64,000 nt of DNA, from contig JAKSTL010000001.1 in the NCBI GenBank assembly GCA_024402595.1, forward strand, positions 62,001 through 126,000. The letters run 5' to 3'. Position 1 is the stretch's first letter, and each line of letters begins with the position of its first letter. This DNA is from Treponema sp. Its GTDB lineage: Bacteria > Spirochaetota > Spirochaetia > Treponematales > Treponemataceae. This document shows positions 1 through 64,000 of the stretch, one piece after another. Under the pieces are notes generated by a model. It searched no databases. It saw only the letters and a program-made list of their open reading frames with translations, and was not told the origin of the DNA. Made by a program: the position numbers and the translations under genes.

Positions 1-3000
1 CATTGTTACTTCACCACTAGTTTCATCTGAACTTGATGGAGAAATTAGAACTGTTTCTGGACCATCGTTATCTGCAACAAAAATTGGAGAACTGTTGCCC
101 TTTAATCCAGAATTATCCCAAACTAAAATTGAACAGTTTACCGTTCCTGTTTTTATTTTACTAATATCAATTAAGTCAGTTGTCCAGCGCATATATGGAT
201 AAATTGTATTTTCTTCCGCAGGTGTAACATAAGTTGTTCCATCTACAGAATATTCAACCCTTCCACTTTCTGTATAAGAAACACCACCTTCTGTTACATC
301 TTTTGTTACCATCATTACAAAATCGTCGTCGGAATCATTTGCTTTTTCGTAATCCAAAGCTAAAGTAATGTAATCAATTCCGTTAGCATCGTGAGCAACA
401 ACAATAAATTGAGCAAATTGTTTATTTTTACCACCAAGCACAAGTGATGTTCCTGTCAACTGAGGTTCTTCATCAACTAAAACATCAGTACCAGAATCAT
501 CTTTTTGTGTTACTTGAACTTTTTTCTGGGAATAATCATAAGCCTGAACTTTAATATCAGATACGCTTGGGTTATTTCCATCACTGTTATATACAATTGA
601 AGATGATACATTGTTTGCTTTTCCATCTGTTTTATACAACTGATAAGGTTTTTCTAAATCTGAAGCGTTACCTGTATAGAAAATTGCCTCATTGTTATCT
701 TGCACAATAAAGTAAACTTCTTTTTGACCATCGTTTACATCTGCTGGAGTATAAGTGTATTCACCCGTAGATTTATTAAATACAGTTGTACCATATATTT
801 TATGACTCCAAGTGACGCTTGTACCATCATCAGTTGTTGTTTTTGTCCATTTATTTTCAGTACTGTCAGTTTCATCTTCCTGAGGAATCTCTGTAAGCTG
901 AACATTAGAAGCAATCAATTCGGCAACAACACTTTCTGTAGTATTATCATCATCTTTTACAGAACCTTCCAAACTTGCATTTGTACCAAACTTGAGAATA
1001 TATCCAGTTTCTGTACTTGTAAGATTTGTGAACTTTATCAAAGGTCTGTCTGAATCTTGATTTACCTTTACAACGGCAATATTTACAAGGTTTGTTCCAT
1101 TTGTTGCCAATATATTGTCTGGAGTGATTTCATCTTTTGGCAGAAGAATTGTTTTTGTAGAAGCTCCTTCTCCAACAGATATTCGCTTATGATTTTCCAC
1201 AACATTTGTTACAGTTTTTCCATCAACCGTTGAAGATTTTAGTGTATCCAAATTACAGTTGCCCGCTTCGTCCATAATAACTGGAACAAAGTAAACATTT
1301 TTTGTATCAAAGCCTGCAAACAAATCCGTTGAATCTATTTCTACAGATTCCCAGTTTGTTAATGAACTTGAATCTATTGAACAAAGATATGTCCATTTTT
1401 TGCCTTTCTTTGCATTTTCTTCCGTTCCCGCTGGATCATCTGCATCAATATAGTAACAAATATCAACAGATTTAATATTGTGATCATCACTTGCGCTACC
1501 AGAAATCTTGAATCCTTTGTTTACATCAATTACAGAAGTTGTTGTATCGGCATCATCTGGTAAACTAAGTTTCTTTGATTCTGGCTTGGTTGCGTCAATA
1601 TCCAAGCGTAAATCTGCGGTGTAAGAATAGGTTTTTCCCACATTATCTGTTGCAGTAAATACAGGGCTTCCAGACGCTAATGCATTTTTTGGAACTGTTA
1701 TAGTCCATTTTTCTTCTGTCGAACTCTTTTGAGACACTGCACTTGTTACATCTGTTTGACCAATCTTTGTAACATTTACACCTGCAATTCCTGAACCATT
1801 ATTACCATTAGCATCAGTTGCAGTAACTACAAACTCAACATCATTTCGCTTGTTTACGGTTTTTGTTCCTGTTAATGCACTTGTTGATGTATCACCATCC
1901 ACACTAATAAGCGTTACGGTAGCAGGAGATATAGTATCTACATAAACATTGGCAGGTGTATCATATTCTTTAATATTTCCTACGGCATCTGTTACACGAA
2001 CAAAAATTGTATTCAATCCCTGATCAGAACAGTTTACAGTTGCTGTATAATCGTAAGAATCATCATTATTCTTTGTGGAAGCTTTATCGCAAGGAATCCA
2101 GGTTTTTGTATTAACAGAAGCATTTGTTATTGCATATTCAACACCAGAAACTCCAGAAACATAACCATCTTTTACTTTATCAGCAACAGTTGGTAATGTA
2201 ATTCTTACCGCTGAACTACTGTACCAATTCTTTCCATTATTAGAATAAATAATATCAGAAGAGTTATTTTTACTTACGCTCAAAGTTCCAAAAGAAGGTT
2301 GTGCTGTATCAATTGTAACACTTCGCTGCATTGTGTATGAATTACCAGCCACATCAGTAGCATAAAGTGTAAGAACATGTTCCCCATCCTGGAGTTCATT
2401 ATCATTACTTCCAAGAGTAATTATTTGAGACCATTCACCTGTAGCTTTAGTCCAACGCTTTGAACCTTCCTCAATATTTGAATTATATGCGTCATCTGTA
2501 AAATCCCATTCCCATTTATTATTGGCATTTAGGCTATCTGTAATCAATAAAGATTTAATTCCACTAGTTGCGTCTGTTAAAGTTCCAGATAATATTACCG
2601 AACTTTCAGAAGCAGTATATTTTTTACCACTTACTGTAACACCTGTTTCTGTCAATTGAGGAACTGTTCCATCTTTTGTAATTACTTCAACTACTCTTGT
2701 AGCACTGGCAATACCATTTTTATCCACTGCCGCAATATAAAGAGTGTTAGTTCTTCCGTCTGGAACATTTCTAAGTTCAATTTCCCAATTAGAAGTAGAA
2801 GAACACTTTGTCCAACCTGTCCAAGCACCATCTTTTGCAGGAAGCGCTGGTATAGATTCAGAATTAAAGGCGTAATAAACACCTGTTACTTCAGAATCAT
2901 CATTGGCGGAACCTTTTACTTTTAGAGTAGAAGTTGTCTGCCAAGTTGAGAATATTTCTGGAGTTGAAATTGAAACTACTGGTCCAACTGTGTCTTTTCT

Positions 3001-6000
3001 AATATTTCGCTCAATTTGATTTGAATCTTTTTCTGCGGCATCTCGAACTGTAAGTTTAAAGTTATACAAACCATCTACAGGAGCGTTAAAGACTACCTTG
3101 TATTCACCTGTAAACTGCTGGGTTTCGCCAAGAGTTTCCATTACTTTCAACACTTCGTAATCATAAGCACTTTCTGAATCTGTTGTATTTTTTGCTTTAA
3201 GTTCAGTTCCATCTCTAGAAATAATGATATTATATGGTTCAGATTCATTCATTCCGTTATTATCTGCTGGCATAAATCTAAACTCAAAATTATCTTCCGC
3301 TACAGTGACAATTTTTGAATCATTTAATTCATGCTTAACTGGTGTTGGACCGAGAGAATCCATATAAGTTGTGGTTACTGTAGGTAATTCTTTATCAACC
3401 CAGAACCAAACCGTTTCTGTACTTGCAAGACCAACTTCATCCACGGCATAAATATACAGATACCACAAGCTTTCGTTTAATTTTCCATTAACTTTATTAG
3501 AACCACTTATAAGTTCCATAAGTTTTGTCCAGCTTTCTTTTGTGTCGCTTCCCCAACCTTTGGCGGCGGCATCATTAGCAGTGGCAGAAGCAATAATTTT
3601 TTCTTTTACAGTCATTCCTTCATCTGCTGTAATTTCTTTCGTAGTGAATAAATATTTATAAACATTAACACCACTACCAGCCCCATCACTTACCGAAGCA
3701 CGGAAATTAAAACTGTTTGCAGAGAGTGAATCCTTACCCTTAATATTATCTTCAGGATTGATAAGCTTAATTTCTGGAGCTTTTGTATCTCTGTAAAGAT
3801 TGTAGATTTTTGTAACAGTTCGTTCTGCGGCATCTACAACTTCAAGTTTTATATCCAGCGCTTTATCTTTATCTTCATCACCAATAGTGATAGTTTTTCG
3901 CCAAGCATAAGTATTTGCCGAAGTTTTTACATACCCATCAACCTTAAGATTTCCAAACTCATCAAAGGCCTGTGCATCTTCTGATTTTCCAATAGTTTTA
4001 AGTGCCAAAGTTGAATCACCAACTTTTATTGCACTTATACCATTGCTTTCTGTGATTTTTCCTGTGAATGCTACGGCATTTTCTTTGAAATAATGAATCT
4101 TGTTTTCAGAAATAAGCACATCATCAATTCTTGTATCTGATACTACAGGATCTGCCAAATCCACATAGAACTCAACAGAAGGAACTTGTAATTTTTCTGT
4201 TTCGTTGCCAGCTGCATCTATAGCTTTTGTATATAGATAATAATGTCCTTCCTTCAAATAATCTGAACTAGTTGGAGCTCCCGTTCCGCTTTCCAAAATC
4301 TTCTTAAAGCCCCAAGCTGTAGAATTGTCTAAAGTCCAATTTTCTGTAATTCCATCATAAGTTGAACTTGAAGAAATGACATATTTTATACCAACAACTC
4401 CAAAACCTTCGTCACTGGCAGTTCCCGCAAAGTTTACTGTAGAACCTGCAATAGAACTATCGCCTCGATAATCTGTTTTTCCATCAGTCACTTTGTTAGG
4501 ATTTGGATATGTGATTTTAATAGTTGGCGCCTTTGTATCAATTTTTACTGTAAGAGCTTTTTCTTTTATAGTTCTATTTGTTGCTTTATCGTAAACCGTT
4601 ACAGAATATTCATAATCACCAGATGCAACATTACCATTTTCATCTTTTGCGTATGTTACATCATTACCAGTTAAGCCTTGAGAAGCATTAGTTAAAGCAT
4701 CATAAGTAAGAGAATAATCATCTTTTCGTGGAAGATTACTAACAGTCCATTCACCATCACTTAAATCTTCCTTTAAAATTACCGCAATAAGTTTTCCGTT
4801 CTGCCTAAGTTCAACTCTCTGAACATCATAAGAATCCGAAGCCTTACCGCTCAATGCAAAATATTTGTTGATTTTTATTTCCGAAGTTGAAAGAGAAATT
4901 GCATTTTCTTCTGCCAACTTATACTTTTCTACACTCACTTCTGGAAGTGCTTTATCGTAAGTAAAACTCTTTGTGATTGGTGTACTTTCGTTACCAGCAG
5001 CGTCAACAACCTTAATTTTTAAAGTCTTATCACCTTCATTAAAACCAAATACATCTTTAATTTTTGAATTACCAGTGGTGCTGTCTGTAAGTTCCGATTC
5101 ATCATTATATACAAGAGTGTATGTCCAGTTTTGTGAACCGCTTGCTTCCAGCCATTCTGTGTGCTTTTGAGTTGTATTATCTGTAAACTGCAACAATACT
5201 TTTGCTACACCAGAATCTGAAGCTGTATCTGAGCCATCTTTTGCATATCCAACAAACTTAACCGAAGTTCCTCTTGTATCAGAAAGGGACGGCATTTTTA
5301 TTGCTTTATGAATATTGCTTTGTTCATTTTCTGTTTCATCAATTTGAGGTGCAATTTTGTCTATAAAGATAGATTTTGTTTCAATTTCAGATTCATTTCC
5401 AGAAACATCGTAGGCTCGCAGCTTAAAGTTATGAGTTCCTTCACCTAATTCTGTAGAAGCTAAAGAAAGTGTCCACTTTGCAGCCTTTTCTGTAGTTGTT
5501 GCTTTATCTATTGGAGTATTCACATCAATGACCAATCTTGCTGCACCAGAACTATCTTTTGTAGCTAAAGTTGAATAAGTTTGTGTAGAATCTGCTGAAT
5601 CTGTTATTGTGATGTAATTTAATTTATAAGAATCGTAGGCGGTTCCTTTTAAGATAAAGCTTTCGCCCTTCTTTACATAAGTTCCCAAAGGTTTTTTATT
5701 AGCAGATGAAGAACCTTCTGCTGTTGGATAAACGACAGAATCTGTTCCAAAACCAACATGTGGGATTTCATAATCATAATAGAAGTTTACCGAAGATGTT
5801 GTTGCCACATTACCAAGCTTATCTGTAAGTTGAACTTCCAAAGTTACAACACCTTGGGCTATTTCTGTAAGATTAAGTTTCTGGCTCCAGCTTGTACTAG
5901 AAACAGAACCATTTGCGGAATCGCTGGAAATTGATGTCCAGTTTCCACCATTTATTCTGTACTGTACAGAACTTGTTACAAAACCAATTCCATTTTCTGA

Positions 6001-9000
6001 AATTGAACCTTTTGCCATATATTCATTTTTAGATTCAACCTTATCGTTTAATTCTGGCCTTGTAATTGTAATTTCTGGTGCAGTTGTATCTTTACAAACA
6101 GAGAATGTTTTTTCGTCTGTTTTTCCACAAATGTTTTTTGCTATAACAGAAACAGTCTGTACAGAACCTTCATCAAAAGCAGTAAGAGGTAGTGTCCAGA
6201 TACCATTTGCATCAATAGAAGCATTTGTTGTAGTTCCCGCAGAATTAGTGGTAGATACACTTATGGTTACAATTTGTGGCAAATCACTTAAAACTGTTGC
6301 AGAAGCAGAACCTGTTAAGGCTTTGTTAAAGTAATAAACAGGTTTTGTTGCAGTTCCACCATCTTTGCATGAATCTCCAGTGGTAACGCTAGCTGTTACA
6401 TTTGGTTTTGAATTATCAATCCACAAAATTACAAAGTTTACCAAACTTTCATTTCCAGAATTGTCTTTTGCCTTATAGTAGAAAATCCATTTTCCGTCAG
6501 AAAGCTTTTCTGTTGTATTTCCTAAATCTTTGCTTAAACTCCAGTTTCCGTTTGTTGCGGCCACCTCTGTCCATTTTTCGTTATCATACAAATCTGTAAC
6601 AGGATCAGAATCTTTGTTTTCATTTGTAATTCCATTGCTTGGAACTTTTACAAACTGATAGCTCCAGCTGGCCAAACCGGCTTTTCCCACATCGGTGGCA
6701 TTTCCGTAAATTGTATAAGAAGTTCCAGAAATATACTCCGAAGCTTTTAAACTCTTTGTTGGTAAAGACAAACTAATTATTGGAGGAGTAACATCAATTA
6801 CGCATTCCAATGTTTTTTCACTGGTTTTTCCTGCCTTGTCGGTTACAACAATCTTGTATTTGTATGAACCAGTTAAGTTTGTATCCGCAAGCACTTTGGA
6901 AACATCCTCTGGATTTCTTGGTAAACCAGAAACTGTCCATCCTTTTTTAATTCCTGTTTCAGAATCTTCTGCAGTTATGTCTACATAAGAAGAAATATCT
7001 TTTTGAACACCATCATCCTTTGTTTGATATACTTTAACTCCACCAGAAGTTGCCAATGCCCAATCGTCAGTAATAAGTCCCTGTAATTTAAATACTTTAC
7101 TAGCAGTAATAGAAAGTCCAGAAGCATCTTTTGAACTGGCTGAATTATAAGCATAAAAAACAGGGTTTTCTGCATTTACTGGTGAGTCTGTGCTGGTTTC
7201 TGTATAAGTTCCAACTGTTACAACCGGTTTTCCTTTATCAAAAATAAAGTCCTGCGCTTGCCATGAACTCCAGTTTCCAGCATTATCCTTTGCACGAACA
7301 TAAAGAGTTTTATTTCCACTAGTTGCAAAGAGTTTTGAATCTTCAATATTTCTTTCTGATTCAAAATTACAAAGATATGTCCATGTAGAAGTTCCCGTTG
7401 CTTTTTTTACCAAAACTTTTGAATCTTCTGCATCAGGATTTAACTTTGCATCAGAAGAATCTCCAAAAGCAATTTGAACTTCGGTTACTTGAGTTGTTGC
7501 ATCATTGGCCTGTCCAATAAAATTGTAGCTTTCGGCTTCTGTTTCGGAAACACTTGGATATGGTAAAGGTGTTACAATTGTTGGAGCAACAGTATCTACA
7601 ATAAATGAAACTGATTTTTCTGTTGTTCTTCCTGCGGCATCATACAAAGTTACGGTAAGATTATGAGAACCTTCTGGCAGGTAATTTTCTGCGCCTTCAT
7701 TTTCTGCACCAACCTTTAATGCAATTTGCCAAGAAGGAGCTGTTCCCAAAACTTTTCCTTTTTCTTTTTCCTTATCAGAGAAGTTATAAGTCAATTCTGA
7801 ACCATTTCCAGTTATAACAACTTTTACAATACTGTTGGAATCGTATGCTTTACCACTAACAATAACTTCTTTGTTTTCTCCACCATTTATGTATTGCGAA
7901 GTCAATGAATCCAAAATTAAAGTTGGTGTAGCTTTATCGTAATTAAAGCTTATACTTTCCAAAGGTTCTTCTGCGTTTCCTACAAGAGCATTACCCAATT
8001 TATCAGCGGCTTTTAAAGTAAAGGTAAGATTTCCCTCTGATTCAAGTTGCAGATTTTGACTCCAAAGGTTTCCACCAGAATAAGACAAAGGAATCCACTC
8101 AGGAGATGCAGAATCTGCATTGGTAGAATAATAGATTTCGTTATTTCTAATTCCAATACCGTTTTCTACGACTGTACCATTGGCAGAAACCGTGCTCATA
8201 TTAATTATTGATCCGTCTGTTGGATAAGCAATCAATACTTTTGGAGCAGTTTTATCTACTATTACTGTAATGCTTTCTTTTAAAACATGTCCTGCTTCAT
8301 CAGTGATTGTAAGTTCGTATTCATAAGTTCCATCCGATGAAGTTTCTGGAACAAAACTCCAAACTTTGCCCATTCCACCCAGCTCTGGTGCAGTATAAGC
8401 AATTTTATTCTTTGTAGTTTTTAACACAACCTTCTGACGATTAAAGTTGGTTTCTGTAATTGTTCCTTTGATTTTTATTCCATCACAATTGGTGTAATAA
8501 GTTCCACCAAACTCAATTCCATTTACTTTCTGACCTTCACTGTCATATAATGCGGAAGAATCTTCATTATCAAGTAAAAGAGTTGTTGTTGGAGAAGTTC
8601 TATCTATTGTTATAACAGGGCTTTCTTCTACAGTTACCAGTCCAGCGTTATCTTCTGCAGTTACTTTAATTGTGTATTCTGCGTCTTCTTCTATGCCTTC
8701 ATAAAGTGTCCAAGACCAGTTTCCTGCCAAATCCGGCTGAAGATTTGTGTTAAGGTTTGTTGCAACTCCATTTTTATAAAGCACAGCACTTGCCTTTTTA
8801 AGATAAACTTCTGTTATTATTCCTTCAAACTTAAGACTTTGGCCTGTTACATAGCCACCTTGAGTTATAATTTCAATTTGAGGAGGAGTTGTATCTCGTA
8901 AAATTGTATGACTGACATTATCTGCCTGACGATGATTTTTATCCTCTGCCGAAATAACAATTGTGTAGTTTCCATCTGCCAGTGTGTCTGAACCATTATC

Positions 9001-12000
9001 TGAGGCAATTTTTTCCAGAGGAATGCCTACTGTCCATTCTGCATAATCAATTTCTGTACTTTCAGAAGCATTTATTCCAGTTATTTGAGTTCCATCAGCT
9101 TTGTAGTATTTTGCATTTTTTAAAATTGCAGTTACAGCAGCTCCATTTTGAGGAACTGTAATTGCAACATGAGGTTCAGTTGGATTTGAGTCTGTAATTC
9201 CTACTGTAAGCTCTATCTCTTCTGATTTTGCATTGTTTGAACCCGTTACACTTATAACAGGCTTTTTCTTATCAATTGTAAGTGTTGTACCTTCTCCATT
9301 TTCGGTAAGGGCAATATTTCCAATTTCGTCTAAAGCTTTTACATAAACATAATAAACACCGTCAGAATTGTCGCTTAAATTGATTGTAGCAGTCCAGTTT
9401 GAACCATTTCCGCGATTAAGTTCCTGCCATCCTGCATCACTAACATCAGGTGTCTGATTTTCTTTTGTAATATTGTAATAAACACTGCTTACACTAGTTG
9501 TAACATCTGTAACGGCTACGGTTAATGTATTGTAAGTTGAAACATCCAGATAAAGAGGATTTGTAGTAAATCTTGGCTGTTCAATTTCTGGATTTGTCTG
9601 ATCAACAACAATTTCTTTTGTAAGTTTTGTTGTTTTTCCAGCAATATCTGTAGCAATAATTGTAAGTGTATGTTTTCCATCTGTAAGTTTGTTTTCCTGT
9701 GGAATTATTGCTTCTTCCGTAAGAGCTATGCTTTGTAACCAGGAACCTTCCGAATCTACATTTACAATCCATTTTGAAGTTTTATTAATGTTATCCGTAA
9801 TAATAACACTGGCAAGAGAGTTAGAATCTGTAGCCAATCCTTTTAAAGTAATACTTCGATTTACAATATCTCCAGTTCCACTATTTTCTTCAAGAACTGG
9901 CTCGGCTTTATCGTACATAAAACTTCTTGAATGAACATCACAACGATTTCCTAATGCATCGGCGGCCACAAGCTTAAAGTTTGTAATTCCTTCGGAAATA
10001 TCTTCTTCATTTACCAAGGCAATCCAGCTTCCGTTTGCAGCATCATATTGTGCTTCTATAGAAGGAGTTGTTCCGTCTAAACTGAACAGAAGTTTTTCAA
10101 CTCCGCTACCTGCATCATTGGCACGAAGAGTAATTGTGTATGGAAGTGAAGAAACAAGAACATTGTCTGTAACCGAAATACTTGTAATTACTGGTGCTTC
10201 TGTATCTCTGTAAATTTTGTATGATTGATCTGAAGTTTTACCAACCTTATCTTTTGCTGTAATTTTTATTGTTTTAAGAACATTTTCTGGAACTTCAATT
10301 TCTGTACTCCAAGATCCGTCGGCATTTACCTGAGAAGCATTGATTTGTGCCAAAACAGTTCCACGACCACCAGTAACATCGGTAATTTCTACACAACCAT
10401 TTTCCAAAAGCGCATAACTATCTTTAATTTTGCCCCGGACTGTAAGTTTATTTGTATTAAAATAATTTGTATTATCCGAAAGTTCTATGTCAAATAATTC
10501 AGGTGCATTCAAATCAAACTGGAATTGTGTCGTTTTCTGAGTAGTATTTCCCGCATTATCTATAGCCTGTATTGTTACAGATTTTAATCCTTCCTTTTCA
10601 AAAACGCGGTTCATATAAGAATCTGCAAAATTAACATCACAAGTCCAATTTGATGTACCACTTGCAATAATCGGCTCTGAAACTTTTTCTCCATCACTGA
10701 ACACTAAACTAACAATGTTCATACCAGAACTTGGCGCTACTTCAGAAACATTACCTCTAAAAGTAAAGCTCTGTTTTTCTGTATCTGTTACAGAAGGTAA
10801 AGTTACCGCTTCATTTATAACTGGAGCTTTGGTGTCTACAGTAACCTTTTTTGTAACACGGGCTTTTTTACCCATTGTATCTTCGGCGGTAATTGTAATT
10901 GTATGATTTCCGTCTGCTAATTTATTGTTTTCATCTGCAAGTTCAAGAGTTTTTGACCATGTACCGTTTGGACCAAGAGAAACTTCCCATTTTGACTTAG
11001 GATTAAGATTGTCTGTAATTACAAGAGATTTTATTCCATTGGTATCGGTAGCTGTTCCACTAAAGGTTATAGCCTCTTTGGTTATATATTCGCTTGTATT
11101 GCCTGCTTCAAGTTCTGGTTCACTTAAATCTACATCAAAGTTAGAGCTTTCAAGAGAAGAAATATTACCAGCCTTATCTACAGCATAAACATAAAGTGTA
11201 TAACTGCCCTCTTCATGACCAGCTCCGTCGGAATCTTTTGCCTTAAAACTTTCATAACTATTCCAGCCCAAAGTTCCAGAGGTGGCTTTTGTCCAACCAA
11301 GGTCATTCCATTCCACCGTTGAAAGCGACAATTCTGCAGAAGGTTTTGCAGGAACAGATTTTGCAATTGTATACCAAACGGCTTCTATTCCACTGGTATC
11401 TCTTTCAAAACTACCTTCAAGTTTATAACTGATTTCGTTAATAGCATTTGTTCCCTGTCTTTTTCCTTCACCAGGATTTATGATGCTTACCTTTGGAGGA
11501 GTTGTATCAACAACGGAAGTATAAACTTTTGTTGTAACTTCGTGCCCCGCTTTATCTGCAAGTACAAATGAATAGTTATAAGCTCCTTCTTCTACAGTGC
11601 CGTTTAATGGAACTTTAATACTCCAGTTACCATTCTTAATTAAATCTTTTAATTCTTTTTCCTGAGAATAATAATTTTCATCACCAGGTTGTCCTTTTGT
11701 TTCTAGAATCTTAAGACTTTCTATACCGTAAGAATCTGTTGCTTTTCCACTAATGATAAATCCTGTTTCAGGCATAAACTCCTGAATGGTAGTTTCGTCT
11801 GTAGTAAGAACAGGATCGGCTTTATCATAAAGGAAGGATTGTGGCTTAGTTGTAAAAGTATTGCCTGCATTATCTGTAACTGTAATGGTTACAAACTTTT
11901 CGCCTTCTTCATTAAATACATTTCCAAACTTTGCATAAGTAAGCTTTTTACTCCAATTCGAAGTTCCATCAGCTTCTTCTGTATAAGTTGATTTTTTATC

Positions 12001-14553
12001 TGTAACAGTAAGTTCAACCTTTGAAACACCACTGGTAGCATCGTTGGCTTTACCTGTAAAAGTATATGAACTAACTTTTGTGTCTTCCCTACCAGGCATT
12101 ACTGGAAGTTCTGTTATTTCCGGATTTGTAACATCCGCAATTATTGTAATGCGATTAACCGCAGTTTTTCCACTTTGATCTACCGCTTGGATTTCATAAA
12201 TATGAGAACCCTCATTTACATTGTTTTCTGTAATTGTCCATTGACCAGAAGTTGTACCATTCTGTTCAACAGATAAAACTTCTCCATCTCTTGTAGCCGA
12301 AATTACTACTTGAGTTCCTGTGTCTTTAAAACTTCCGCCAATGCTATAATTTTTTGTGGCAGAAATTACGCTTACTCCACTTTCAACTGCTGTATCACCT
12401 TTGCCAACATTGTAATTAAGGGCACTTAAAACTGGTTTTTCTGTATCTACATTGATTTTTCTTGTTAAAACTTCCGATACATTTTCGGCTTTATCTATGG
12501 CATAAAAGGCTATAAATGCGGCTTCCACACCTTCTTTTTCTGTGCGAACAAGACCTTCATCTTTAAAAGTTATGCCGCTTGGTTTATATTCACGCCATTG
12601 ATCTTTTTCTGAAACATTCTGCGTTGTTGTACTATAAAAAATCTTATCTACAGACGAAAGATTATCACTGATTTTTCCAGAAACCGTTACACTTCCAATT
12701 TCAGAAAGCCATTCACCTTCTGCAGGACTTGTAATTTCAATTTCTGGCGCTTCTGTGTCGTAAAGCACATTTATTTGAACTGAACCTGCTAAATCACAAT
12801 AAATTGCTTTTACCGATATTTCAAAATCCTCTGCTCCCAACAGATTCATTCTAGTAAAAACTTCTGCTGGAATAGTACATTCATAAGAACTTTCAATTTT
12901 TGTTTTAGTTTCCTGAGAAGCGGTAATTTTACCTTCAAAGTTTTCAGAAGTTCCCTGTGCCGTTACTGTTACAAGAATATCTGGTACACCTACTTCTGTT
13001 GTTGCAATTCCTTTGATTGTTAAATCTTTATCTTTTTTCAAATAACTAATAACTGCTGGTTCTGTAACCTTTGGTGTTGGAGCAACATTGGTAGAAAAAA
13101 GGAAGCCATAAGTATCTTCTTGATTTTCTACAGGAATGCCTTTTTGGTCGTATCCATAAATACCAAAAGCATATTTTTTACCAACTTCAATGTAGCCAAT
13201 TTTATGCTTTAATGTGGCCTTAAACTTATATGTATTTCCACTGCTACTAATTCCGCCAGCACGGGCTTGTTTTTCTTCTTCTGTTATATCTGGATTTTCT
13301 ACATCCTGTTCATTTTCATCTTTTATTATAAGAGGCTTGTAAATTGGGATTTTCTGTGCATCTTTTTTAATTTGATTTGTTTCAGAGTCCCATTCTATTA
13401 CATATAAACCAAGGCTGTTTTCCATTAATGGAGTTTGGTCCAAACCTGGGTCAATTTCTGCAACAATAGTGCTGCCATTGGTAATGTAATAAGTTTCATT
13501 GTTTTCTTCAAAATCTGTGCCGTCTTTTTTAAACGGATTTTTTCCAGAGATTTTAAATGATGGATTATTTGCAGGGTTTATAGAAAACTGACCGTAAGTT
13601 ATTTCATTCTGAGACAATACATTCAAAACATTTTTATCTTTTGGCGAAATACTTCTATTCATTTCGTAAATATCTGTTACACCATATTTTTCGAAAACAT
13701 CCGAATACAAGGCGTTGTACAAATAAAAATGTTCTGTAATATTTCCTGTGGCATCTACCTCTAAGCCAGAATAATCATAAGCTTTGTCGTAGGCAGAAAT
13801 TTTAAAATATAGATTTCGTGTGCCTTCTGAGTTTCCATAAATCAAATCGTAGGCTTTGCGTAATTCTTCATCTTCGGAGTTCTTTTCTGCAACTGTAATA
13901 CTAAAATCTGTAGAATTGATATTTTCCTTAGTCATAGTATAAACAGGAACATCACCAGTGTTTTGATATACTTCGATTTTTACATCTTTTTTATCACAGG
14001 AATCACCAAGATAACCTTTTACAATAAATTCTTGTCCATAAGAATCATAGCCAGTTTCTCCAAATGCAGTTGTTGGGCGCTGAATAACAAGCACTGGAGA
14101 AGTATTGTCTATAGTTATAGATTTTGTCTTTGAACTTGAATGTCCGTAAGTATCGGTAATGGTAACTTCAATTTTATATTTTGAGGAATCGGTAAAATCA
14201 GTTGTGTCAATTTTAAACGACCAAGTTCCGCTGTTTTTTCCATCAAACGAACTGGTAACTGGACTTTCTGAATCTTTTAATGCCCAGGTTTTTACAACAA
14301 TTTCCCTGTCATCACTAATTTCCAGCAATTTTATGGAAACAGAAATAATTCCATCATCTCGCCAAGTTCCACTTAAATTAAAAGTTCCGCGGATTATAGC
14401 ATTATCAGGAACAACTTCTCCAAAGAAAATCTGTGGGGTTTCAGTATCAACTGCCTGTCCTAGACCAATGTCCAGATTACAAGAAAAAATAAATAGAATT
14501 GAAGTAAAAACAATAGTTGAAAGGCTTAGCATTAAAGACTTTAAATTTTTCAT
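1..14553 (-). CDS. Giant Ig-like repeat lipoprotein, copy 1 (3' end beyond the left edge)
   Basis: An open frame of 4851 codons runs from an ATG at 14553 to base 1 without a stop, so the C-terminus is outside the window. A Shine-Dalgarno AAAGGG lies 7 nt before the ATG. The N-terminus is a lipoprotein signal with lipobox FIFSC, followed by GLGQAVDTETP, which matches the start of the second giant (GLGNAIDTQPP). A head region (about residues 100-480, with NPANNPSFK) precedes dozens of Ig-like beta-sandwich repeats of about 90-100 residues, each with the usual TAxDxAGN-type strand. Towards the left edge the sequence becomes colinear with residues about 5700-5950 of the other giant (DDDN/DDDG, DANGID, DNDGP...ISP blocks). 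If that colinearity continues, about 1600 residues are missing and the full protein is near 6450 aa. It is expected to be anchored in a membrane by lipid and to extend outward. Adhesion or scaffold roles are plausible for such proteins but nothing here proves them. Confidence 0.9.
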   Translation of the reverse strand, partial: MKNLKSLMLSLSTIVFTSILFIFSCNLDIGLGQAVDTETPQIFFGEVVPDNAIIRGTFNLSGTWRDDGIISVSIKLLEISDDREIVVKTWALKDSESPVTSSFDGKNSGTWSFKIDTTDFTDSSKYKIEVTITDTYGHSSSKTKSITIDNTSPVLVIQRPTTAFGETGYDSYGQEFIVKGYLGDSCDKKDVKIEVYQNTGDVPVYTMTKENINSTDFSITVAEKNSEDEELRKAYDLIYGNSEGTRNLYFKISAYDKAYDYSGLEVDATGNITEHFYLYNALYSDVFEKYGVTDIYEMNRSISPKDKNVLNVLSQNEITYGQFSINPANNPSFKISGKNPFKKDGTDFEENNETYYITNGSTIVAEIDPGLDQTPLMENSLGLYVIEWDSETNQIKKDAQKIPIYKPLIIKDENEQDVENPDITEEEKQARAGGISSSGNTYKFKATLKHKIGYIEVGKKYAFGIYGYDQKGIPVENQEDTYGFLFSTNVAPTPKVTEPAVISYLKKDKDLTIKGIATTEVGVPDILVTVTAQGTSENFEGKITASQETKTKIESSYECTIPAEVFTRMNLLGAEDFEISVKAIYCDLAGSVQINVLYDTEAPEIEITSPAEGEWLSEIGSVTVSGKISDNLSSVDKIFYSTTTQNVSEKDQWREYKPSGITFKDEGLVRTEKEGVEAAFIAFYAIDKAENVSEVLTRKINVDTEKPVLSALNYNVGKGDTAVESGVSVISATKNYSIGGSFKDTGTQVVISATRDGEVLSVEQNGTTSGQWTITENNVNEGSHIYEIQAVDQSGKTAVNRITIIADVTNPEITELPVMPGREDTKVSSYTFTGKANDATSGVSKVELTVTDKKSTYTEEADGTSNWSKKLTYAKFGNVFNEEGEKFVTITVTDNAGNTFTTKPQSFLYDKADPVLTTDETTIQEFMPETGFIISGKATDSYGIESLKILETKGQPGDENYYSQEKELKDLIKNGNWSIKVPLNGTVEEGAYNYSFVLADKAGHEVTTKVYTSVVDTTPPKVSIINPGEGKRQGTNAINEISYKLEGSFERDTSGIEAVWYTIAKSVPAKPSAELSLSTVEWNDLGWTKATSGTLGWNSYESFKAKDSDGAGHEEGSYTLYVYAVDKAGNISSLESSNFDVDLSEPELEAGNTSEYITKEAITFSGTATDTNGIKSLVITDNLNPKSKWEVSLGPNGTWSKTLELADENNKLADGNHTITITAEDTMGKKARVTKKVTVDTKAPVINEAVTLPSVTDTEKQSFTFRGNVSEVAPSSGMNIVSLVFSDGEKVSEPIIASGTSNWTCDVNFADSYMNRVFEKEGLKSVTIQAIDNAGNTTQKTTQFQFDLNAPELFDIELSDNTNYFNTNKLTVRGKIKDSYALLENGCVEITDVTGGRGTVLAQINASQVNADGSWSTEIEVPENVLKTIKITAKDKVGKTSDQSYKIYRDTEAPVITSISVTDNVLVSSLPYTITLRANDAGSGVEKLLFSLDGTTPSIEAQYDAANGSWIALVNEEDISEGITNFKLVAADALGNRCDVHSRSFMYDKAEPVLEENSGTGDIVNRSITLKGLATDSNSLASVIITDNINKTSKWIVNVDSEGSWLQSIALTEEAIIPQENKLTDGKHTLTIIATDIAGKTTKLTKEIVVDQTNPEIEQPRFTTNPLYLDVSTYNTLTVAVTDVTTSVSSVYYNITKENQTPDVSDAGWQELNRGNGSNWTATINLSDNSDGVYYVYVKALDEIGNIALTENGEGTTLTIDKKKPVISVTGSNNAKSEEIELTVGITDSNPTEPHVAITVPQNGAAVTAILKNAKYYKADGTQITGINASESTEIDYAEWTVGIPLEKIASDNGSDTLADGNYTIVISAEDKNHRQADNVSHTILRDTTPPQIEIITQGGYVTGQSLKFEGIITEVYLKKASAVLYKNGVATNLNTNLQPDLAGNWSWTLYEGIEEDAEYTIKVTAEDNAGLVTVEESPVITIDRTSPTTTLLLDNEDSSALYDSEGQKVNGIEFGGTYYTNCDGIKIKGTITETNFNRQKVVLKTTKNKIAYTAPELGGMGKVWSFVPETSSDGTYEYELTITDEAGHVLKESITVIVDKTAPKVLIAYPTDGSIINMSTVSANGTVVENGIGIRNNEIYYSTNADSASPEWIPLSYSGGNLWSQNLQLESEGNLTFTLKAADKLGNALVGNAEEPLESISFNYDKATPTLILDSLTSQYINGGENKEVIVSGKAYDSNSIVKVVITGNGSELTYNFSDKEKEKGKVLGTAPSWQIALKVGAENEGAENYLPEGSHNLTVTLYDAAGRTTEKSVSFIVDTVAPTIVTPLPYPSVSETEAESYNFIGQANDATTQVTEVQIAFGDSSDAKLNPDAEDSKVLVKKATGTSTWTYLCNFESERNIEDSKLFATSGNKTLYVRAKDNAGNWSSWQAQDFIFDKGKPVVTVGTYTETSTDSPVNAENPVFYAYNSASSKDASGLSITASKVFKLQGLITDDWALATSGGVKVYQTKDDGVQKDISSYVDITAEDSETGIKKGWTVSGLPRNPEDVSKVLADTNLTGSYKYKIVVTDKAGKTSEKTLECVIDVTPPIISLSLPTKSLKASEYISGTSYTIYGNATDVGKAGLASWSYQFVKVPSNGITNENKDSDPVTDLYDNEKWTEVAATNGNWSLSKDLGNTTEKLSDGKWIFYYKAKDNSGNESLVNFVILWIDNSKPNVTASVTTGDSCKDGGTATKPVYYFNKALTGSASATVLSDLPQIVTISVSTTNSAGTTTNASIDANGIWTLPLTAFDEGSVQTVSVIAKNICGKTDEKTFSVCKDTTAPEITITRPELNDKVESKNEYMAKGSISENGIGFVTSSVQYRINGGNWTSISSDSANGSVSSTSWSQKLNLTEIAQGVVTLEVQLTDKLGNVATTSSVNFYYDYEIPHVGFGTDSVVYPTAEGSSSANKKPLGTYVKKGESFILKGTAYDSYKLNYITITDSADSTQTYSTLATKDSSGAARLVIDVNTPIDKATTTEKAAKWTLSLASTELGEGTHNFKLRAYDVSGNESEIETKSIFIDKIAPQIDETENEQSNIHKAIKMPSLSDTRGTSVKFVGYAKDGSDTASDSGVAKVLLQFTDNTTQKHTEWLEASGSQNWTYTLVYNDESELTDSTTGNSKIKDVFGFNEGDKTLKIKVVDAAGNESTPITKSFTYDKALPEVSVEKYKLAEENAISLSTSEIKINKYFALSGKASDSYDVQRVELRQNGKLIAVILKEDLSDGEWTVSNLPRKDDYSLTYDALTNASQGLTGNDVTYAKDENGNVASGDYEYSVTVYDKATNRTIKEKALTVKIDTKAPTIKITYPNPNKVTDGKTDYRGDSSIAGSTVNFAGTASDEGFGVVGIKYVISSSSTYDGITENWTLDNSTAWGFKKILESGTGAPTSSDYLKEGHYYLYTKAIDAAGNETEKLQVPSVEFYVDLADPVVSDTRIDDVLISENKIHYFKENAVAFTGKITESNGISAIKVGDSTLALKTIGKSEDAQAFDEFGNLKVDGYVKTSANTYAWRKTITIGDEDKDKALDIKLEVVDAAERTVTKIYNLYRDTKAPEIKLINPEDNIKGKDSLSANSFNFRASVSDGAGSGVNVYKYLFTTKEITADEGMTVKEKIIASATANDAAAKGWGSDTKESWTKLMELISGSNKVNGKLNESLWYLYIYAVDEVGLASTETVWFWVDKELPTVTTTYMDSLGPTPVKHELNDSKIVTVAEDNFEFRFMPADNNGMNESEPYNIIISRDGTELKAKNTTDSESAYDYEVLKVMETLGETQQFTGEYKVVFNAPVDGLYNFKLTVRDAAEKDSNQIERNIRKDTVGPVVSISTPEIFSTWQTTSTLKVKGSANDDSEVTGVYYAFNSESIPALPAKDGAWTGWTKCSSTSNWEIELRNVPDGRTNTLYIAAVDKNGIASATRVVEVITKDGTVPQLTETGVTVSGKKYTASESSVILSGTLTDATSGIKSLLITDSLNANNKWEWDFTDDAYNSNIEEGSKRWTKATGEWSQIITLGSNDNELQDGEHVLTLYATDVAGNSYTMQRSVTIDTAQPSFGTLSVSKNNSSDIIYSNNGKNWYSSSAVRITLPTVADKVKDGYVSGVSGVEYAITNASVNTKTWIPCDKASTKNNDDSYDYTATVNCSDQGLNTIFVRVTDAVGNIKEYDTPANVYVDTISPATVTLISVDGDTSTSALTGTKTVNKRNDVEFVVTATDANGNNGSGIAGVNVTKIGQTDVTSAVSQKSSTEEKWTITVPKNALASGSPVFTATDNVGKTYSYTADLRLDIDATKPESKKLSLPDDADTTTSVIDVNKGFKISGSASDDHNIKSVDICYYIDADDPAGTEENAKKGKKWTYLCSIDSSSLTNWESVEIDSTDLFAGFDTKNVYFVPVIMDEAGNCNLDTLKSSTVDGKTVTNVVENHKRISVGEGASTKTILLPKDEITPDNILATNGTNLVNIAVVKVNQDSDRPLIKFTNLTSTETGYILKFGTNASLEGSVKDDDNTTESVVAELIASNVQLTEIPQEDETDSTENKWTKTTTDDGTSVTWSHKIYGTTVFNKSTGEYTYTPADVNDGQKEVYFIVQDNNEAIFYTGNASDLEKPYQLYKTDGKANNVSSSIVYNSDGNNPSVSDIKVQAYDYSQKKVQVTQKDDSGTDVLVDEEPQLTGTSLVLGGKNKQFAQFIVVAHDANGIDYITLALDYEKANDSDDDFVMMVTKDVTEGGVSYTESGRVEYSVDGTTYVTPAEENTIYPYMRWTTDLIDISKIKTGTVNCSILVWDNSGLKGNSSPIFVADNDGPETVLISPSSSDETSGEVTM

Positions 14554-14826
14554 ATACGCGCCCTTTAGAAAAAGTCTGATATAAAATATTCTTTAATATG
14601 AAGCTCAAAATCGATTGAAAAGTTAAAAAGAATATCCCCTCTCTGTTATAAAATCGGTTGTTTAAACTTTTTTATTATCTTTTTTTAATGCTAATAAAGT
14701 ATGTATTATGGAAGAAATGAATAGAACTATAATATTCTGCTCTATAATATAATATTTGGTTTACAGTTTTTCAAATATTTTCTTTTGAAGAGTGAAAACT
14801 TAACTATAAATGCCGATAAACTGTGT
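14554..14826. promoter_or_regulatory. Divergent promoter region between giant 1 and its partner
   Basis: This 273-bp, very AT-rich gap must hold the promoters of both divergent genes. I see a plausible TATAAA at 14805-14810 ahead of the plus-strand start at 14827, and AT-rich inverted segments around 14730-14755. No clear -35/-10 pair can be assigned on either strand. There is no obvious sequence similarity to the equivalent gap at 49912-50192. Confidence 0.35.
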
Positions 14827-16038
14827 ATGATAAAGACTTTCTATAAAATAATTCGTTTCAGTTTTTTTGGGCTTTTGTTTGGCCTTTGTTTTTTTGGATG
14901 CAAAAAGTCTAAAACTGTAAATATTGCCTTTTATTCTGCGGATGAAAAAGTTGAAAATACCCTTAAAAATATGCTTGAAGATAATTTTTTGGAAGATGAT
15001 ACTGCCATCAATTTTTTTACGCTTTCTTCCAATGATGTGTTAGACGAAACTTTTGTGAAAAAAAATAAAATTGATTTAGTTTTTACAGCGGCGGGTAATT
15101 CATTAAAAAATGCACTTTTATTGGCGGATGAATCTTATGGAGTTTCTGAAGACTTAACTTCCGAAATGTTTGGTTCTATGAAAGAAGCTTCTTATATAAA
15201 AAATAACAAAGCAATTGCCTTACCTCTGTGCATTGACCATCTGGAAGTTTGTATTGATTCTCAAGCTTTTATGGATTCTGAAATACCAGCTATAAATACC
15301 TGGAAAGATGTAGAAAACTTTTGTCGTCTGCAAAAAAAAGAAATTGATTTTCCAATTGCTTTTGAAAGTCAGGATTCTGTTTTCTTTATTGATATGATTG
15401 GCGCCCTTGGTGAAGCTCTTTGTGGTTATGATGCTTATACCAAAGCAGTTGATATTCTTGCAGGAAATGATTTTTCTGGTGAAAACTTTAATGCTAACAA
15501 AATTACCGAGCAATTGTTTTGGACAGAAAATGCGCCTTTTGCTCAAGTTTATGTTTTTTTAAGAAATATGTATGGCGAAAAACTTATAAACCCTTCTGTT
15601 CGGGAGTTTTCTTCTTATGATGTAGATTTTTTGATTCAAGAACGAAAAGCAAGGGTTGTGTTAACTAGTCTTTCCAAGCACCGTGGATATAACACAAAAG
15701 GCATTTCCAGATTCAGTACGATTTATGTACCATCCACCTTTTTGCCGGTGCAAAGACATTTTACCGCCAATGCCACTTATGTTTTACCAACGAGCAATAA
15801 TTCTAAAAACCCTCTGCTAATTGAAAAATTATTATCTCCAGATGCACAAGGAGATTTTTCACGAAAAACAGGTCTTTCTCCTGTTCTTTCCAATTGTAGA
15901 ACTCCCGACAAACAATCTTCCGATGTTCGTTACTGGATTGCGGCAACCAATGCTCCTTTGGCAGGACTTGGTCATGAAGCAAACCTTTCTGTAAAACAAC
16001 TGGACATTTTGCGAGATGAAATCCTAGGGATGTTCTAG
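14827..16038 (+). CDS. Solute-binding-protein-like lipoprotein, partner of giant 1
   Basis: A 403-residue exported protein. I prefer the ATG at 14827 because it starts directly with a lipoprotein signal (MIKTFYK...GLCFFGC, Cys about residue 23). An in-frame TTG at 14785 would add 14 polar residues. Neither start has a good Shine-Dalgarno. The mature part begins VNIAFYSADEK and ends with a TGLSPVxxNC block like the GxxPV region of family 1 (MalE-type) extracellular solute-binding proteins. It is a clear paralogue of the protein at 50193-51515: shared blocks include IAFYxxD, LSxHR, IYxPS, TGLSPV, QSxDVRYWxAA. It is divergent from a giant lipoprotein in the same way. No permease or ATPase genes lie nearby, so transport is unproven. 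A receptor, sensor or assembly role for the neighbouring giant is possible. It converges on recR with only 5 bp between stop codons. Confidence 0.8.
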   Translation: MIKTFYKIIRFSFFGLLFGLCFFGCKKSKTVNIAFYSADEKVENTLKNMLEDNFLEDDTAINFFTLSSNDVLDETFVKKNKIDLVFTAAGNSLKNALLLADESYGVSEDLTSEMFGSMKEASYIKNNKAIALPLCIDHLEVCIDSQAFMDSEIPAINTWKDVENFCRLQKKEIDFPIAFESQDSVFFIDMIGALGEALCGYDAYTKAVDILAGNDFSGENFNANKITEQLFWTENAPFAQVYVFLRNMYGEKLINPSVREFSSYDVDFLIQERKARVVLTSLSKHRGYNTKGISRFSTIYVPSTFLPVQRHFTANATYVLPTSNNSKNPLLIEKLLSPDAQGDFSRKTGLSPVLSNCRTPDKQSSDVRYWIAATNAPLAGLGHEANLSVKQLDILRDEILGMF

Positions 16039-16043
16039 AGTTT

Positions 16044-16652
16044 TTACTCTACAGGAACTCGGCCCCGCAAACTAAAGGCCAAAGTGCGTTTATCAATATA
16101 TTCCAAATCTCCACCCACTGGAATACCGGTAGCCAGACGAGTAACTTTTATGGAAAGTCCGTTTTCTTCAGATTGTTCTTTTATCAATTTGTTCAGATAA
16201 AGAGCTGTTGCGTCACCTTCTACCGTAGGATTTGTAGCAACTATTACTTCTGTCACTTCCCCGCTTTGCAGTCTTGTCAAAAGTGGTTGAAAAGAAAGCT
16301 GAGCAGGTCCAATTCCTTCCAAAGGTTTTATTAAGCCACCAAGCACATGAAAAAGACCTTTGTACTCTCCATAAGCTTCGATGGTGGAAACATCCTGAGG
16401 CTGTTCTACAACACAAATCTGTTTTTTATCTCGCAAAGGATTTGAACAAATTGGACATGGGTCTTCTTCCGTCCAAGTTCCACAGATTGAACAAGGCTTT
16501 ACCTTTTCTTTTAAAATAGACAGATTTTTTGAAAAACGCTGCAAATAAACTTCATCCTGACGCAAAAGCCAGTTTACAATGCGAACTGCACTTTTCTTGC
16601 CAATGCCGGGAAGTCTTGAAAAATTGTTGGTTAAATCTTCAAATGCACTCAT
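16044..16652 (-). CDS. recR: Recombination mediator RecR
   Basis: A 202-residue protein, normal length for RecR, which works with RecO (and RecF) to load RecA at gaps. The N-terminal helix-hairpin-helix part reads LPGIGKKSA (residues about 14-22). A four-cysteine zinc motif follows (CSICG...CPIC, about 57-72). The Toprim domain (about 79-175) contains VVEQPQDV and the conserved GxxxGLxHVLGG region. The C-terminus has the GIPVGGDLEYID block typical of the family. It is the last gene of dnaX-ybaB-recR, 16 bp after ybaB. No Shine-Dalgarno is visible before the ATG, so its translation may depend on the preceding gene. Family assignment is secure. Confidence 0.97.
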   Translation of the reverse strand: MSAFEDLTNNFSRLPGIGKKSAVRIVNWLLRQDEVYLQRFSKNLSILKEKVKPCSICGTWTEEDPCPICSNPLRDKKQICVVEQPQDVSTIEAYGEYKGLFHVLGGLIKPLEGIGPAQLSFQPLLTRLQSGEVTEVIVATNPTVEGDATALYLNKLIKEQSEENGLSIKVTRLATGIPVGGDLEYIDKRTLAFSLRGRVPVE

Positions 16653-16668
16653 AAATAAAACTTAATAA

Positions 16669-16980
16669 TTACAAACCAAATTGTGATAAATCCATTCCGC
16701 CCAAAAGCGATGTTGTTTTTTCTTTAATCTTAGCCTGTACATTTTCCATAGCATCGTTGTGAGCAGCAACAATCAAATCTTCCAGCATCTGAACATCCCG
16801 ATTATCTACACAAATTGGATCCAATTTTATGCTTTTCATTTCAAACTGTCCATTCAAAGTTACAGTTACCATTCTACCACCCGAAGAACCTTCCGCTGTA
16901 ATTTCTGCCAGTTCCGCTTTTATTTTTTCTGATTGTTCTTTTAATGCCTGTGTGTTTTTTAATAATTCAAATGGATTCAT
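16669..16980 (-). CDS. ybaB: YbaB/EbfC nucleoid-associated DNA-binding protein
   Basis: A 103-residue protein of the YbaB/EbfC family, small dimeric DNA-binding proteins. EbfC of Borrelia binds DNA and affects gene expression. The sequence shows the expected organisation: an N-terminal helix with NPFELLKNTQALKEQ, the strand region GGRMVTVTLNGQFEMKSIKLDP, and a C-terminal amphipathic helix containing NDAMENVQAKIKEKT. A Shine-Dalgarno AGGGGA precedes the ATG. The position between dnaX (36 bp upstream) and recR (16 bp downstream) is the conserved bacterial arrangement and supports the call. Confidence 0.95.
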   Translation of the reverse strand: MNPFELLKNTQALKEQSEKIKAELAEITAEGSSGGRMVTVTLNGQFEMKSIKLDPICVDNRDVQMLEDLIVAAHNDAMENVQAKIKEKTTSLLGGMDLSQFGL

Positions 16981-17016
16981 AATTTCCCCTTTTTGTCTTT
17001 TCTGTGTATAAATTAT

Positions 17017-19092
17017 CTAGTGCTTACCAGTAACAATATTTCCTCTAAAAACATCCAGTAAAATCTTAACCTGTTCCGGTATTTCTACTGCGGTTTTTTC
17101 CTGCTGATTCTGCTGAAGTTTTACATTAAATGACATTGGTTTTCCACAAACTCTGGAAATCTCTTTAGAAATAGTCTGTATATTTTTTTGCAACAGTGAA
17201 AAATTGTAAGAACTATCTACGGTTGTATCTACAGAATCTGAACCAATATGCCAGTCACCAGTTTTGTCCAAAGTTGTAGCTACAAATCCATCACTTACCG
17301 CCAAAGTAGCCATTACATTTCCCTTTAATTGTGCTACAGACATTGTACGCCCATCGTTAGTGGTAAAAGTTTCGTTCAATTGAGCCTGATTACTGACCGA
17401 AGAAAACATTTTGTCTTCAGCATTAGCATAAGCTTCGTAAGTTTGTTCAACCTGCTCCTGTACAAACTCATAATCCTGTGTTGGATTACTTTCATCTTCT
17501 GGAGGAGTTGCGGCATCTGACCAATCTTCTTCGCTATCTGGATTCAATGTATATTCAGAAGGCGAACTTGCTGTTGGTATATAGGCAGAAGGCACAATTC
17601 CTTCGCTTGTGATATTAGCTTCGGGAATATGCAGCTTTAATCTTTCATCAATAACCTTTGGCTCGTTTTCAGAATTATTATTTTGTTCTGATGTCTGCCC
17701 CACTGATTGTTCAGGCGGCAGTGGACCGCCATTAAGAAAAGGGCCGTTTTCCTCTGGATTTTCTGGCTCCGAATCTTCTTCCGCATTTAGACCAGATAAT
17801 CTTGGTAAACCATTGGGAATTGGTTGACTTACATTTTCGGATGAATTGGAAACTGTATTTTCGGAAGCTTGAACCGATGCCATTTGACTAGACGACATCT
17901 GATTAGCTGGCATTTGGTTGTATGCCATTTCGCCTTTTGGAGCAGTTCCATTCATTAAAAGTCCATGAGCGGCATCTATAGCTTTTTTTACTTCTGCACT
18001 AGAAACATAATCTTTAAGCCAGCACAAACGGGAAAAAGCTAATTCCAATTCGTAGCGAGGAGACAAAGAATAACGAATATCTCTATAAAGCTGTAAATAT
18101 AACGACAATGCCCGTTCAATCTGAACTGTATTCCAAACTTTTAAAACCTCTGAGCTGTATCGTTCTACAGAATTACCCAAAAGCGATTCTTTTGTAATTC
18201 CAGATTTTATTAAAAGCAAGCTACGCAAATAGTCGGCAGAGTTTGAAATTATCTGTTCAATTGAAACTCCAGCCTGTAAAAACTCGTCTAAAACCGAAAG
18301 AACCTGTTCTGTTTTACCAGCAACACAAGCTTCAAAAATAGAATTAAGTCTTTCTACTCCAACTAAACCAAGCTTATCTCGAATCTTTTCGTAAGTAATA
18401 TGACCATCACTAAAAGCAACTACCTGATCAAAAAGAGTGTAGGCATCTCGCATAGAACCTGTAGATTCTCTTGCAACCCAGAACAATGCTTCATCATCAG
18501 CTTGAATACCAAGTTCTGCGGCCGCTTCTGCCAAACAGGTTTTTACTTTTTCTACACTTACTAATCTAAAATTGTACTGCTGACATCGTGATTTTATAGT
18601 TGCAGGTACTTTTTGAAGTTCCGTTGTGGCAAAAATAAAAATTACATACTCTGGCGGCTCTTCAATGGTTTTTAACAATGCATTAAACGCCGAAGTAGAA
18701 AGCATATGAACTTCGTCGATTATGTAAATCTTATAGCGGGAGTTTGCAGGAGGAAACATTACCTCGTCTTTAATTTGACGGATATTTTCAACACTGGTAT
18801 TTGAGGCACCATCTATTTCAATTACATCAAGACTGGAACCTTTTGTAATTTCCAGACAGTTTGAACATTTTCCACAAGGTTTATCTGCTGGTCCTTCCTG
18901 ACAATTCAATGCCTTTGCAAGAATACGGGCTGTTGAAGTTTTTCCACAACCTCTTGGTCCTGCAAAAAGGTAAGCATGAGCAATTTTCCCTGTTTTTATT
19001 GAGTTTTTAAGCGTCTCGGCAACAAACTCCTGACCCACAAGATCATCAAATTGTTGAGGACGACGCCTAGTAGCAGTTACTTCGTAAGACAT
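17017..19092 (-). CDS. dnaX: DNA polymerase III subunits gamma/tau
   Basis: A 691-residue clamp-loader subunit. The start MSYEVTATRRRPQQFDDLVGQE matches the family's conserved first residues. The AAA+ module has Walker A GPRGCGKT (about residues 45-52), a zinc-binding cysteine cluster (C...CGKCSNC, about 64-82), the DEVHMLS Walker B region, and TIKSRCQQYNF at sensor 1 and the arginine finger. The oligomerisation domain III ends near residue 370 (LELAFSRLCWLKDY). A long low-complexity acidic linker (about 395-560), rich in Ser, Asn, Gln, Glu and Pro, leads to a C-terminal tau domain (about 575-691) that would contact the polymerase. An A7 run at the end of domain III could permit a shorter gamma form. 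No Shine-Dalgarno is visible; a TATAAT lies 6 nt before the ATG. Second-to-last core gene before ybaB and recR. Confidence 0.97.
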   Translation of the reverse strand: MSYEVTATRRRPQQFDDLVGQEFVAETLKNSIKTGKIAHAYLFAGPRGCGKTSTARILAKALNCQEGPADKPCGKCSNCLEITKGSSLDVIEIDGASNTSVENIRQIKDEVMFPPANSRYKIYIIDEVHMLSTSAFNALLKTIEEPPEYVIFIFATTELQKVPATIKSRCQQYNFRLVSVEKVKTCLAEAAAELGIQADDEALFWVARESTGSMRDAYTLFDQVVAFSDGHITYEKIRDKLGLVGVERLNSIFEACVAGKTEQVLSVLDEFLQAGVSIEQIISNSADYLRSLLLIKSGITKESLLGNSVERYSSEVLKVWNTVQIERALSLYLQLYRDIRYSLSPRYELELAFSRLCWLKDYVSSAEVKKAIDAAHGLLMNGTAPKGEMAYNQMPANQMSSSQMASVQASENTVSNSSENVSQPIPNGLPRLSGLNAEEDSEPENPEENGPFLNGGPLPPEQSVGQTSEQNNNSENEPKVIDERLKLHIPEANITSEGIVPSAYIPTASSPSEYTLNPDSEEDWSDAATPPEDESNPTQDYEFVQEQVEQTYEAYANAEDKMFSSVSNQAQLNETFTTNDGRTMSVAQLKGNVMATLAVSDGFVATTLDKTGDWHIGSDSVDTTVDSSYNFSLLQKNIQTISKEISRVCGKPMSFNVKLQQNQQEKTAVEIPEQVKILLDVFRGNIVTGKH
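17983..17989 (-). other. A7 slippage tract at the end of dnaX domain III
   Basis: On the coding strand the codons GTA AAA AAA GCT form seven consecutive A residues at about codon 369. A -1 shift, or gain of one A, would add 26 codons and then a stop. Loss of one A gives AAG CTA TAG, an almost immediate stop. Either event would release a gamma-like product ending close to the domain III boundary. In an AT-rich genome the run may be chance. Confidence 0.3.
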
Positions 19093-19104
19093 TGGTTAAT
19101 TATA
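19093..19104 (-). promoter_or_regulatory. Possible internal -10 (TATAAT) before dnaX
   Basis: A perfect TATAAT (19104-19099 on the minus strand) ends 6 nt before the dnaX ATG. No convincing -35 is present. If used, transcription would begin at or next to the start codon. The same spacing is seen at 24804. Confidence 0.3.
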
Positions 19105-19124
19105 CAGTTAAAAAGGCCTAGTTT

Positions 19125-21170
19125 CTAGTTAAATCTTTTGCTCAACATACGAACACTGTTTAAAACTGCAAGAATTGTAACACCCACATCACCAAAAACT
19201 GCCAGCCACATATTTGTAATACCAAAAGCCGATAAAATTAAAATAAGAGCCTTTATTCCAAGAGAACCAATAAGATTCTGATGAACTATATGCAAAGTTT
19301 TTCTACTGAGCTTTATTCCTTCCACAATTTTAGAAGGCATATCTTCCATGATTATAATATCAGCGGCTTCCACTGCGGCATCACTACCCATAGCGCCCAT
19401 TGCAATACCAGCGTCTGCTCTTGCCAAAACAGGAGCATCGTTGATTCCGTCTCCCGCAAAGATTAAAGTGCCTTTCTTTTTTCCATTTTTTACTAGTGAT
19501 GCAAGAAGTTCTTCCACTTTTGCCAGTTTATCTCCACTTAAAAGTTCACCGTAAGCTTTATGCAAACCAAGTCGTTCAGCAACAGTCATAGCGGCTTTAT
19601 GATTATCACCGGTGAGCATAACAATATTTTCTACACCAACCTTTTTAAGTCCATTAATGGTTGCTTCCGAATCATCTTTAATTTCATCACTAATAACAAT
19701 ATGACCAGCGTATACTCCATTACATGCCACATGAACTACAGTTCCATCCTGATGTTCCAGACAATTATCATATTGAATATTAAACTGATTCATAAGCTTA
19801 ATGTTTCCGGCCAGAACCTCTTTTCCATTAACAATGGCTTTTATACCTTTACCAGCAATTTCTTCTACATTTTCCAACTTAACTTCATCACAGCATTTGT
19901 CGTGGTGAGCGGCTTTTAAACTAGCTGAAATTGGATGTGTAGAAAACATTTCTGTATGAGTTGCAATAGCAAGAAGTTCATTTTCCGAAATTGTTGAATC
20001 TGTTGCATGAATATGAGTTACAACAAAGTTTCCTTTTGTTAAAGTTCCAGTTTTATCAAAAACAGCAATTCTTGCCTTTGCCAAAGCTTCTATGTAAGTG
20101 CTGCCTTTTATTAAAACTCCGTGGCGGGCACAAGCGGTAATTCCTCCACAGAAAGTTAGTGGAATAGAAATAACCAATGCACAAGGGCAACTAACAACAA
20201 GGAACATTAATGCACGATAAACCCATACACTCCAGTTGGAAGTCCAATCCCAATTACCAGACATAAAACCAATTACAAGACTTGGAATAAGGGCTAAGGC
20301 AATTGCGGCAAAAACTACAATTGGAGTATAAACTCGGGCAAAACGGGTAACAAACTGTTCTGATTTTGTTTTATTTTCTGTTGCATTTTCTACCAGTTCA
20401 AGGATTCTACTTAAAGCAGAATCTCCGGCCATTTTTGTTGTACGGATTTCTAGAACGCCTTGAGTATTGATGGAACCAGATAAAACTTCATCGCCAACTC
20501 GTACGCGACGTGGAATACTTTCGCCTGTTAATGCTGATGCATCTACAAAGCTTTCTCCATCAACTACAACACCATCAATTGGGATTCTGTCTCCTGGTTT
20601 TACAATAATTACAGAGCCTTCCTCAACTTCATCAGGCTGTTTTTCTACATCACCAGCTTCGGTTTTTACAGTTGCGTGATCTGGTCGAAGTTTTGAGATT
20701 TCTTCTATGGCATCTCGTGATTTATCTACGGCAAAATCTTCGAACTTTTCACCAATCTGATAAAGAATCATAATTACGGCTGCTTCTTCATATTTTCCAA
20801 GAAGTATGGCTCCCACAGACGAAATTGACATTAAAAACTCTTCGTCAAAAAAATCACCGTGAATTGCATTGTGGATTGCACTTATTAAAATGTTTTTTCC
20901 ACAGATAATAAAAGCGGCAAAGTAAAAAACAAGCTCTAAAGCTTCAAAAATAATTTCATTCAGTTGGGGAAGCCAAGTTTGTAAAGGTAAATGTTCTGCT
21001 ATCATTCCACAGGCAAAAAGAATTGCGGCAACAATGATTTTTTTTACGCTGAGTTCTTCTTCGTGTTCGTGGTTATGTTCATGATTGTGTTCGTGTGTAT
21101 ATTCGTGATCATGATTGTGATGAGTATGTTTGTGATGATTTTCTTCCTGGATTTCTTCGGTAGGTTCCAT
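19125..21170 (-). CDS. P1B-type heavy-metal efflux ATPase with His-rich N-terminus
   Basis: A 681-residue membrane pump of the ZntA/CadA branch of P1B ATPases (Zn2+, Cd2+ or Pb2+ export). Instead of an HMA domain, the first 40 residues are a His/Glu-rich tail (HHKHTHHNHDHEYTHEH...) that could bind metal. It is followed by two N-terminal helices. Visible motifs in order: TGES in the actuator (about 216), CPC in the transmembrane metal site (about 327), DKTG with the phosphorylated Asp (about 370), the HP dipeptide (about 412), and GDGINDAP (about 576). A Shine-Dalgarno AAGGAAA precedes the ATG. It sits 28 bp after a sirtuin gene and 32 bp before dnaX on the same strand, an unusual neighbourhood. 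A paralogue lies at 56700-58625. Metal specificity cannot be read reliably from the sequence. Confidence 0.93.
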   Translation of the reverse strand: MEPTEEIQEENHHKHTHHNHDHEYTHEHNHEHNHEHEEELSVKKIIVAAILFACGMIAEHLPLQTWLPQLNEIIFEALELVFYFAAFIICGKNILISAIHNAIHGDFFDEEFLMSISSVGAILLGKYEEAAVIMILYQIGEKFEDFAVDKSRDAIEEISKLRPDHATVKTEAGDVEKQPDEVEEGSVIIVKPGDRIPIDGVVVDGESFVDASALTGESIPRRVRVGDEVLSGSINTQGVLEIRTTKMAGDSALSRILELVENATENKTKSEQFVTRFARVYTPIVVFAAIALALIPSLVIGFMSGNWDWTSNWSVWVYRALMFLVVSCPCALVISIPLTFCGGITACARHGVLIKGSTYIEALAKARIAVFDKTGTLTKGNFVVTHIHATDSTISENELLAIATHTEMFSTHPISASLKAAHHDKCCDEVKLENVEEIAGKGIKAIVNGKEVLAGNIKLMNQFNIQYDNCLEHQDGTVVHVACNGVYAGHIVISDEIKDDSEATINGLKKVGVENIVMLTGDNHKAAMTVAERLGLHKAYGELLSGDKLAKVEELLASLVKNGKKKGTLIFAGDGINDAPVLARADAGIAMGAMGSDAAVEAADIIIMEDMPSKIVEGIKLSRKTLHIVHQNLIGSLGIKALILILSAFGITNMWLAVFGDVGVTILAVLNSVRMLSKRFN

Positions 21171-21198
21171 TTTTTATTTTCCTTAATTCTTAACTTGT

Positions 21199-21942
21199 TT
21201 ACTTCTTTACAACAATTTGGTCTAATACTTCGCCAATTGGTTCGTGAATAACTAAATCGCAGTGAATATCCTGAGAAGTAACTGATTTATTCAACATAAC
21301 CAGATTTTTTCCTTTGAAATAGCGAATGAATCCTGCGGCGGGATAAACATTTAGAGAAGTTCCACCAATAATCAATGTGTCTGCCTGGGAAATTGCTTTT
21401 ACTGCATTGTCTACAATTTCATCATTCAGGCCTTCCTGATACAAAACTACATCTGGTTTTACCAATTCGCCACATTTTGTACAAAGAGGCAATTTTTTTG
21501 GATGATTTTCGCTGTCCAAAATAAACTGAACATCATAGGAAGCATGACAGCCTGTACAATAATTGCGCAAAGTGCTTCCGTGTAATTCATAAACAACTTT
21601 GCTACCCGCCATTTGATGTAAACCGTCGATATTTTGAGTAACAATGGCTTTTAATTTTCCAGCGGCTTCCAGTTCTGCCAATTTAAAATGAGCTTTATTT
21701 GGTTTTATTCCAACGGGCAGTAATTTTGCACGATAAAAGCGATAGAACTCTTTTGTATCTCTATAAAAAAAACTTCGGCTTACAATTTCTTCGGGAGGAT
21801 AATCCCATTCCTGATTATAAAGGCCGTCCATGCTTCTAAAATCTGGAATCCCGGATTCTGTAGAAACACCAGCGCCTCCGAAAAAAACTATGTTGGAAGA
21901 TTCATCTATTATGTTTTGAAGTTTTTCTATTTTTTCATTCAT
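21199..21942 (-). CDS. cobB: NAD-dependent protein deacylase (sirtuin)
   Basis: A 247-residue Sir2-family enzyme, expected to remove acyl groups from lysines using NAD+. It shows the Rossmann NAD motif GAGVSTESGIPDFR (about residues 22-35), the QNIDGLHQ motif, and the catalytic His in ELHGS. Four zinc cysteines lie in YCTGC and LCTKC. It also has GTSLNVYPAAG near the C-terminus. I chose the ATG at 21942 because AGGA lies about 8 nt upstream. The in-frame ATG at 21963 has no ribosome binding site. It is the first gene of a run continuing through the metal ATPase to dnaX-ybaB-recR. Confidence 0.93.
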   Translation of the reverse strand: MNEKIEKLQNIIDESSNIVFFGGAGVSTESGIPDFRSMDGLYNQEWDYPPEEIVSRSFFYRDTKEFYRFYRAKLLPVGIKPNKAHFKLAELEAAGKLKAIVTQNIDGLHQMAGSKVVYELHGSTLRNYCTGCHASYDVQFILDSENHPKKLPLCTKCGELVKPDVVLYQEGLNDEIVDNAVKAISQADTLIIGGTSLNVYPAAGFIRYFKGKNLVMLNKSVTSQDIHCDLVIHEPIGEVLDQIVVKK

Positions 21943-22032
21943 AAAAAATCCTGTAAGTGTCATTCTGAACTACAAACTGTCATCTCAAACCAATTTTGGG
22001 AGAGTCACTAACAAAAATTGTTCATTCTGTTG

Positions 22033-23568
22033 TTAGCAGAGGGAACTACGATCAAGTTGGTCAAAGCCATCTGTCAGACTCTTGGCAATTTTAATCAATT
22101 TTTCCAAATCTCCTTTACGGGCTCCTTCAATATTCATTGGCATTACTGGATCATGCAAACTCATGCGAAGTAAAATCCAGCCTTGAACATCCTCGCCTTT
22201 AAAACTTAGTCGAATACCCTCATAAGATTCTGGCATTTCATATCCGGCGGTAATAGCTCGTTTTTTAAACTCTTCTAGAACACCTTTACCGTATGCTTTA
22301 AAATCTTCTGTCTTAATTTTAAAGCGATATTCACCTTCTTCAACTAAAGGTGGAAGTTTTTCAATTAAACTGTCCAACTTATTTCCAGAAGCGGCGGCTC
22401 CTGCCAATGCAATTACCATTTTTACTGCAAGGAAAGCCCCATCATCCAAATAATAATTATCTTTTAATGCACCGTGACCAGAAGTTTCCATAGCCAAAGG
22501 TGCTACAATGCCTTTTCCATTTAATTCTTTCTGCTTGTTAATAACATTTTTATAACCACGCATATAGCATAAATGTTTAAGGCCCAACTCTTTTTCCAAG
22601 AAGTAAGTCAATCGGTCAGAAGTTACAGAATCGGTAATGATGGTTGAACCTGGATAATCTGGAGCCAAAATTGCGGCAATCATGGCAATAATTGAATCTC
22701 TGTTTACTTCGCTACCATCAGACAAAACGGCGGACATGCGGTCAACATCAGTATCAAAAATTAAACCTAAATCGGCTTTGTTGTTCAAAACTGCTGAACG
22801 AATAGCTTCCATTGCCTGTTTATTTTCTGGATTTGGAATATGATTTGGGAACATTCCATCTGGTTCAAGGAATTGACTTCCTGTAGTATCGGCACCAAGA
22901 GGTTGCAAAATCTTATCAACAAAGAATCCCGAAGCACCATTTCCAGAATCTACAACGATGTGAAGACCTGACAAAGGTTTTTCATTATCAACTCCAGAAG
23001 CGGCTTTGATGTCATCTTTAATTTTGTTTTTAAGATATTCTGCGTAAAGTCCAAGCAAATCAAACTTTTTAACATTTTCGGCGGCTATGTTGTTTGCGGC
23101 AACATCAACAAAACCTTCTGGTGTTTCGCTGGCAATTTTTAGAATATCTGTAATATCGTCGTGCTCAAGACCACCATCCTTATCAAAAAACTTAATTCCG
23201 TTTCTATTAAAAGGAAGATGACTGGCGGTAATCATAGCAGAACCGTCAAACTTGGTCTGTTCAAAAACAATGGACATAAACATAGCTGGTGTTGTGGCCA
23301 TTTCACAATTTACAACGGATGCACCTGTAATCAAAATACCTTCGATTAAGGCTTTTGCAAGGGCTGGACCAGAAACTCTTGAGTCTCGACCTACGCCAAT
23401 GGTCAAATCTGTAGCTTTTTTGCCTGTTTTTTTACAAAGCCAGCTAATATAGGCAGAACCGATTCTAACTGCAATTTCTTCTGTAAGGTTTACATTTTCA
23501 CCTTCAACGCCTTCAACAGCAACTCCACGAACATCACTGCCATTTTGTAATTTCATAATATCAATCAT
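22033..23568 (-). CDS. manB: Phosphomannomutase/phosphoglucomutase family protein
   Basis: A 511-residue alpha-D-phosphohexomutase, which interconverts 6-phospho and 1-phospho hexoses for glycan or nucleotide-sugar synthesis. It has the phosphoserine loop TASHLPFNRNGIKFF (Ser about residue 115), the metal-binding DTDVDR loop (about 272-277), the sugar-binding ETSGHG region, and a C-terminal phosphate-binding domain. A Shine-Dalgarno AAAGGAAA precedes the ATG. Whether the preferred substrate is mannose-, glucose- or glucosamine-phosphate cannot be decided from sequence. It lies 66 bp downstream of the CE2-like esterase and 90 bp upstream of the sirtuin, all on the minus strand, but I see no clear terminator or promoter that would define the transcription unit. 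Confidence 0.92.
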   Translation of the reverse strand: MIDIMKLQNGSDVRGVAVEGVEGENVNLTEEIAVRIGSAYISWLCKKTGKKATDLTIGVGRDSRVSGPALAKALIEGILITGASVVNCEMATTPAMFMSIVFEQTKFDGSAMITASHLPFNRNGIKFFDKDGGLEHDDITDILKIASETPEGFVDVAANNIAAENVKKFDLLGLYAEYLKNKIKDDIKAASGVDNEKPLSGLHIVVDSGNGASGFFVDKILQPLGADTTGSQFLEPDGMFPNHIPNPENKQAMEAIRSAVLNNKADLGLIFDTDVDRMSAVLSDGSEVNRDSIIAMIAAILAPDYPGSTIITDSVTSDRLTYFLEKELGLKHLCYMRGYKNVINKQKELNGKGIVAPLAMETSGHGALKDNYYLDDGAFLAVKMVIALAGAAASGNKLDSLIEKLPPLVEEGEYRFKIKTEDFKAYGKGVLEEFKKRAITAGYEMPESYEGIRLSFKGEDVQGWILLRMSLHDPVMPMNIEGARKGDLEKLIKIAKSLTDGFDQLDRSSLC

Positions 23569-23634
23569 AATTATTTCCTTTTGTTTAAGTTCTATATGTT
23601 CTTTATGCTTATCTGTTTTATCTGTTATTTCTGA

Positions 23635-24804
23635 TTATTCCAAAATCAATTTGATTTTTTCGGTCAAAAGTTTTGCGGCTTTTGCATGAGTTTTTTCTGA
23701 AGGATGCCAGTCTGCGGCAATTCCATCGGCCATACTCTGCTGATTAAATTTTAAAGCGGTAACTTTTTCATCACCAGATTCTTCTTGGTAAACCGAAACT
23801 GCATCTTCTATGGCTCCATATAAATCCTGCCCCATAATTCCCAAAGCACAGAAAATGTAGGCATCTGGATTTTTTTCACGAATATCCTTTATGAACTTTG
23901 TGTAAGCTTCTGTAAACTCTGTAATTTTTTTAGGATTGCCTTTTGTATAACTAGCATCGTTTGTTCCAAGATTTATAACAACAACATCAGGAGTATAAGT
24001 GGCAAAATCCCAATCTTTAGTGGAAGGAACAATTCCTTTTATAGAATTACCGCGAGCACCAAACTTGCCATAAACTTTTGACATAACGCCCCAAGCCTGT
24101 TTAGTACCATCACCGGAATATCCAGAAATTACACCCCATCCGCTGCAACTTACCATTGAAAAATCTGCGTTAAGATTTTGGGCAGTTTTATAAGCATAAG
24201 ATTTAGTACCGTCTTCTGTAGAAACCTTAAAATGATTTTCTTTTACAAGGTCATCAACGCCATATCCACAAGTGATGGAATCGCCAATGAACTCTAATTT
24301 CAAAGATTTTTCGGGAGCTGGAGTAATTGTTGCGTTTTTATCTGTTGTGATTTTCAAAATGCAGCCAGCGGAACTAGTCGATTCTGAAATCTTCATAATG
24401 CGAACTTCGCCTTCTATCAATTCTGTACCATCAAAAACATTAAAAGTTTTTTCGGAAGTGACCATTGTATCTAACATTCGTTCATTATTAACAAAAACTG
24501 CAAATCTTGCTTCGGAACCGTCTGTGGCTAGGGTAACATCCAAATGATTGGCACTAATATTAAAAGCGGCACCAGTGTTTGTATAAGAAAGAAGTAAAGC
24601 ATTTTTTTCGAAAATAGCACGACCTAAAAACTTTACATTATCAGAGTTCGGAATATAATCTACAGTTTCTAAAATTGTAGAAACAGAATCTGTTTTACTT
24701 CCCTGAACTTCGGTATTTTCTGTGTTCTGAGTAGAAGCACAGCCAACAAAACAAATTGTTGCAAACAATGCAAACAATGCAAATAAAACAAATGATTTTC
24801 TCAT
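23635..24804 (-). CDS. CE2-like SGNH carbohydrate esterase lipoprotein
   Basis: A 389-residue lipoprotein with signal MRKSFVLFALFALFATICFVGC (lipidated Cys about residue 22). After a linker comes a beta-sandwich (about 45-160) and then an SGNH hydrolase domain whose nucleophile lies in GDSITCGYGV (Ser about 177). NLGTND (about 278-283) and a C-terminal DWHPS with the catalytic His (about 366) follow. This two-domain layout and the GDSITCGYG motif are typical of carbohydrate esterase family 2, which deacetylates xylan, mannan or glucan oligosaccharides. It fits a plant-polysaccharide-using organism. A TATAAT 6 nt upstream and the lack of a well-placed Shine-Dalgarno suggest a very short or absent leader. 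The specific substrate is unknown. Confidence 0.87.
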   Translation of the reverse strand: MRKSFVLFALFALFATICFVGCASTQNTENTEVQGSKTDSVSTILETVDYIPNSDNVKFLGRAIFEKNALLLSYTNTGAAFNISANHLDVTLATDGSEARFAVFVNNERMLDTMVTSEKTFNVFDGTELIEGEVRIMKISESTSSAGCILKITTDKNATITPAPEKSLKLEFIGDSITCGYGVDDLVKENHFKVSTEDGTKSYAYKTAQNLNADFSMVSCSGWGVISGYSGDGTKQAWGVMSKVYGKFGARGNSIKGIVPSTKDWDFATYTPDVVVINLGTNDASYTKGNPKKITEFTEAYTKFIKDIREKNPDAYIFCALGIMGQDLYGAIEDAVSVYQEESGDEKVTALKFNQQSMADGIAADWHPSEKTHAKAAKLLTEKIKLILE

Positions 24805-24810
24805 ACTTGA

Positions 24811-24840
24811 ATTATATTCTTCCTATAGTTAGTTACGCAA
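24811..24840 (-). promoter_or_regulatory. Sigma-70-like promoter of the CE2-like esterase gene
   Basis: On the minus strand TTGCGT (24840-24835) is followed after 18 bp by a perfect TATAAT (24816-24811). The ATG begins 6 nt further on, so the expected transcription start coincides with the start codon. Confidence 0.5.
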
Positions 24841-24996
24841 GAGAAAAACCTCTTATACTTTGGATGATGAATCATAAGAAAAATTATCATAGAAAAGAGT
24901 TTATTTGCCACCTTAACAAATTATTATATTTTTTTCTCTTCCATTCCATCACATAATCCATTAGACTTAACTATATTAAATAAAAGGAATTAAAAA

Positions 24997-25449
24997 ATGA
25001 AAAAATCTATTATTCTCATTCTGTTCTTGGTTGCAGTTACTAATTTAACTTTCGCAAAATCATCAAAAAAAGAAAAAGTTTCCGAATCCGTACCAAAAGA
25101 TTCTCTCTGTTTTTTCCAGATTACAGAAGCTTCCACTGCCGATGATGTAAAAAAAGTCGCAAAGAAATATAGCGAAATCGCCCAAACCGCCGAAGAATTA
25201 TCTTTCCAAAACCTCAAAATCGAAGGCATTACATACCAAAACGCAACCTTCCATTTTGCATCTGATGGTACCGTGGATTCTATACAAACATGGCTCTCAC
25301 AAGATACCGACCCTGACCTTATTGACCAAAAACTCCTCAACAGCTACTCATACAATTCTGCTTTATCTCGCTACACAGCCCAAAATGGTGAATATCTTAC
25401 TTACAATCGAATGAATGGCCAGTATCTTTTCCGCTATTTCTTTAATTAG
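24997..25449 (+). CDS. Small secreted protein of unknown function
   Basis: A 150-residue protein with a Sec signal peptide (MKKSIILILFLVAVTNLTFA, cleavage after about residue 20). A Shine-Dalgarno AAGGA lies 8 nt before the ATG. The mature part has a predicted helix with many Lys, Asp and Glu residues (ADDVKKVAKKYSEIAQTAEEL), then a beta-rich region with repeated Tyr (SYSYNSALSRYTAQNGEYLTYNRMNGQYLFRYFF). I do not recognise a family. It is transcribed divergently from the esterase gene and followed by a structured intergenic region. Its codon usage resembles its neighbours, so it appears to be a resident gene. Confidence 0.75.
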   Translation: MKKSIILILFLVAVTNLTFAKSSKKEKVSESVPKDSLCFFQITEASTADDVKKVAKKYSEIAQTAEELSFQNLKIEGITYQNATFHFASDGTVDSIQTWLSQDTDPDLIDQKLLNSYSYNSALSRYTAQNGEYLTYNRMNGQYLFRYFFN

Positions 25450-25502
25450 CCCATACTTCCCTCGTTTTTTCTAATAAAATTATTCCCGCTAATACGGCGT
25501 CC

Positions 25503-25586
25503 ACCCCTTCAGCTTCGCTAAAGGGGTCGCTGCGTCCGCACTTCGCTACCGCTCATTCCAAGGTCCTTTTCCAAAGTCCCTTGGAA
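25503..25586. repeat. Multi-hairpin intergenic element
   Basis: Two inverted repeats in tandem: ACCCCTT (25503-25509) with AAGGGGT (25521-25527), and TTCCAAGG (25556-25563) with CCTTGGAA (25579-25586). The GC content is higher than the flanks. It resembles dispersed intergenic palindromic elements. The first hairpin might also terminate the upstream plus-strand gene, though no T-run follows. Confidence 0.5.
25541..25562 (+). repeat. 22-bp direct repeat, left of the Rpn gene
   Basis: Begins CTTCGCTACC and ends ATTCCAAG. It matches 26875-26896 at 21 of 22 positions, with one G/A difference at position 11. The pair brackets the Rpn nuclease gene and its leader. Confidence 0.7.
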
Positions 25587-25791
25587 CTAAAGGTGCTCCC
25601 ATCGCTGGCCGGAAAACCATTTTTCTCTTCACATTTTTTTCCAAAAACGCCTCCCTTCATGTTGACTTTTCCTCCTATTCCCACTACTTTACTTATGTAA
25701 AGGGTTATAGCCGATATTCTTGGACTCCCAATATTTTATTATGTGTTAATTGAATCTTTTTGATTCTTTTCTCGACTATACGAGTTTTACC

Positions 25792-25862
25792 ACACGTCTT
25801 CAGAGTTGGGACTGAAGGACTAAGGCACAGTTGTGTCTTTATTCCACTTTTAGGAGACGTGT
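25792..25862 (+). promoter_or_regulatory. Potential three-way-junction leader masking the Rpn ribosome binding site
   Basis: ACACGTCT (25792-25799) is perfectly complementary to AGACGTGT (25855-25862), which ends at the base before the ATG. Between these arms lie two hairpins. One is CTTCAG/CTGAAG with an 8-nt loop (25798-25817), sharing 2 nt with the outer stem. The other is AAGGCAC/GTGTCTT with loop AGTT and one G-U pair (25822-25839). The Shine-Dalgarno AGGAG (25852-25856) runs into the 3' arm of the outer stem, so folding would hide it. A regulatory role is inferred. Confidence 0.5.
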
Positions 25863-26867
25863 ATGGCTATTTCTTACAGACCATCCCGTACTGCACTTTT
25901 AAATCCTTGTGCAGATCCTACTTTCAAAATTATTTTTACAGACGATTCTGATGAATCCCGTGGTGCGCTTACCTGCTTTCTGTCTGACATTCTGGACAAA
26001 GAGGTTACTGATGTGGTTCTCCAGCCCAACGAACTTTCTGGAGAAGCTCTGGATGACAAACAATCCGAATTCGACATTAACTGCAAAATCGACGGTAAGG
26101 TGGTTAATATCGAAATGCAGGGCAGAAATGAAGATACCTGCTATGGCAAACGCGCGGAATATCATGCTGCCCATTTATTAAATCATTACACCCCTCGCGG
26201 TAAAGGCTGGCAGGACATTCCTCAGGTCTTCCAGATTTCTGTCCTCAATTTCATTTTTGACAGGGACGAAGAAAACTGCATCAACTGGTACAACATGAAG
26301 GACGCCTGCGGTCATACGCTGGAAAACATCCTGAATGTCATTTTCATTGAGCTGCCTAAAATAAAACATCTTCCGGACGATATTTCAAAATTGACGAAAA
26401 CTCAGATGTGGGGTAAATTCTTCTTGTATGCCTCTTATAAAGACAAACAGGATTTCATAAAAGAGCTTTGCAAGCATAACAGGGGGATTAATATGGCTGT
26501 AACAGTACTTGAACATGTCAGTCAGGACGAAATGAACTGGTATCATGAATCCAGATACTGGATGCATGTTTCGGACATGAAAACCGCCGAACAGCATGCC
26601 ACCGAAACTGGCATGGCAAAAGGCCTTGCTCAGGGCTTGGAAAAGGGGTTAAAAGAAGGTCTTGCCCAGGGCATTGAACAGGGAATGCAGCAAGGCATTC
26701 AACAAGGTATTCAACAAGGCATTCAGCAGGGAATTGAATTGGGGAAACTTAAGGCCCTTAAGGAACTTGTTCAAAAGAAACTCTCTAAAAACAAAACTCC
26801 GGAACAGATTGCCCAAGAAACAGAAGAATCTCTCGAAACTATCCAGAGTATTATAAACACTCTATAA
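25863..26867 (+). CDS. Rpn-family recombination-promoting nuclease / putative transposase
   Basis: A 334-residue protein of the PD-(D/E)XK Rpn group (TIGR01784/PF12784 type), common in treponemes. The N-terminus has the family signature NPCADPTFKIIF. The nuclease core carries D71, E84 and Q86 in FDINCKIDGKVVNIEMQ. From about residue 255 the protein becomes a repetitive helix built on QGI/QG units (LAQGLEKGLKEGLAQGIEQG...), then a Lys/Glu-rich helical tail, as expected for the variable C-terminal oligomerisation part of this family. Family members have been linked to RecA-independent recombination and phage defence. The reading frame is intact. A Shine-Dalgarno AGGAG lies 6 nt before the ATG inside a possible hairpin. 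Base composition is somewhat more GC-rich than the neighbours and near-identical 22-bp repeats flank it, so mobility is plausible. Confidence 0.88.
   Translation: MAISYRPSRTALLNPCADPTFKIIFTDDSDESRGALTCFLSDILDKEVTDVVLQPNELSGEALDDKQSEFDINCKIDGKVVNIEMQGRNEDTCYGKRAEYHAAHLLNHYTPRGKGWQDIPQVFQISVLNFIFDRDEENCINWYNMKDACGHTLENILNVIFIELPKIKHLPDDISKLTKTQMWGKFFLYASYKDKQDFIKELCKHNRGINMAVTVLEHVSQDEMNWYHESRYWMHVSDMKTAEQHATETGMAKGLAQGLEKGLKEGLAQGIEQGMQQGIQQGIQQGIQQGIELGKLKALKELVQKKLSKNKTPEQIAQETEESLETIQSIINTL
26493..26867 (+). CDS. Possible internal product of the Rpn gene (C-terminal domain only)
   Basis: Codon 211 of the Rpn gene is an ATG preceded by AGGGGGA (26481-26487) with 5-nt spacing, a better ribosome binding site than many true genes in this window have. 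Two codons, AGG and GGG, that look unusual for this AT-rich sequence create it. The in-frame product would be 124 residues, lacking the nuclease core and retaining the repeat helix. Intragenic antitoxins of this design are known for some Rpn proteins. Whether this one is made is an inference. Confidence 0.4.
   Translation: MAVTVLEHVSQDEMNWYHESRYWMHVSDMKTAEQHATETGMAKGLAQGLEKGLKEGLAQGIEQGMQQGIQQGIQQGIQQGIELGKLKALKELVQKKLSKNKTPEQIAQETEESLETIQSIINTL
26671..26738 (+). repeat. 12-bp tandem repeat in the Rpn gene
   Basis: Imperfect 12-nt units (of the form GGCATTCAACAA) encode successive QQGI steps. Because the unit is a multiple of three, copy changes would alter the length of the helix without shifting the frame. 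Confidence 0.8.
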
Positions 26868-26874
26868 ATCTGTT

Positions 26875-26896
26875 CTTCGCTACCACTCATTCCAAG
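26875..26896 (+). repeat. 22-bp direct repeat, right of the Rpn gene
   Basis: Second copy of the repeat at 25541-25562 (21/22 identical). It begins 7 bp after the Rpn stop codon. Confidence 0.7.
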
Positions 26897-26913
26897 TGGT
26901 TGTTCTAAAAGTT

Positions 26914-26956
26914 AAAAAAAAGTGGTGGTTGAGCTCGTCGAAACCACCACTTTTTT
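26914..26956. terminator. Bidirectional terminator between Rpn and giant 2
   Basis: A 15-bp perfect stem, AAAAAAGTGGTGGTT with AACCACCACTTTTTT, and an 11-nt loop. A T-run follows on either strand. It lies between convergent genes (Rpn stop 26867, giant stop 27055). The loop and inner stem contain the TGAGCTCGTCGAA-type phrase found in intergenic hairpins of many bacteria. Confidence 0.85.
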
Positions 26957-27054
26957 ATGCAGTTAGCCATTTCGCCAAACTCAACTACCACTCAAAACTT
27001 AGTTCTTAACCATCCAGTTAAAACTAAACCTGCTCCACTCGATAGCCAAACGCC

Positions 27055-30000
27055 CTATTGTTCATCACGGAGGAAATCAACTGCAAACTCAGTTGAGTTT
27101 ATACCTACGGCAATTGGAGCAATTGTTGTATTACCAGAATCAATTTGTCTACCCTTTAATACAAGGCTTAACTTCTGATCAGAAGCCTCAAAATTTGAAG
27201 GGTCTGTTATCGCTTCAAACGAATTTGAATTATCTAAATAAGCAACTTTTACTGCAAATTTTGTTCCTAATTTAGATGTACTCATATATGTAATTACAGG
27301 TTTTGCAGCTAATCCTGTATTTTCAGAATCTTCAAGTTTTATATCTGTCCAACGACCAACTGAATCTGTAGCATCAACTTTCATCCAATCTACTATTTTA
27401 GTTCCATCAGCTTTGAAACATCCATAATATAAAACACCATTTGTTACGTCTTGTGCAGTTATATGTAAATTTTCAGAAGAATCCATTTCCATACTTACAT
27501 ATCTACCAAAATCAATATTTGAACTTGGATTTTCTAAAGATGTTATATCCCATGTAAAGTTCGTTGCAGATGGATCAGAACCATTAGCTTTAGCAATAGC
27601 CAATGAACCATTATCTCCATTTGATTTATAGTAATAAATAACTATTGGTACTGCTGTATTTGTAACTTTTATATCACAATATTGGCCAGATTCTGTTCCT
27701 TCATTTAGAGTATCTTTACCTGCAATAACATATTTACCAGAAGAACTTGTGCCCGTATGATATTTGGTTTCTACACTACCGTTCTGATCAAAATTATTTT
27801 TATACAATGTTTTTGCATATTTTAAACATTTTGTATATGCATCATAATAAACTACATATACATGGTATTTTGAACTTGTATATGAACCTGCAATTCTAAC
27901 ATTTTGGAATTGATTCCTGTACCTATCTGTTGAAATTGGTTCAATAAAGATTGAATCTGTTGGTTTTTCGCCATCTCTTCGGATAGACAGACCTCTACCA
28001 AATGTTGAAGCACCTTCCCAACCATCATCAAGGAAAGTTATAAAAGGAATGTCATTTATTACACAAGTATCAACTTGTGAAGGTGGAGATTTAAATGCTC
28101 CATCAGACTGATCTGGTGTACTTGTATGTGTTCTACTACCTCCTAAGACAGCATCCCACATCATATTATCTTCACCACCCCAATAACCATATAAAGTACC
28201 ATCATCAAATGGACCTTTTTTATTTGTAGCTTCATATTTGTATGCTTTATTTGAAAGACGCTCTATAGTACCCATGATTGGGTTTCTACTATTTGTAAAT
28301 GTCGTTCCACTATTCCAAACACTCAAATACCTATCATCAGTCCAGAAGTTTTTACCGGCGGCGTTGGCTATTGATTTACCAGCGTCAGGGGTGTTTGCAA
28401 CATAACCGTTTTCAATGTTGTAACCGATTGTATCAACATTGTCGTTGTTTGGTGTTGTTACAGCGCTATCTCCGGTTCCCCATTGTGCGTAAATGTAGCC
28501 AGAATATTCTGGTGCAGTAACAGTAATGCTTGAAGAGTCAGAAGCTGTTACAGTAATTGGAATTGGGCTTGAAGCTCCAGCACTTGTTTTTCTGAATACA
28601 CTAGGGCTTGTGGCAAAGTTGAAACCTGTAATCTTAATAGTCTGGCCAGCTCTTACTGGGTAGCGTCCCAAACGAGAGCGGTTTGCACCTTCAACACCAC
28701 TGATGTATGGAACAACATCCATCTGATAGTATGGAACATTGTATTTATTAACATCATAAGAATTAAGCCAGTTACCTTCCAAATCTTTTTCAAGCATTGC
28801 ACCCGCTGTCATTTCTATAGAAGAACTGTGAACGGGTTTTGCCTGGTCTTCAGCAATAATTCTTACTACTTTATCGTTACCCATTGCACCTTCAATTCCA
28901 GAAGTATCAATGTCTAACTGCCATGCTATAACATTACCATTCTGATCCGCTGTATCACTTAAGATGCTAAAGTTCCATACATTTCCAGCAACACTACCAC
29001 TAGCAGTTTGCCATGCTCCATCATCATCTTTGTAAGCAACGCAGTAGTAAGTTTTGCCATCTACAGTCTTTGCATTCTCACCAAATGCAGCTTCGGTCGG
29101 TGTAAAGCCATCAAAGCTTGCCCAAATCTTACCTAATGTATGTTCATCTACCGCTTTACCACGAATAGAAATCTTTCCAGAAACTTTAGGATCAACCAAG
29201 GCATCTCCATTGTAGTACAAGCCATCATCCTCAGCACCAGTTTTTCTAGCAGAACCAGTTATATAAGCTGGCAAATCAATATGACCATTCAAATAATTAT
29301 TCTGATAAATACTGCTATCATCTGCACTATTCCAGAAGAATGGATCAATTGTAACAGATGGCGCAAAATTATCATTCTGAATAACTGCAAAGTCGTTAAT
29401 CTTCAAGTAACAGAAACCACTGTTTATTCCCTGTTCTGAATCTTCTGTGTCATCCCAGAATGTGAATGACATTGAACGTTTTGTCAAATCTGTAATAACA
29501 CCAGTACTATCAGCTCCAATATCATCTTTTGGAATAATATATCCATATTTGCCGGTTGTTCCCGAACCTGAATAATCACTTGCTGTAAAGAAGCTTTCTG
29601 CGGCAGTGATTCCTGTTGTTCCACCAATAGTTATTTTTTTGTCATACCACTTACTATCATTATCAGCCTTCTTTACACACTTAACGCTTTCTGATGAAGC
29701 ATCATTATTGTAAGCAAGTTTAATACCCTGGTTATTAGCATTATTTCCACCAACAAACTCAGAAACCACACTTAATCCATTTAGAACTCTAAAGCGTTTT
29801 CCACCAAAGTCCGCTGTATTCATAATATAAGAATGCTGCTCTCCACCTGCTTTTTCAAGAATGTCGTAAGAAGTAAACTCAGATGCTTCATATTTACTGT
29901 CGCCATTCAAGTCTGTACCAAGCCAAAGCTTTGTAATACGAGGAGCATTATTCTGAACGCTTCCGTCATATCTTGCAGCAGAACAGTTACCTGCTTTATC

Positions 30001-33000
30001 AAATACAAATACAACCATTGCTCCAGGACCATCTGGAATAAAGTTGGAACGAACAGAAGCATCATAAGTCCAAGTTGACTGACTCTTAATTACACTTTCT
30101 GGCATTCCATCACCATCATCAGTTACATCATCATAAGCAGAACTTGTACTTGTAGAATCAAATCCATTCTTTTCTGTACCTGTGTTATTGATTACACGAA
30201 CATAAGGGAAGAATGCATCTACATTTCCTGCACCAGTTGCCAAAGTATCTTCACTTAATACAACCGTTGTAACAAATCCACTGGCATTCTTTGCAACAGA
30301 AGCAACATCAAGCCATGCACCATTGATATAAACAACACCACCAGCAAATATATTCTTTTCTTTTGTATTTCCTGTAAGTGTAAGTGTCTTCAAATCAGCA
30401 GCTACAGTTACAGTGCCTTCATAACCATACATTGTCTGGCCGCCAAATTTCATTGTACCTGCGTCTTTTACAAAAATTATTCCATTGTATGTAATTTTAG
30501 CAGCGTCTGTTGTAGGAGCAACCAAAGGATCGTATACACGATTTGGATTAACACCATGTTCTGGTCTGTTATAATAGAACAAAGTTCGTGCAAATCCAGA
30601 ACCATAATCTGTTACTTTACCGCCCAATGTAAATACGCCGTTACTGTTTACAACCTGACCAGTTGCATTTTCATCAGTTGCAACATCTACAACTCTATCA
30701 CCATTAAAGCTTACATAATCCATTACTGGAGCAGTATCATCAAAGTTTACATTATAGTTACAATATGCAGTAGTTTCTGTTTCACTATTCTTGTAAGCCA
30801 CAACTTTAATAGCGAGAGTATCTGTAGTTCCAAGCTTATTCAAAGGAATCTTTGCAGTTACTCTTGAATAATATGTGTTAGTTCCAGAAGTAAAGCTTGT
30901 AGCATCATCTGTTGCTCTAATTGTTGCCGCTGCAGGTGTTGTTGCACTGTTCAAGCCTTCAATATCTGCCGCTGTGTAATATTCAACCTTCTGAATACCA
31001 CTCTTATCGGAAATCTCAATCTGAAGTTCGTTGTAATTTTCTGTTGTCTTTAAGAACATATCTGCTGCATAAGCTTTTTCCGAAGTCTGTTCTGTTCTTT
31101 CCGCATCACTATATCCAACAATTGTTCCTGTTGTTGGAACCTGTGGAATATTTGTATCAATTACAAAGCTTCTTACTTCCGACCAGTTACCAAGCTTACA
31201 ATTGTTATCCATTGCTACTACTCGGTAGTTAAGAGTAAACTTGTTAGTTCCATCACCCTGACTAGCACTTTCGCATTGCAATTCCTTAAACTTATTAACC
31301 GACAAGTTCCAGCTGGCTTTTCCATTTGCTTTAATTCCCCAGAAATCATCATGACTTTCTACACCGGCTACTGTTTTCACACTTGCAGTGAAGTCTGGAG
31401 TTGGTTTTGAGAATGTTGAACTTTCATTATAAATTGTGTAAATAGATGTTGTTCCATCTGTTGGATCAAGCATTGCTTTTAACAAACTAATATCTGCCGA
31501 ATCAAATAAACCATCCTTGTTTACATCAATCTGAACATAAACGCTATCAATAGAAACATTATCTGTTGCAGAACCAATAATCTGAACTGTTCCATTAAGA
31601 TTTGCATTTGCTCCTGGTGATGTTACTTCTACAGTTGGTCGGTCACCATAAGGATTATACTTAAGTTCATAAGTTGATAATGTACTTTCGTTACCAAGTT
31701 CATCTTTTGCGTAGAAGTAAACTGGGATTGCGTAAATATCTGTTGTTGTATTATGAACGATTTTTGTTTTGTAATCTTTCAAAGCAGTTGGATCACCTGG
31801 CAATCCGTTTACATTCAAAGTCCAGCTTGTTGTTAGTTTATCAGTATTGTTATCTGCTAATTTTACTTTTGTTGCACCGGTATCAAAGTTTTTATCATCC
31901 AAAACCAGATATTTAAACTCTGCAATTTCTGAAGAATCCGAAGTTGTACCAATAATATTTACAACACCAATTTCTGCATCATTTGCGTCTGCCAAATCTT
32001 CTGTAGTGTAAGCTACATCTCCGCTCTTAGCAGGACTAATAATTCCAATAACAGGACCATCATTATCTACAGTAAATGAAACTGGTGGAGTTGTTGTAGA
32101 AATACCACTCTTATCTGTAATTGTGAATACTACAGATTTTCCACCAGATGCCGCAGGAGTTTTTGTAGCTTCAATTCCATCCACATCCGCCAGATTTATC
32201 TTCAAGATATAATTTGTATATTCATTTCCGTCTACTGTTGTAGTTCCAGAGGCTTCCATTGTAAGAACATCAGTTGCAGTTCCATCACCAGCATCTTCTT
32301 TTACACCATCAATTTTTGCAGTTACAGAATCAATTCCGTTGGCATCGTAAACCGCAATCTTAATAAGAATATTCTGTTTTGTTTTTCCACCAACCTTATC
32401 AGTAAGTTCCTTAATTTTTGTAGTTGCTTTGTCAGCAGACAAGGCATCTTCTGCGTCAATTCCTTTATAATCAATGTAAGAATCTGTATATGATGGTGGA
32501 TTACTGTCAAATGTATAACTTACTTTTTCATTGTTTGTTACAGCAGTTGAATATCCATCACTAGTCTTATAACTGATTTTTGGCATATAAAGTTCATCAG
32601 CTCTACCTTCAGTTTCGTTATTGGTAATAAATACACCATCCTTTGCATCTTTGATGTAGAAATACATTTTCTTAACACCGTCAGAAGTATCGCTTGGTGA
32701 ATAACTGAAGGTTCCTGAACTTAAAGTAACTTTTGCCACACTAGCCCATTCTGCTTCAGTTGTAATTGGTGTTGGAGAAATCTTCAATTCTTTAATTACG
32801 CCATCGTCATCTTCAATAGAACCACTAACTGTTGCATCATATTTTAACAATGTACCAGTTTTTCCAGTCAAACTTGAAAGCTTGATGATTGGTCGGTCAG
32901 AATCCAAATCTATTAAGTATGATGTATAATCTGTTGCTTTTATATCTGCTACATCAACACTAGAGTTTCCGGCTTTATCCACTGCTACAGGCAACAAGAA

Positions 33001-36000
33001 GAAATGTCCATTTGTTACGCCAGCACTTTCCAAAACGCCGTTTGTGTAATAATTAGAAATCTTCCAACCATAAATATCCGAAACATTAGCACCATAATCG
33101 TGAGTTTCATCATCAGTTCCAGGATTTGTTGTAATTTCTTTAAGTAATTTCCATCCATCTGCAGTGCTAATACTTGCATGAACTGTTGGTGTAACATCCT
33201 TATTCTCAGCAAAGAAATAATACAAGCTTAAAGAAACTGGAGTATTTTCTTCTTCAACGCTACCACTTAATGTTACATAACCATTCAAAGTTGAATCTTT
33301 AGCTGGTGAAGAAATATCTGTTCGTGGAGCACTTGTATCAACCTGAAGTTCAAAGCCCTTTGTATCATTTTTGTTTCCAGCCGAATCATAAGCGGTGATT
33401 GTTACTGAATAAGAAGTTCCTACCAGTTTTTCAAATGCGGCATCACCTATTGTTGCTTCCCAAGTTCCGTTCAAAGCGTCTGAAGAAGCATCTATATATT
33501 GAGTAATTGCATCATCTCCATCAAAGGCCGAACAGCTCACTGTAATTTTTGTTACGCCAGAAGCATTATCATTATAATTACCTTTTAATGTGATTGCATT
33601 TGTCTTGTTTGTAAGAATTAAACTTCCCAAAGTTTCATTTGCAAGAACAGAACCGTTTTCGCCTACATCATATTTTAATTCTGTAAGTTCTGGTTTCTGT
33701 TCATCAATTTTGATTGTATATTCATTTGTATCAGATTCATTTCCAGCCTTATCTACCGCCACAAACTTAATCTTATTGTGAGAAGAACCGGAACTTTCCG
33801 CAAATCCAGAAATTGTTGTTTTGAAAGTTTCTATTGTACCTGTGTCACTTGGAACAATTACACCTGTAGCTTCTGTTGAATAACTTTCGCCAGGTTTTTG
33901 AATCCAGTAACTCAAACTGCTAATTCCAGAAAGTTCTTCAACATATTGTCCGCTAATTTCAAAGGCTTCTGCTGTAAACCAATGATTATCTACACTGTCT
34001 TCACCTTCTGCGGCTACTACCTTAACATTACCAATCTTGGTGTTTGCTGTATCAAGTCGTGGTCTTGTTCTATCAATTGTTGTTTTATAAACTTCAGATA
34101 CTTTGTTACCAACCTGATCTTCTGCAATCACTTCGATTGTGTATTCGCCTTCTGTTGCTGAAGACAATGTATATTTCCAAGTTTGAGCGGCAGTTTTCTT
34201 AGTTCCTGTTACAGGAGCAGTTGTAAAGTCGGTTTCTGTTCCATTCACTTTAAGAGTTACTGCTTTAAGATAAGTTTCAGCAAGAGTTCCTTCAATTACC
34301 ACATTTCTGTTGTAAAAATTATTAAGTGTTGAAGCAGCTTCATCATTAACTTTTGTAATTGCAATTACTGGAGAAAGCTTATCTGCGGCAATATGCACAG
34401 GAGAAGCCAAAACTGTTGTATTTCCAGCCAAATCTGCAACTTTTACAAAGATTGAATATTCACCTTCTTCGCTAATTGTCTGGCCGTCAATCTTAAGGTT
34501 CCAATTATCTGCTGTTCCCAATGCCGATGTATAATCTTGAACAATATTTTCGTTAGAAGCTGGCCAAGTTGTTACATGACCTTTTGCAATTCCATACATT
34601 ACAGAACTTAGTCCGCTCTGAATTGCAGTTGAACCAGTTTCTGCGGCTGTTCCATTTATAATTATATTTTTGTTCAAGTCGTAATAGTAAACACCACTAA
34701 CTGCACTTAAAGCTTTTTCGTTTGTCTTAACTGCATTTTCGGTTGCCAAAGCAATTGTTGGTTTGTCCAAATCAAATACATAAGTAATATCTGCCTGTTC
34801 TGATTTATTAAACTTGTCTTTTACCACAAAAGTATTTGTTGTTTTTACCGAAGCTTCTGGTTTTGCAATTGTATAAATAATTGTCTGTTCGTCTGTACTT
34901 GTTGTATCCAAACTTGAATCAGTAGTTCCATCTGTTGCAGTCAAATTAGAAAGAAGATAATCATCGTCTACCTTTGCAGTAATTGTAAAGGCTTCATTGG
35001 TGTAATAAACATTTTCTTTTAGCTTGCTTGTAGAAACAGAAGTTGAAAGTTTTACCGTAGGATTTTTATCATCAACACCAATGTTTATTTTAAGAGTTTC
35101 TGTCTTTTGTTCTGCTACCAAAGTTGAACGATTATCTGGATTTGTATCTTCTGCATAAACCTGAACTGTATATTCGCCAGCCTTTGTAATTCCAAGTTCA
35201 CTTAAGGACAAAGCTTTTGTTACTGATGTTGAGTTTATGTTTTCAAAAGTCTGAACCTCTCCATCATTTACCAGAACTTTAATTGAGCCAACTCCATCAT
35301 CATCTTTTACCGTAAACTCAATAGAATCTGTTGTTTTGAACAAATTATTGTTTACCGCTACAGGATTTTCATTTGAATTAAACAATGGTGAAGTTAAAGC
35401 TATAGTTGGAGTATCTGTGCTCTGTTTTACATTCAAAGTTACTACTGCATTGTTTGTATTTCCAACCTTATCAGTTACCACAATCTTAAGCTTGGTTTCT
35501 GCATTATCAGTTAAATCTCTTGTATCCTGATTAAATCCATAGCTTACAAAAGCGGAATCTGTATAAGTATTTTGTTTTAAGAGAACATCATCGCTGTCAT
35601 CAACAACTTTGTACAATGTAATTTCTTTAATTCCAGTTGTATCGCTGGCAGTTCCAGAAATGCTGATAATTCCATTTACATAAACTGTAGAAACATCATC
35701 AACCTTTTCTGTTACTGTTGGTGAATAACTTGGCACTGGCAATGTAGGATTTGTAACATCAATTTTCATAGAAATTGTGTAATCTTTAGAATTGCCCGCT
35801 TTATCTGTAGCAGTTACTACTGGAGAAAGACTTACATCTTCTGGTGAATCGCCGCCCGCAAGAGCTTTAAGTTCATCTTTAGTTAAGCTTACTGTCCATT
35901 TTTTAGTTGTCTTATCTAAAGTGGCAACAACAGTTTTTGCTTCTGTAAACTGAACTTTTACGCTATCTACACCAGAAAGTGCATCATCAAAGCTTCCACT

Positions 36001-39000
36001 TAATGTTAAAGCTTGTTCTGCATTCATATAAAGAGTTCCAGAAATTGCCGATTCTTCATCATCCCCAAGCTTGTACTTCATTGCAGAAAGCTCTGGTTTT
36101 CCTAAATCTACTTTTACTGTGTATTCTTTAGCATCAGAAACATTTCCGGCTTTATCTGTTGCTACAAGTTTAATTGTATTGTTTGCCGTCGCTGTACTTG
36201 TTACAAAGTCTGTGATTGTAGAGTTAAAGGCCTCGTAAGTTCCCTTATCGCTTGGAACAATAGTACCTGTAGAATCTGTTGTATAAGTTCCACCAGGAAC
36301 TTTTATCCAATATTCAAGTTTTTCAATTCCTGAACCAGCTTCTGTGTATTCGCCTTTTACCGCAATTGCAGTTGTGTTGAACCAATGAGCAGCCAGATTT
36401 TCTATAGATTGACCACCGATTGTTGTATTTTCTTCCACAATTACAGGTTTTGTTGTATCAAAAATATACAGCAATTGTTCCGATGTTGATTTTCCAAAGA
36501 TGTTAGTTGCTGTAATTCTGTTTGTAATTCTTTCGTTTTCGTTTGTACTAACTGCTGTAGCGGCAAAAACAAAGCTTCCTTCTGTTTTTTCTGTATTTTC
36601 AGTTATTGTACCAACGCTACCATTTGATGTTGTTCCATCACTCCAAACCACAGATTTTAATGTTTCTGCTTCTGTTACTGTTGCTGTACCCGAAATATTA
36701 AAGGTTCCGGTTGCATAAGTGTATTTCTTTCCACTTACAGTAGCAGAATAATTTGAAGAGAAGGCGTCTGGGAATGCAACGGTCAATGTTGGTGTTGCAT
36801 TTTTTATTGTTTGTGTAGTTGTATAAGTTGTACTGTTTCCAGCTTTATCTATAGCTACAACTTTATATTCATTTGTTCCATCTGGAATTGCGGAAATATA
36901 ACCGTTTTCATCACTATCAAAGGTGTATGTATAAACTGAATATGATTTTCCACCAATTGTTTCTGTAGAAGCCGCTCTTGTAATCTTAGTTCCATCAATT
37001 GTTACTGGTGAATCGTTGTTATAAAGAGTAACGCTTTCCAAACCTGAACCTTCATCAATTACCTTTGTTACCAGTTCAATCTTTGGTGTTGCATTATCCA
37101 CAGATTTTGTAAAGGCATTGAAAGTTGGACCATTTGAATCCAACATAATGTTCAATTTTGCAGTTGGATTATTTGCTACAACCGATTTATTACCAGCATT
37201 ATCTACAGCCGCAAGATAGAGAACATAGTTTGTACCTTCTACAAAGCTTTCTCCACTTAAATCAATGTAGTTTGTCCAAGAACCCGCCGCAGAAGTAATT
37301 TGTGTCCAGCCGTTTTCGTTTGTAACATTTTCTGTATAAACGCCATTGCTAATTGCTGGTGCAGAAGTTGCAAGTTTGTAGTAAAGACCTGCAACCTTGC
37401 TCAATCCTGTGTCGGCTACAGTTCCTTTTACGGTGTATGGAGCACTCTTCTTTCCATAAACGGTTACTGCATCTGAAACAACGATTGGAGAAGTAAGTGT
37501 AAAGGTTGGTGCATCAATATCTACTGTTGTTGTAAAGCTAACAGGACTTGCAGAATTACCACAATAATCTTTTGCTGTAACTGTAACTACATATTTTCCG
37601 CCAGCCTTTGGTATTGTTACCGACCAAGCTTGTGGGGAAGTTTGTTTTGTTGTTCCTGTTACAGGAGTTTTAGTAAATGCAAAATTATTGATTACTGCAC
37701 CATCTTTTGTTGCTGTAACTTTTATTTCTTTTAAGTATGATTCCGTGATTTTTCCAGAAATTACAACTCCAGCCGAAGCCATTGTGTTGTTGTAATATTC
37801 AGGAACTGTTGTTGTAACTTCAATCACTGGCGAAGCTTTATCTGCAACAATCTTAATTGGAGAAATAGAAGCTTCATTTCCAGCCTTATCTTCTACTTTT
37901 ACAAATACTGTGTATTCACCTTCGTTTTCTGCAGAAATGATTTCTGAATCAAGTTTAACATTCCAGTCTTTTGTTCCAGAAGCTTCTGTCCAATCTTTGA
38001 AAATCTCTTCAGCACTTGTTGGTACACTTGCCACATGACCTTTTGCAATTAAATACTTAACCGCAGAAATATCACTCTGGAAATCTTTTGTTGAACCATC
38101 TTCAACGCCTTCATCCTTGGCTGTACCACTAATAATGATGTTTTTGTTCAAATCGTAGTAATAAACACCACTTTCTACATTCAAAGCTGTTGTATTTGTC
38201 TTTACAGGATTTGTTGCCAGTGCAATAGTTGGCACATCAAGATCAAATACATAAGTTACGCTTTCCTGATTTGTGTTTGCAAACTTATCTGTTACAACAA
38301 AAGTATTGGTTACAGAAGATGATGTTTCTGTTTTGATAATTGAATATTCAATAGACTGTTCTTCTGTAGTTGCTGTACTCAAACTTGAACCAGCAGTTCC
38401 ATTTGTTGCCGTCAAAGTTGAAAGCAAATAATCATCATCAACTTTTGCTGTAATTTTGAAGTTACTGTTTGTATAATATTTGTTGTTTATATATTTCTTT
38501 GAATCCAAATCTGTTGCCAAAGAAATACTTGGTTTTGCATCATCTACACCAATCTTAATTGTTTGTGTTGTTGTAGAAGCGGCATTATCATAACCGTCTG
38601 GGTTTGAGTCTACAATTTCAACTCGTAAAGTGTATTCACCAACTGAACTAATGCCTAAATCATCTTTTATTTTGTAAGTTTTTGTTGCAGAAGTTACACC
38701 GCCCAAACTTTCTGTCTTAACTGGAGTTGTACTACCGTCTTTATAAATATTGATTGTAGCAAGTCCATCATCATCGCTCATTGAAAGTGAAATTGAATCT
38801 GTTGTTTTGAACAAGTTTGTTCCACTTACAATTGGTGCATCGGCAGAGTTTACAAATGGTGCATCCAGTGTAATTTTTGGCTTATCAGTAGATTCATCCA
38901 CTGCGAGAGACCAAGTTTTTGTACCAGAAATGTTTCCAGCTTTATCTACGGCCACCACTGTTACAGTTGATGTTTTTTGGTCATCAAGCTGTGTTGTATC

Positions 39001-42000
39001 AATTGTAAATGAGAAGTTTTTATAAGTTTTTTCTGTTTCTGCAACTGCTACCACCTGATTTTCAATTGGGGCATAAGTTGCATTTGCAAATGTCTTATAA
39101 TATGTTGCTAAACCGTCTGCTGGTTTTGTAACAAACCATCTTATTTCCTTAAGACCTGTTTCATCTGTGGCAATACCAGAAATTGTTACTTTTCCATTGT
39201 ATTTTGTTGCTTCACCAACAGTTACAGAAGGAATTGCACTGTTCAAGGCTAAAGTTGGAGCCTGTTTATCAACATCAATTTCAATTGTCGAAGAATCTGT
39301 TGCATTTCCAACATTATCTGTAGCTCTAATTACATAAGTGTGATGCCCTGTTGCAAAGTCTGAAACTGGCAGTTTGAATACATAAGTTGTACCGCTTGAA
39401 GATTCATCCAAAGCAATGTTTGTATCAACATTATTCTTGTAAAGTCGAACTGCCTTTATTCCACTTATAGAATCACTTACGGTTGCTGATAAAGTTACAG
39501 AACCTGTTGTTGCGGCAACAATTTGAGTAATATCTGCAGCTGCTGAACTAATTTCTGGACCTGTTCCATCTGGTTGAACTTTTATTGAATTACTTCCACT
39601 GTTAGCAGAAATTAAAGAAACATTTCCTGCCACATCTCGTGCCGCAATATACAATCCATAGCTGGTTTTTTCTGCATATTCATCAGAAGACATATCCACA
39701 TTGATTGTCCATGTGTTTCCTGAATCACCTTTTACAATATTTGCCTTTGTCCAGCTGTCCAGATTTGTATACACTGTTTCATCTGTTGTTTTTGCTGGTT
39801 CCGCTGTGGCTACTGTGTAATAAATAAAGTCTTCAATTCCACTGGCAACACCTCTTTCTGGAGTGGTATCTTTTACAGTTCCTTTTACGGTAAAGTATTC
39901 ACCTTTCTTTGTGTATGTTGTTTCACCAACTGTTGTTCCGCCAATATTTGTTACGGTAAAGGTTGGAGGTAAAGCATCAACTAAATACTGGAAGCTGATT
40001 ATTGTTGACTGTCCATATTCGTCTACTGCCTTGTAATATTTTGTTGCATCAGTAATTCCAATTGTAATTGTATCTGTCCATTTTCCGTCATTAGCCAAAA
40101 CAATTGAACTTTCTGTTGCAGTAGAAAGAGTTTCTGCATTGCCTGTACAAGTTGAATCTGCATAGCGTCCAACTACAACGGCAGCTCCATCGGACCAAGA
40201 TCCGTTGATTGTTAAACTTGCCTTTGCGGCACGATAAGCGCCAGATGCTGTGGTCAAATTGAATACTGGAGCACCTGCATCAACTGCAAGTTTAAATACA
40301 GTTGATTTTGCATTGTAGCCTGTAGAATCCTGTTTACTATCTGCAACTACAACTTTTAATTCATACTTACCTTCTTCTGCTGGTAGAGTGTAGTTCAAAG
40401 AATAAGAAGTTTTTCCATAATCAGAAATTAGAGTTCTGGTTGTCCAATTTGAATCTGAATCTAAATCTGAATCTAAATCTGAATCTGAAAGTTTTTTGTA
40501 GCTTACAGTTACAGTTTCAATTCCATCATCATCGGTGATTGTTCCAAGTACGCGGTTATTGTTGCTTGGGCTAAAGAGGTTTACTCCCTGTGTTACATTT
40601 TTTATATCATCTATGCTTTCATCCGCATTACTGAAGGTTATCATTGGAGCATCTGTTGTCTGATCTACATGTAAGGTTTCTTCTTTTACGGTGATGTTGC
40701 CTACTGTATCAATTGCTACCACTGTCAGTTCTACATCTTTTGCAGTCTGTTCTGCTTTTGTAAAGTCTGTTGTGTCTATTGTTATACTGTAGTTTTTATA
40801 TGTTCCGCTGCATTCAATCTTCTGTCCGCTTACGGCTGTGTAATCTGTGCCTGTGTGATTATAGAACCATCGGATTTCGGCAATGCCTGTTTCGTCGTTG
40901 GCTACTCCGTTTACTGTGATTGTTCCGTTTACTTTTGTTACTCCACCAACTTCCACTGTTGGACTTACACCTGTTATTGATAAGTCTGGTGCAGTTTTAT
41001 CAATGTAAATATTAAAGCTTACGGCTGAATCATTTTTATTTCCGGCATTGTCTTCGGTTGTAATCTTAACTGCATAAGAACCATCTGTACCGTTTCTAAG
41101 AGCGTCTAACTTAGTTTTAGTAATTTCTGCTGCCCAATTGTTATTTTCATCTACAGTTGCAATAATTGCATCATCTCCAGTAAATCCACGACCAGTAATC
41201 TTAATTGACTTTAATCCCGAAACGGTTTCTTCATATTTACCGCTTAAGAAAACAGATTCTGTTGCCTTTGTATTGATAATGCTTCCCAATGCAGTTTCCG
41301 TGCCTGTTCCAAGCTTGTATTTTGTATCAGAAAGTACAGGAGCAGATTCATCTAATTTAATTACAAATGTATTATCTGTAATGTTTCCTGCGTAATCAAT
41401 TGCTCTAAGCATTATTCCATTGTGACTATCTTTTCCAACACTAGAAACAAAACTACTCAATGTTGTGCTAAAGCTTTCGTAATTTCCAAAATCTGTTACT
41501 GTGAAAGAACCACTTCTTGCGGCACTAAAGTTTTCCCCTGGCTTTTTGATGTAATAATCCAGCTGTTTAATTCCACTTCCCGCTTCAAGATATTGTCCTG
41601 CAAAATTGATAAGGGCATTTGTAAACCAATAGTTATTTACCTGTGATAAATCTTGATTACCAATTGTTGTATTTGAAGAATCAAGTAGTGGAGCTGTAGT
41701 ATCAATTCTTGTGGAAGCAATTAAAGTTCCTTCGTTTGTACTGTAATCGGTTGCAGTTAATGTGATTTCATACAATCCATCATCACTGTGGTCTGAACTT
41801 GCGTCCAAAGTAATTGTCCATTCTTGTTCAGTTGAATAACCATCGTCGCCATAAAGTTTTAATGAAGAATCAAAAGCTGTTGCAATTGAACTACCATCTT
41901 TTGTTACATTTACCGTATAAGCCTTAAGGAACTTTTCTGAGATTGTACCTTTAATTACAAGCTTATTGTCGGCTGCATTTACAGTTTCCAAATTATAATA

Positions 42001-45000
42001 CTGATTCAATGCAGTCTGTGTGTTAGTATTTACTTCCTTGATTGCAATTGCTGGTTTTCCACTATCTGCTGCGATTTTTACTGGAGAACTTAATGCAGTT
42101 GTGTTTCCTGCAAAGTCTGTTGTTCTTACAAAGACTGTATAGTTTCCTTCTGCAGAAATTACTTCTCCATCAAGTTCAAGATTCCATGATGCGTTTGTTC
42201 CGTTTGCGTTTGTCCAATCAACAATAATTGATTCTCCGTCTGCTGGTTTTTCGCTTACATGACCCTTAGCTACAGCATATTCTACAGAAGCCACACCACT
42301 TTGGAAGTCTTTTGTCGTAACGCTTCCTGCATCGGCGGCGGTTCCTGCAATTTTAATTTTCTTGCTTAAATCGTAGTAGTAAACATCTTCAACTGGTGTA
42401 AGTTTTACCGAATTGTTTGTTGTTACAGGATTTGTGTTTGCCAGTGCAATGGTTGGCGCATCCAAATCGTAAACAAAGCTCATGCTCTGTTCTGTAGATT
42501 TTCCAAACTTGTCTTTTACCTTAAAGTTATAAACAACTGCCTTGCTTTCTGCTGGTGTTACCACAACTGTCTTTGTCTGCTGTGTTGAATCCTTTACAAT
42601 ACTTATTGCTTCTGGTTCTGAACCTGTACTTGTATATTCTAAGCTATCAAGTTTGTAATCATCTTTTACAGTGGCAGAAATTGTAAAGCTTTCGCCCTTT
42701 GCATAGTATTTTCCATTCTTAAGATATTCATCTCGTGTATTTTCAAGAAGCAAAGAAGGAGCTTCATCATCGGCACCAATCCAGATTTCCTGTGTAGTTG
42801 ATGAACCGCTTGTTATTGTATCTGAATAAATATCTTTTACTGCAATTCTAATCTTGTATTCACCAACTTCTGTTATACCAAGAGAAGAAAGTGTGTATTC
42901 AAAAGTGCAGCTTGTTGGTGTTGTATTTCTATCGTCAGTTAAAACTGGAGTTTCGCTGTCTCCAACAAATACTGTTATTTCTTTAATTCCATCGTCATCG
43001 GTAATTGTTCCACTGATTGCACCAGAAGTTTTAAACAGATTGTTTTCTGGCTTTGAACTAATTTGACTCTGAGCATTCTTTGTTTCGTTTAATGGTGCGG
43101 CCAGATTTATAACCGGCTTATCTGTATCCTGATCTGTATAAAGATAATAAACATCAGGTTCAGAAATATTTCCACCTCTATCTTTAGAAACAACTGTAAT
43201 AGCAGTTACTTCTTTTTCCTTTAATTCTCTGGAATCGAGTTCAAAACTATATGCTTTATAAGTTCCGTTTAATCCTTCGCTTGGTCGTCTAATAGTTTCG
43301 CCGTTTTTATTTATGTAGCTTAATTCAATTGAACTTAACGCTGTTTCATCTGATGCAATTAAATTAAGTGTAAGGATTCCGTTTACTGTAGCGGCTGTAA
43401 CTGAATGACCTTCAAAGGTTTTTGCATTTTCTTTTACAATTGGTGTTACATTGTTGATTGAAACTGTTGGTATCTGCTTATCAACATCAATTTCAATGCT
43501 GCTGGAAGTTCCAATGTTTCCAACTTTATCCTGTGCTTTTATTTCGAATGTGTGATGTCCTGTTGTAAGTCTTGAAGCGCTTGTTGGTACTGCAAATGTA
43601 TATTTGTTTCCATCCAATGTTGCTTCATATTCTGTATCCTGATTATTTTCGTAGAGATAAACCTTTTCAATTCCACTAACTTCATCATTTACTGTTGCCT
43701 GGAATACAAGATTTCCACCTGTGCTTGCAATAATCTGTATTGGTGCGCCACTTACTTCTGTAATTACAGGAGCTGTTCCATCTGGCACAATGATTATTTT
43801 GTTGCTGTATTCATTTTCTTCAATCTTTGAAACATTACCTGCAACATCTTTTGCTGCAAGATACAGTCCATATTCTGTTCCTTCTGTGTATCCTGTTGAA
43901 AGATTTACTGTGAACGACCATGTACTTCCGCTATCACTCTTTACAATGTTTGCCTTTGTCCAGTTATCAAGATTTGTATAAGCTCCGTTTACTTTTGCTG
44001 GTTCTGTTCGGCTGATTGTATAATAAATGAACTCTTCCAGTCCACTTTCTGTTCCATTTGCAGGACGAGGATCTTCTGCTGTACCGTTAATTGCGAAGAA
44101 CTCTGATTTTTTTGCGTAAGTTTTTCCTTCTGATTCACTACCACCTTTACTTAAAACGCTAAAGGTTGGTGGTGTCGCATCAACTTTGTATGTAAAGCTT
44201 ACATCTGTACTCTGTTCATACTGGTCTGTTGCCTTGTAGTATTTGGCTCCGTCTTCCTCTCCTACCAGGAATGTGTCGCTCCAAGTTCCGTCATTATTTA
44301 TAACAATTGAGCTTCCTTCTGCACCAGATACTGCTTCTGGAGTTCCTGTACAAGTTGAATCGTTATATCGGGCAACTACAATTGATGTTCCGTCTGACCA
44401 AGAACCGTTGATTGTAAGGTTTGCATTGGCCGCTCTATATGCACCACTTGTTGTTGAAACTGCAAATACTGGAGCTCCTGAGTCTACTGCAAAAGCGAAT
44501 GATGTTTCTTTTGTGCTGTATCCAGTTGAATCATTTTTACTGTCGGCTACTTCTACTAATAATTCATAAGGACCTTCGGTAGCTGGCAATGTGTAGTTCA
44601 ATGAATATGAAGTTTTTCCTCCAACTTCAATTGTTGTAGGATCATTCCAGCTGCGGGCTCTAAGCATTTTATAACTGATTTTTACGGTCTCAATTCCATC
44701 ATCATCGGTAATTGTTCCAAGTACGCGGTTATTGTTACTTGGACTAAAGAGGTTTACTCCCTGTTTTACATTTTTTATATCATCTATGGTTTCATCCGCA
44801 TTACTGAATGTAATCATTGGAGCATCTGTTGTCTGATCTACATGTAAGGTTTCTTCTTTTACGGTGATGTTGCCTACTGTATCAATTGCTACCACTGTCA
44901 ATTCTACATCTTTTGCTGTTGTTTGTGCTGCGGTTGTGAACTTGGTTGTATCTATGGTTATATTGTAATTCTTATATGTTCCGCTGCATTCAATCTTCTG

Positions 45001-48000
45001 ATTTTCTACTGTGGTATAATCTGTATTTGTTTCATCGTAATCATAGAACCATCGGATTTCGGCAATGCCTGTTTCGTCGTTGGCTACTCCGTTTACTGTG
45101 ATTGTTCCGTTTACTTTTGTTACTCCACCAACTTCCACTGTTGGACTTACACCAGTGATTGAAAGTTCTGGAGCAGTCATATCAAGTTTTAAGAAGGTTG
45201 AATAAGAGCTGATGTTTCCAACTTTATCTGAAGCGGTAATTTTAATGGTTACGGTTGAATCTTCTTCGCCCCGGAATGCTACTAATTTTTCTGCAGAAAT
45301 TGTACCTGTCCATTCGTCGCCAGAAATTGTTGCAGTTGTAATTAAAGTTCCATCATCTTCGTTTAATTCAATTTTTGACACGCCAGAAAGAGCTTCTGCA
45401 ATTTTTCCTGAAATAGTTATTGGTTTTGTACAGTTCAAATTGATAACTGAAGCCAAAGGTTCTTTAGAAGCATCCCCTATTTTTGATTTTAATTCAGAAA
45501 GAACAGGAGCTGTTTTGTCGGAAATCAAAAGAATTGGTTTTGAATATGAAACATTTCCAACATTGTCTTCGGCTCGCAGGAACAATGAATAATCACCGTC
45601 AGCTGTAAAATCATTTTTAAGATTCCAGTTGGTTGAACCTGTTGTAAGAGTCCAATCTTTTTCCAATACGCTTTCATCTGCTAAAACAGCGTCTTCTGCC
45701 AGTTCATAAGCCGATTTTTCTGCTGTACCAACATAATGACCTTTGAAAATCTTATATTTTACGGAAGAAATGCCACTCTGAAGGTCAACATCACTACCAC
45801 CATCAACAAGCACACCGTTTAATGACAATGTGTTGTTTCCGTTTATGTAATTTATATTATTCTGATTAAAGCCTTCAACAACGGCAGTTCCACCAATTGT
45901 TTTATTTACGATTGAAGAACTGTCGGCAGAAACCATTCCAAACTCTGGTGAATCCAAATCGAAGATGTATTTTACAAGAGATTTTGCTGTACTTGCATAA
46001 ATATTTGTTGCTATGAACTCTGCATCGAACTTTCCGCTTTCTGTTGGTACAGAAATTGTGTATTCGCCTGTGTATGAAGTTGGGTCGTCTGTAAGTGAAT
46101 CTTTTTGGCTTTCTTCATCATTGATTACAAGTGTAACAAAAGATAAACCGTTTCCTGTGGAACTTGCAGCGAATGGCACGGTAAAGGCTTCTTTTGTAAA
46201 GTAATATTCACCGGCTCGTGCATTGTTTGTAAGTGGATTTGTTACAGAAATAGTTGGCTTTGTATTATTGATTGAATATGAAGCACTATTTGTGGTGTTT
46301 CCTGCTTTATCTGTTATAGATACGGTGTATTCATTTACTGAATCATCAACAAAAATTGTCTGTACCTGATTGAAAACATAAACATCATAAGTTTCTCCAT
46401 CAATTGTTACTGGTTCAGCCTGTTTTTGAGCAGCAATTTCTGAAGTATTTCTATTCATAATAAGTTTTATGCTTGCAATACCACTTTCAACATCTTTTGT
46501 ATAAACCTTAATGTTTGTTATTGCATTTTTTGTTTCGTGTTCAACTTTTGCCAGTCTTGGAGCGTAACTATCAAGATACAAGCTTAAAACCTTTGATGTT
46601 GCATTTTCTGAAACTTTTGAAATGTTCTGGGCTTTATCTTTGGCGGCAAAATAAACCTTATAAGTTGAGCCTTCCTGGAAAACATCAGAATTATCTGCAT
46701 TTTTTGGTGAAAGATCGATATTTGCTACCCAAGTTTTTTCACCGCTAACACTTGTGGTTACAACGGCTTTTTCCCAATTGTCGGTAATTATGTAAGCACC
46801 GTTTTCAATTTGTGGTTGAGATTCTGAAACAATGTAATAAATATAATCTTCAATTCCACTGGCTGAAGCATCTTTTATTGCATCACCTGTTAAATCTGTT
46901 ACAGAACCTTTTACTGTGTAAACTGAATTGCGGCTTGCATATCGCATAACATCACCGCTGGCAGAAGAATAGGTTTCTCCTTGGTTCAGCTGAGTTATGG
47001 CAAAGGTTGGTGCATAGGCATCGATTAAATAAGTGAACTCTTTTTTAATTGACTGGCCATAAGCGTCGGTGGCTTTTATGTAAACATTGCCGCCCAAATC
47101 TGTGGTTGGAATTGCAAAGCTCCAGATGCCATTTTGTGTATTTGTTATTGTTATATCAGAAGTTCCCGCAATTCTTGTGGTATAAGCTGCATCTTCATAA
47201 CAACCAATGATGATTTTATCTGCTTCGTCGGTAACTGTTCCCGAAATTGTAAAGCTTGCATTTGCTGCCTGATATGCACCGCTGGAAGTTGTAGCTGTAA
47301 GCTGTGGTGTACCATTATCTACGGCAATTGCAAATGGTCCATAAACTTTTGATGAATATGAAGTTTCGGCATTTGTATCTTCTACAAGGATTGTCATTTG
47401 GTAAGTACCAATCATATCTGCAGGAATTGTGTACTTTAAGTTGTAAGATTTGTCGCCTTCCTTGAAGTTTAATGTCTGAGGTTCTTCTATGGCAGAATCA
47501 TCTGGGGCGCCAACTTTCTTGTAGCGAACTTTTACAGATTTTATTCCATCGTCATCTGTAATTGTTCCATTTATTTGATTATTTGTTGATGTACCAAAAA
47601 TGTTTTTCTGAATAGCGGCAATGTGGGCTTCTGTTGTAAGAGTTCCATCTGCATTAGAGAGATTTACAACTGGTTCGTCGGTGCTTTGTTTTACATTCAA
47701 CTCAATTGTATTTTCTGATTGATTTCCTGCATCATCTTGTGCTTTTAGAAGGATTGTCTTTTTGCCTTTTTCTGCAATGTCTGTTGTAGAAATTGAAGAA
47801 ATGATGAGTTTATTTGTTTTTTGAACTTCTGACCATGTTTCGCCATTATCAAGAGAATAGGTAACGGAAGGCTTAACTGTAATGTCATCAGAAATATTGA
47901 TTGTAGCTTTTACATTACCGTTTACATAGCGTGTTGTAACAGGAAGATTATTTACCAGCTCTGTTTCGTCAATATATGGTGATACTTCATAATCGCCAAA

Positions 48001-49911
48001 CTCTGGTGGCAATGTATCGTTGGTAATCATTACGGAAGACTGGCTAGAAAGTCCGGCTCGTGTTAGGGTGGCCTGAATTATAACATTGAACTCTTCTTTT
48101 CCAATCTGCTCGATTACGGAAGTTGGGAGGGTGAAGCTATAAGATACACCGTATTTCTGTCCATTTTTTTCTGGTGTTGAAAGGGTGATTTTGTTGCTTG
48201 CACTTTCGGTTGAAGCAAATGGGGCTGTGTCTGTGGAATCGATATATGCATCAATCTGAAGAATATCTGGATTATAAACGACAAAACCTGCAAAATCTAC
48301 GGCGGCGTTACTTGCAATTGTAACTGCTGATTTTTCTGGTGAGGTTACTGTAATTGTTGGTGGCGTTGAGTTTGCTGGTATAAACTTTATGGCAAAGGTG
48401 TCTTGATTATGAACTTCTACGCCTTTTGTATCAAAACCAATTACATCAACTATAAAATAATGGCCTGTTTCTAGACCTTCTATCAATTCGGAGTTTAGAG
48501 TGAAAGACATTGAATAAGTATCTGTACCAACTGTAATCTGCTCGTCGTGGGCATTTTGGTTTTCGAACTTATTTACAAAGTCTGTTGGATTTCCAGAAGC
48601 ATTTGTATATGGATACAAAAGATATATTTCGTTTTCGTAGTTTCCATTTTTGTTGCGAAGGGCTGTACCTGTGGCATCGGATTCTATGAGGCGCAAACCA
48701 ATTGTATCGACAATAAGTGGATCGCCGTCCAAACCTTGGGCAATTGTAACTGTAAGCTTGTCACGGTCACGGAAACCATAGATTTCGTCGCTGTTGGCAT
48801 CAATTTCGTCCAAAGTTTCATAGGCTGGATTTACTACAAAAGAGGAGTAATTTGTAAGTTTATATGTTGGGTTATTTACAGGGTTTAATGAAAAAGTTGC
48901 ATATTCTGTTCTTAACTGATCGCGATTAACATACCAGTTTACATAATCATTATAGATTTCATTTTGAATACAAGAATCTGCATTGCGGTTTATATCATAG
49001 GTTTTGAGGACATCATCGGTAAAAACTGAACCTTCGGTAGCAAGAACTGTATAGGCTGTGTTTGCGAAGAAGGTTTTCTTTGAATTGGTGTTGGCATCTC
49101 CGGCTAGGTAGAAATATTCGGCGCCATTTCCTTTATCATCAGCTTCGGCAGGGAGTTTTCGTGCTGAATCGTAAACAATAAGTTTACAATAGTAATTTTT
49201 GGTAATGTTTGCTTTTTCTGTTCCATAAATAAGTTCATAGAACTCATCTTCGTCTATAGAGGAATCCCAAACGGCAACTTCATTTTCAATGTCTTTTCCT
49301 GTGATGTGGATATTTTTTCTTCCTAATTCCACATGATTTTCGTCATAAACAATTACATCAACGGAATCAACCTGGCTGTCGTCACCTGTGGATGCTCGAA
49401 TACTGAAAACTTGTCCACATTTTGTTGGATTTGATATTGCTGTGGTTTTTGGAGTGGTTAAAATCACTACTGGAGGTGTGTTATCTATACTGAAAACCTG
49501 TGTAGCTTCGGTTGAATGACCGTATTGGTCGGTGGCAGTGGCAGTTGCGGTATAGTCGCCATCGGGAATCTTGTGTTTTCCGTCTGCATAAAGAGTTGTA
49601 ATCAAACAATCCCAAGTGCCGTCTTTATTAAGAACTGCTACATTATCGGCTTCGAACTGGGCTTTTGTTTCCTTATTTTCAAGAACAACTTTTATGTCTT
49701 TTAGACCATAATCATCATAATATGTTCCGGACATTGTAAAATCGCCACGAACATAATACTTTGGCAATGGATTTTTAATACTAACCTCTGGCGGCTGCGT
49801 ATCAATTGCATTTCCAAGACCAATTGTGATATCACCATTACAAGTTGTAAAACCAAATAATGATAATAATACGATGAACAAACAACTTAATTTAATACTA
49901 CCTTTTTTCAT
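27055..49911 (-). CDS. Giant Ig-like repeat lipoprotein, copy 2 (7618 aa)
   Basis: A single intact frame of 22.9 kb. The start is supported by AGGGGA 7 nt before the ATG and a lipoprotein signal ending LSLFGFTTC. Layout: lipobox; a first Ig-like domain; a head (about residues 120-480, with YATFSLNPVNNPTYK); then dozens of Ig-like repeats of about 90-100 residues to about 5650. These are arranged in long-period units: KGHV blocks recur near 45.74, 42.26, 38.03 and 34.58 kb. The C-terminal 1900 residues differ. They include an EF-hand/dockerin-like loop DVNKDGLFDSADISLLKAML (about 6126-6146), a second DLNGDSKYEASE loop (about 6665), an IPT/TIG-like domain (about 7065-7150), and a final region rich in Tyr, Trp and Asp (about 7205-7618) that may be a beta-propeller. 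The protein is presumably an envelope filament or adhesin. Paralogue of 1-14553. Confidence 0.95.
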   Translation of the reverse strand: MKKGSIKLSCLFIVLLSLFGFTTCNGDITIGLGNAIDTQPPEVSIKNPLPKYYVRGDFTMSGTYYDDYGLKDIKVVLENKETKAQFEADNVAVLNKDGTWDCLITTLYADGKHKIPDGDYTATATATDQYGHSTEATQVFSIDNTPPVVILTTPKTTAISNPTKCGQVFSIRASTGDDSQVDSVDVIVYDENHVELGRKNIHITGKDIENEVAVWDSSIDEDEFYELIYGTEKANITKNYYCKLIVYDSARKLPAEADDKGNGAEYFYLAGDANTNSKKTFFANTAYTVLATEGSVFTDDVLKTYDINRNADSCIQNEIYNDYVNWYVNRDQLRTEYATFSLNPVNNPTYKLTNYSSFVVNPAYETLDEIDANSDEIYGFRDRDKLTVTIAQGLDGDPLIVDTIGLRLIESDATGTALRNKNGNYENEIYLLYPYTNASGNPTDFVNKFENQNAHDEQITVGTDTYSMSFTLNSELIEGLETGHYFIVDVIGFDTKGVEVHNQDTFAIKFIPANSTPPTITVTSPEKSAVTIASNAAVDFAGFVVYNPDILQIDAYIDSTDTAPFASTESASNKITLSTPEKNGQKYGVSYSFTLPTSVIEQIGKEEFNVIIQATLTRAGLSSQSSVMITNDTLPPEFGDYEVSPYIDETELVNNLPVTTRYVNGNVKATINISDDITVKPSVTYSLDNGETWSEVQKTNKLIISSISTTDIAEKGKKTILLKAQDDAGNQSENTIELNVKQSTDEPVVNLSNADGTLTTEAHIAAIQKNIFGTSTNNQINGTITDDDGIKSVKVRYKKVGAPDDSAIEEPQTLNFKEGDKSYNLKYTIPADMIGTYQMTILVEDTNAETSYSSKVYGPFAIAVDNGTPQLTATTSSGAYQAANASFTISGTVTDEADKIIIGCYEDAAYTTRIAGTSDITITNTQNGIWSFAIPTTDLGGNVYIKATDAYGQSIKKEFTYLIDAYAPTFAITQLNQGETYSSASGDVMRYASRNSVYTVKGSVTDLTGDAIKDASASGIEDYIYYIVSESQPQIENGAYIITDNWEKAVVTTSVSGEKTWVANIDLSPKNADNSDVFQEGSTYKVYFAAKDKAQNISKVSENATSKVLSLYLDSYAPRLAKVEHETKNAITNIKVYTKDVESGIASIKLIMNRNTSEIAAQKQAEPVTIDGETYDVYVFNQVQTIFVDDSVNEYTVSITDKAGNTTNSASYSINNTKPTISVTNPLTNNARAGEYYFTKEAFTVPFAASSTGNGLSFVTLVINDEESQKDSLTDDPTSYTGEYTISVPTESGKFDAEFIATNIYASTAKSLVKYIFDLDSPEFGMVSADSSSIVNKTIGGTAVVEGFNQNNINYINGNNTLSLNGVLVDGGSDVDLQSGISSVKYKIFKGHYVGTAEKSAYELAEDAVLADESVLEKDWTLTTGSTNWNLKNDFTADGDYSLFLRAEDNVGNVSYSKPILLISDKTAPVLSELKSKIGDASKEPLASVINLNCTKPITISGKIAEALSGVSKIELNEDDGTLITTATISGDEWTGTISAEKLVAFRGEEDSTVTIKITASDKVGNISSYSTFLKLDMTAPELSITGVSPTVEVGGVTKVNGTITVNGVANDETGIAEIRWFYDYDETNTDYTTVENQKIECSGTYKNYNITIDTTKFTTAAQTTAKDVELTVVAIDTVGNITVKEETLHVDQTTDAPMITFSNADETIDDIKNVKQGVNLFSPSNNNRVLGTITDDDGIETVKISYKMLRARSWNDPTTIEVGGKTSYSLNYTLPATEGPYELLVEVADSKNDSTGYSTKETSFAFAVDSGAPVFAVSTTSGAYRAANANLTINGSWSDGTSIVVARYNDSTCTGTPEAVSGAEGSSIVINNDGTWSDTFLVGEEDGAKYYKATDQYEQSTDVSFTYKVDATPPTFSVLSKGGSESEGKTYAKKSEFFAINGTAEDPRPANGTESGLEEFIYYTISRTEPAKVNGAYTNLDNWTKANIVKSDSGSTWSFTVNLSTGYTEGTEYGLYLAAKDVAGNVSKIEENEYSNKIIIVPDGTAPVITEVSGAPIQIIASTGGNLVFQATVNDEVSGIEKVYLYENNQDTEYEATLDGNKYTFAVPTSASRLTTGHHTFEIKAQDKVGNIGTSSSIEIDVDKQIPTVSINNVTPIVKENAKTFEGHSVTAATVNGILTLNLIASDETALSSIELSYINKNGETIRRPSEGLNGTYKAYSFELDSRELKEKEVTAITVVSKDRGGNISEPDVYYLYTDQDTDKPVINLAAPLNETKNAQSQISSKPENNLFKTSGAISGTITDDDGIKEITVFVGDSETPVLTDDRNTTPTSCTFEYTLSSLGITEVGEYKIRIAVKDIYSDTITSGSSTTQEIWIGADDEAPSLLLENTRDEYLKNGKYYAKGESFTISATVKDDYKLDSLEYTSTGSEPEAISIVKDSTQQTKTVVVTPAESKAVVYNFKVKDKFGKSTEQSMSFVYDLDAPTIALANTNPVTTNNSVKLTPVEDVYYYDLSKKIKIAGTAADAGSVTTKDFQSGVASVEYAVAKGHVSEKPADGESIIVDWTNANGTNASWNLELDGEVISAEGNYTVFVRTTDFAGNTTALSSPVKIAADSGKPAIAIKEVNTNTQTALNQYYNLETVNAADNKLVIKGTISEKFLKAYTVNVTKDGSSIATAFDSSLKLYGDDGYSTEQEWTITLDASSDHSDDGLYEITLTATDYSTNEGTLIASTRIDTTAPLLDSSNTTIGNQDLSQVNNYWFTNALINFAGQYLEAGSGIKQLDYYIKKPGENFSAARSGSFTVTDFGNYESFSTTLSSFVSSVGKDSHNGIMLRAIDYAGNITDNTFVIKLDESAPVLSDTKYKLGTGTETALGSIINTKATESVFLSGKYEETVSGLKSIKITGRGFTGDDAIIATVDENNNWAAEITKTKLDALRNGTDGSYAVKITTEDNAGNKNDSAVSFNIYIDKTAPDLSITGVSPTVEVGGVTKVNGTITVNGVANDETGIAEIRWFYNHTGTDYTAVSGQKIECSGTYKNYSITIDTTDFTKAEQTAKDVELTVVAIDTVGNITVKEETLHVDQTTDAPMITFSNADESIDDIKNVTQGVNLFSPSNNNRVLGTITDDDGIETVTVSYKKLSDSDLDSDLDSDSNWTTRTLISDYGKTSYSLNYTLPAEEGKYELKVVVADSKQDSTGYNAKSTVFKLAVDAGAPVFNLTTASGAYRAAKASLTINGSWSDGAAVVVGRYADSTCTGNAETLSTATESSIVLANDGKWTDTITIGITDATKYYKAVDEYGQSTIISFQYLVDALPPTFTVTNIGGTTVGETTYTKKGEYFTVKGTVKDTTPERGVASGIEDFIYYTVATAEPAKTTDETVYTNLDSWTKANIVKGDSGNTWTINVDMSSDEYAEKTSYGLYIAARDVAGNVSLISANSGSNSIKVQPDGTGPEISSAAADITQIVAATTGSVTLSATVSDSISGIKAVRLYKNNVDTNIALDESSSGTTYVFKLPVSDFATGHHTYVIRATDNVGNATDSSTIEIDVDKQAPTLALNSAIPSVTVGEATKYNGKVTISGIATDETGLKEIRWFVTKPADGLATYYKTFANATYAPIENQVVAVAETEKTYKNFSFTIDTTQLDDQKTSTVTVVAVDKAGNISGTKTWSLAVDESTDKPKITLDAPFVNSADAPIVSGTNLFKTTDSISLSMSDDDGLATINIYKDGSTTPVKTESLGGVTSATKTYKIKDDLGISSVGEYTLRVEIVDSNPDGYDNAASTTTQTIKIGVDDAKPSISLATDLDSKKYINNKYYTNSNFKITAKVDDDYLLSTLTATNGTAGSSLSTATTEEQSIEYSIIKTETSSSVTNTFVVTDKFANTNQESVTYVFDLDVPTIALATNPVKTNTTALNVESGVYYYDLNKNIIISGTAKDEGVEDGSTKDFQSDISAVKYLIAKGHVASVPTSAEEIFKDWTEASGTKDWNVKLDSEIISAENEGEYTVFVKVEDKAGNEASISPIKIVADKASPVIEVTTTVPEYYNNTMASAGVVISGKITESYLKEIKVTATKDGAVINNFAFTKTPVTGTTKQTSPQAWSVTIPKAGGKYVVTVTAKDYCGNSASPVSFTTTVDIDAPTFTLTSPIVVSDAVTVYGKKSAPYTVKGTVADTGLSKVAGLYYKLATSAPAISNGVYTENVTNENGWTQITSAAGSWTNYIDLSGESFVEGTNYVLYLAAVDNAGNKSVVANNPTAKLNIMLDSNGPTFNAFTKSVDNATPKIELVTKVIDEGSGLESVTLYNNDSPVTIDGTKITRAASTETIGGKSYSVYTYTFDSDENGYISAIPDGTNEYKVVAIDKAGNSTTYTTTQTIKNATPTLTVAFPDAFSSNYSATVSGKKYTYATGTFNISGTATVTEAETLKSVVWSDGTTSNGSVGTITENTEKTEGSFVFAATAVSTNENERITNRITATNIFGKSTSEQLLYIFDTTKPVIVEENTTIGGQSIENLAAHWFNTTAIAVKGEYTEAGSGIEKLEYWIKVPGGTYTTDSTGTIVPSDKGTYEAFNSTITDFVTSTATANNTIKLVATDKAGNVSDAKEYTVKVDLGKPELSAMKYKLGDDEESAISGTLYMNAEQALTLSGSFDDALSGVDSVKVQFTEAKTVVATLDKTTKKWTVSLTKDELKALAGGDSPEDVSLSPVVTATDKAGNSKDYTISMKIDVTNPTLPVPSYSPTVTEKVDDVSTVYVNGIISISGTASDTTGIKEITLYKVVDDSDDVLLKQNTYTDSAFVSYGFNQDTRDLTDNAETKLKIVVTDKVGNTNNAVVTLNVKQSTDTPTIALTSPLFNSNENPVAVNNNLFKTTDSIEFTVKDDDGVGSIKVLVNDGEVQTFENINSTSVTKALSLSELGITKAGEYTVQVYAEDTNPDNRSTLVAEQKTETLKINIGVDDKNPTVKLSTSVSTSKLKENVYYTNEAFTITAKVDDDYLLSNLTATDGTTDSSLDTTSTDEQTIIYTIAKPEASVKTTNTFVVKDKFNKSEQADITYVFDLDKPTIALATENAVKTNEKALSAVSGVYYYDLNKNIIINGTAAETGSTAIQSGLSSVMYGIAKGHVTTWPASNENIVQDYTSALGTADNWNLKIDGQTISEEGEYSIFVKVADLAGNTTVLASPVHIAADKLSPVIAITKVNDEAASTLNNFYNRNVVIEGTLAETYLKAVTLKVNGTETDFTTAPVTGTKKTAAQTWKYTLSSATEGEYTIEVIAEDQVGNKVSEVYKTTIDRTRPRLDTANTKIGNVKVVAAEGEDSVDNHWFTAEAFEISGQYVEELSGISSLSYWIQKPGESYSTEATGVIVPSDTGTIETFKTTISGFAESSGSSHNKIKFVAVDKAGNESDTNEYTIKIDEQKPELTELKYDVGENGSVLANETLGSLILTNKTNAITLKGNYNDNASGVTKITVSCSAFDGDDAITQYIDASSDALNGTWEATIGDAAFEKLVGTSYSVTITAYDSAGNKNDTKGFELQVDTSAPRTDISSPAKDSTLNGYVTLSGSVEEENTPVSLSLYYFFAENKDVTPTVHASISTADGWKLLKEITTNPGTDDETHDYGANVSDIYGWKISNYYTNGVLESAGVTNGHFFLLPVAVDKAGNSSVDVADIKATDYTSYLIDLDSDRPIIKLSSLTGKTGTLLKYDATVSGSIEDDDGVIKELKISPTPITTEAEWASVAKVTLSSGTFSYSPSDTSDGVKKMYFYIKDAKDGVFITNNETEGRADELYMPKISYKTSDGYSTAVTNNEKVSYTFDSNPPSYTDSYIDYKGIDAEDALSADKATTKIKELTDKVGGKTKQNILIKIAVYDANGIDSVTAKIDGVKEDAGDGTATDVLTMEASGTTTVDGNEYTNYILKINLADVDGIEATKTPAASGGKSVVFTITDKSGISTTTPPVSFTVDNDGPVIGIISPAKSGDVAYTTEDLADANDAEIGVVNIIGTTSDSSEIAEFKYLVLDDKNFDTGATKVKLADNNTDKLTTSWTLNVNGLPGDPTALKDYKTKIVHNTTTDIYAIPVYFYAKDELGNESTLSTYELKYNPYGDRPTVEVTSPGANANLNGTVQIIGSATDNVSIDSVYVQIDVNKDGLFDSADISLLKAMLDPTDGTTSIYTIYNESSTFSKPTPDFTASVKTVAGVESHDDFWGIKANGKASWNLSVNKFKELQCESASQGDGTNKFTLNYRVVAMDNNCKLGNWSEVRSFVIDTNIPQVPTTGTIVGYSDAERTEQTSEKAYAADMFLKTTENYNELQIEISDKSGIQKVEYYTAADIEGLNSATTPAAATIRATDDATSFTSGTNTYYSRVTAKIPLNKLGTTDTLAIKVVAYKNSETETTAYCNYNVNFDDTAPVMDYVSFNGDRVVDVATDENATGQVVNSNGVFTLGGKVTDYGSGFARTLFYYNRPEHGVNPNRVYDPLVAPTTDAAKITYNGIIFVKDAGTMKFGGQTMYGYEGTVTVAADLKTLTLTGNTKEKNIFAGGVVYINGAWLDVASVAKNASGFVTTVVLSEDTLATGAGNVDAFFPYVRVINNTGTEKNGFDSTSTSSAYDDVTDDGDGMPESVIKSQSTWTYDASVRSNFIPDGPGAMVVFVFDKAGNCSAARYDGSVQNNAPRITKLWLGTDLNGDSKYEASEFTSYDILEKAGGEQHSYIMNTADFGGKRFRVLNGLSVVSEFVGGNNANNQGIKLAYNNDASSESVKCVKKADNDSKWYDKKITIGGTTGITAAESFFTASDYSGSGTTGKYGYIIPKDDIGADSTGVITDLTKRSMSFTFWDDTEDSEQGINSGFCYLKINDFAVIQNDNFAPSVTIDPFFWNSADDSSIYQNNYLNGHIDLPAYITGSARKTGAEDDGLYYNGDALVDPKVSGKISIRGKAVDEHTLGKIWASFDGFTPTEAAFGENAKTVDGKTYYCVAYKDDDGAWQTASGSVAGNVWNFSILSDTADQNGNVIAWQLDIDTSGIEGAMGNDKVVRIIAEDQAKPVHSSSIEMTAGAMLEKDLEGNWLNSYDVNKYNVPYYQMDVVPYISGVEGANRSRLGRYPVRAGQTIKITGFNFATSPSVFRKTSAGASSPIPITVTASDSSSITVTAPEYSGYIYAQWGTGDSAVTTPNNDNVDTIGYNIENGYVANTPDAGKSIANAAGKNFWTDDRYLSVWNSGTTFTNSRNPIMGTIERLSNKAYKYEATNKKGPFDDGTLYGYWGGEDNMMWDAVLGGSRTHTSTPDQSDGAFKSPPSQVDTCVINDIPFITFLDDGWEGASTFGRGLSIRRDGEKPTDSIFIEPISTDRYRNQFQNVRIAGSYTSSKYHVYVVYYDAYTKCLKYAKTLYKNNFDQNGSVETKYHTGTSSSGKYVIAGKDTLNEGTESGQYCDIKVTNTAVPIVIYYYKSNGDNGSLAIAKANGSDPSATNFTWDITSLENPSSNIDFGRYVSMEMDSSENLHITAQDVTNGVLYYGCFKADGTKIVDWMKVDATDSVGRWTDIKLEDSENTGLAAKPVITYMSTSKLGTKFAVKVAYLDNSNSFEAITDPSNFEASDQKLSLVLKGRQIDSGNTTIAPIAVGINSTEFAVDFLRDEQ
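40388..40980 (-). repeat. Long-period internal duplication in giant 2, downstream copy
   Basis: This stretch is nearly identical in DNA to 44591-45163, about 4.18 kb away. A run from about 40861 to 40972 matches 45043-45155 essentially base for base (both encode VEVGGVTKVNGTITVNGVAN). The offset changes from 4203 to 4173 bp across a 30-bp insertion near 40451, and to 4182 bp later. Confidence 0.8.
40451..40490 (-). repeat. Short tandem repeat encoding DSDLDSDLDSDS
   Basis: Units of GAATCT/AAATCT (6 and 12 bp) on the plus strand encode an acidic Ser-Asp run. The paralogous segment near 44640 lacks it, and this copy is 10 codons longer. Confidence 0.8.
44591..45163 (-). repeat. Long-period internal duplication in giant 2, upstream copy
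   Basis: Counterpart of 40388-40980. The protein runs from the TDDDGIETV module into the adjoining VEVGGVTKV module. Confidence 0.8.
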
Positions 49912-50192
49912 TGATAATCCCCTGCTTCAATAATCGGAAGTTTAAAATTTAATATAAGTATTATTTTCCCTACAAATTTGTAGAGTTTGAGTGAGACTAG
50001 TTTGTTGTAAAAGAATTAACATACGATCGAATAGATAGGACTCCCACTTTATTTAATACAAATATTATAAATCCAGAAAGTGTATAACGCAATGTTATTG
50101 TTTTATGGAAAGAGTTATTTGAATTGGTTTGAGTGGTAAAAGTCTATGAAAAAACTCTATACTTTAGGAAAATTTTCGGGTAAGTTTAAAAT
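49912..50192. promoter_or_regulatory. Divergent promoter region between giant 2 and its partner
   Basis: A 281-bp AT-rich gap holding both promoters. A perfect 14-bp palindrome CTACAAATTTGTAG lies at 49970-49983, about 60 bp upstream of the giant's ATG. A TATACT at 50159 could be the -10 of the plus-strand gene. No strong -35 is evident for either gene. Confidence 0.4.
49970..49983. promoter_or_regulatory. Perfect 14-bp palindrome, possible operator of giant 2
   Basis: CTACAAATTTGTAG, upstream of a weak TATTAA/TATATT on the minus strand. No matching palindrome is present upstream of giant 1. Operator function is a guess. Confidence 0.25.
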
Positions 50193-51515
50193 ATGAAAAA
50201 AATAAATCCATTATTCGTAATTTTTTTGGGAATTCTTCTGATTGTTATATCTACTGGAGCTGTTATTGGCGGAATTTCTATTGCTCAATACAATCCAAAA
50301 ATTGCCTTTTACAATGTTGATCCGCAAATTCAAAAATCAATTTTAAATTCTTTGAATGAGGAATTTAAAAATAATAAAAAACCTTTTGTTCCACTTGTAC
50401 TTAATTCGGAAATTTCTATTGGAAAGCAGGAAAAACAGTTCAAAAGAGATTTGAAAAAATGCAAACTTTTAATTGCGGAAAATGACATGGAACTTATGGA
50501 ATTTTGCCAGAATTCCACTTTGATTCAAAAAATGAGCGGGAATTTGGTGGAAGGAATGCCATCATCCATAATAAATCCGGAGTCTCGATGCATAGTTTAT
50601 TCCACCGAAAAGGCGACTGAAACTGAAAAAACTATCGATTCAACTTTTGTAAAAACCGTTCCTCTTTTGTTTGATTTTTACCAGATTGATGTGAATTATC
50701 CAATTTACAAAGATTTGAACGCGGCCAATATTGTGACTTGGGCAGATTATATTGATTTTTGTGAAAAGGCAAAAAAAAGTGGAATTACTTCCATCAACTT
50801 GAATGGTAAGGACGAAGCCAATTTTCTGAACTTTTTTGGAACTGTCGCCGAAGCTCTTATTTCGCAGGAAAAATACACCGCCGTTTTGAATAAACTTTAC
50901 GACGCTTACAAAAAAACCTCCCATTTTGATTTTTCTAACGACAATGCCTTTGAAAAATGCCTGACCAATCTTACCAGCCAAAGCGCCTTCAAAGAAAATC
51001 CACAAGAACCAAGTCTTTACCCGGTTGTTCAAGAATTAAAACAATTGTTCAACCGCAACATTCTTCCTCAGAACTTTGAAAACACTTCCACCGAATCTTT
51101 CTACCTGCAACTAAATGAGAATATGTGTGCCTCTGCTTTCCTAAAACTTTCCGACCATCGTAAAATCCAGCGCACCAACATCCAAAATTACAAATCTATT
51201 TATTGTCCTTCAATAGATTACACCACCAACCGCCGTTTTTGCGCCCCGGAAATAATTGCCGCATCATTAACAAAAGATAAAGCTGCTCAGGAAATGATAA
51301 AATGGCTTTGTGTAAATGACCAAACTCGTATAAGCACCGAAACAGGCCTTTCTCCAGTTCAAAAAAATTGTATGGTAGCCGACCAACAATCTGGTGATGT
51401 ACGATACTGGCTTGCCGCTTCTCAGGGACCAGTTTTTCCATTTACAGCGGCAATTCCTGCAAAAGATGCACAATCTCAAGCTTACACCATTTTACTAAAA
51501 GCTATTACCGAATAG
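50193..51515 (+). CDS. Solute-binding-protein-like membrane protein, partner of giant 2
   Basis: A 440-residue paralogue of the protein at 14827-16038. It has no lipobox. The N-terminus (residues about 6-30, PLFVIFLGILLIVISTGAVIGGISI) looks like an uncleaved membrane anchor. The mature region begins PKIAFYNVDPQ, matching VNIAFYSADEK of its paralogue. The C-terminal third shares LSDHRK, IYCPS, TGLSPVQKNC and QQSGDVRYWLAA. The fold is probably that of family 1 extracellular solute-binding proteins. No transporter genes adjoin it. It is divergent from giant 2 and converges with a sigma-54 activator gene 47 bp downstream. The ribosome binding site is weak (GGGTAAG, about 9 nt upstream). Confidence 0.8.
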   Translation: MKKINPLFVIFLGILLIVISTGAVIGGISIAQYNPKIAFYNVDPQIQKSILNSLNEEFKNNKKPFVPLVLNSEISIGKQEKQFKRDLKKCKLLIAENDMELMEFCQNSTLIQKMSGNLVEGMPSSIINPESRCIVYSTEKATETEKTIDSTFVKTVPLLFDFYQIDVNYPIYKDLNAANIVTWADYIDFCEKAKKSGITSINLNGKDEANFLNFFGTVAEALISQEKYTAVLNKLYDAYKKTSHFDFSNDNAFEKCLTNLTSQSAFKENPQEPSLYPVVQELKQLFNRNILPQNFENTSTESFYLQLNENMCASAFLKLSDHRKIQRTNIQNYKSIYCPSIDYTTNRRFCAPEIIAASLTKDKAAQEMIKWLCVNDQTRISTETGLSPVQKNCMVADQQSGDVRYWLAASQGPVFPFTAAIPAKDAQSQAYTILLKAITE

Positions 51516-51562
51516 TTTTTACGCACAAAACTTATTGGCTGCATTCACCCCTTTGTTCAAAT

Positions 51563-52723
51563 CTACTGAATGCAGTCAAAAGTAATATCTTCTTTTTCAA
51601 TAATGGCACTTTTACTGCTACATAAAGCTCGGGTCAAACAATTCTGCAATTCACGAACATTTCCAGGCCAAGAATATTCTTCCAATTTTCGCATAGCATT
51701 GTAGGAAAGAGCTTTTCCTTCTTTTTGCACAATATTCTGCGAAATATTACCAATATCTTCTCGGCGTTCCCGTAAAGGAGGAATTGTAACAATATTAGCC
51801 GCCATTCTATAATACAAATCTACTCTAAAAAGTTTGTTTTCAATTTTTGACCTAAGATTTTCGTTGGTGGCAAAAATCAAACGAACATCAACCTTTGTCG
51901 GAAGATTGGAACCAACTTTGTAAATAAGCCCAGATTCTATTGCCGTTAAAAGCTTGGATTGCAGCCTTTCCGAAGCAGTTCCAATTTCATCAAGAAACAA
52001 AGAGCCACCATTTGCCGCCATAAAAATACCATCCCGATTTTTGGCATCGGTAAAAGCGCCAGATTTAGAACCAAATAGTGTCGATTCCGCCAAAGGATCT
52101 GGAATTGTACTTACATTTATTGGTACAAACTTATTTTTTCCACGATACGAAAGCCTATGAATTACATTTGCCGCCGTAGTTTTTCCAGTACCACTTTCTC
52201 CCAAAAGCAAAACTGGTCCATCCCGCCGAGACAAAGCAAGTATTCGTTCCCGAACCTTACGCATCTGCTCCGATTCTCCCTGCAAATACTTTTTAAGCAT
52301 TACTTCCGCAGAAAACACCGATGGCAAACGGCTTTCATCCACCTGCTTATCCTTTGGCAAATAAGACAAAATAAATCCTTCCACATATTTTCTTATATAA
52401 TTACTGCCACAAGGAAACGGAATGTGATAATTTACATTTTCGATAATAAAAGCCCGCATCATTTCGCTAACTTCAAAAGGAATAATAAAAATCAGGCGCT
52501 CCAAAAACTCGGGGGAATATTGGAGTTTAAACTCATCTACATCAATTCCAATCAAGGCTCTAATATCAAAAAGAACCACCGTAGATGCAACTCTGTAGTT
52601 TTCTTCCAATTCATTAATAATTTCGCAAGGAAGCTTTAATTCTACATAATCATTAAAAAAGTCCACCACATCACGATTTTTAGACACAACCGTGATACCT
52701 TCAAAGTGCATAGGAACATACAT
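51563..52723 (-). CDS. Sigma-54 activator lacking a DNA-binding domain
   Basis: A 386-residue AAA+ enhancer-binding-type protein. The N-terminal 120 residues resemble a receiver without the acidic pocket (TVVSKNRD at the first strand, VVLFDIR at the third), so phosphorylation is doubtful. The AAA+ domain (about 145-375) has Walker A GESGTGKT (about 174-181), a GAFTDA version of the sigma-54-contacting GAFTGA loop (about 222), Walker B SLFLDEIG (about 240), RLIFATN at sensor 1, and the WPGNVRELQN block. The protein stops at DITFDCIQ, right after the AAA+ lid, with no Fis-type helix-turn-helix. A Shine-Dalgarno AAAGGAG precedes the ATG. It may act from solution or through a partner. Its targets are unknown; the nearby giant/partner module is one possibility. 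Confidence 0.88.
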   Translation of the reverse strand: MYVPMHFEGITVVSKNRDVVDFFNDYVELKLPCEIINELEENYRVASTVVLFDIRALIGIDVDEFKLQYSPEFLERLIFIIPFEVSEMMRAFIIENVNYHIPFPCGSNYIRKYVEGFILSYLPKDKQVDESRLPSVFSAEVMLKKYLQGESEQMRKVRERILALSRRDGPVLLLGESGTGKTTAANVIHRLSYRGKNKFVPINVSTIPDPLAESTLFGSKSGAFTDAKNRDGIFMAANGGSLFLDEIGTASERLQSKLLTAIESGLIYKVGSNLPTKVDVRLIFATNENLRSKIENKLFRVDLYYRMAANIVTIPPLRERREDIGNISQNIVQKEGKALSYNAMRKLEEYSWPGNVRELQNCLTRALCSSKSAIIEKEDITFDCIQ

Positions 52724-52804
52724 ACAACTCTCTCTCCTTTGTTTTCTGTATAATCTTACTGTTACTTGAATATTGAGAAGTTTAAAATTTTGTGTGATTT
52801 ATAT

Positions 52805-53542
52805 TTATCGTTTAAAAAGCTTGTACCACAGAACAATCAATTTGAACCAAATAAATGGAAAAATCAAAAAGATTTTAAAAGGATTGTGGGCAATTTCCAC
52901 AAAGATTTCATTTCCTCGGTCGAAAGTTTTTTCTTTTATGCGTTTAATTCGTTCAGAAAAAATACCAAAAGCATCTTTATAATACAAGAAAATGCTGGAA
53001 CTAAAACTGTTTCGTCTTTTGTAGGCCCAGCAGTTTTTATCTTTAATTCCATCACTTACCAAAACCAAAGAAGGTTGAGCTTTAAAAATTGCCTGAACAA
53101 TTGCTTCTTCAATTTGTTTTGGATAGTAGCCTACATAACGACCAACAATTCTTAAACCAGGAAATGTGTCGTGTAAATTGGATTCCGCTTTCTGAAGTGT
53201 TTTTTTGTTTGAACCCAGCAAATACAAAGATTTATAGTGACTATCTAAAATTGAAAGAATCTGAATAATTGCCTTAAACTGATTATATCTGACAGGAATA
53301 TCCTTTTTCAAAAACTTAGCCGCCTTTAAAATGCTCTTTGAAACTGGCAAAACCAAAGCCGCGCTTTTTACACAATCTTTAAACTCACCTTTCCGTCTTG
53401 CTTTTAATAAATCCCAAACAGAAAGAAAAATAATCTGCTTTGTTCCAGGTCTGGCCAATATTTCCAGGATTTCGTTTTCTAGATTTTCGGGTTGGCAAAT
53501 ATCAATTGGGACGCCAATTAAAGAGATTCTTTGAGTAGACAT
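52805..53542 (-). CDS. WecG/TagA/CpsF-family glycosyltransferase-like protein
   Basis: A 245-residue protein resembling GT26 enzymes, which add N-acetylmannosamine or related sugars to lipid-linked intermediates. Recognisable parts are the N-terminal GVPIDICQPENLENEI, the strand KSLYLLGSNKKTLQKAESNL with FPGLRIVGRYVGYY, and SLVLVSDGIKDKNCW. The C-terminus (about 215-245) is hydrophobic and basic, suiting membrane association. The usual DG catalytic segment after the LVLP strand is replaced by VSKS (about residues 67-70), so activity is uncertain. A Shine-Dalgarno AGGAAG precedes the ATG. It follows rsmE by 62 bp and may be in the same operon. Confidence 0.75.
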   Translation of the reverse strand: MSTQRISLIGVPIDICQPENLENEILEILARPGTKQIIFLSVWDLLKARRKGEFKDCVKSAALVLPVSKSILKAAKFLKKDIPVRYNQFKAIIQILSILDSHYKSLYLLGSNKKTLQKAESNLHDTFPGLRIVGRYVGYYPKQIEEAIVQAIFKAQPSLVLVSDGIKDKNCWAYKRRNSFSSSIFLYYKDAFGIFSERIKRIKEKTFDRGNEIFVEIAHNPFKIFLIFPFIWFKLIVLWYKLFKR

Positions 53543-53604
53543 AAACTTCCTACCAGATTTATGGATTTTTCAAGAACGGCCACTTTTATTTAATTTACAC
53601 TTAA

Positions 53605-54516
53605 CTAATTGATGGCAGTTTGAACAGCGGCAATTCCATACAATGCAGCTGTTTCACATCTTAATATATTAACGGAAAAATGAATTGGATAGAAAAGACC
53701 TTTTTTTACTAAAAGTTCAACTTCCTGAGGACTAATTCCTCCTTCACTTCCGCAAACTATACAAATCTGTTTTTTTAATTCATCAATCTGTTGTTCAGCA
53801 CAATTTTCCGGCTGAATCTTTTCTTGATTTTCTTCTACTTTTTTTATTTTTGACTTTTCAATTATTTCTGACAAACTTTGGCAACCGTCCGCCCGTTCAG
53901 ACAAAACAAATCCCAAAGCAATTTCATCTCGTTTTTCGTGATTTTCCAAATCATTTTTTTCAACCAGCTGAAGTTCCACCGCTTCATTCCACATTTCCAC
54001 AGCGGCTTCCAAACTAACAGGTTCAAATATTTTTGTTTCTACTGGAGAACCACTTTGCTGCCGTGCTTCTTTTATCACCCGTTCCAAACGCTCTTTTTTA
54101 GAACCTGATAAAGCTTCCACACTGCTTTTTTCTGAATATTCACCAATTATCGGAACAATGTTTTTTATTCCACATTCCGTTGCCTGACGAACAATCTGCT
54201 CCAATTTTTGTGGTTTTGGAATAAACTGAAACAGCCAATATTCCATTCCATTATTTCCCACTTCTTGTTCAATAGCTTCTGCCTGAACTCCTCGTGTAAT
54301 TGAACCAGATTTTTCACAAAGCTGAATGGTAATTTTTTTTGCTTTATCGTCAATTTTGGCCACAGTAGTATTTTCCAAAGAGCCATCCAAAAGCCGCACA
54401 TAAAGCATATCGCCCACTTTTACCCGCAAAACCTGACGCAAATATTTAAAATCTTTTCCGTCAATGTAAATGAGACCTGCTTTATCTGGATTTTTATCTA
54501 CTATAAACTGACGCAT
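53605..54516 (-). CDS. rsmE: 16S rRNA (uracil1498-N3)-methyltransferase RsmE
   Basis: A 303-residue SPOUT methyltransferase that methylates U1498 in the ribosomal decoding centre. It has an N-terminal PUA-like part with YLRQVLRVKVGD. The catalytic domain shows the family's PKPQKLEQIVRQATECGI, EYSEKSS and EARQQSG motifs. The C-terminal knot has VCGSEGGISPQEVE and ILRCETAALYG. About 60 extra residues, highly charged (about 190-250), sit between the QSG motif and the SAM-binding strand, making it longer than the usual 240-250 residues. No Shine-Dalgarno is evident. It lies 33 bp after the protease gene. Confidence 0.95.
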   Translation of the reverse strand: MRQFIVDKNPDKAGLIYIDGKDFKYLRQVLRVKVGDMLYVRLLDGSLENTTVAKIDDKAKKITIQLCEKSGSITRGVQAEAIEQEVGNNGMEYWLFQFIPKPQKLEQIVRQATECGIKNIVPIIGEYSEKSSVEALSGSKKERLERVIKEARQQSGSPVETKIFEPVSLEAAVEMWNEAVELQLVEKNDLENHEKRDEIALGFVLSERADGCQSLSEIIEKSKIKKVEENQEKIQPENCAEQQIDELKKQICIVCGSEGGISPQEVELLVKKGLFYPIHFSVNILRCETAALYGIAAVQTAIN

Positions 54517-54549
54517 TTATTTTTATTGAACAACCACAATTCCTGTCAC

Positions 54550-56031
54550 TTACTCTGCAGACTGAGCTTCTAGCTCCAATTCTTTTAAAGTTTTGGCAGA
54601 TTTCATTAAAGTGCTGTAATCTGGTGAAGTTACAATTCTTATAGCTTCTTTAAGCTGCAAATCGTAATCCAAATCATAAAGTGGAGTTGCCTGTTTTCGC
54701 TGAACATAATTTCTTATAAGTCTTCTAATGATTCGAAGCTCCAGTTTATAGGTTTCAGCAATTTTTTCTGCTTCCCAAGCTATTTCCTCTTCTTTCATGT
54801 TTGGTTTTTCTTCTACAAGTTTTCCAACAACATCTTCTTTAATAAGGTTTGTATAAGCTTCCTCTTCTTCTGGAGTAAACTTTTCTATATTTTTGATTTC
54901 AAAATCTGGCGGAATACCAGTTTTATCAATATTTACATCACTTGGAGTATAATATCTGGCCATAGTAATTTTCATACCGTCAATATTGCTTAAAGGAATA
55001 ACTTGCTGTACAGAACCTTTTCCGTATGTTCGTTCTCCTACAAGATAAGCCAAATGATGATCTTTTAACGCCCCGGAAAGGATTTCTGAAGCACTGGCAG
55101 AACCACGATTGATTAAAACAACAATTGGAAGATTCTTTTTTACTGTAGTTTTTGATGGTGTAGACTTAAATTGCTGATTTTCGAATGCAAGTCGGCTTTT
55201 TGTAGAAACAATTAAACCTTCATCAATAAACTTATCTGCAACTTCTGAAACGCTGGTAATTAAGCCACCAGGATTATCGCGCAAATCAATAATCAAACTG
55301 TCATAATTATTTGCTTCAAAAAGATTCAAAGCATCTTGAAGGCGGTTTGGTGTTTCTGGTGTAAACTCAATAAGACGAACATATCCAGTTTTAGCACCAG
55401 ATTCTGATTCAATCATTCCATATTTTGCAGTTGGAACTTCAATAAGAGCCCGCACAAGTTTTACATCAAAGCGCATATTTGCACCACGAAGAATTGTAAC
55501 TGTTACAGGTTGTCCAATTTCACCACGCAATAAAGCCAGAACATCATTCATAGACATATCAGGTGTTGGTTTTCCTTCAATTGCTACAATATAATCACCA
55601 GCCTGAATGCCCGCTTTTGCTCCAGGTGAATCTTCTATTGGAGAAGAAACTTCAACATAGGCAGGTTTTTCTGGAGTTGATTCCAATGCTTTTGTAATAG
55701 TAAGACCAACGCCGCCAAAAGAACCAGAAGTTGTATCATTCAAATCGCGCATAGAGTTTGGATCAAGATAAACTGTATAAGGATCGCCAATTGCATCTAG
55801 CATTCCTTTTATTGCGCCTTCATAAAGGATTTTTGCATCCAATTCGTCTACATAATTCTGCTGAACAAAATCAAATACAGAATTAAGTTTTTTCATATAT
55901 TGAAAGCTGGAAGCCTTAGATTCTTTGCCGACTTTTGAATCCGCAAAACAGGATGAATTAAAAAATAAATTAATTAGAACAAAAACAGAAAAAAGGGTCT
56001 TTTTATTACCCATTTTTGAAAAAATAATCAT
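54550..56031 (-). CDS. ctpA: S41-family C-terminal processing protease (CtpA/Prc type)
   Basis: A 493-residue exported serine protease that trims C-termini of envelope proteins. The N-terminal signal ends near FFNSSCFADS and could be a type I or lipoprotein site. After an N-terminal helical part (YVDELDAKILYEGAIKGML), a PDZ domain lies at about residues 105-190 (GVGLTIT...GDYIVAIEGKPT). The S41 core contains LIIDLRDNPGG, the catalytic Ser in GSASASEIL (about 312) and Lys in YGKGSVQ (about 337). A 90-residue helical C-terminal extension follows. An in-frame second ATG (56013) is an alternative start; neither has a good Shine-Dalgarno. It heads a likely operon with rsmE and the GT26-like gene. 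Confidence 0.93.
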   Translation of the reverse strand: MIIFSKMGNKKTLFSVFVLINLFFNSSCFADSKVGKESKASSFQYMKKLNSVFDFVQQNYVDELDAKILYEGAIKGMLDAIGDPYTVYLDPNSMRDLNDTTSGSFGGVGLTITKALESTPEKPAYVEVSSPIEDSPGAKAGIQAGDYIVAIEGKPTPDMSMNDVLALLRGEIGQPVTVTILRGANMRFDVKLVRALIEVPTAKYGMIESESGAKTGYVRLIEFTPETPNRLQDALNLFEANNYDSLIIDLRDNPGGLITSVSEVADKFIDEGLIVSTKSRLAFENQQFKSTPSKTTVKKNLPIVVLINRGSASASEILSGALKDHHLAYLVGERTYGKGSVQQVIPLSNIDGMKITMARYYTPSDVNIDKTGIPPDFEIKNIEKFTPEEEEAYTNLIKEDVVGKLVEEKPNMKEEEIAWEAEKIAETYKLELRIIRRLIRNYVQRKQATPLYDLDYDLQLKEAIRIVTSPDYSTLMKSAKTLKELELEAQSAE

Positions 56032-56172
56032 AGGGCTAATTTTACTTCAAGGCTTTTAAAAAATCTATATTCATTGAGGAAAAAATATAGGGGATTCCTA
56101 TTATAATTATGATTCTGACCCAAGTTTTTACTATTTCTGCAATATTTCCTATGTTAAATTTCTAGAATATGA

Positions 56173-56190
56173 AGTATAATACTTTATACT
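56173..56190 (+). promoter_or_regulatory. -10 element within a 7-bp inverted repeat abutting a start codon
   Basis: AGTATAA and TTATACT flank the 4-nt spacer TACT and end exactly at the ATG (56191). TATAAT (56175-56180) lies inside, which would give a leader of only about 4 nt. No Shine-Dalgarno is present. It might be an operator-promoter. Confidence 0.4.
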
Positions 56191-56604
56191 ATGAGAAAGT
56201 CCTCTCCATTACTATTTTTATTATTATTCTCTTTTGGTACTGCTCTTTTTGCACAGGAAGCTGGATCAATCAGAACATCATCAAACATTGATGAAGCAGG
56301 AACTCAAGCTATTAACGCAGAAATTATTATTCCAGAGGATCAGCATCTTTTTGATATGTCAGCTAATGTAAAGATTGAATATTCATCTTCAAATGATGAA
56401 GCTCGTATTTTTTATGAATGTCTTTATATTACTTACGACCGTGGAGATGCTATGAGCACAACTGTTCAGTGCCTTGCAGATTTCCAGGATGAAAAGAATT
56501 ATTACGGATATAAATATCTTTCTAATAATAAAGAAACCTTTTTTAAAGACTCAAAAGGTCATCGTTATGTTCAATACATTTCGTATGTAAAGTTCTACCG
56601 ATAA
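56191..56604 (+). CDS. Small secreted protein of unknown function
   Basis: A 137-residue protein with a clear signal peptide (MRKSSPLLFLLLFSFGTALFAQ, cleavage after about residue 21). The mature domain is mostly predicted beta strand with many aromatic residues (NVKIEYSSSNDEARIFYECLYITYDRGDAMS...YYGYKYLSNNKETFF...YVQYISYVKFYR) and two cysteines. I recognise no family. It is divergent from the protease gene and followed by a strong terminator. It lacks a Shine-Dalgarno. Confidence 0.75.
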   Translation: MRKSSPLLFLLLFSFGTALFAQEAGSIRTSSNIDEAGTQAINAEIIIPEDQHLFDMSANVKIEYSSSNDEARIFYECLYITYDRGDAMSTTVQCLADFQDEKNYYGYKYLSNNKETFFKDSKGHRYVQYISYVKFYR

Positions 56605-56638
56605 TTAATTATCATTTTTTTATATTCTCACAAAAATG

Positions 56639-56695
56639 GTTGCCACTAAAGATGCATTTTATAAAAACGCATTGAAATAAAGTGGCAACTTTTTT
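56639..56695. terminator. Bidirectional terminator between convergent genes
   Basis: GTTGCCACT (56639-56647) pairs with AGTGGCAAC (56681-56689), with an inner ATGC..GCAT stem and a T6 tract on the plus strand. A run of A residues on the left supplies T residues for the minus-strand ATPase transcript. Confidence 0.85.
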
Positions 56696-56699
56696 ATTC

Positions 56700-58625
56700 T
56701 TAACAATTTTTTGTGTTCAAAGCGCGGATGGCATTCAAAATGGCAATAATCATTACGCCAACATCTGCAAAAATTGCCAGCCACATATTCGCAAAGCCTA
56801 AGGCTCCAAGCAAAAGACATGCAAATTTAACCACAAGGGCAAACACAATATTCTGGTAGACAATTCCAATGCATTTTTTGGAAATACCAATGGCTTTTGC
56901 AATTTTTAGCGGATCATCATCCATTAAAACTACATCTGCGGCTTCAATGGCGGCGTCTGAACCCATGGCACCCATAGCAATACCAATATCTGCTCTTGAA
57001 AGAACCGGCGCATCATTTATTCCATCGCCAACAAAGGCCAGAACATCTTTTTCACCTTTTTCCAACAGCAATTTTTCTACTTGAGTAACTTTATCTGCTG
57101 GCAAAAGTTCACTGTGCACTTCATCAATACCCAAACTTAATGCAACTTTTTCCGCAACCTTTTGACCATCACCCGTAAGCATAACATTTTTTTGAATGCC
57201 AGCTTTTTTTAGTTCTGTCAAAGCCTCTTTAGAATTAGCTTTTTCTACATCAGAAATTACAATGTGACCAGCGTATTCACCATCAATTGCAATATGAATA
57301 ATTGTACCTGTAGAATGACAAACTTCGTAAGTTATACCAAGCTTATCCATCAATTTTCCATTACCAGCCGCAACAAGATGACCGTCAACCTGGGCTGTAA
57401 CACCGTGACCGCTAATTTCTTCTATATTAGTAACTCTATTTCTATCCAATTCTTTTCCGTAAGCAGTTTGCAAGCTTTTACTAATTGGATGAGAAGATGC
57501 ACATTCTGCCAAAGCCGCATATTCCAAAAGCTGATTTTCTTCCATTGCATTATGATGAATGCCTGTTACTTCAAAAACGCCCTTTGTTAAAGTTCCCGTT
57601 TTATCAAACACAACAATTTTTGTACGAGAAAGAGTTTCCATAAAATTGGAACCTTTAATAAGAACACCTTCTTTACTGGCTCCACCTAAGCCTGCAAAAA
57701 AACTAAGTGGAATGCTTATTACCAAAGCACATGGACAACTGATTACAAGAAAAGTCAAAGCGCGATAAATCCAATTGGACCATTCCCCTGAACTATGCAT
57801 AAAAATGATTTTTGCCAATGGTGGAAGAATTGCTAATGCCAAAGCACTGTAAACAACCGCTGGAGTATAAACTCTGGCAAACTTGGAAATAAACTCCTCT
57901 GATTTTGATTTTCTGGAACTGGCATTTTCTACAAGTTCAAGGATTTTTGAAACTGTAGATTCTCCAAAAACCTTTGTGGTTTTAATTTTCAAAAGGCTGG
58001 TCATATTTATGCTTCCACTGATAATTTCTTCACCAACAGACACTTCTTTTGGCAAACTTTCGCCAGTAAGAGCACTAGTATTCAAACTTGAAGCACCTTC
58101 TACCACAATTCCGTCCAAAGGAACTTTTTCTCCTGGCTGAACCACAATTATTGTTCCTATTGCCACTTCTTCGGGATTTACCTGAACCAATTTTCCATCC
58201 TGTTCAAGATTTGCGTAATCAGGACGAATATCCATTAGTTCAGAAATATTTTTGCGGCTTTTTCCAACTGCATAACTCTGAAAAAACTCGCCAATTTGAT
58301 AAAAAAGCATAACCGCAATGGCTTCGTTGTAATCACCACTTTTTTCGTAAATTGCCAAAGCAAAAGCACCAATTGTGGCAAAGGCCATTAAAAAGTTTTC
58401 ATCAAAAATCTGGCGGTTTACAATGCCTTTTCCTGCTTTTCTAAGAATGTCGCCGCCAATAACAATGTAAATGGCAATATACAAAAGTGCCAGCGGGATT
58501 CCAAATAACAGTTCACCAAAAGCTTTGCCTCCGATTACAACCAATTTGGCAATTATATTTACTAGAATAATTCCAATGCTCGCAATGATGATTCGTTTAA
58601 GCATTTTTTTCTGCTTTTTTGTCAT
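56700..58625 (-). CDS. P1B-type heavy-metal efflux ATPase
   Basis: A 641-residue pump of the Zn/Cd/Pb branch of P1B ATPases, paralogous to the one at 19125-21170. It has no N-terminal metal-binding domain: after a basic start (MTKKQKKMLKR) it goes straight into transmembrane helices. Motifs: TGES in the actuator (about 190), CPC in the membrane site (about 296), DKTG (about 340), SHPISKSL with the HP dipeptide, and GDGINDAP near 545. A Shine-Dalgarno AAGAGG precedes the ATG. It lies 57 bp after a separate HMA-domain gene. The pair is divergent from an ArsR-type regulator, the usual layout of a metal-induced export system. Confidence 0.94.
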   Translation of the reverse strand: MTKKQKKMLKRIIIASIGIILVNIIAKLVVIGGKAFGELLFGIPLALLYIAIYIVIGGDILRKAGKGIVNRQIFDENFLMAFATIGAFALAIYEKSGDYNEAIAVMLFYQIGEFFQSYAVGKSRKNISELMDIRPDYANLEQDGKLVQVNPEEVAIGTIIVVQPGEKVPLDGIVVEGASSLNTSALTGESLPKEVSVGEEIISGSINMTSLLKIKTTKVFGESTVSKILELVENASSRKSKSEEFISKFARVYTPAVVYSALALAILPPLAKIIFMHSSGEWSNWIYRALTFLVISCPCALVISIPLSFFAGLGGASKEGVLIKGSNFMETLSRTKIVVFDKTGTLTKGVFEVTGIHHNAMEENQLLEYAALAECASSHPISKSLQTAYGKELDRNRVTNIEEISGHGVTAQVDGHLVAAGNGKLMDKLGITYEVCHSTGTIIHIAIDGEYAGHIVISDVEKANSKEALTELKKAGIQKNVMLTGDGQKVAEKVALSLGIDEVHSELLPADKVTQVEKLLLEKGEKDVLAFVGDGINDAPVLSRADIGIAMGAMGSDAAIEAADVVLMDDDPLKIAKAIGISKKCIGIVYQNIVFALVVKFACLLLGALGFANMWLAIFADVGVMIIAILNAIRALNTKNC

Positions 58626-58682
58626 AAAAACCTCTTAATAAGCTACTAAAATAAGTGATGATAAATTAGTTTGTAAAATTAT

Positions 58683-58901
58683 TTAAAATTCAATTTCGCA
58701 ATCTGGTTCAACTTTTTTGCAAGCTTTTAAAACCGCTTTCATAACTTTTTTCTCATCTGCATTTTCTGCAAACTCAACTGTCATTTTTTGAGTCATAAAA
58801 TTAACCACAGCAGATGCAACTCCTTCTGTTTTTTTTGTTGCTTCTTCCATAAGATTTGCGCAGTTTGCACAGTCAACTTCAATTGTGTAAGTTTTTTTCA
58901 T
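58683..58901 (-). CDS. HMA-domain metal chaperone
   Basis: A 72-residue single heavy-metal-associated domain with the DCANCA form of the CxxC motif (VDCANCANL, residues about 7-15), the form seen in zinc/cadmium-type HMA domains. The fold's beta-alpha-beta pattern continues through MTQKMTVEFAENADEKKV. I place the start at the ATG at 58901, which has a strong GGAGG. The in-frame TTG at 58916 overlaps that ribosome binding site. It probably delivers metal to the adjoining ATPase, which has no HMA domain of its own. Confidence 0.92.
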   Translation of the reverse strand: MKKTYTIEVDCANCANLMEEATKKTEGVASAVVNFMTQKMTVEFAENADEKKVMKAVLKACKKVEPDCEIEF

Positions 58902-58930
58902 ATTTGTTTCCTCCAAGAATCTTTCTAATA

Positions 58931-58952
58931 CAATTAAATAATTGTTTAATTG
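58931..58952. promoter_or_regulatory. 22-bp palindromic operator in the metal-efflux divergent promoter
   Basis: The half-sites CAATTAAATAA and TTGTTTAATTG are reverse complements at 10 of 11 positions, with no spacer. It lies 29 bp before the HMA-gene ATG and overlaps the -35 of the regulator's promoter. Length and AT-rich 12-2-12-like form suit an ArsR/SmtB-type repressor. Confidence 0.75.
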
Positions 58953-58970
58953 TTAAGATAAATATATAAT
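58942..58970 (+). promoter_or_regulatory. Promoter of the ArsR-AraC regulator gene
   Basis: TTGTTT (58942-58947), 17-bp spacer, perfect TATAAT (58965-58970), on the plus strand. The -35 lies within the right half of the palindrome, predicting autoregulation. Confidence 0.65.
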
Positions 58971-59045
58971 CTAAGGGCTGAATGCTCAATAATTTTTTTT
59001 GGATTATTACCTTTTGGGCTAAAAGTATTTCTATTTGGAGCAAAT

Positions 59046-59825
59046 ATGGACGAAGAACATAATCACGCGGAATATTTTAAAATTGATTTTCTTAGAGGGG
59101 AATTGGCAAAAAATGATGATTTTCAGACGGTTGCAGATTATTTTTCTATTCTTTCTGATGCATCTCGACTAAAGATTTTCTGGCTTTTGTGCCACTCCAA
59201 GGAATGTGTGAATAATATTGCGGATTATTTAAAGATGACAACACCTGCAGTTTCCCATCATCTTAAGCTTTTACGACAAAAAGATTTAATTTCTAGCGAG
59301 AGGGATGGGAAAGAAGTGTTTTATAAAATAACCGACACAAGTAAGGCTCATGCTCTTCACGAAATAATTGAAAAACTTATGGCCATTAGTTGCCCGGATT
59401 TTGATAGTTCTCACGAAAAAATTAACGAAAAGTCGGAATATCTTGAAAACCAAGTGGCTACCATAAAACAAGTTCACGATTATTTGCTGAAAAATATTTC
59501 TAAGCGGATTACCATTGAAGAGTTGTCTAAAGATTTTGCTATGAATCCTACTACATTAAAGACAATTTTTAAGGATGTTTATGGAACTTCGCTGGCTGCT
59601 CACATTAAAGAACACAGGATGGAAAAGGCGGCTGAACTTTTAACCCAAACTGAACAAAGCATTAACCAGATTGCAACTTCGGTTGGTTATGAAAGTCAGA
59701 GCAAGTTTTGTGCAGTTTTTAAGGAAAGTTTTGGAATGACGCCTGTGAAATATAGAATGAACCACGGTGAGCTTTCAACAACTGCAAATAATTTGTGGGC
59801 CGAAAAAAAAGGAGCCCCGAAATGA
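59046..59825 (+). CDS. ArsR/SmtB-type metalloregulator fused to an AraC-type DNA-binding domain
   Basis: A 259-residue regulator with two DNA-binding modules. Residues about 25-105 form an ArsR/SmtB winged helix (FSILSDASRLKIFWLL, TTPAVSHHLKLLRQKDLI, GKEVFYKIT). Candidate metal ligands are the cysteines in LCHSKECVN (about 50-56) and the His/Glu residues of the following helix (TDTSKAHALHEIIE). Residues about 140-245 form a full AraC double helix-turn-helix (ITIEELSKDFAMNPTTLKTIFKDVYG... and SINQIATSVGYESQSKF...FGMTPVKYRMN). A Shine-Dalgarno GGAG precedes the ATG. It is divergent from the HMA/ATPase genes and probably represses them in the absence of metal. The role of the AraC part is unknown; it may bind a second site or add activation. 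Confidence 0.9.
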   Translation: MDEEHNHAEYFKIDFLRGELAKNDDFQTVADYFSILSDASRLKIFWLLCHSKECVNNIADYLKMTTPAVSHHLKLLRQKDLISSERDGKEVFYKITDTSKAHALHEIIEKLMAISCPDFDSSHEKINEKSEYLENQVATIKQVHDYLLKNISKRITIEELSKDFAMNPTTLKTIFKDVYGTSLAAHIKEHRMEKAAELLTQTEQSINQIATSVGYESQSKFCAVFKESFGMTPVKYRMNHGELSTTANNLWAEKKGAPK

Positions 59826-59890
59826 CATTCCAGGACTCCAAAACAACATGATTTAAGGTAGGATTATTGTCGCTTTATTTAATCAAACAC

Positions 59891-61234
59891 TTAGTTTGTT
59901 TTTGCAATTACGATATCAGAAATTGTAACAGTTCCTGCTGGACATGTTCCAAAGTCAAATGTAAGAACAATATTTTCACAAGCTTTTTCAGGTGCATCAA
60001 CTTTACCGCTGAAAGTAATTACATCACCATCAGTAAATGAAGCTACTGACTGTGGCATAAGAACTTCTGCATCATTTAATTTGAAAGTATATTTTCCATC
60101 TATTCCAGAAAGTTTGAAAGAAACATACCATTCATCACCTTCTGCAAGGCTTGCATCTGTTGTAAGGAAAAGCTGTGCCTGCCAATCACCAACAAGTCCT
60201 GTTGGCAATGTGTAAGAAACTGTTCCATTGTCAATTAATACATTGCTCTTTGCATCATCATAATTTTCAACATTGTCAAGAATTGGTGCCCATCCTGGTG
60301 CAAGGAATGCTTTCTTGAAATCTACTTTTGTAACAAGATTTTTCATTGTAGCCAAAACTGTTATTGTAGATGTTGTTTCGAAAGTTCCATCATCACAAGT
60401 ATAAGTTGCTTTTACTGTAACTGTTCCACTTGTTGAACCAGCTGTCAAAACATTTGCTTCGATTGAAGAGTTAGTAGCATCTTCACCTTCGATTGTGTAA
60501 ACAACAGTTGCTGTTACATCATTAAGATTTGAATCTTTTACTGTAAATGTAACTTTATCGCCAGAAGGAGCGCTTGTTGTTGCAGGGTCAATTGTAATTG
60601 CATTAACTGCTTTTACAGGATTTTCTTTAGCAGCCAAATAAACTTCTGTAACTTTCAAAGAACCTGTTCCACCAATAATAAGAGCCATTTCTTTTGCAAC
60701 TTTTGGAGCTTCTCCGAATGCTGATGTTTCAATGTAATAAGTAACTACATCATCTGAATCTTTGTATACATTATATGTGTCTGTAACTTTTTTCTGAACT
60801 TCTGGAACTTTTACATTCACACCATTGTTACCTTCACCTTCACTGATTGTATATTCAGTTGTATCTACAGTGAAAACAATGTAATCATAGAAAGAAATTA
60901 TTCCTGGTTTCATATTTGTAAGTGCAAGACAAACTCCAGAGTCTCCGCCCCACAAGTTTGCAGCACCCAATGTCAATGAACCATCAGCATTTTCTGTAAT
61001 TGTTGATCCAGAACCCCATTCGGCGTAACCATTTGCCTTTTCTGAACCAATACAAGTCAGCTTATAAGAATAATCTGCTAAAGGGAAAGCTTCTGGATTC
61101 AGCTCTTTTTTATCTTCTCCCTGATTGTTTTCCGTTGGATTCTTATCTTCTGGAGCAAAAAGATTACATCCAGAGAAAACCAATACTGCAGAAAGAAGCA
61201 TTGATGCCACCATAGTTAATTTTGTTTTTTTCAT
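59891..61234 (-). CDS. Lipoprotein with Ig-like and carbohydrate-binding-like domains
   Basis: A 447-residue lipoprotein (MKKTKLTMVASMLLSAVLVFSGC, typical lipobox; Shine-Dalgarno GGAGG). After an acidic linker, a first beta-rich domain (about 50-200: YAEWGSGSTITENADGSLTL...) resembles galactose-binding-like folds. A BIG2-like Ig domain follows (about 212-290: AITIDPATTSAPSGDKVTFTV...). A second beta-sandwich (about 300-447: GWAPILDNVENYDD...DWQAQLFLTTDASLAEGDEWYVSFKLSG) resembles CBM4/9-type modules. No catalytic residues are apparent. It lies downstream of a GH16 glucanase and a smaller binding-like lipoprotein and probably captures the same glucan at the cell surface. The ligand is an inference from context. 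Confidence 0.8.
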   Translation of the reverse strand: MKKTKLTMVASMLLSAVLVFSGCNLFAPEDKNPTENNQGEDKKELNPEAFPLADYSYKLTCIGSEKANGYAEWGSGSTITENADGSLTLGAANLWGGDSGVCLALTNMKPGIISFYDYIVFTVDTTEYTISEGEGNNGVNVKVPEVQKKVTDTYNVYKDSDDVVTYYIETSAFGEAPKVAKEMALIIGGTGSLKVTEVYLAAKENPVKAVNAITIDPATTSAPSGDKVTFTVKDSNLNDVTATVVYTIEGEDATNSSIEANVLTAGSTSGTVTVKATYTCDDGTFETTSTITVLATMKNLVTKVDFKKAFLAPGWAPILDNVENYDDAKSNVLIDNGTVSYTLPTGLVGDWQAQLFLTTDASLAEGDEWYVSFKLSGIDGKYTFKLNDAEVLMPQSVASFTDGDVITFSGKVDAPEKACENIVLTFDFGTCPAGTVTISDIVIAKTN

Positions 61235-61297
61235 TTTATATCCTCCAATTCAAAAACATATTTATACAAATACCGTTTTATACGAATATTTTTACCA

Positions 61298-61972
61298 TCA
61301 CTTTAATTTAAGTATTACTGATTTTCCTTCTGCATCCTCATAATCAAGATTGCGGATTTCGAACCAGTCATTTGCACTAAAACTTCCACCCCAGTCACCA
61401 GCTACGATTAGACAGAAAGCATTTATAATGTTGTCTTTACTAGCACCACTAACATTCATTTCTACAGTTTTCCAGTCTGTTTCACTAAGGCTAGTAACAC
61501 CAGCAGATGCTATAGATTTTTTTCCTGGGTACATTGTTGCACTTGCACCACCATTATTTTGAACCGCAAGGCAAAGCGCTTTTGTATCAATTCTTCCTCT
61601 AATTTCAAACTTCATTTTTGAAACACCTGAAAAATCAATATATTTTGTGGAATCAGCAGCAATTAAACCGCCACCAACCCATCCGCCACCTTTAGAAAGA
61701 ACAATAAACTTTCCAGAGTCAGCCTTATTTTCATAATCAAAGGTTCCTGCTCCATCACCCCAAACTTGAATATCAAAAATATCGTACGAGTGATTTTTAC
61801 AAAGTCCCCAACCAGTACCACCAGTGCCACCGGAAGCGCCATTACCGCTTGTACCAGGTTTATTTATAAAACCAGAACCATCATCTGGAACTGCATCTGC
61901 CAAACATCCGCTAAAACAGAACATTGCAGAAACAAACAACAATCCCAATAGTCCTCGAACTGATTTTTTCAT
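61298..61972 (-). CDS. Small carbohydrate-binding-like lipoprotein
   Basis: A 224-residue lipoprotein (signal ending FCFSGC; Shine-Dalgarno GGAGG). A Gly/Ser/Thr linker (about 30-55) leads to a single beta-sandwich resembling the galactose-binding-like domain found in some beta-glucan-acting proteins (FDIQVWGDGAGTFDY, SKMKFEIRGRIDTKALCLAVQNN, TDWKTVEMNVSGAS, DWFEIRNLDYED). No catalytic centre is visible. It lies between the GH16 gene and the larger lipoprotein, 63 bp before the latter, same strand. A terminator-like hairpin separates it from GH16, so it may have its own promoter. Confidence 0.75.
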   Translation of the reverse strand: MKKSVRGLLGLLFVSAMFCFSGCLADAVPDDGSGFINKPGTSGNGASGGTGGTGWGLCKNHSYDIFDIQVWGDGAGTFDYENKADSGKFIVLSKGGGWVGGGLIAADSTKYIDFSGVSKMKFEIRGRIDTKALCLAVQNNGGASATMYPGKKSIASAGVTSLSETDWKTVEMNVSGASKDNIINAFCLIVAGDWGGSFSANDWFEIRNLDYEDAEGKSVILKLK

Positions 61973-62074
61973 GTTTCCTCCAAATTACTTTTCATAATAA
62001 TTGTCATATTAAATTGCCTGAAAACCAAGTTAGTCAATTTTCGTTAAGGTGTTATTTTTTCATCCTTTTGAACT

Positions 62075-62127
62075 TTACAAAACTTCCGGAGTAAAACGCC
62101 TATTCGTAGTTACAGCACCGGAAGCTT
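62075..62127 (-). terminator. Hairpin after the GH16 gene
   Basis: CTTCCGG (62083-62089) pairs with CCGGAAG (62118-62124), with an inner GTAA/TTAC extension. On the minus strand it is followed by TTTTG, a short T-run. It may be a partial terminator that reduces readthrough to the downstream lipoprotein genes. Confidence 0.55.
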
Positions 62128-62133
62128 TTAGTT

Positions 62134-62964
62134 CTATTGGTAAACCCGCACATAATCTATAAGAAATTCTGCACCTGTACCTTGAAGTTTTGCGGCATCT
62201 CCAGAACCACCAAGATTTCCACCAATTGCTAGATTCAAAATAATGTAAAAATCTTTATCATAAGGCCAATTAGCACTTCCTGTTCCATCATTTGTATATG
62301 AATCCTGAGCTACATCATCGTAATAGGCAGTGATTTTATTTTCGTCCCACTTAATTGCAAAAGTATGCCATTCATCTCCCAAAGATGAACCAAAACTTTT
62401 ACTTCCTATGCCTTTACCTTTATCTGCATAATGGCCTCTTGCATGTAAAGTACTGAACACTCGGTTTTCTCCACATGTTGATGGAGCATTTTCCATAATG
62501 TCTATTTCTCCACTATCAGGCCATTGTCCGTAATCAGAAGTCTGAGGCATCATCCAGAATGCAGGCCAAGCACCTTTTTTGTTTGTAACCTTTAAACGAG
62601 CTTCAATATAACCATATTTCCAATGAGCTTTTGAGTTTAAGCGAGCACTCTTCCAACCGTTATCGTAGAAAGCTTTAATTTTTAAACAACCATCTTCAAC
62701 AATAGCTGTAGTTGCAGTTGTGGAATTATCTAAATAATTCTGAAGTTCATTATTTCCCCAACCAGCATTTGTTCCAGTCTGATACTTCCATTTTGTTCTT
62801 TCTGGAACACCGGTATAATCAAACTCATCAAACCAGACTAAAGTCATATCGTCTTTTTTCACTGGTTCTTCTTCCTCTATATCAAAGAAAAAACAGGAAG
62901 TAGTACAAACACTACTGATTAAAACTAGTGCCACTGTAAAAAGCTTATTTTTAATTTTTTTCAT
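62134..62964 (-). CDS. GH16 endo-beta-1,3(4)-glucanase lipoprotein
   Basis: A 276-residue lipoprotein of glycoside hydrolase family 16, expected to cut laminarin or mixed-linkage beta-glucans. The signal ends VCTTSC (lipidated Cys about residue 24). The catalytic domain starts LVWFDEFDYTG and contains the retaining-enzyme motif GEIDIMEN with nucleophile and acid/base glutamates (about residues 152-158), plus WPAFWMMP and the C-terminal IDYVRVYQ strand. I chose the ATG at 62964, which has AGGAG 10 nt upstream. An in-frame upstream ATG at 63000 would put polar residues before the signal. It is 25 bp downstream of the barrel protein gene. Confidence 0.93.
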   Translation of the reverse strand: MKKIKNKLFTVALVLISSVCTTSCFFFDIEEEEPVKKDDMTLVWFDEFDYTGVPERTKWKYQTGTNAGWGNNELQNYLDNSTTATTAIVEDGCLKIKAFYDNGWKSARLNSKAHWKYGYIEARLKVTNKKGAWPAFWMMPQTSDYGQWPDSGEIDIMENAPSTCGENRVFSTLHARGHYADKGKGIGSKSFGSSLGDEWHTFAIKWDENKITAYYDDVAQDSYTNDGTGSANWPYDKDFYIILNLAIGGNLGGSGDAAKLQGTGAEFLIDYVRVYQ

Positions 62965-62989
62965 ATTTTTATTACTCCTGTAAGATTTT

Positions 62990-64000
62990 TTACAAACCAA
63001 GACTACAATATACAGAGATTTCCATATAATTTGCGCCAGACATTTCTACGCCATTTGGAAGTGCAAGGTAAGCATCTGAACTGTCATCGCCAAATACACA
63101 ACCTTTTACCTTCATACCAACTCTATTAGTTGCTTCTGCAAAAGAAGGTTTTGTAAATCCATAAGCAATATCAAGTCCGTACTGCAAAGGGAATGTTTGA
63201 TTAAAGTTTCTCCACCAAGATTCTTCACCCCAGGCATTTAAACCAAGATTTGCTTTTACAAGCCAGTTGTTATAACGAACATCCAATTCACCAACAACAA
63301 AGTCCACAATTTCTTTTGTTCCTGCTGCCACATAAGCACCTGTTGTTGCACCCAAATGACCGCCATAAACATCTGCAATAATTCTTAAGTTTCCAAATGG
63401 ATTTGCTACGATTCTTGTTCCAATTTGATACAAATTATTCTGTAAAGGAAGAGCTCCACCTTCGTACCAAATATTTGCTGTTTTTGAAGTTCCATCATTT
63501 CGTTTAGATGTTGCTACATCGGCACTGCGGAATGGTAAGGAATCTGTTTTTCCAGCAAACAATTGATACAAACCAGTTACGCTAAAAGCAATTGGAGCGC
63601 CTTCGATATCATTGCTATTCCATTCGTGGAACCAAGTTGCACCTTCTGGGTCATAGGTAAATACTGCTTCTACTTCTACAGCCTGGCGATTTCCCAAATC
63701 TACAATAAATGGAGAACCAGAAGTTAATGCTCTACTAACAGGTCCTTGAATTGGTTTTCTTGCCCGGAATACAGGATTAAAGGTCATATTTCCATAAACA
63801 AAATCTACACCGGCCTGCAATTCAATTCGGTTTCCTGAACCAGAATCTGCGGTAAAGTAACTACCACGCACTGCTTGTGGATTTGTTTCTGCAACCAAAC
63901 CACGATAAATACCGTTAGCATAGATGTATGTGTGCTGGAACATATTTGTACCAACCTGAGCAAATCCACCTAAAGTATCAAGATAAGTAATTTTGTCTAA
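62990..64000 (-). CDS. Outer-membrane beta-barrel protein (5' end beyond the right edge)
   Basis: The frame stays open from the stop at 62990 to base 64000, so the N-terminus is outside the window. The visible 336 residues alternate hydrophobic and polar residues with many Gly, Tyr, Trp and Asn (GGFAQVGTNMFQHTYIYANGIYRG, YNNWLVKANLGLNAWGEESWW, NYMEISVYCSLGL). They end in strands with an aromatic/hydrophobic pattern consistent with a transmembrane barrel. I do not recognise a precise family. It resembles spirochaete outer-membrane proteins in general character. The internal ATG at 63943 is not the start. Its position directly before GH16 suggests a role in oligosaccharide entry. Confidence 0.75.
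   Translation of the reverse strand, partial: LDKITYLDTLGGFAQVGTNMFQHTYIYANGIYRGLVAETNPQAVRGSYFTADSGSGNRIELQAGVDFVYGNMTFNPVFRARKPIQGPVSRALTSGSPFIVDLGNRQAVEVEAVFTYDPEGATWFHEWNSNDIEGAPIAFSVTGLYQLFAGKTDSLPFRSADVATSKRNDGTSKTANIWYEGGALPLQNNLYQIGTRIVANPFGNLRIIADVYGGHLGATTGAYVAAGTKEIVDFVVGELDVRYNNWLVKANLGLNAWGEESWWRNFNQTFPLQYGLDIAYGFTKPSFAEATNRVGMKVKGCVFGDDSSDAYLALPNGVEMSGANYMEISVYCSLGL

Follow-up and report, generated by a model that had tools for sequence, protein, structure and literature searches.

In the Treponemataceae, genes for giant proteins of Ig-like repeats and genes for a membrane-anchored protein with a solute-binding protein (SBP) fold are linked far beyond chance, a result that is well supported. 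The analysis started from two such gene pairs in the window, the whole 64,000-nucleotide stretch of a contig from a gut Treponema sp., which the original prediction had described as a duplicated two-gene module. We tentatively read the association as an old spirochete envelope system in which a repurposed periplasmic SBP serves fibre-like Ig giants. No description of the giant-partner locus was found in the literature searched.

Two giant-partner pairs in the window

Both pairs of a giant and a divergent partner were borne out by their coordinates, by all quoted motifs and by the homology of the partners (25% identity, BLASTP E = 8e-27). Giant 1 (type A) occupies positions 1..14553 on the minus strand, with its start at 14553, and the window holds the N-terminal 4,851 of its 6,830 aa; the frame has no internal stop, leaves the window at the left edge and ends at contig position 56061. 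Partner 1 (14827-16038, plus strand, 403 aa), a membrane-anchored protein of SBP fold with a possible lipobox and no permease genes nearby, starts 273 bp from the giant 1 start, divergent and upstream of the giant. The same layout is seen where partner 2 (50193-51515, plus strand, 440 aa), SBP-like with an N-terminal transmembrane anchor, starts 281 bp from the start of giant 2 (type A; 27055-49911, minus strand, 7,618 aa), whose open frame exceeds that of every other giant listed. The motifs IAFYxxD, LSxHR, TGLSPV and QSxDVRYWxAA are readable in both partner translations, and each giant has one copy each of GLGxAxDTxxP, NPxNNP, DANGID and DNDGP in identical order. A promoter or regulatory element common to the two divergent intergenic regions (14554..14826, 273 bp; 49912..50192, 281 bp) was rejected, since sigma-70-like matches were not above those of shuffled sequences, with no notable promoter excess, and no common sequence was obvious by eye. 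The same genome has a third partner (C147:43884-45122, minus strand), situated 23 bp downstream from a third giant, which is a fragment of 4,097 aa or more; all 3 partners of this assembly, which is about 81% complete, touch a giant.

The description of the giants as Ig lipoproteins stood for the Ig repeats and the invariant Cys, and less cleanly for the lipobox of giant 2. The N-terminus of giant 1 has a signal peptide ending at Cys25 (...FIFSC), followed by the motif GLGQAVDTETP and Ig-like repeats. In giant 2, alignment places a signal peptide, the invariant Cys, GLGNAIDTQPP and the first Ig-like domain within the conserved N-terminal 300 aa (49012..49911, minus strand); its Cys is preceded by T-T (Thr at -1), an unorthodox lipobox, but is nonetheless invariant in the family. 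Cys25 was conserved in 12/12 aligned giant N-termini, consistent with a lipoprotein N-terminus of Lig type. Tandem bacterial Ig-like repeats of the kind that mark long fibrillar adhesins gave matches over Pfam cut-offs to Big_13, Big_7 and Big_3_2 in giant 1 and to Big_13 and Big_7 in giant 2. Like Leptospira LigA and LigB, the giants are spirochete lipoproteins of tandem Ig-like domains; the Ligs have 12-13 Ig domains and 128-201 kDa (PMC12183334), whereas the giants reach 6,830-7,618 aa, match Big_13/Big_7/Big_3_2 and have a distinct C-terminal module. Giant 1 repeats also exceed the curated cut-offs for Ca2+-stabilised repeat adhesins (NF033510; Ca_tandemer, 64.8 bits, cut-off 50) and for OmpL47-type domain proteins (NF047446; 73.1 bits, cut-off 40), from which the giants differ by their lipid-anchored N-terminus and conserved C-terminal module. 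Giant 1 is not a Leptospira OmpL47 by the whole-protein equivalog NF047441 (Lepto_OmpL47), scoring 57.9 against a cut-off of 250 bits.

The conserved C-terminal module, the last 1,000 aa of giant 2 (27058..30057, minus strand), has no sequence match in Pfam, NCBIfam or PDB. Its structure model has a low mean pLDDT of 57. Only one part is usable, with values up to 87: the stretch from about residue 710 to 940 of the module is probably a beta-propeller, whose best Foldseek matches are a sialidase/pseudaminidase, GH43 enzymes and fucose lectins. Giants of a second type, B, have a signal peptide and Ig repeats without a lipobox, and often adjoin an A giant.

An SBP fold without a transporter

The predicted structure of the partner is a genuine cluster-D sugar SBP fold. 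The AlphaFold2 model of partner 1 (pLDDT 93.3) aligned with AcbH (3oo9) at a VIA-align Z of 29.6 and with many cluster-D SBPs at Z 25-30, and the two-lobe fold covers residues 28-403. Sequence profiles also place the partner family among SBPs: the family profile reached a pneumococcal sugar-binding protein among PDB SBPs at E = 2.8e-6, and 6/21 family members matched Pfam SBP_bac_8 (best 2.5e-6), a match that partner 1 searched singly did not give. Compared with the cluster-D carbohydrate SBPs (AcbH 3oo9, pneumococcal 2heu, MalE-like; SBP_bac_8/SBP_bac_1), the partner has the same two-lobe fold and a similar profile but is without linked permeases, is mostly TM-anchored instead of secreted or lipidated, and shows family-specific LSxHR and PDxQxxDxRYW motifs together with genetic linkage to giants. 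By a simple hydropathy/lipobox rule, 123/139 partners have an N-terminal TM segment only, 12/139 (including partner 1) a possible lipobox, and 4/139 are unclear; most thus lack the cleaved signal peptide or lipobox of an ABC-importer SBP.

The original prediction of a transporter-less partner held, and partners sitting mostly with ABC permeases, which would have spoken against the proposed module, were not what we found. ABC permeases (EAA-motif pairs) lay within 6 kb in only 3/139 partner loci, and the permease operons at L127 and L172 encode their own SBP; the partner was accordingly rejected as an operon SBP linked to MalF/MalG-type permeases. E196, R286, R310, D361, D366 and R368 are invariant among partners, and W370 is found in 46/50; these charged and aromatic residues could equally form a small-ligand pocket. 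Distant homologues do not retain the set, and essentially just the PLLxD and GLxPA stretches persist.

Linkage and descent of partners and giants

Across 195 Treponemataceae genomes, a partner lay no more than 5 kb away from 31 of the 145 giants listed, where chance predicts about 0.4% (binomial P about 1e-43, phylogenetic dependence being ignored). The claim that giant and partner are not chance neighbours was thereby upheld, and the association is ancient. The original prediction had named giants mostly without a partner as evidence against it; this is the case per gene, an adjacent partner being absent for 114/145 listed giants, but not per genome, as 77 of the 80 genomes that encode top-scoring giants also have a partner gene at some locus. 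Genome co-occurrence was strong (both, 113; partner only, 6; giant only, 23; neither, 53; Fisher p = 1e-22), with no partner in 23/136 giant-positive genomes. Giants are multicopy while partners number about one per genome, which fits a shared service factor.

From the partner side, a giant was found within about 9 kb of 57/139 distinct partners (adjacent in 48) and near 44 of the 83 whose flanks both reach 8 kb; over half of the partners had no giant within the sequence examined. Adjacent pairs were convergent in 20 of these 48 cases, divergent in 16, giant-then-partner in 7 and partner-then-giant in 5. Because orientation varies, there is no constant operon, and this free variation, with the many giants that lack an adjacent partner, argues against the fixed divergent one-to-one module originally proposed. 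Giants are the commonest recurrent neighbour of partners (50 loci; next family, 25). Other recurrent neighbours are MnmE, two exported proteins and a DUF4015 (putative glycosyl hydrolase domain) lipoprotein, the last beside one partner subfamily, and at L117 and L122 the partner is flanked by a B giant on one side and an A giant on the other.

Sequence comparison shows that the giant-partner neighbourhood is old and is found repeatedly in the spirochete phylum; the giant family is present in 31/138 sampled spirochete genera. In a sister family, both partners (L215, L216) are convergent with the giant 3' end at 55-80 bp, and partner or partner-like genes adjoin the giant 3' end in several other families, sometimes with a B giant. 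Distant homologues adjoin giants in genomes G325, G377 and G415; partner-like neighbours in G200 and G241 were recognised by homology to that of G325. Cases independent of the profile, known from coordinates alone and not used to build it, lie beside giants in G384 (twice) and G441, and in these three cases and G377 the neighbour is the C-terminus of an A giant. The 415-aa neighbour in G370 (L232) was too weak a match (E about 5e-4) to be counted. In giant genomes, 16/49 partner matches but 0/21 ordinary SBP-like matches lay near a giant.

The phylogenetic results do not fit a duplicated module. Partners 1 and 2 are not sisters (AU p = 1.1e-10), and neither are the N-termini of giants 1 and 2 in their tree, although giant 1 is a long branch there. 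On the partner tree, partners 1 and 2 belong to old, separate subfamilies: partner 1 clusters with partners of the T. bryantii type, and partner 2 with the L086 partner. The N-terminus of the L086 giant is likewise one of the nearest to that of giant 2. A recent in-situ duplication was therefore rejected, and the identical layout reflects two separate associations rather than a copied cassette. Co-phylogeny of partners and giants was weak (Mantel r = 0.15, p = 0.03; 16/32 matched the expected own-genome pair), so that tight one-to-one binding is not favoured and strict co-evolution with the adjacent giant was rejected. Clear joint inheritance is confined to pair 2: in the co-phylogeny set, the giant 2 C-terminus is nearest L087/L077 and partner 2 nearest L077/L087. 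The partner tree requires at least 18 changes in adjacency to a giant, and the adjacency is clustered on it.

A proposed envelope role and its rivals

How spirochetes export and position proteins of several thousand residues, and whether their surfaces bear fibres, is poorly known. Our scheme builds on what the sequences show: the architecture of the proteins, the SBP fold, the absence of permeases, the N-terminal anchor, co-occurrence in genomes, recurrent adjacency whatever the orientation, and occurrence outside the family as well. Type A giants would be lipid-anchored fibres of Ig-like repeats, presumably at the cell surface, with a tip that is most likely a lectin-like beta-propeller; the gene for a B giant often lies next to theirs. 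The partner would derive from a cluster-D sugar SBP that lost its ABC permease, and its uncleaved N-terminal helix would tether it to the inner membrane on the periplasmic side. There it may be a dedicated binding factor in direct contact with giants, a single partner per cell serving several of them and, most conjecturally, acting as holdase or anchor during their export and assembly. More cautiously still, we suggest a phylum-wide, undescribed spirochete machine in which a transporter-stripped inner-membrane SBP is the assembly or anchoring factor of Ig-fibre lipoproteins (A and B) of about 2,000-7,600 residues. If true, this would clearly exemplify the recruitment of an ABC-transporter binding protein to a role other than transport. 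The giant family, its unnamed C-terminal module and the linked SBP-derived membrane protein are a concrete, testable gene set.

Capture and sensing of glycans is a somewhat less likely reading: the propeller tip would bind plant or mucin polysaccharide, and the partner would still bind a released oligosaccharide in the periplasm, which it would either pass on to a shared permease or detect as the subunit of a sensor. The closest folds of the partner, oligosaccharide SBPs, agree with this, as do the resemblance of the propeller to lectins, GH43 enzymes and sialidases, the recurrent DUF4015 lipoprotein and the charged residues kept within the family. However, those residues are lost in distant homologues, permeases are rarely near, and the recurrent partner neighbours included no recognisable family of sensor kinases or chemoreceptors. 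Much more doubtful is an ordinary ABC-importer SBP whose permease is encoded elsewhere; fold and profile are correct for it, but the uncleaved anchor of most partners, the scarcity of permeases around them, the two permease operons with their own SBP and the absence of ordinary SBPs near giants make it very improbable.

Service to the A giants, as we propose, has also to be set against readings in which they are not clients. The partner might act with B giants or with proteins of the old locus (a DUF4015 propeller lipoprotein, TPR/HD-like proteins), the A giants being mere neighbours. Its other recurrent neighbours and its place between B and A giants at two loci are in keeping with such a genome-level partnership, which we consider improbable because in several class-level genomes, as in the sister family, the partner touches the A-giant 3' end, and because it adjoins the A-giant C-terminus in G377 and the profile-independent cases. 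Neutral synteny, in which ancestral neighbours have stayed adjacent without functional linkage, would accommodate the many non-adjacent partners, the clustering of adjacency on the tree and the weak co-phylogeny. We regard it as more improbable again, since partner and giant are co-absent across genomes, their association is conserved over several families, and the four orientations and repeated changes in adjacency suggest that the two genes have re-associated repeatedly.

Architecture of the giants and their partners

The source assembly, a Treponemataceae genome (3.0 Mb, 80.7% complete; window at G000:C1:62001-126000), carries two minus-strand giants in the window, both uninterrupted open frames. 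Giant 1 (6,830 aa) extends past the left edge of the window, and giant 2 (7,618 aa) occupies 27055-49911. As originally predicted, each has a divergent plus-strand partner gene about 280 bp upstream; partner 1 (14827-16038) begins 273 bp and partner 2 (50193-51515) 281 bp upstream of its giant. The motifs that had been cited for partners and giants are all present in the sequences, and the two partners are homologous (25% identity; E = 8e-27). Another contig carries a third partner (C147:43884-45122), 23 bp downstream of an incomplete same-strand giant that spans 4,097 aa or more. This third giant could have its absent start on contig C155, which terminates in a giant N-terminus, because both sequences reach contig ends in compatible orientations.

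The giant repeats exceed the Pfam cut-offs for Big_13, Big_7, and Big_3_2, and giant 1 also passes two NCBIfam models, scoring 64.8 bits for a Ca2+-stabilised adhesin repeat (cut-off 50) and 73.1 bits for an OmpL47-type domain (cut-off 40). By construction, their best-known spirochete relatives are the Leptospira Lig proteins (PMC12183334). Giants of this kind (type A) conserve a Cys and a GLGxAVD motif at the N-terminus and a C-terminal module in the final ~1,000 aa, for which no match was found in Pfam, NCBIfam, or a PDB sequence search. A low-confidence model of this module displays four-stranded blades in succession, and its top structural matches are bacterial sialidase/pseudaminidase, GH43 enzymes, and fucose lectins, suggesting that it probably contains a beta-propeller. 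Type B giants (about 1,300-2,250 aa, with a signal peptide without lipobox, a 'SWQESFD'-like start, and Big_7 repeats) adjoin type A giants in many genomes; the source genome has one at C147, about 16,000-22,100.

Pfam returned no match for partner 1 as a lone query sequence. A 21-member family profile, however, matched PDB entries for SBPs of sugar ABC transporters (E = 2.8e-6 for the best), and the AlphaFold2 model of partner 1 (pLDDT 93.3) superposes over residues 28-403 on AcbH and other cluster-D SBPs (Z about 29). Using a simple hydropathy/lipobox rule, we found an N-terminal transmembrane segment alone in 123 of 139 members and a possible lipobox in 12, partner 1 among them. Invariant residues among 50 members include P133, E196, R286, P302, R310, P352, D361, Q363, D366, and R368. 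Just 3 of the 139 partners have a pair of EAA-motif permease genes within 6 kb, and the permease operons in loci L127 and L172 have their own SBP.

Elsewhere in the source genome, three successive minus-strand genes (L205:881-12192, contig C125) encode proteins of 1,129-1,356 aa with signal peptides, one of which carries CEMGTGGSVD, resembling a type A giant start. In other genomes, 3-4 giant genes stand in a row on the same strand, spaced about 10-16 kb (G154:C54:171472-208962, G132:C1:283366-324519, and G179:C76:74334-95892, the last with a partner about 8 kb beyond).

Linkage across Treponemataceae and the phylum

Among 195 Treponemataceae genomes, true partners (E < 1e-19) were separated by a distinct gap from ordinary SBPs (E > 1e-11). 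With presence thresholds that we chose on the match tables, 113 genomes had both genes, 6 the partner only, 23 the giant only, and 53 neither (Fisher p about 1e-22, genome relatedness ignored). When partners were clustered at 95% (139 distinct) and flanks of 9-10 kb fetched, a giant lay within the flanks of 57, including 44 of the 83 loci whose two flanks both extend to 8 kb. It immediately adjoined the partner in 48 (20 convergent, 16 divergent, 7 giant then partner, 5 partner then giant). Giants were the most frequent neighbour family (50 loci; runner-up 25), and 31 of 145 giants had a partner within 5 kb, ~50 times the expectation. Giants are multicopy, whereas partners number about one per genome.

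Other genes recur at these loci. The commonest neighbours of partners after giants are ~480-aa relatives of an exported HD_5-domain protein (L089:7242-8714; E = 8e-24), itself close to a partner and a type B giant. An ~800-aa protein with a DUF4015 putative glycosyl hydrolase domain (L052:7330-9831; L206:11824-14214 on C147 of the source genome, close to the type B giant) recurs beside one partner subfamily; it is a lipoprotein in many relatives and adjoins mnmE and exported proteins. A window gene (25863-26867) encodes an Rpn/PD-(D/E)XK-type nuclease-like protein that contains GIQQGMQQ repeats, and genes like it are dispersed near giants and partners in many relatives.

Across 138 genera sampled from the phylum, the giant C-terminal module was present in 31, and clear partners were restricted to Treponemataceae and two sister-family genomes, in both of which (L215, L216) partner and giant converge across a gap of 55-80 bp. 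In class-level relatives, identified via the giant module alone, an anchored protein of 319-481 aa adjoins the type A giant, between A and B giants in L224, L220, and L223. By the partner profile this protein outranks the other ORFs of the class-level loci, second to the two sister-family partners alone (E = 7e-6 in L224, 1e-3 in L226, 8e-3 in L227, and 0.04 in L220), and the L220 and L223 proteins are homologous to that of L224 (E about 1e-30). The weakest single matches to this unbiased profile (L226, L227, L220) should be viewed as likely, not established, homologues. Extending the profile with the class-level proteins gave three new cases outside its training set (two in G384, one in G441), all at distances of 640-820 bp from the C-terminus of a giant. 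Overall, 10 of 16 strong hits outside Treponemataceae had a giant C-terminus within 5 kb, compared to 0 of 21 ordinary SBP-like matches in giant-bearing genomes, a count that leaves out one weak G370 match, possibly a partner homologue.

In three class-level genomes (L220:13330-14313, L223:13929-14948, L224:6637-7659), the B giant is adjoined by a protein starting '(G)IKLADxSLYPILEEG', possibly Hsp70-domain-like. The source genome has a longer relative (L204:9276-12119), ~6 kb away from the N-terminus of a giant.

Possible role of the partner

We found no description of the giant-partner locus in the literature searched. What the sequences establish is the protein architecture and SBP fold, the lack of linked permeases, the anchor at the partner's N-terminus, and the conserved linkage. 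The copy-number asymmetry together with the co-occurrence favours a service role for the partner. Type A giants would be lipid-anchored fibres with a carbohydrate-binding tip, and the partner, held in the inner membrane and facing the periplasm, would assist or anchor several of them. We put forward this assembly or anchor model tentatively. A role of the partner/giant system in glycan handling, which the SBP fold and the modelled, probable propeller of the giants keep in consideration, seems somewhat less likely.

Origin of the two pairs

The original prediction of a duplicated two-gene cassette was not borne out. In the partner tree, partner 1 falls among the T. bryantii-type partners, and partner 2 clusters with those of L086, L071, L079, and others, for the most part from divergent pairs; a constrained tree with the window partners as sisters was rejected (AU p = 1.1e-10). 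By its N-terminus, giant 2 clusters with the L086 and L127 giants (support 91); by its C-terminus it falls with L077 and L087, and the partners of these two sit in the partner-2 clade. These shared relatives indicate that pair 2 is inherited together as a pair across species. Pair 1 is a separate association, and partner-giant co-phylogeny is weak overall.

The window holds another paralogue pair besides the giants and partners, two heavy-metal P-type ATPases flanking the giant-2 region on the minus strand (19125-21170, with a His-rich N-terminus, and 56700-58625); the latter adjoins a plus-strand ArsR-like/AraC-like fusion regulator (59046-59825).
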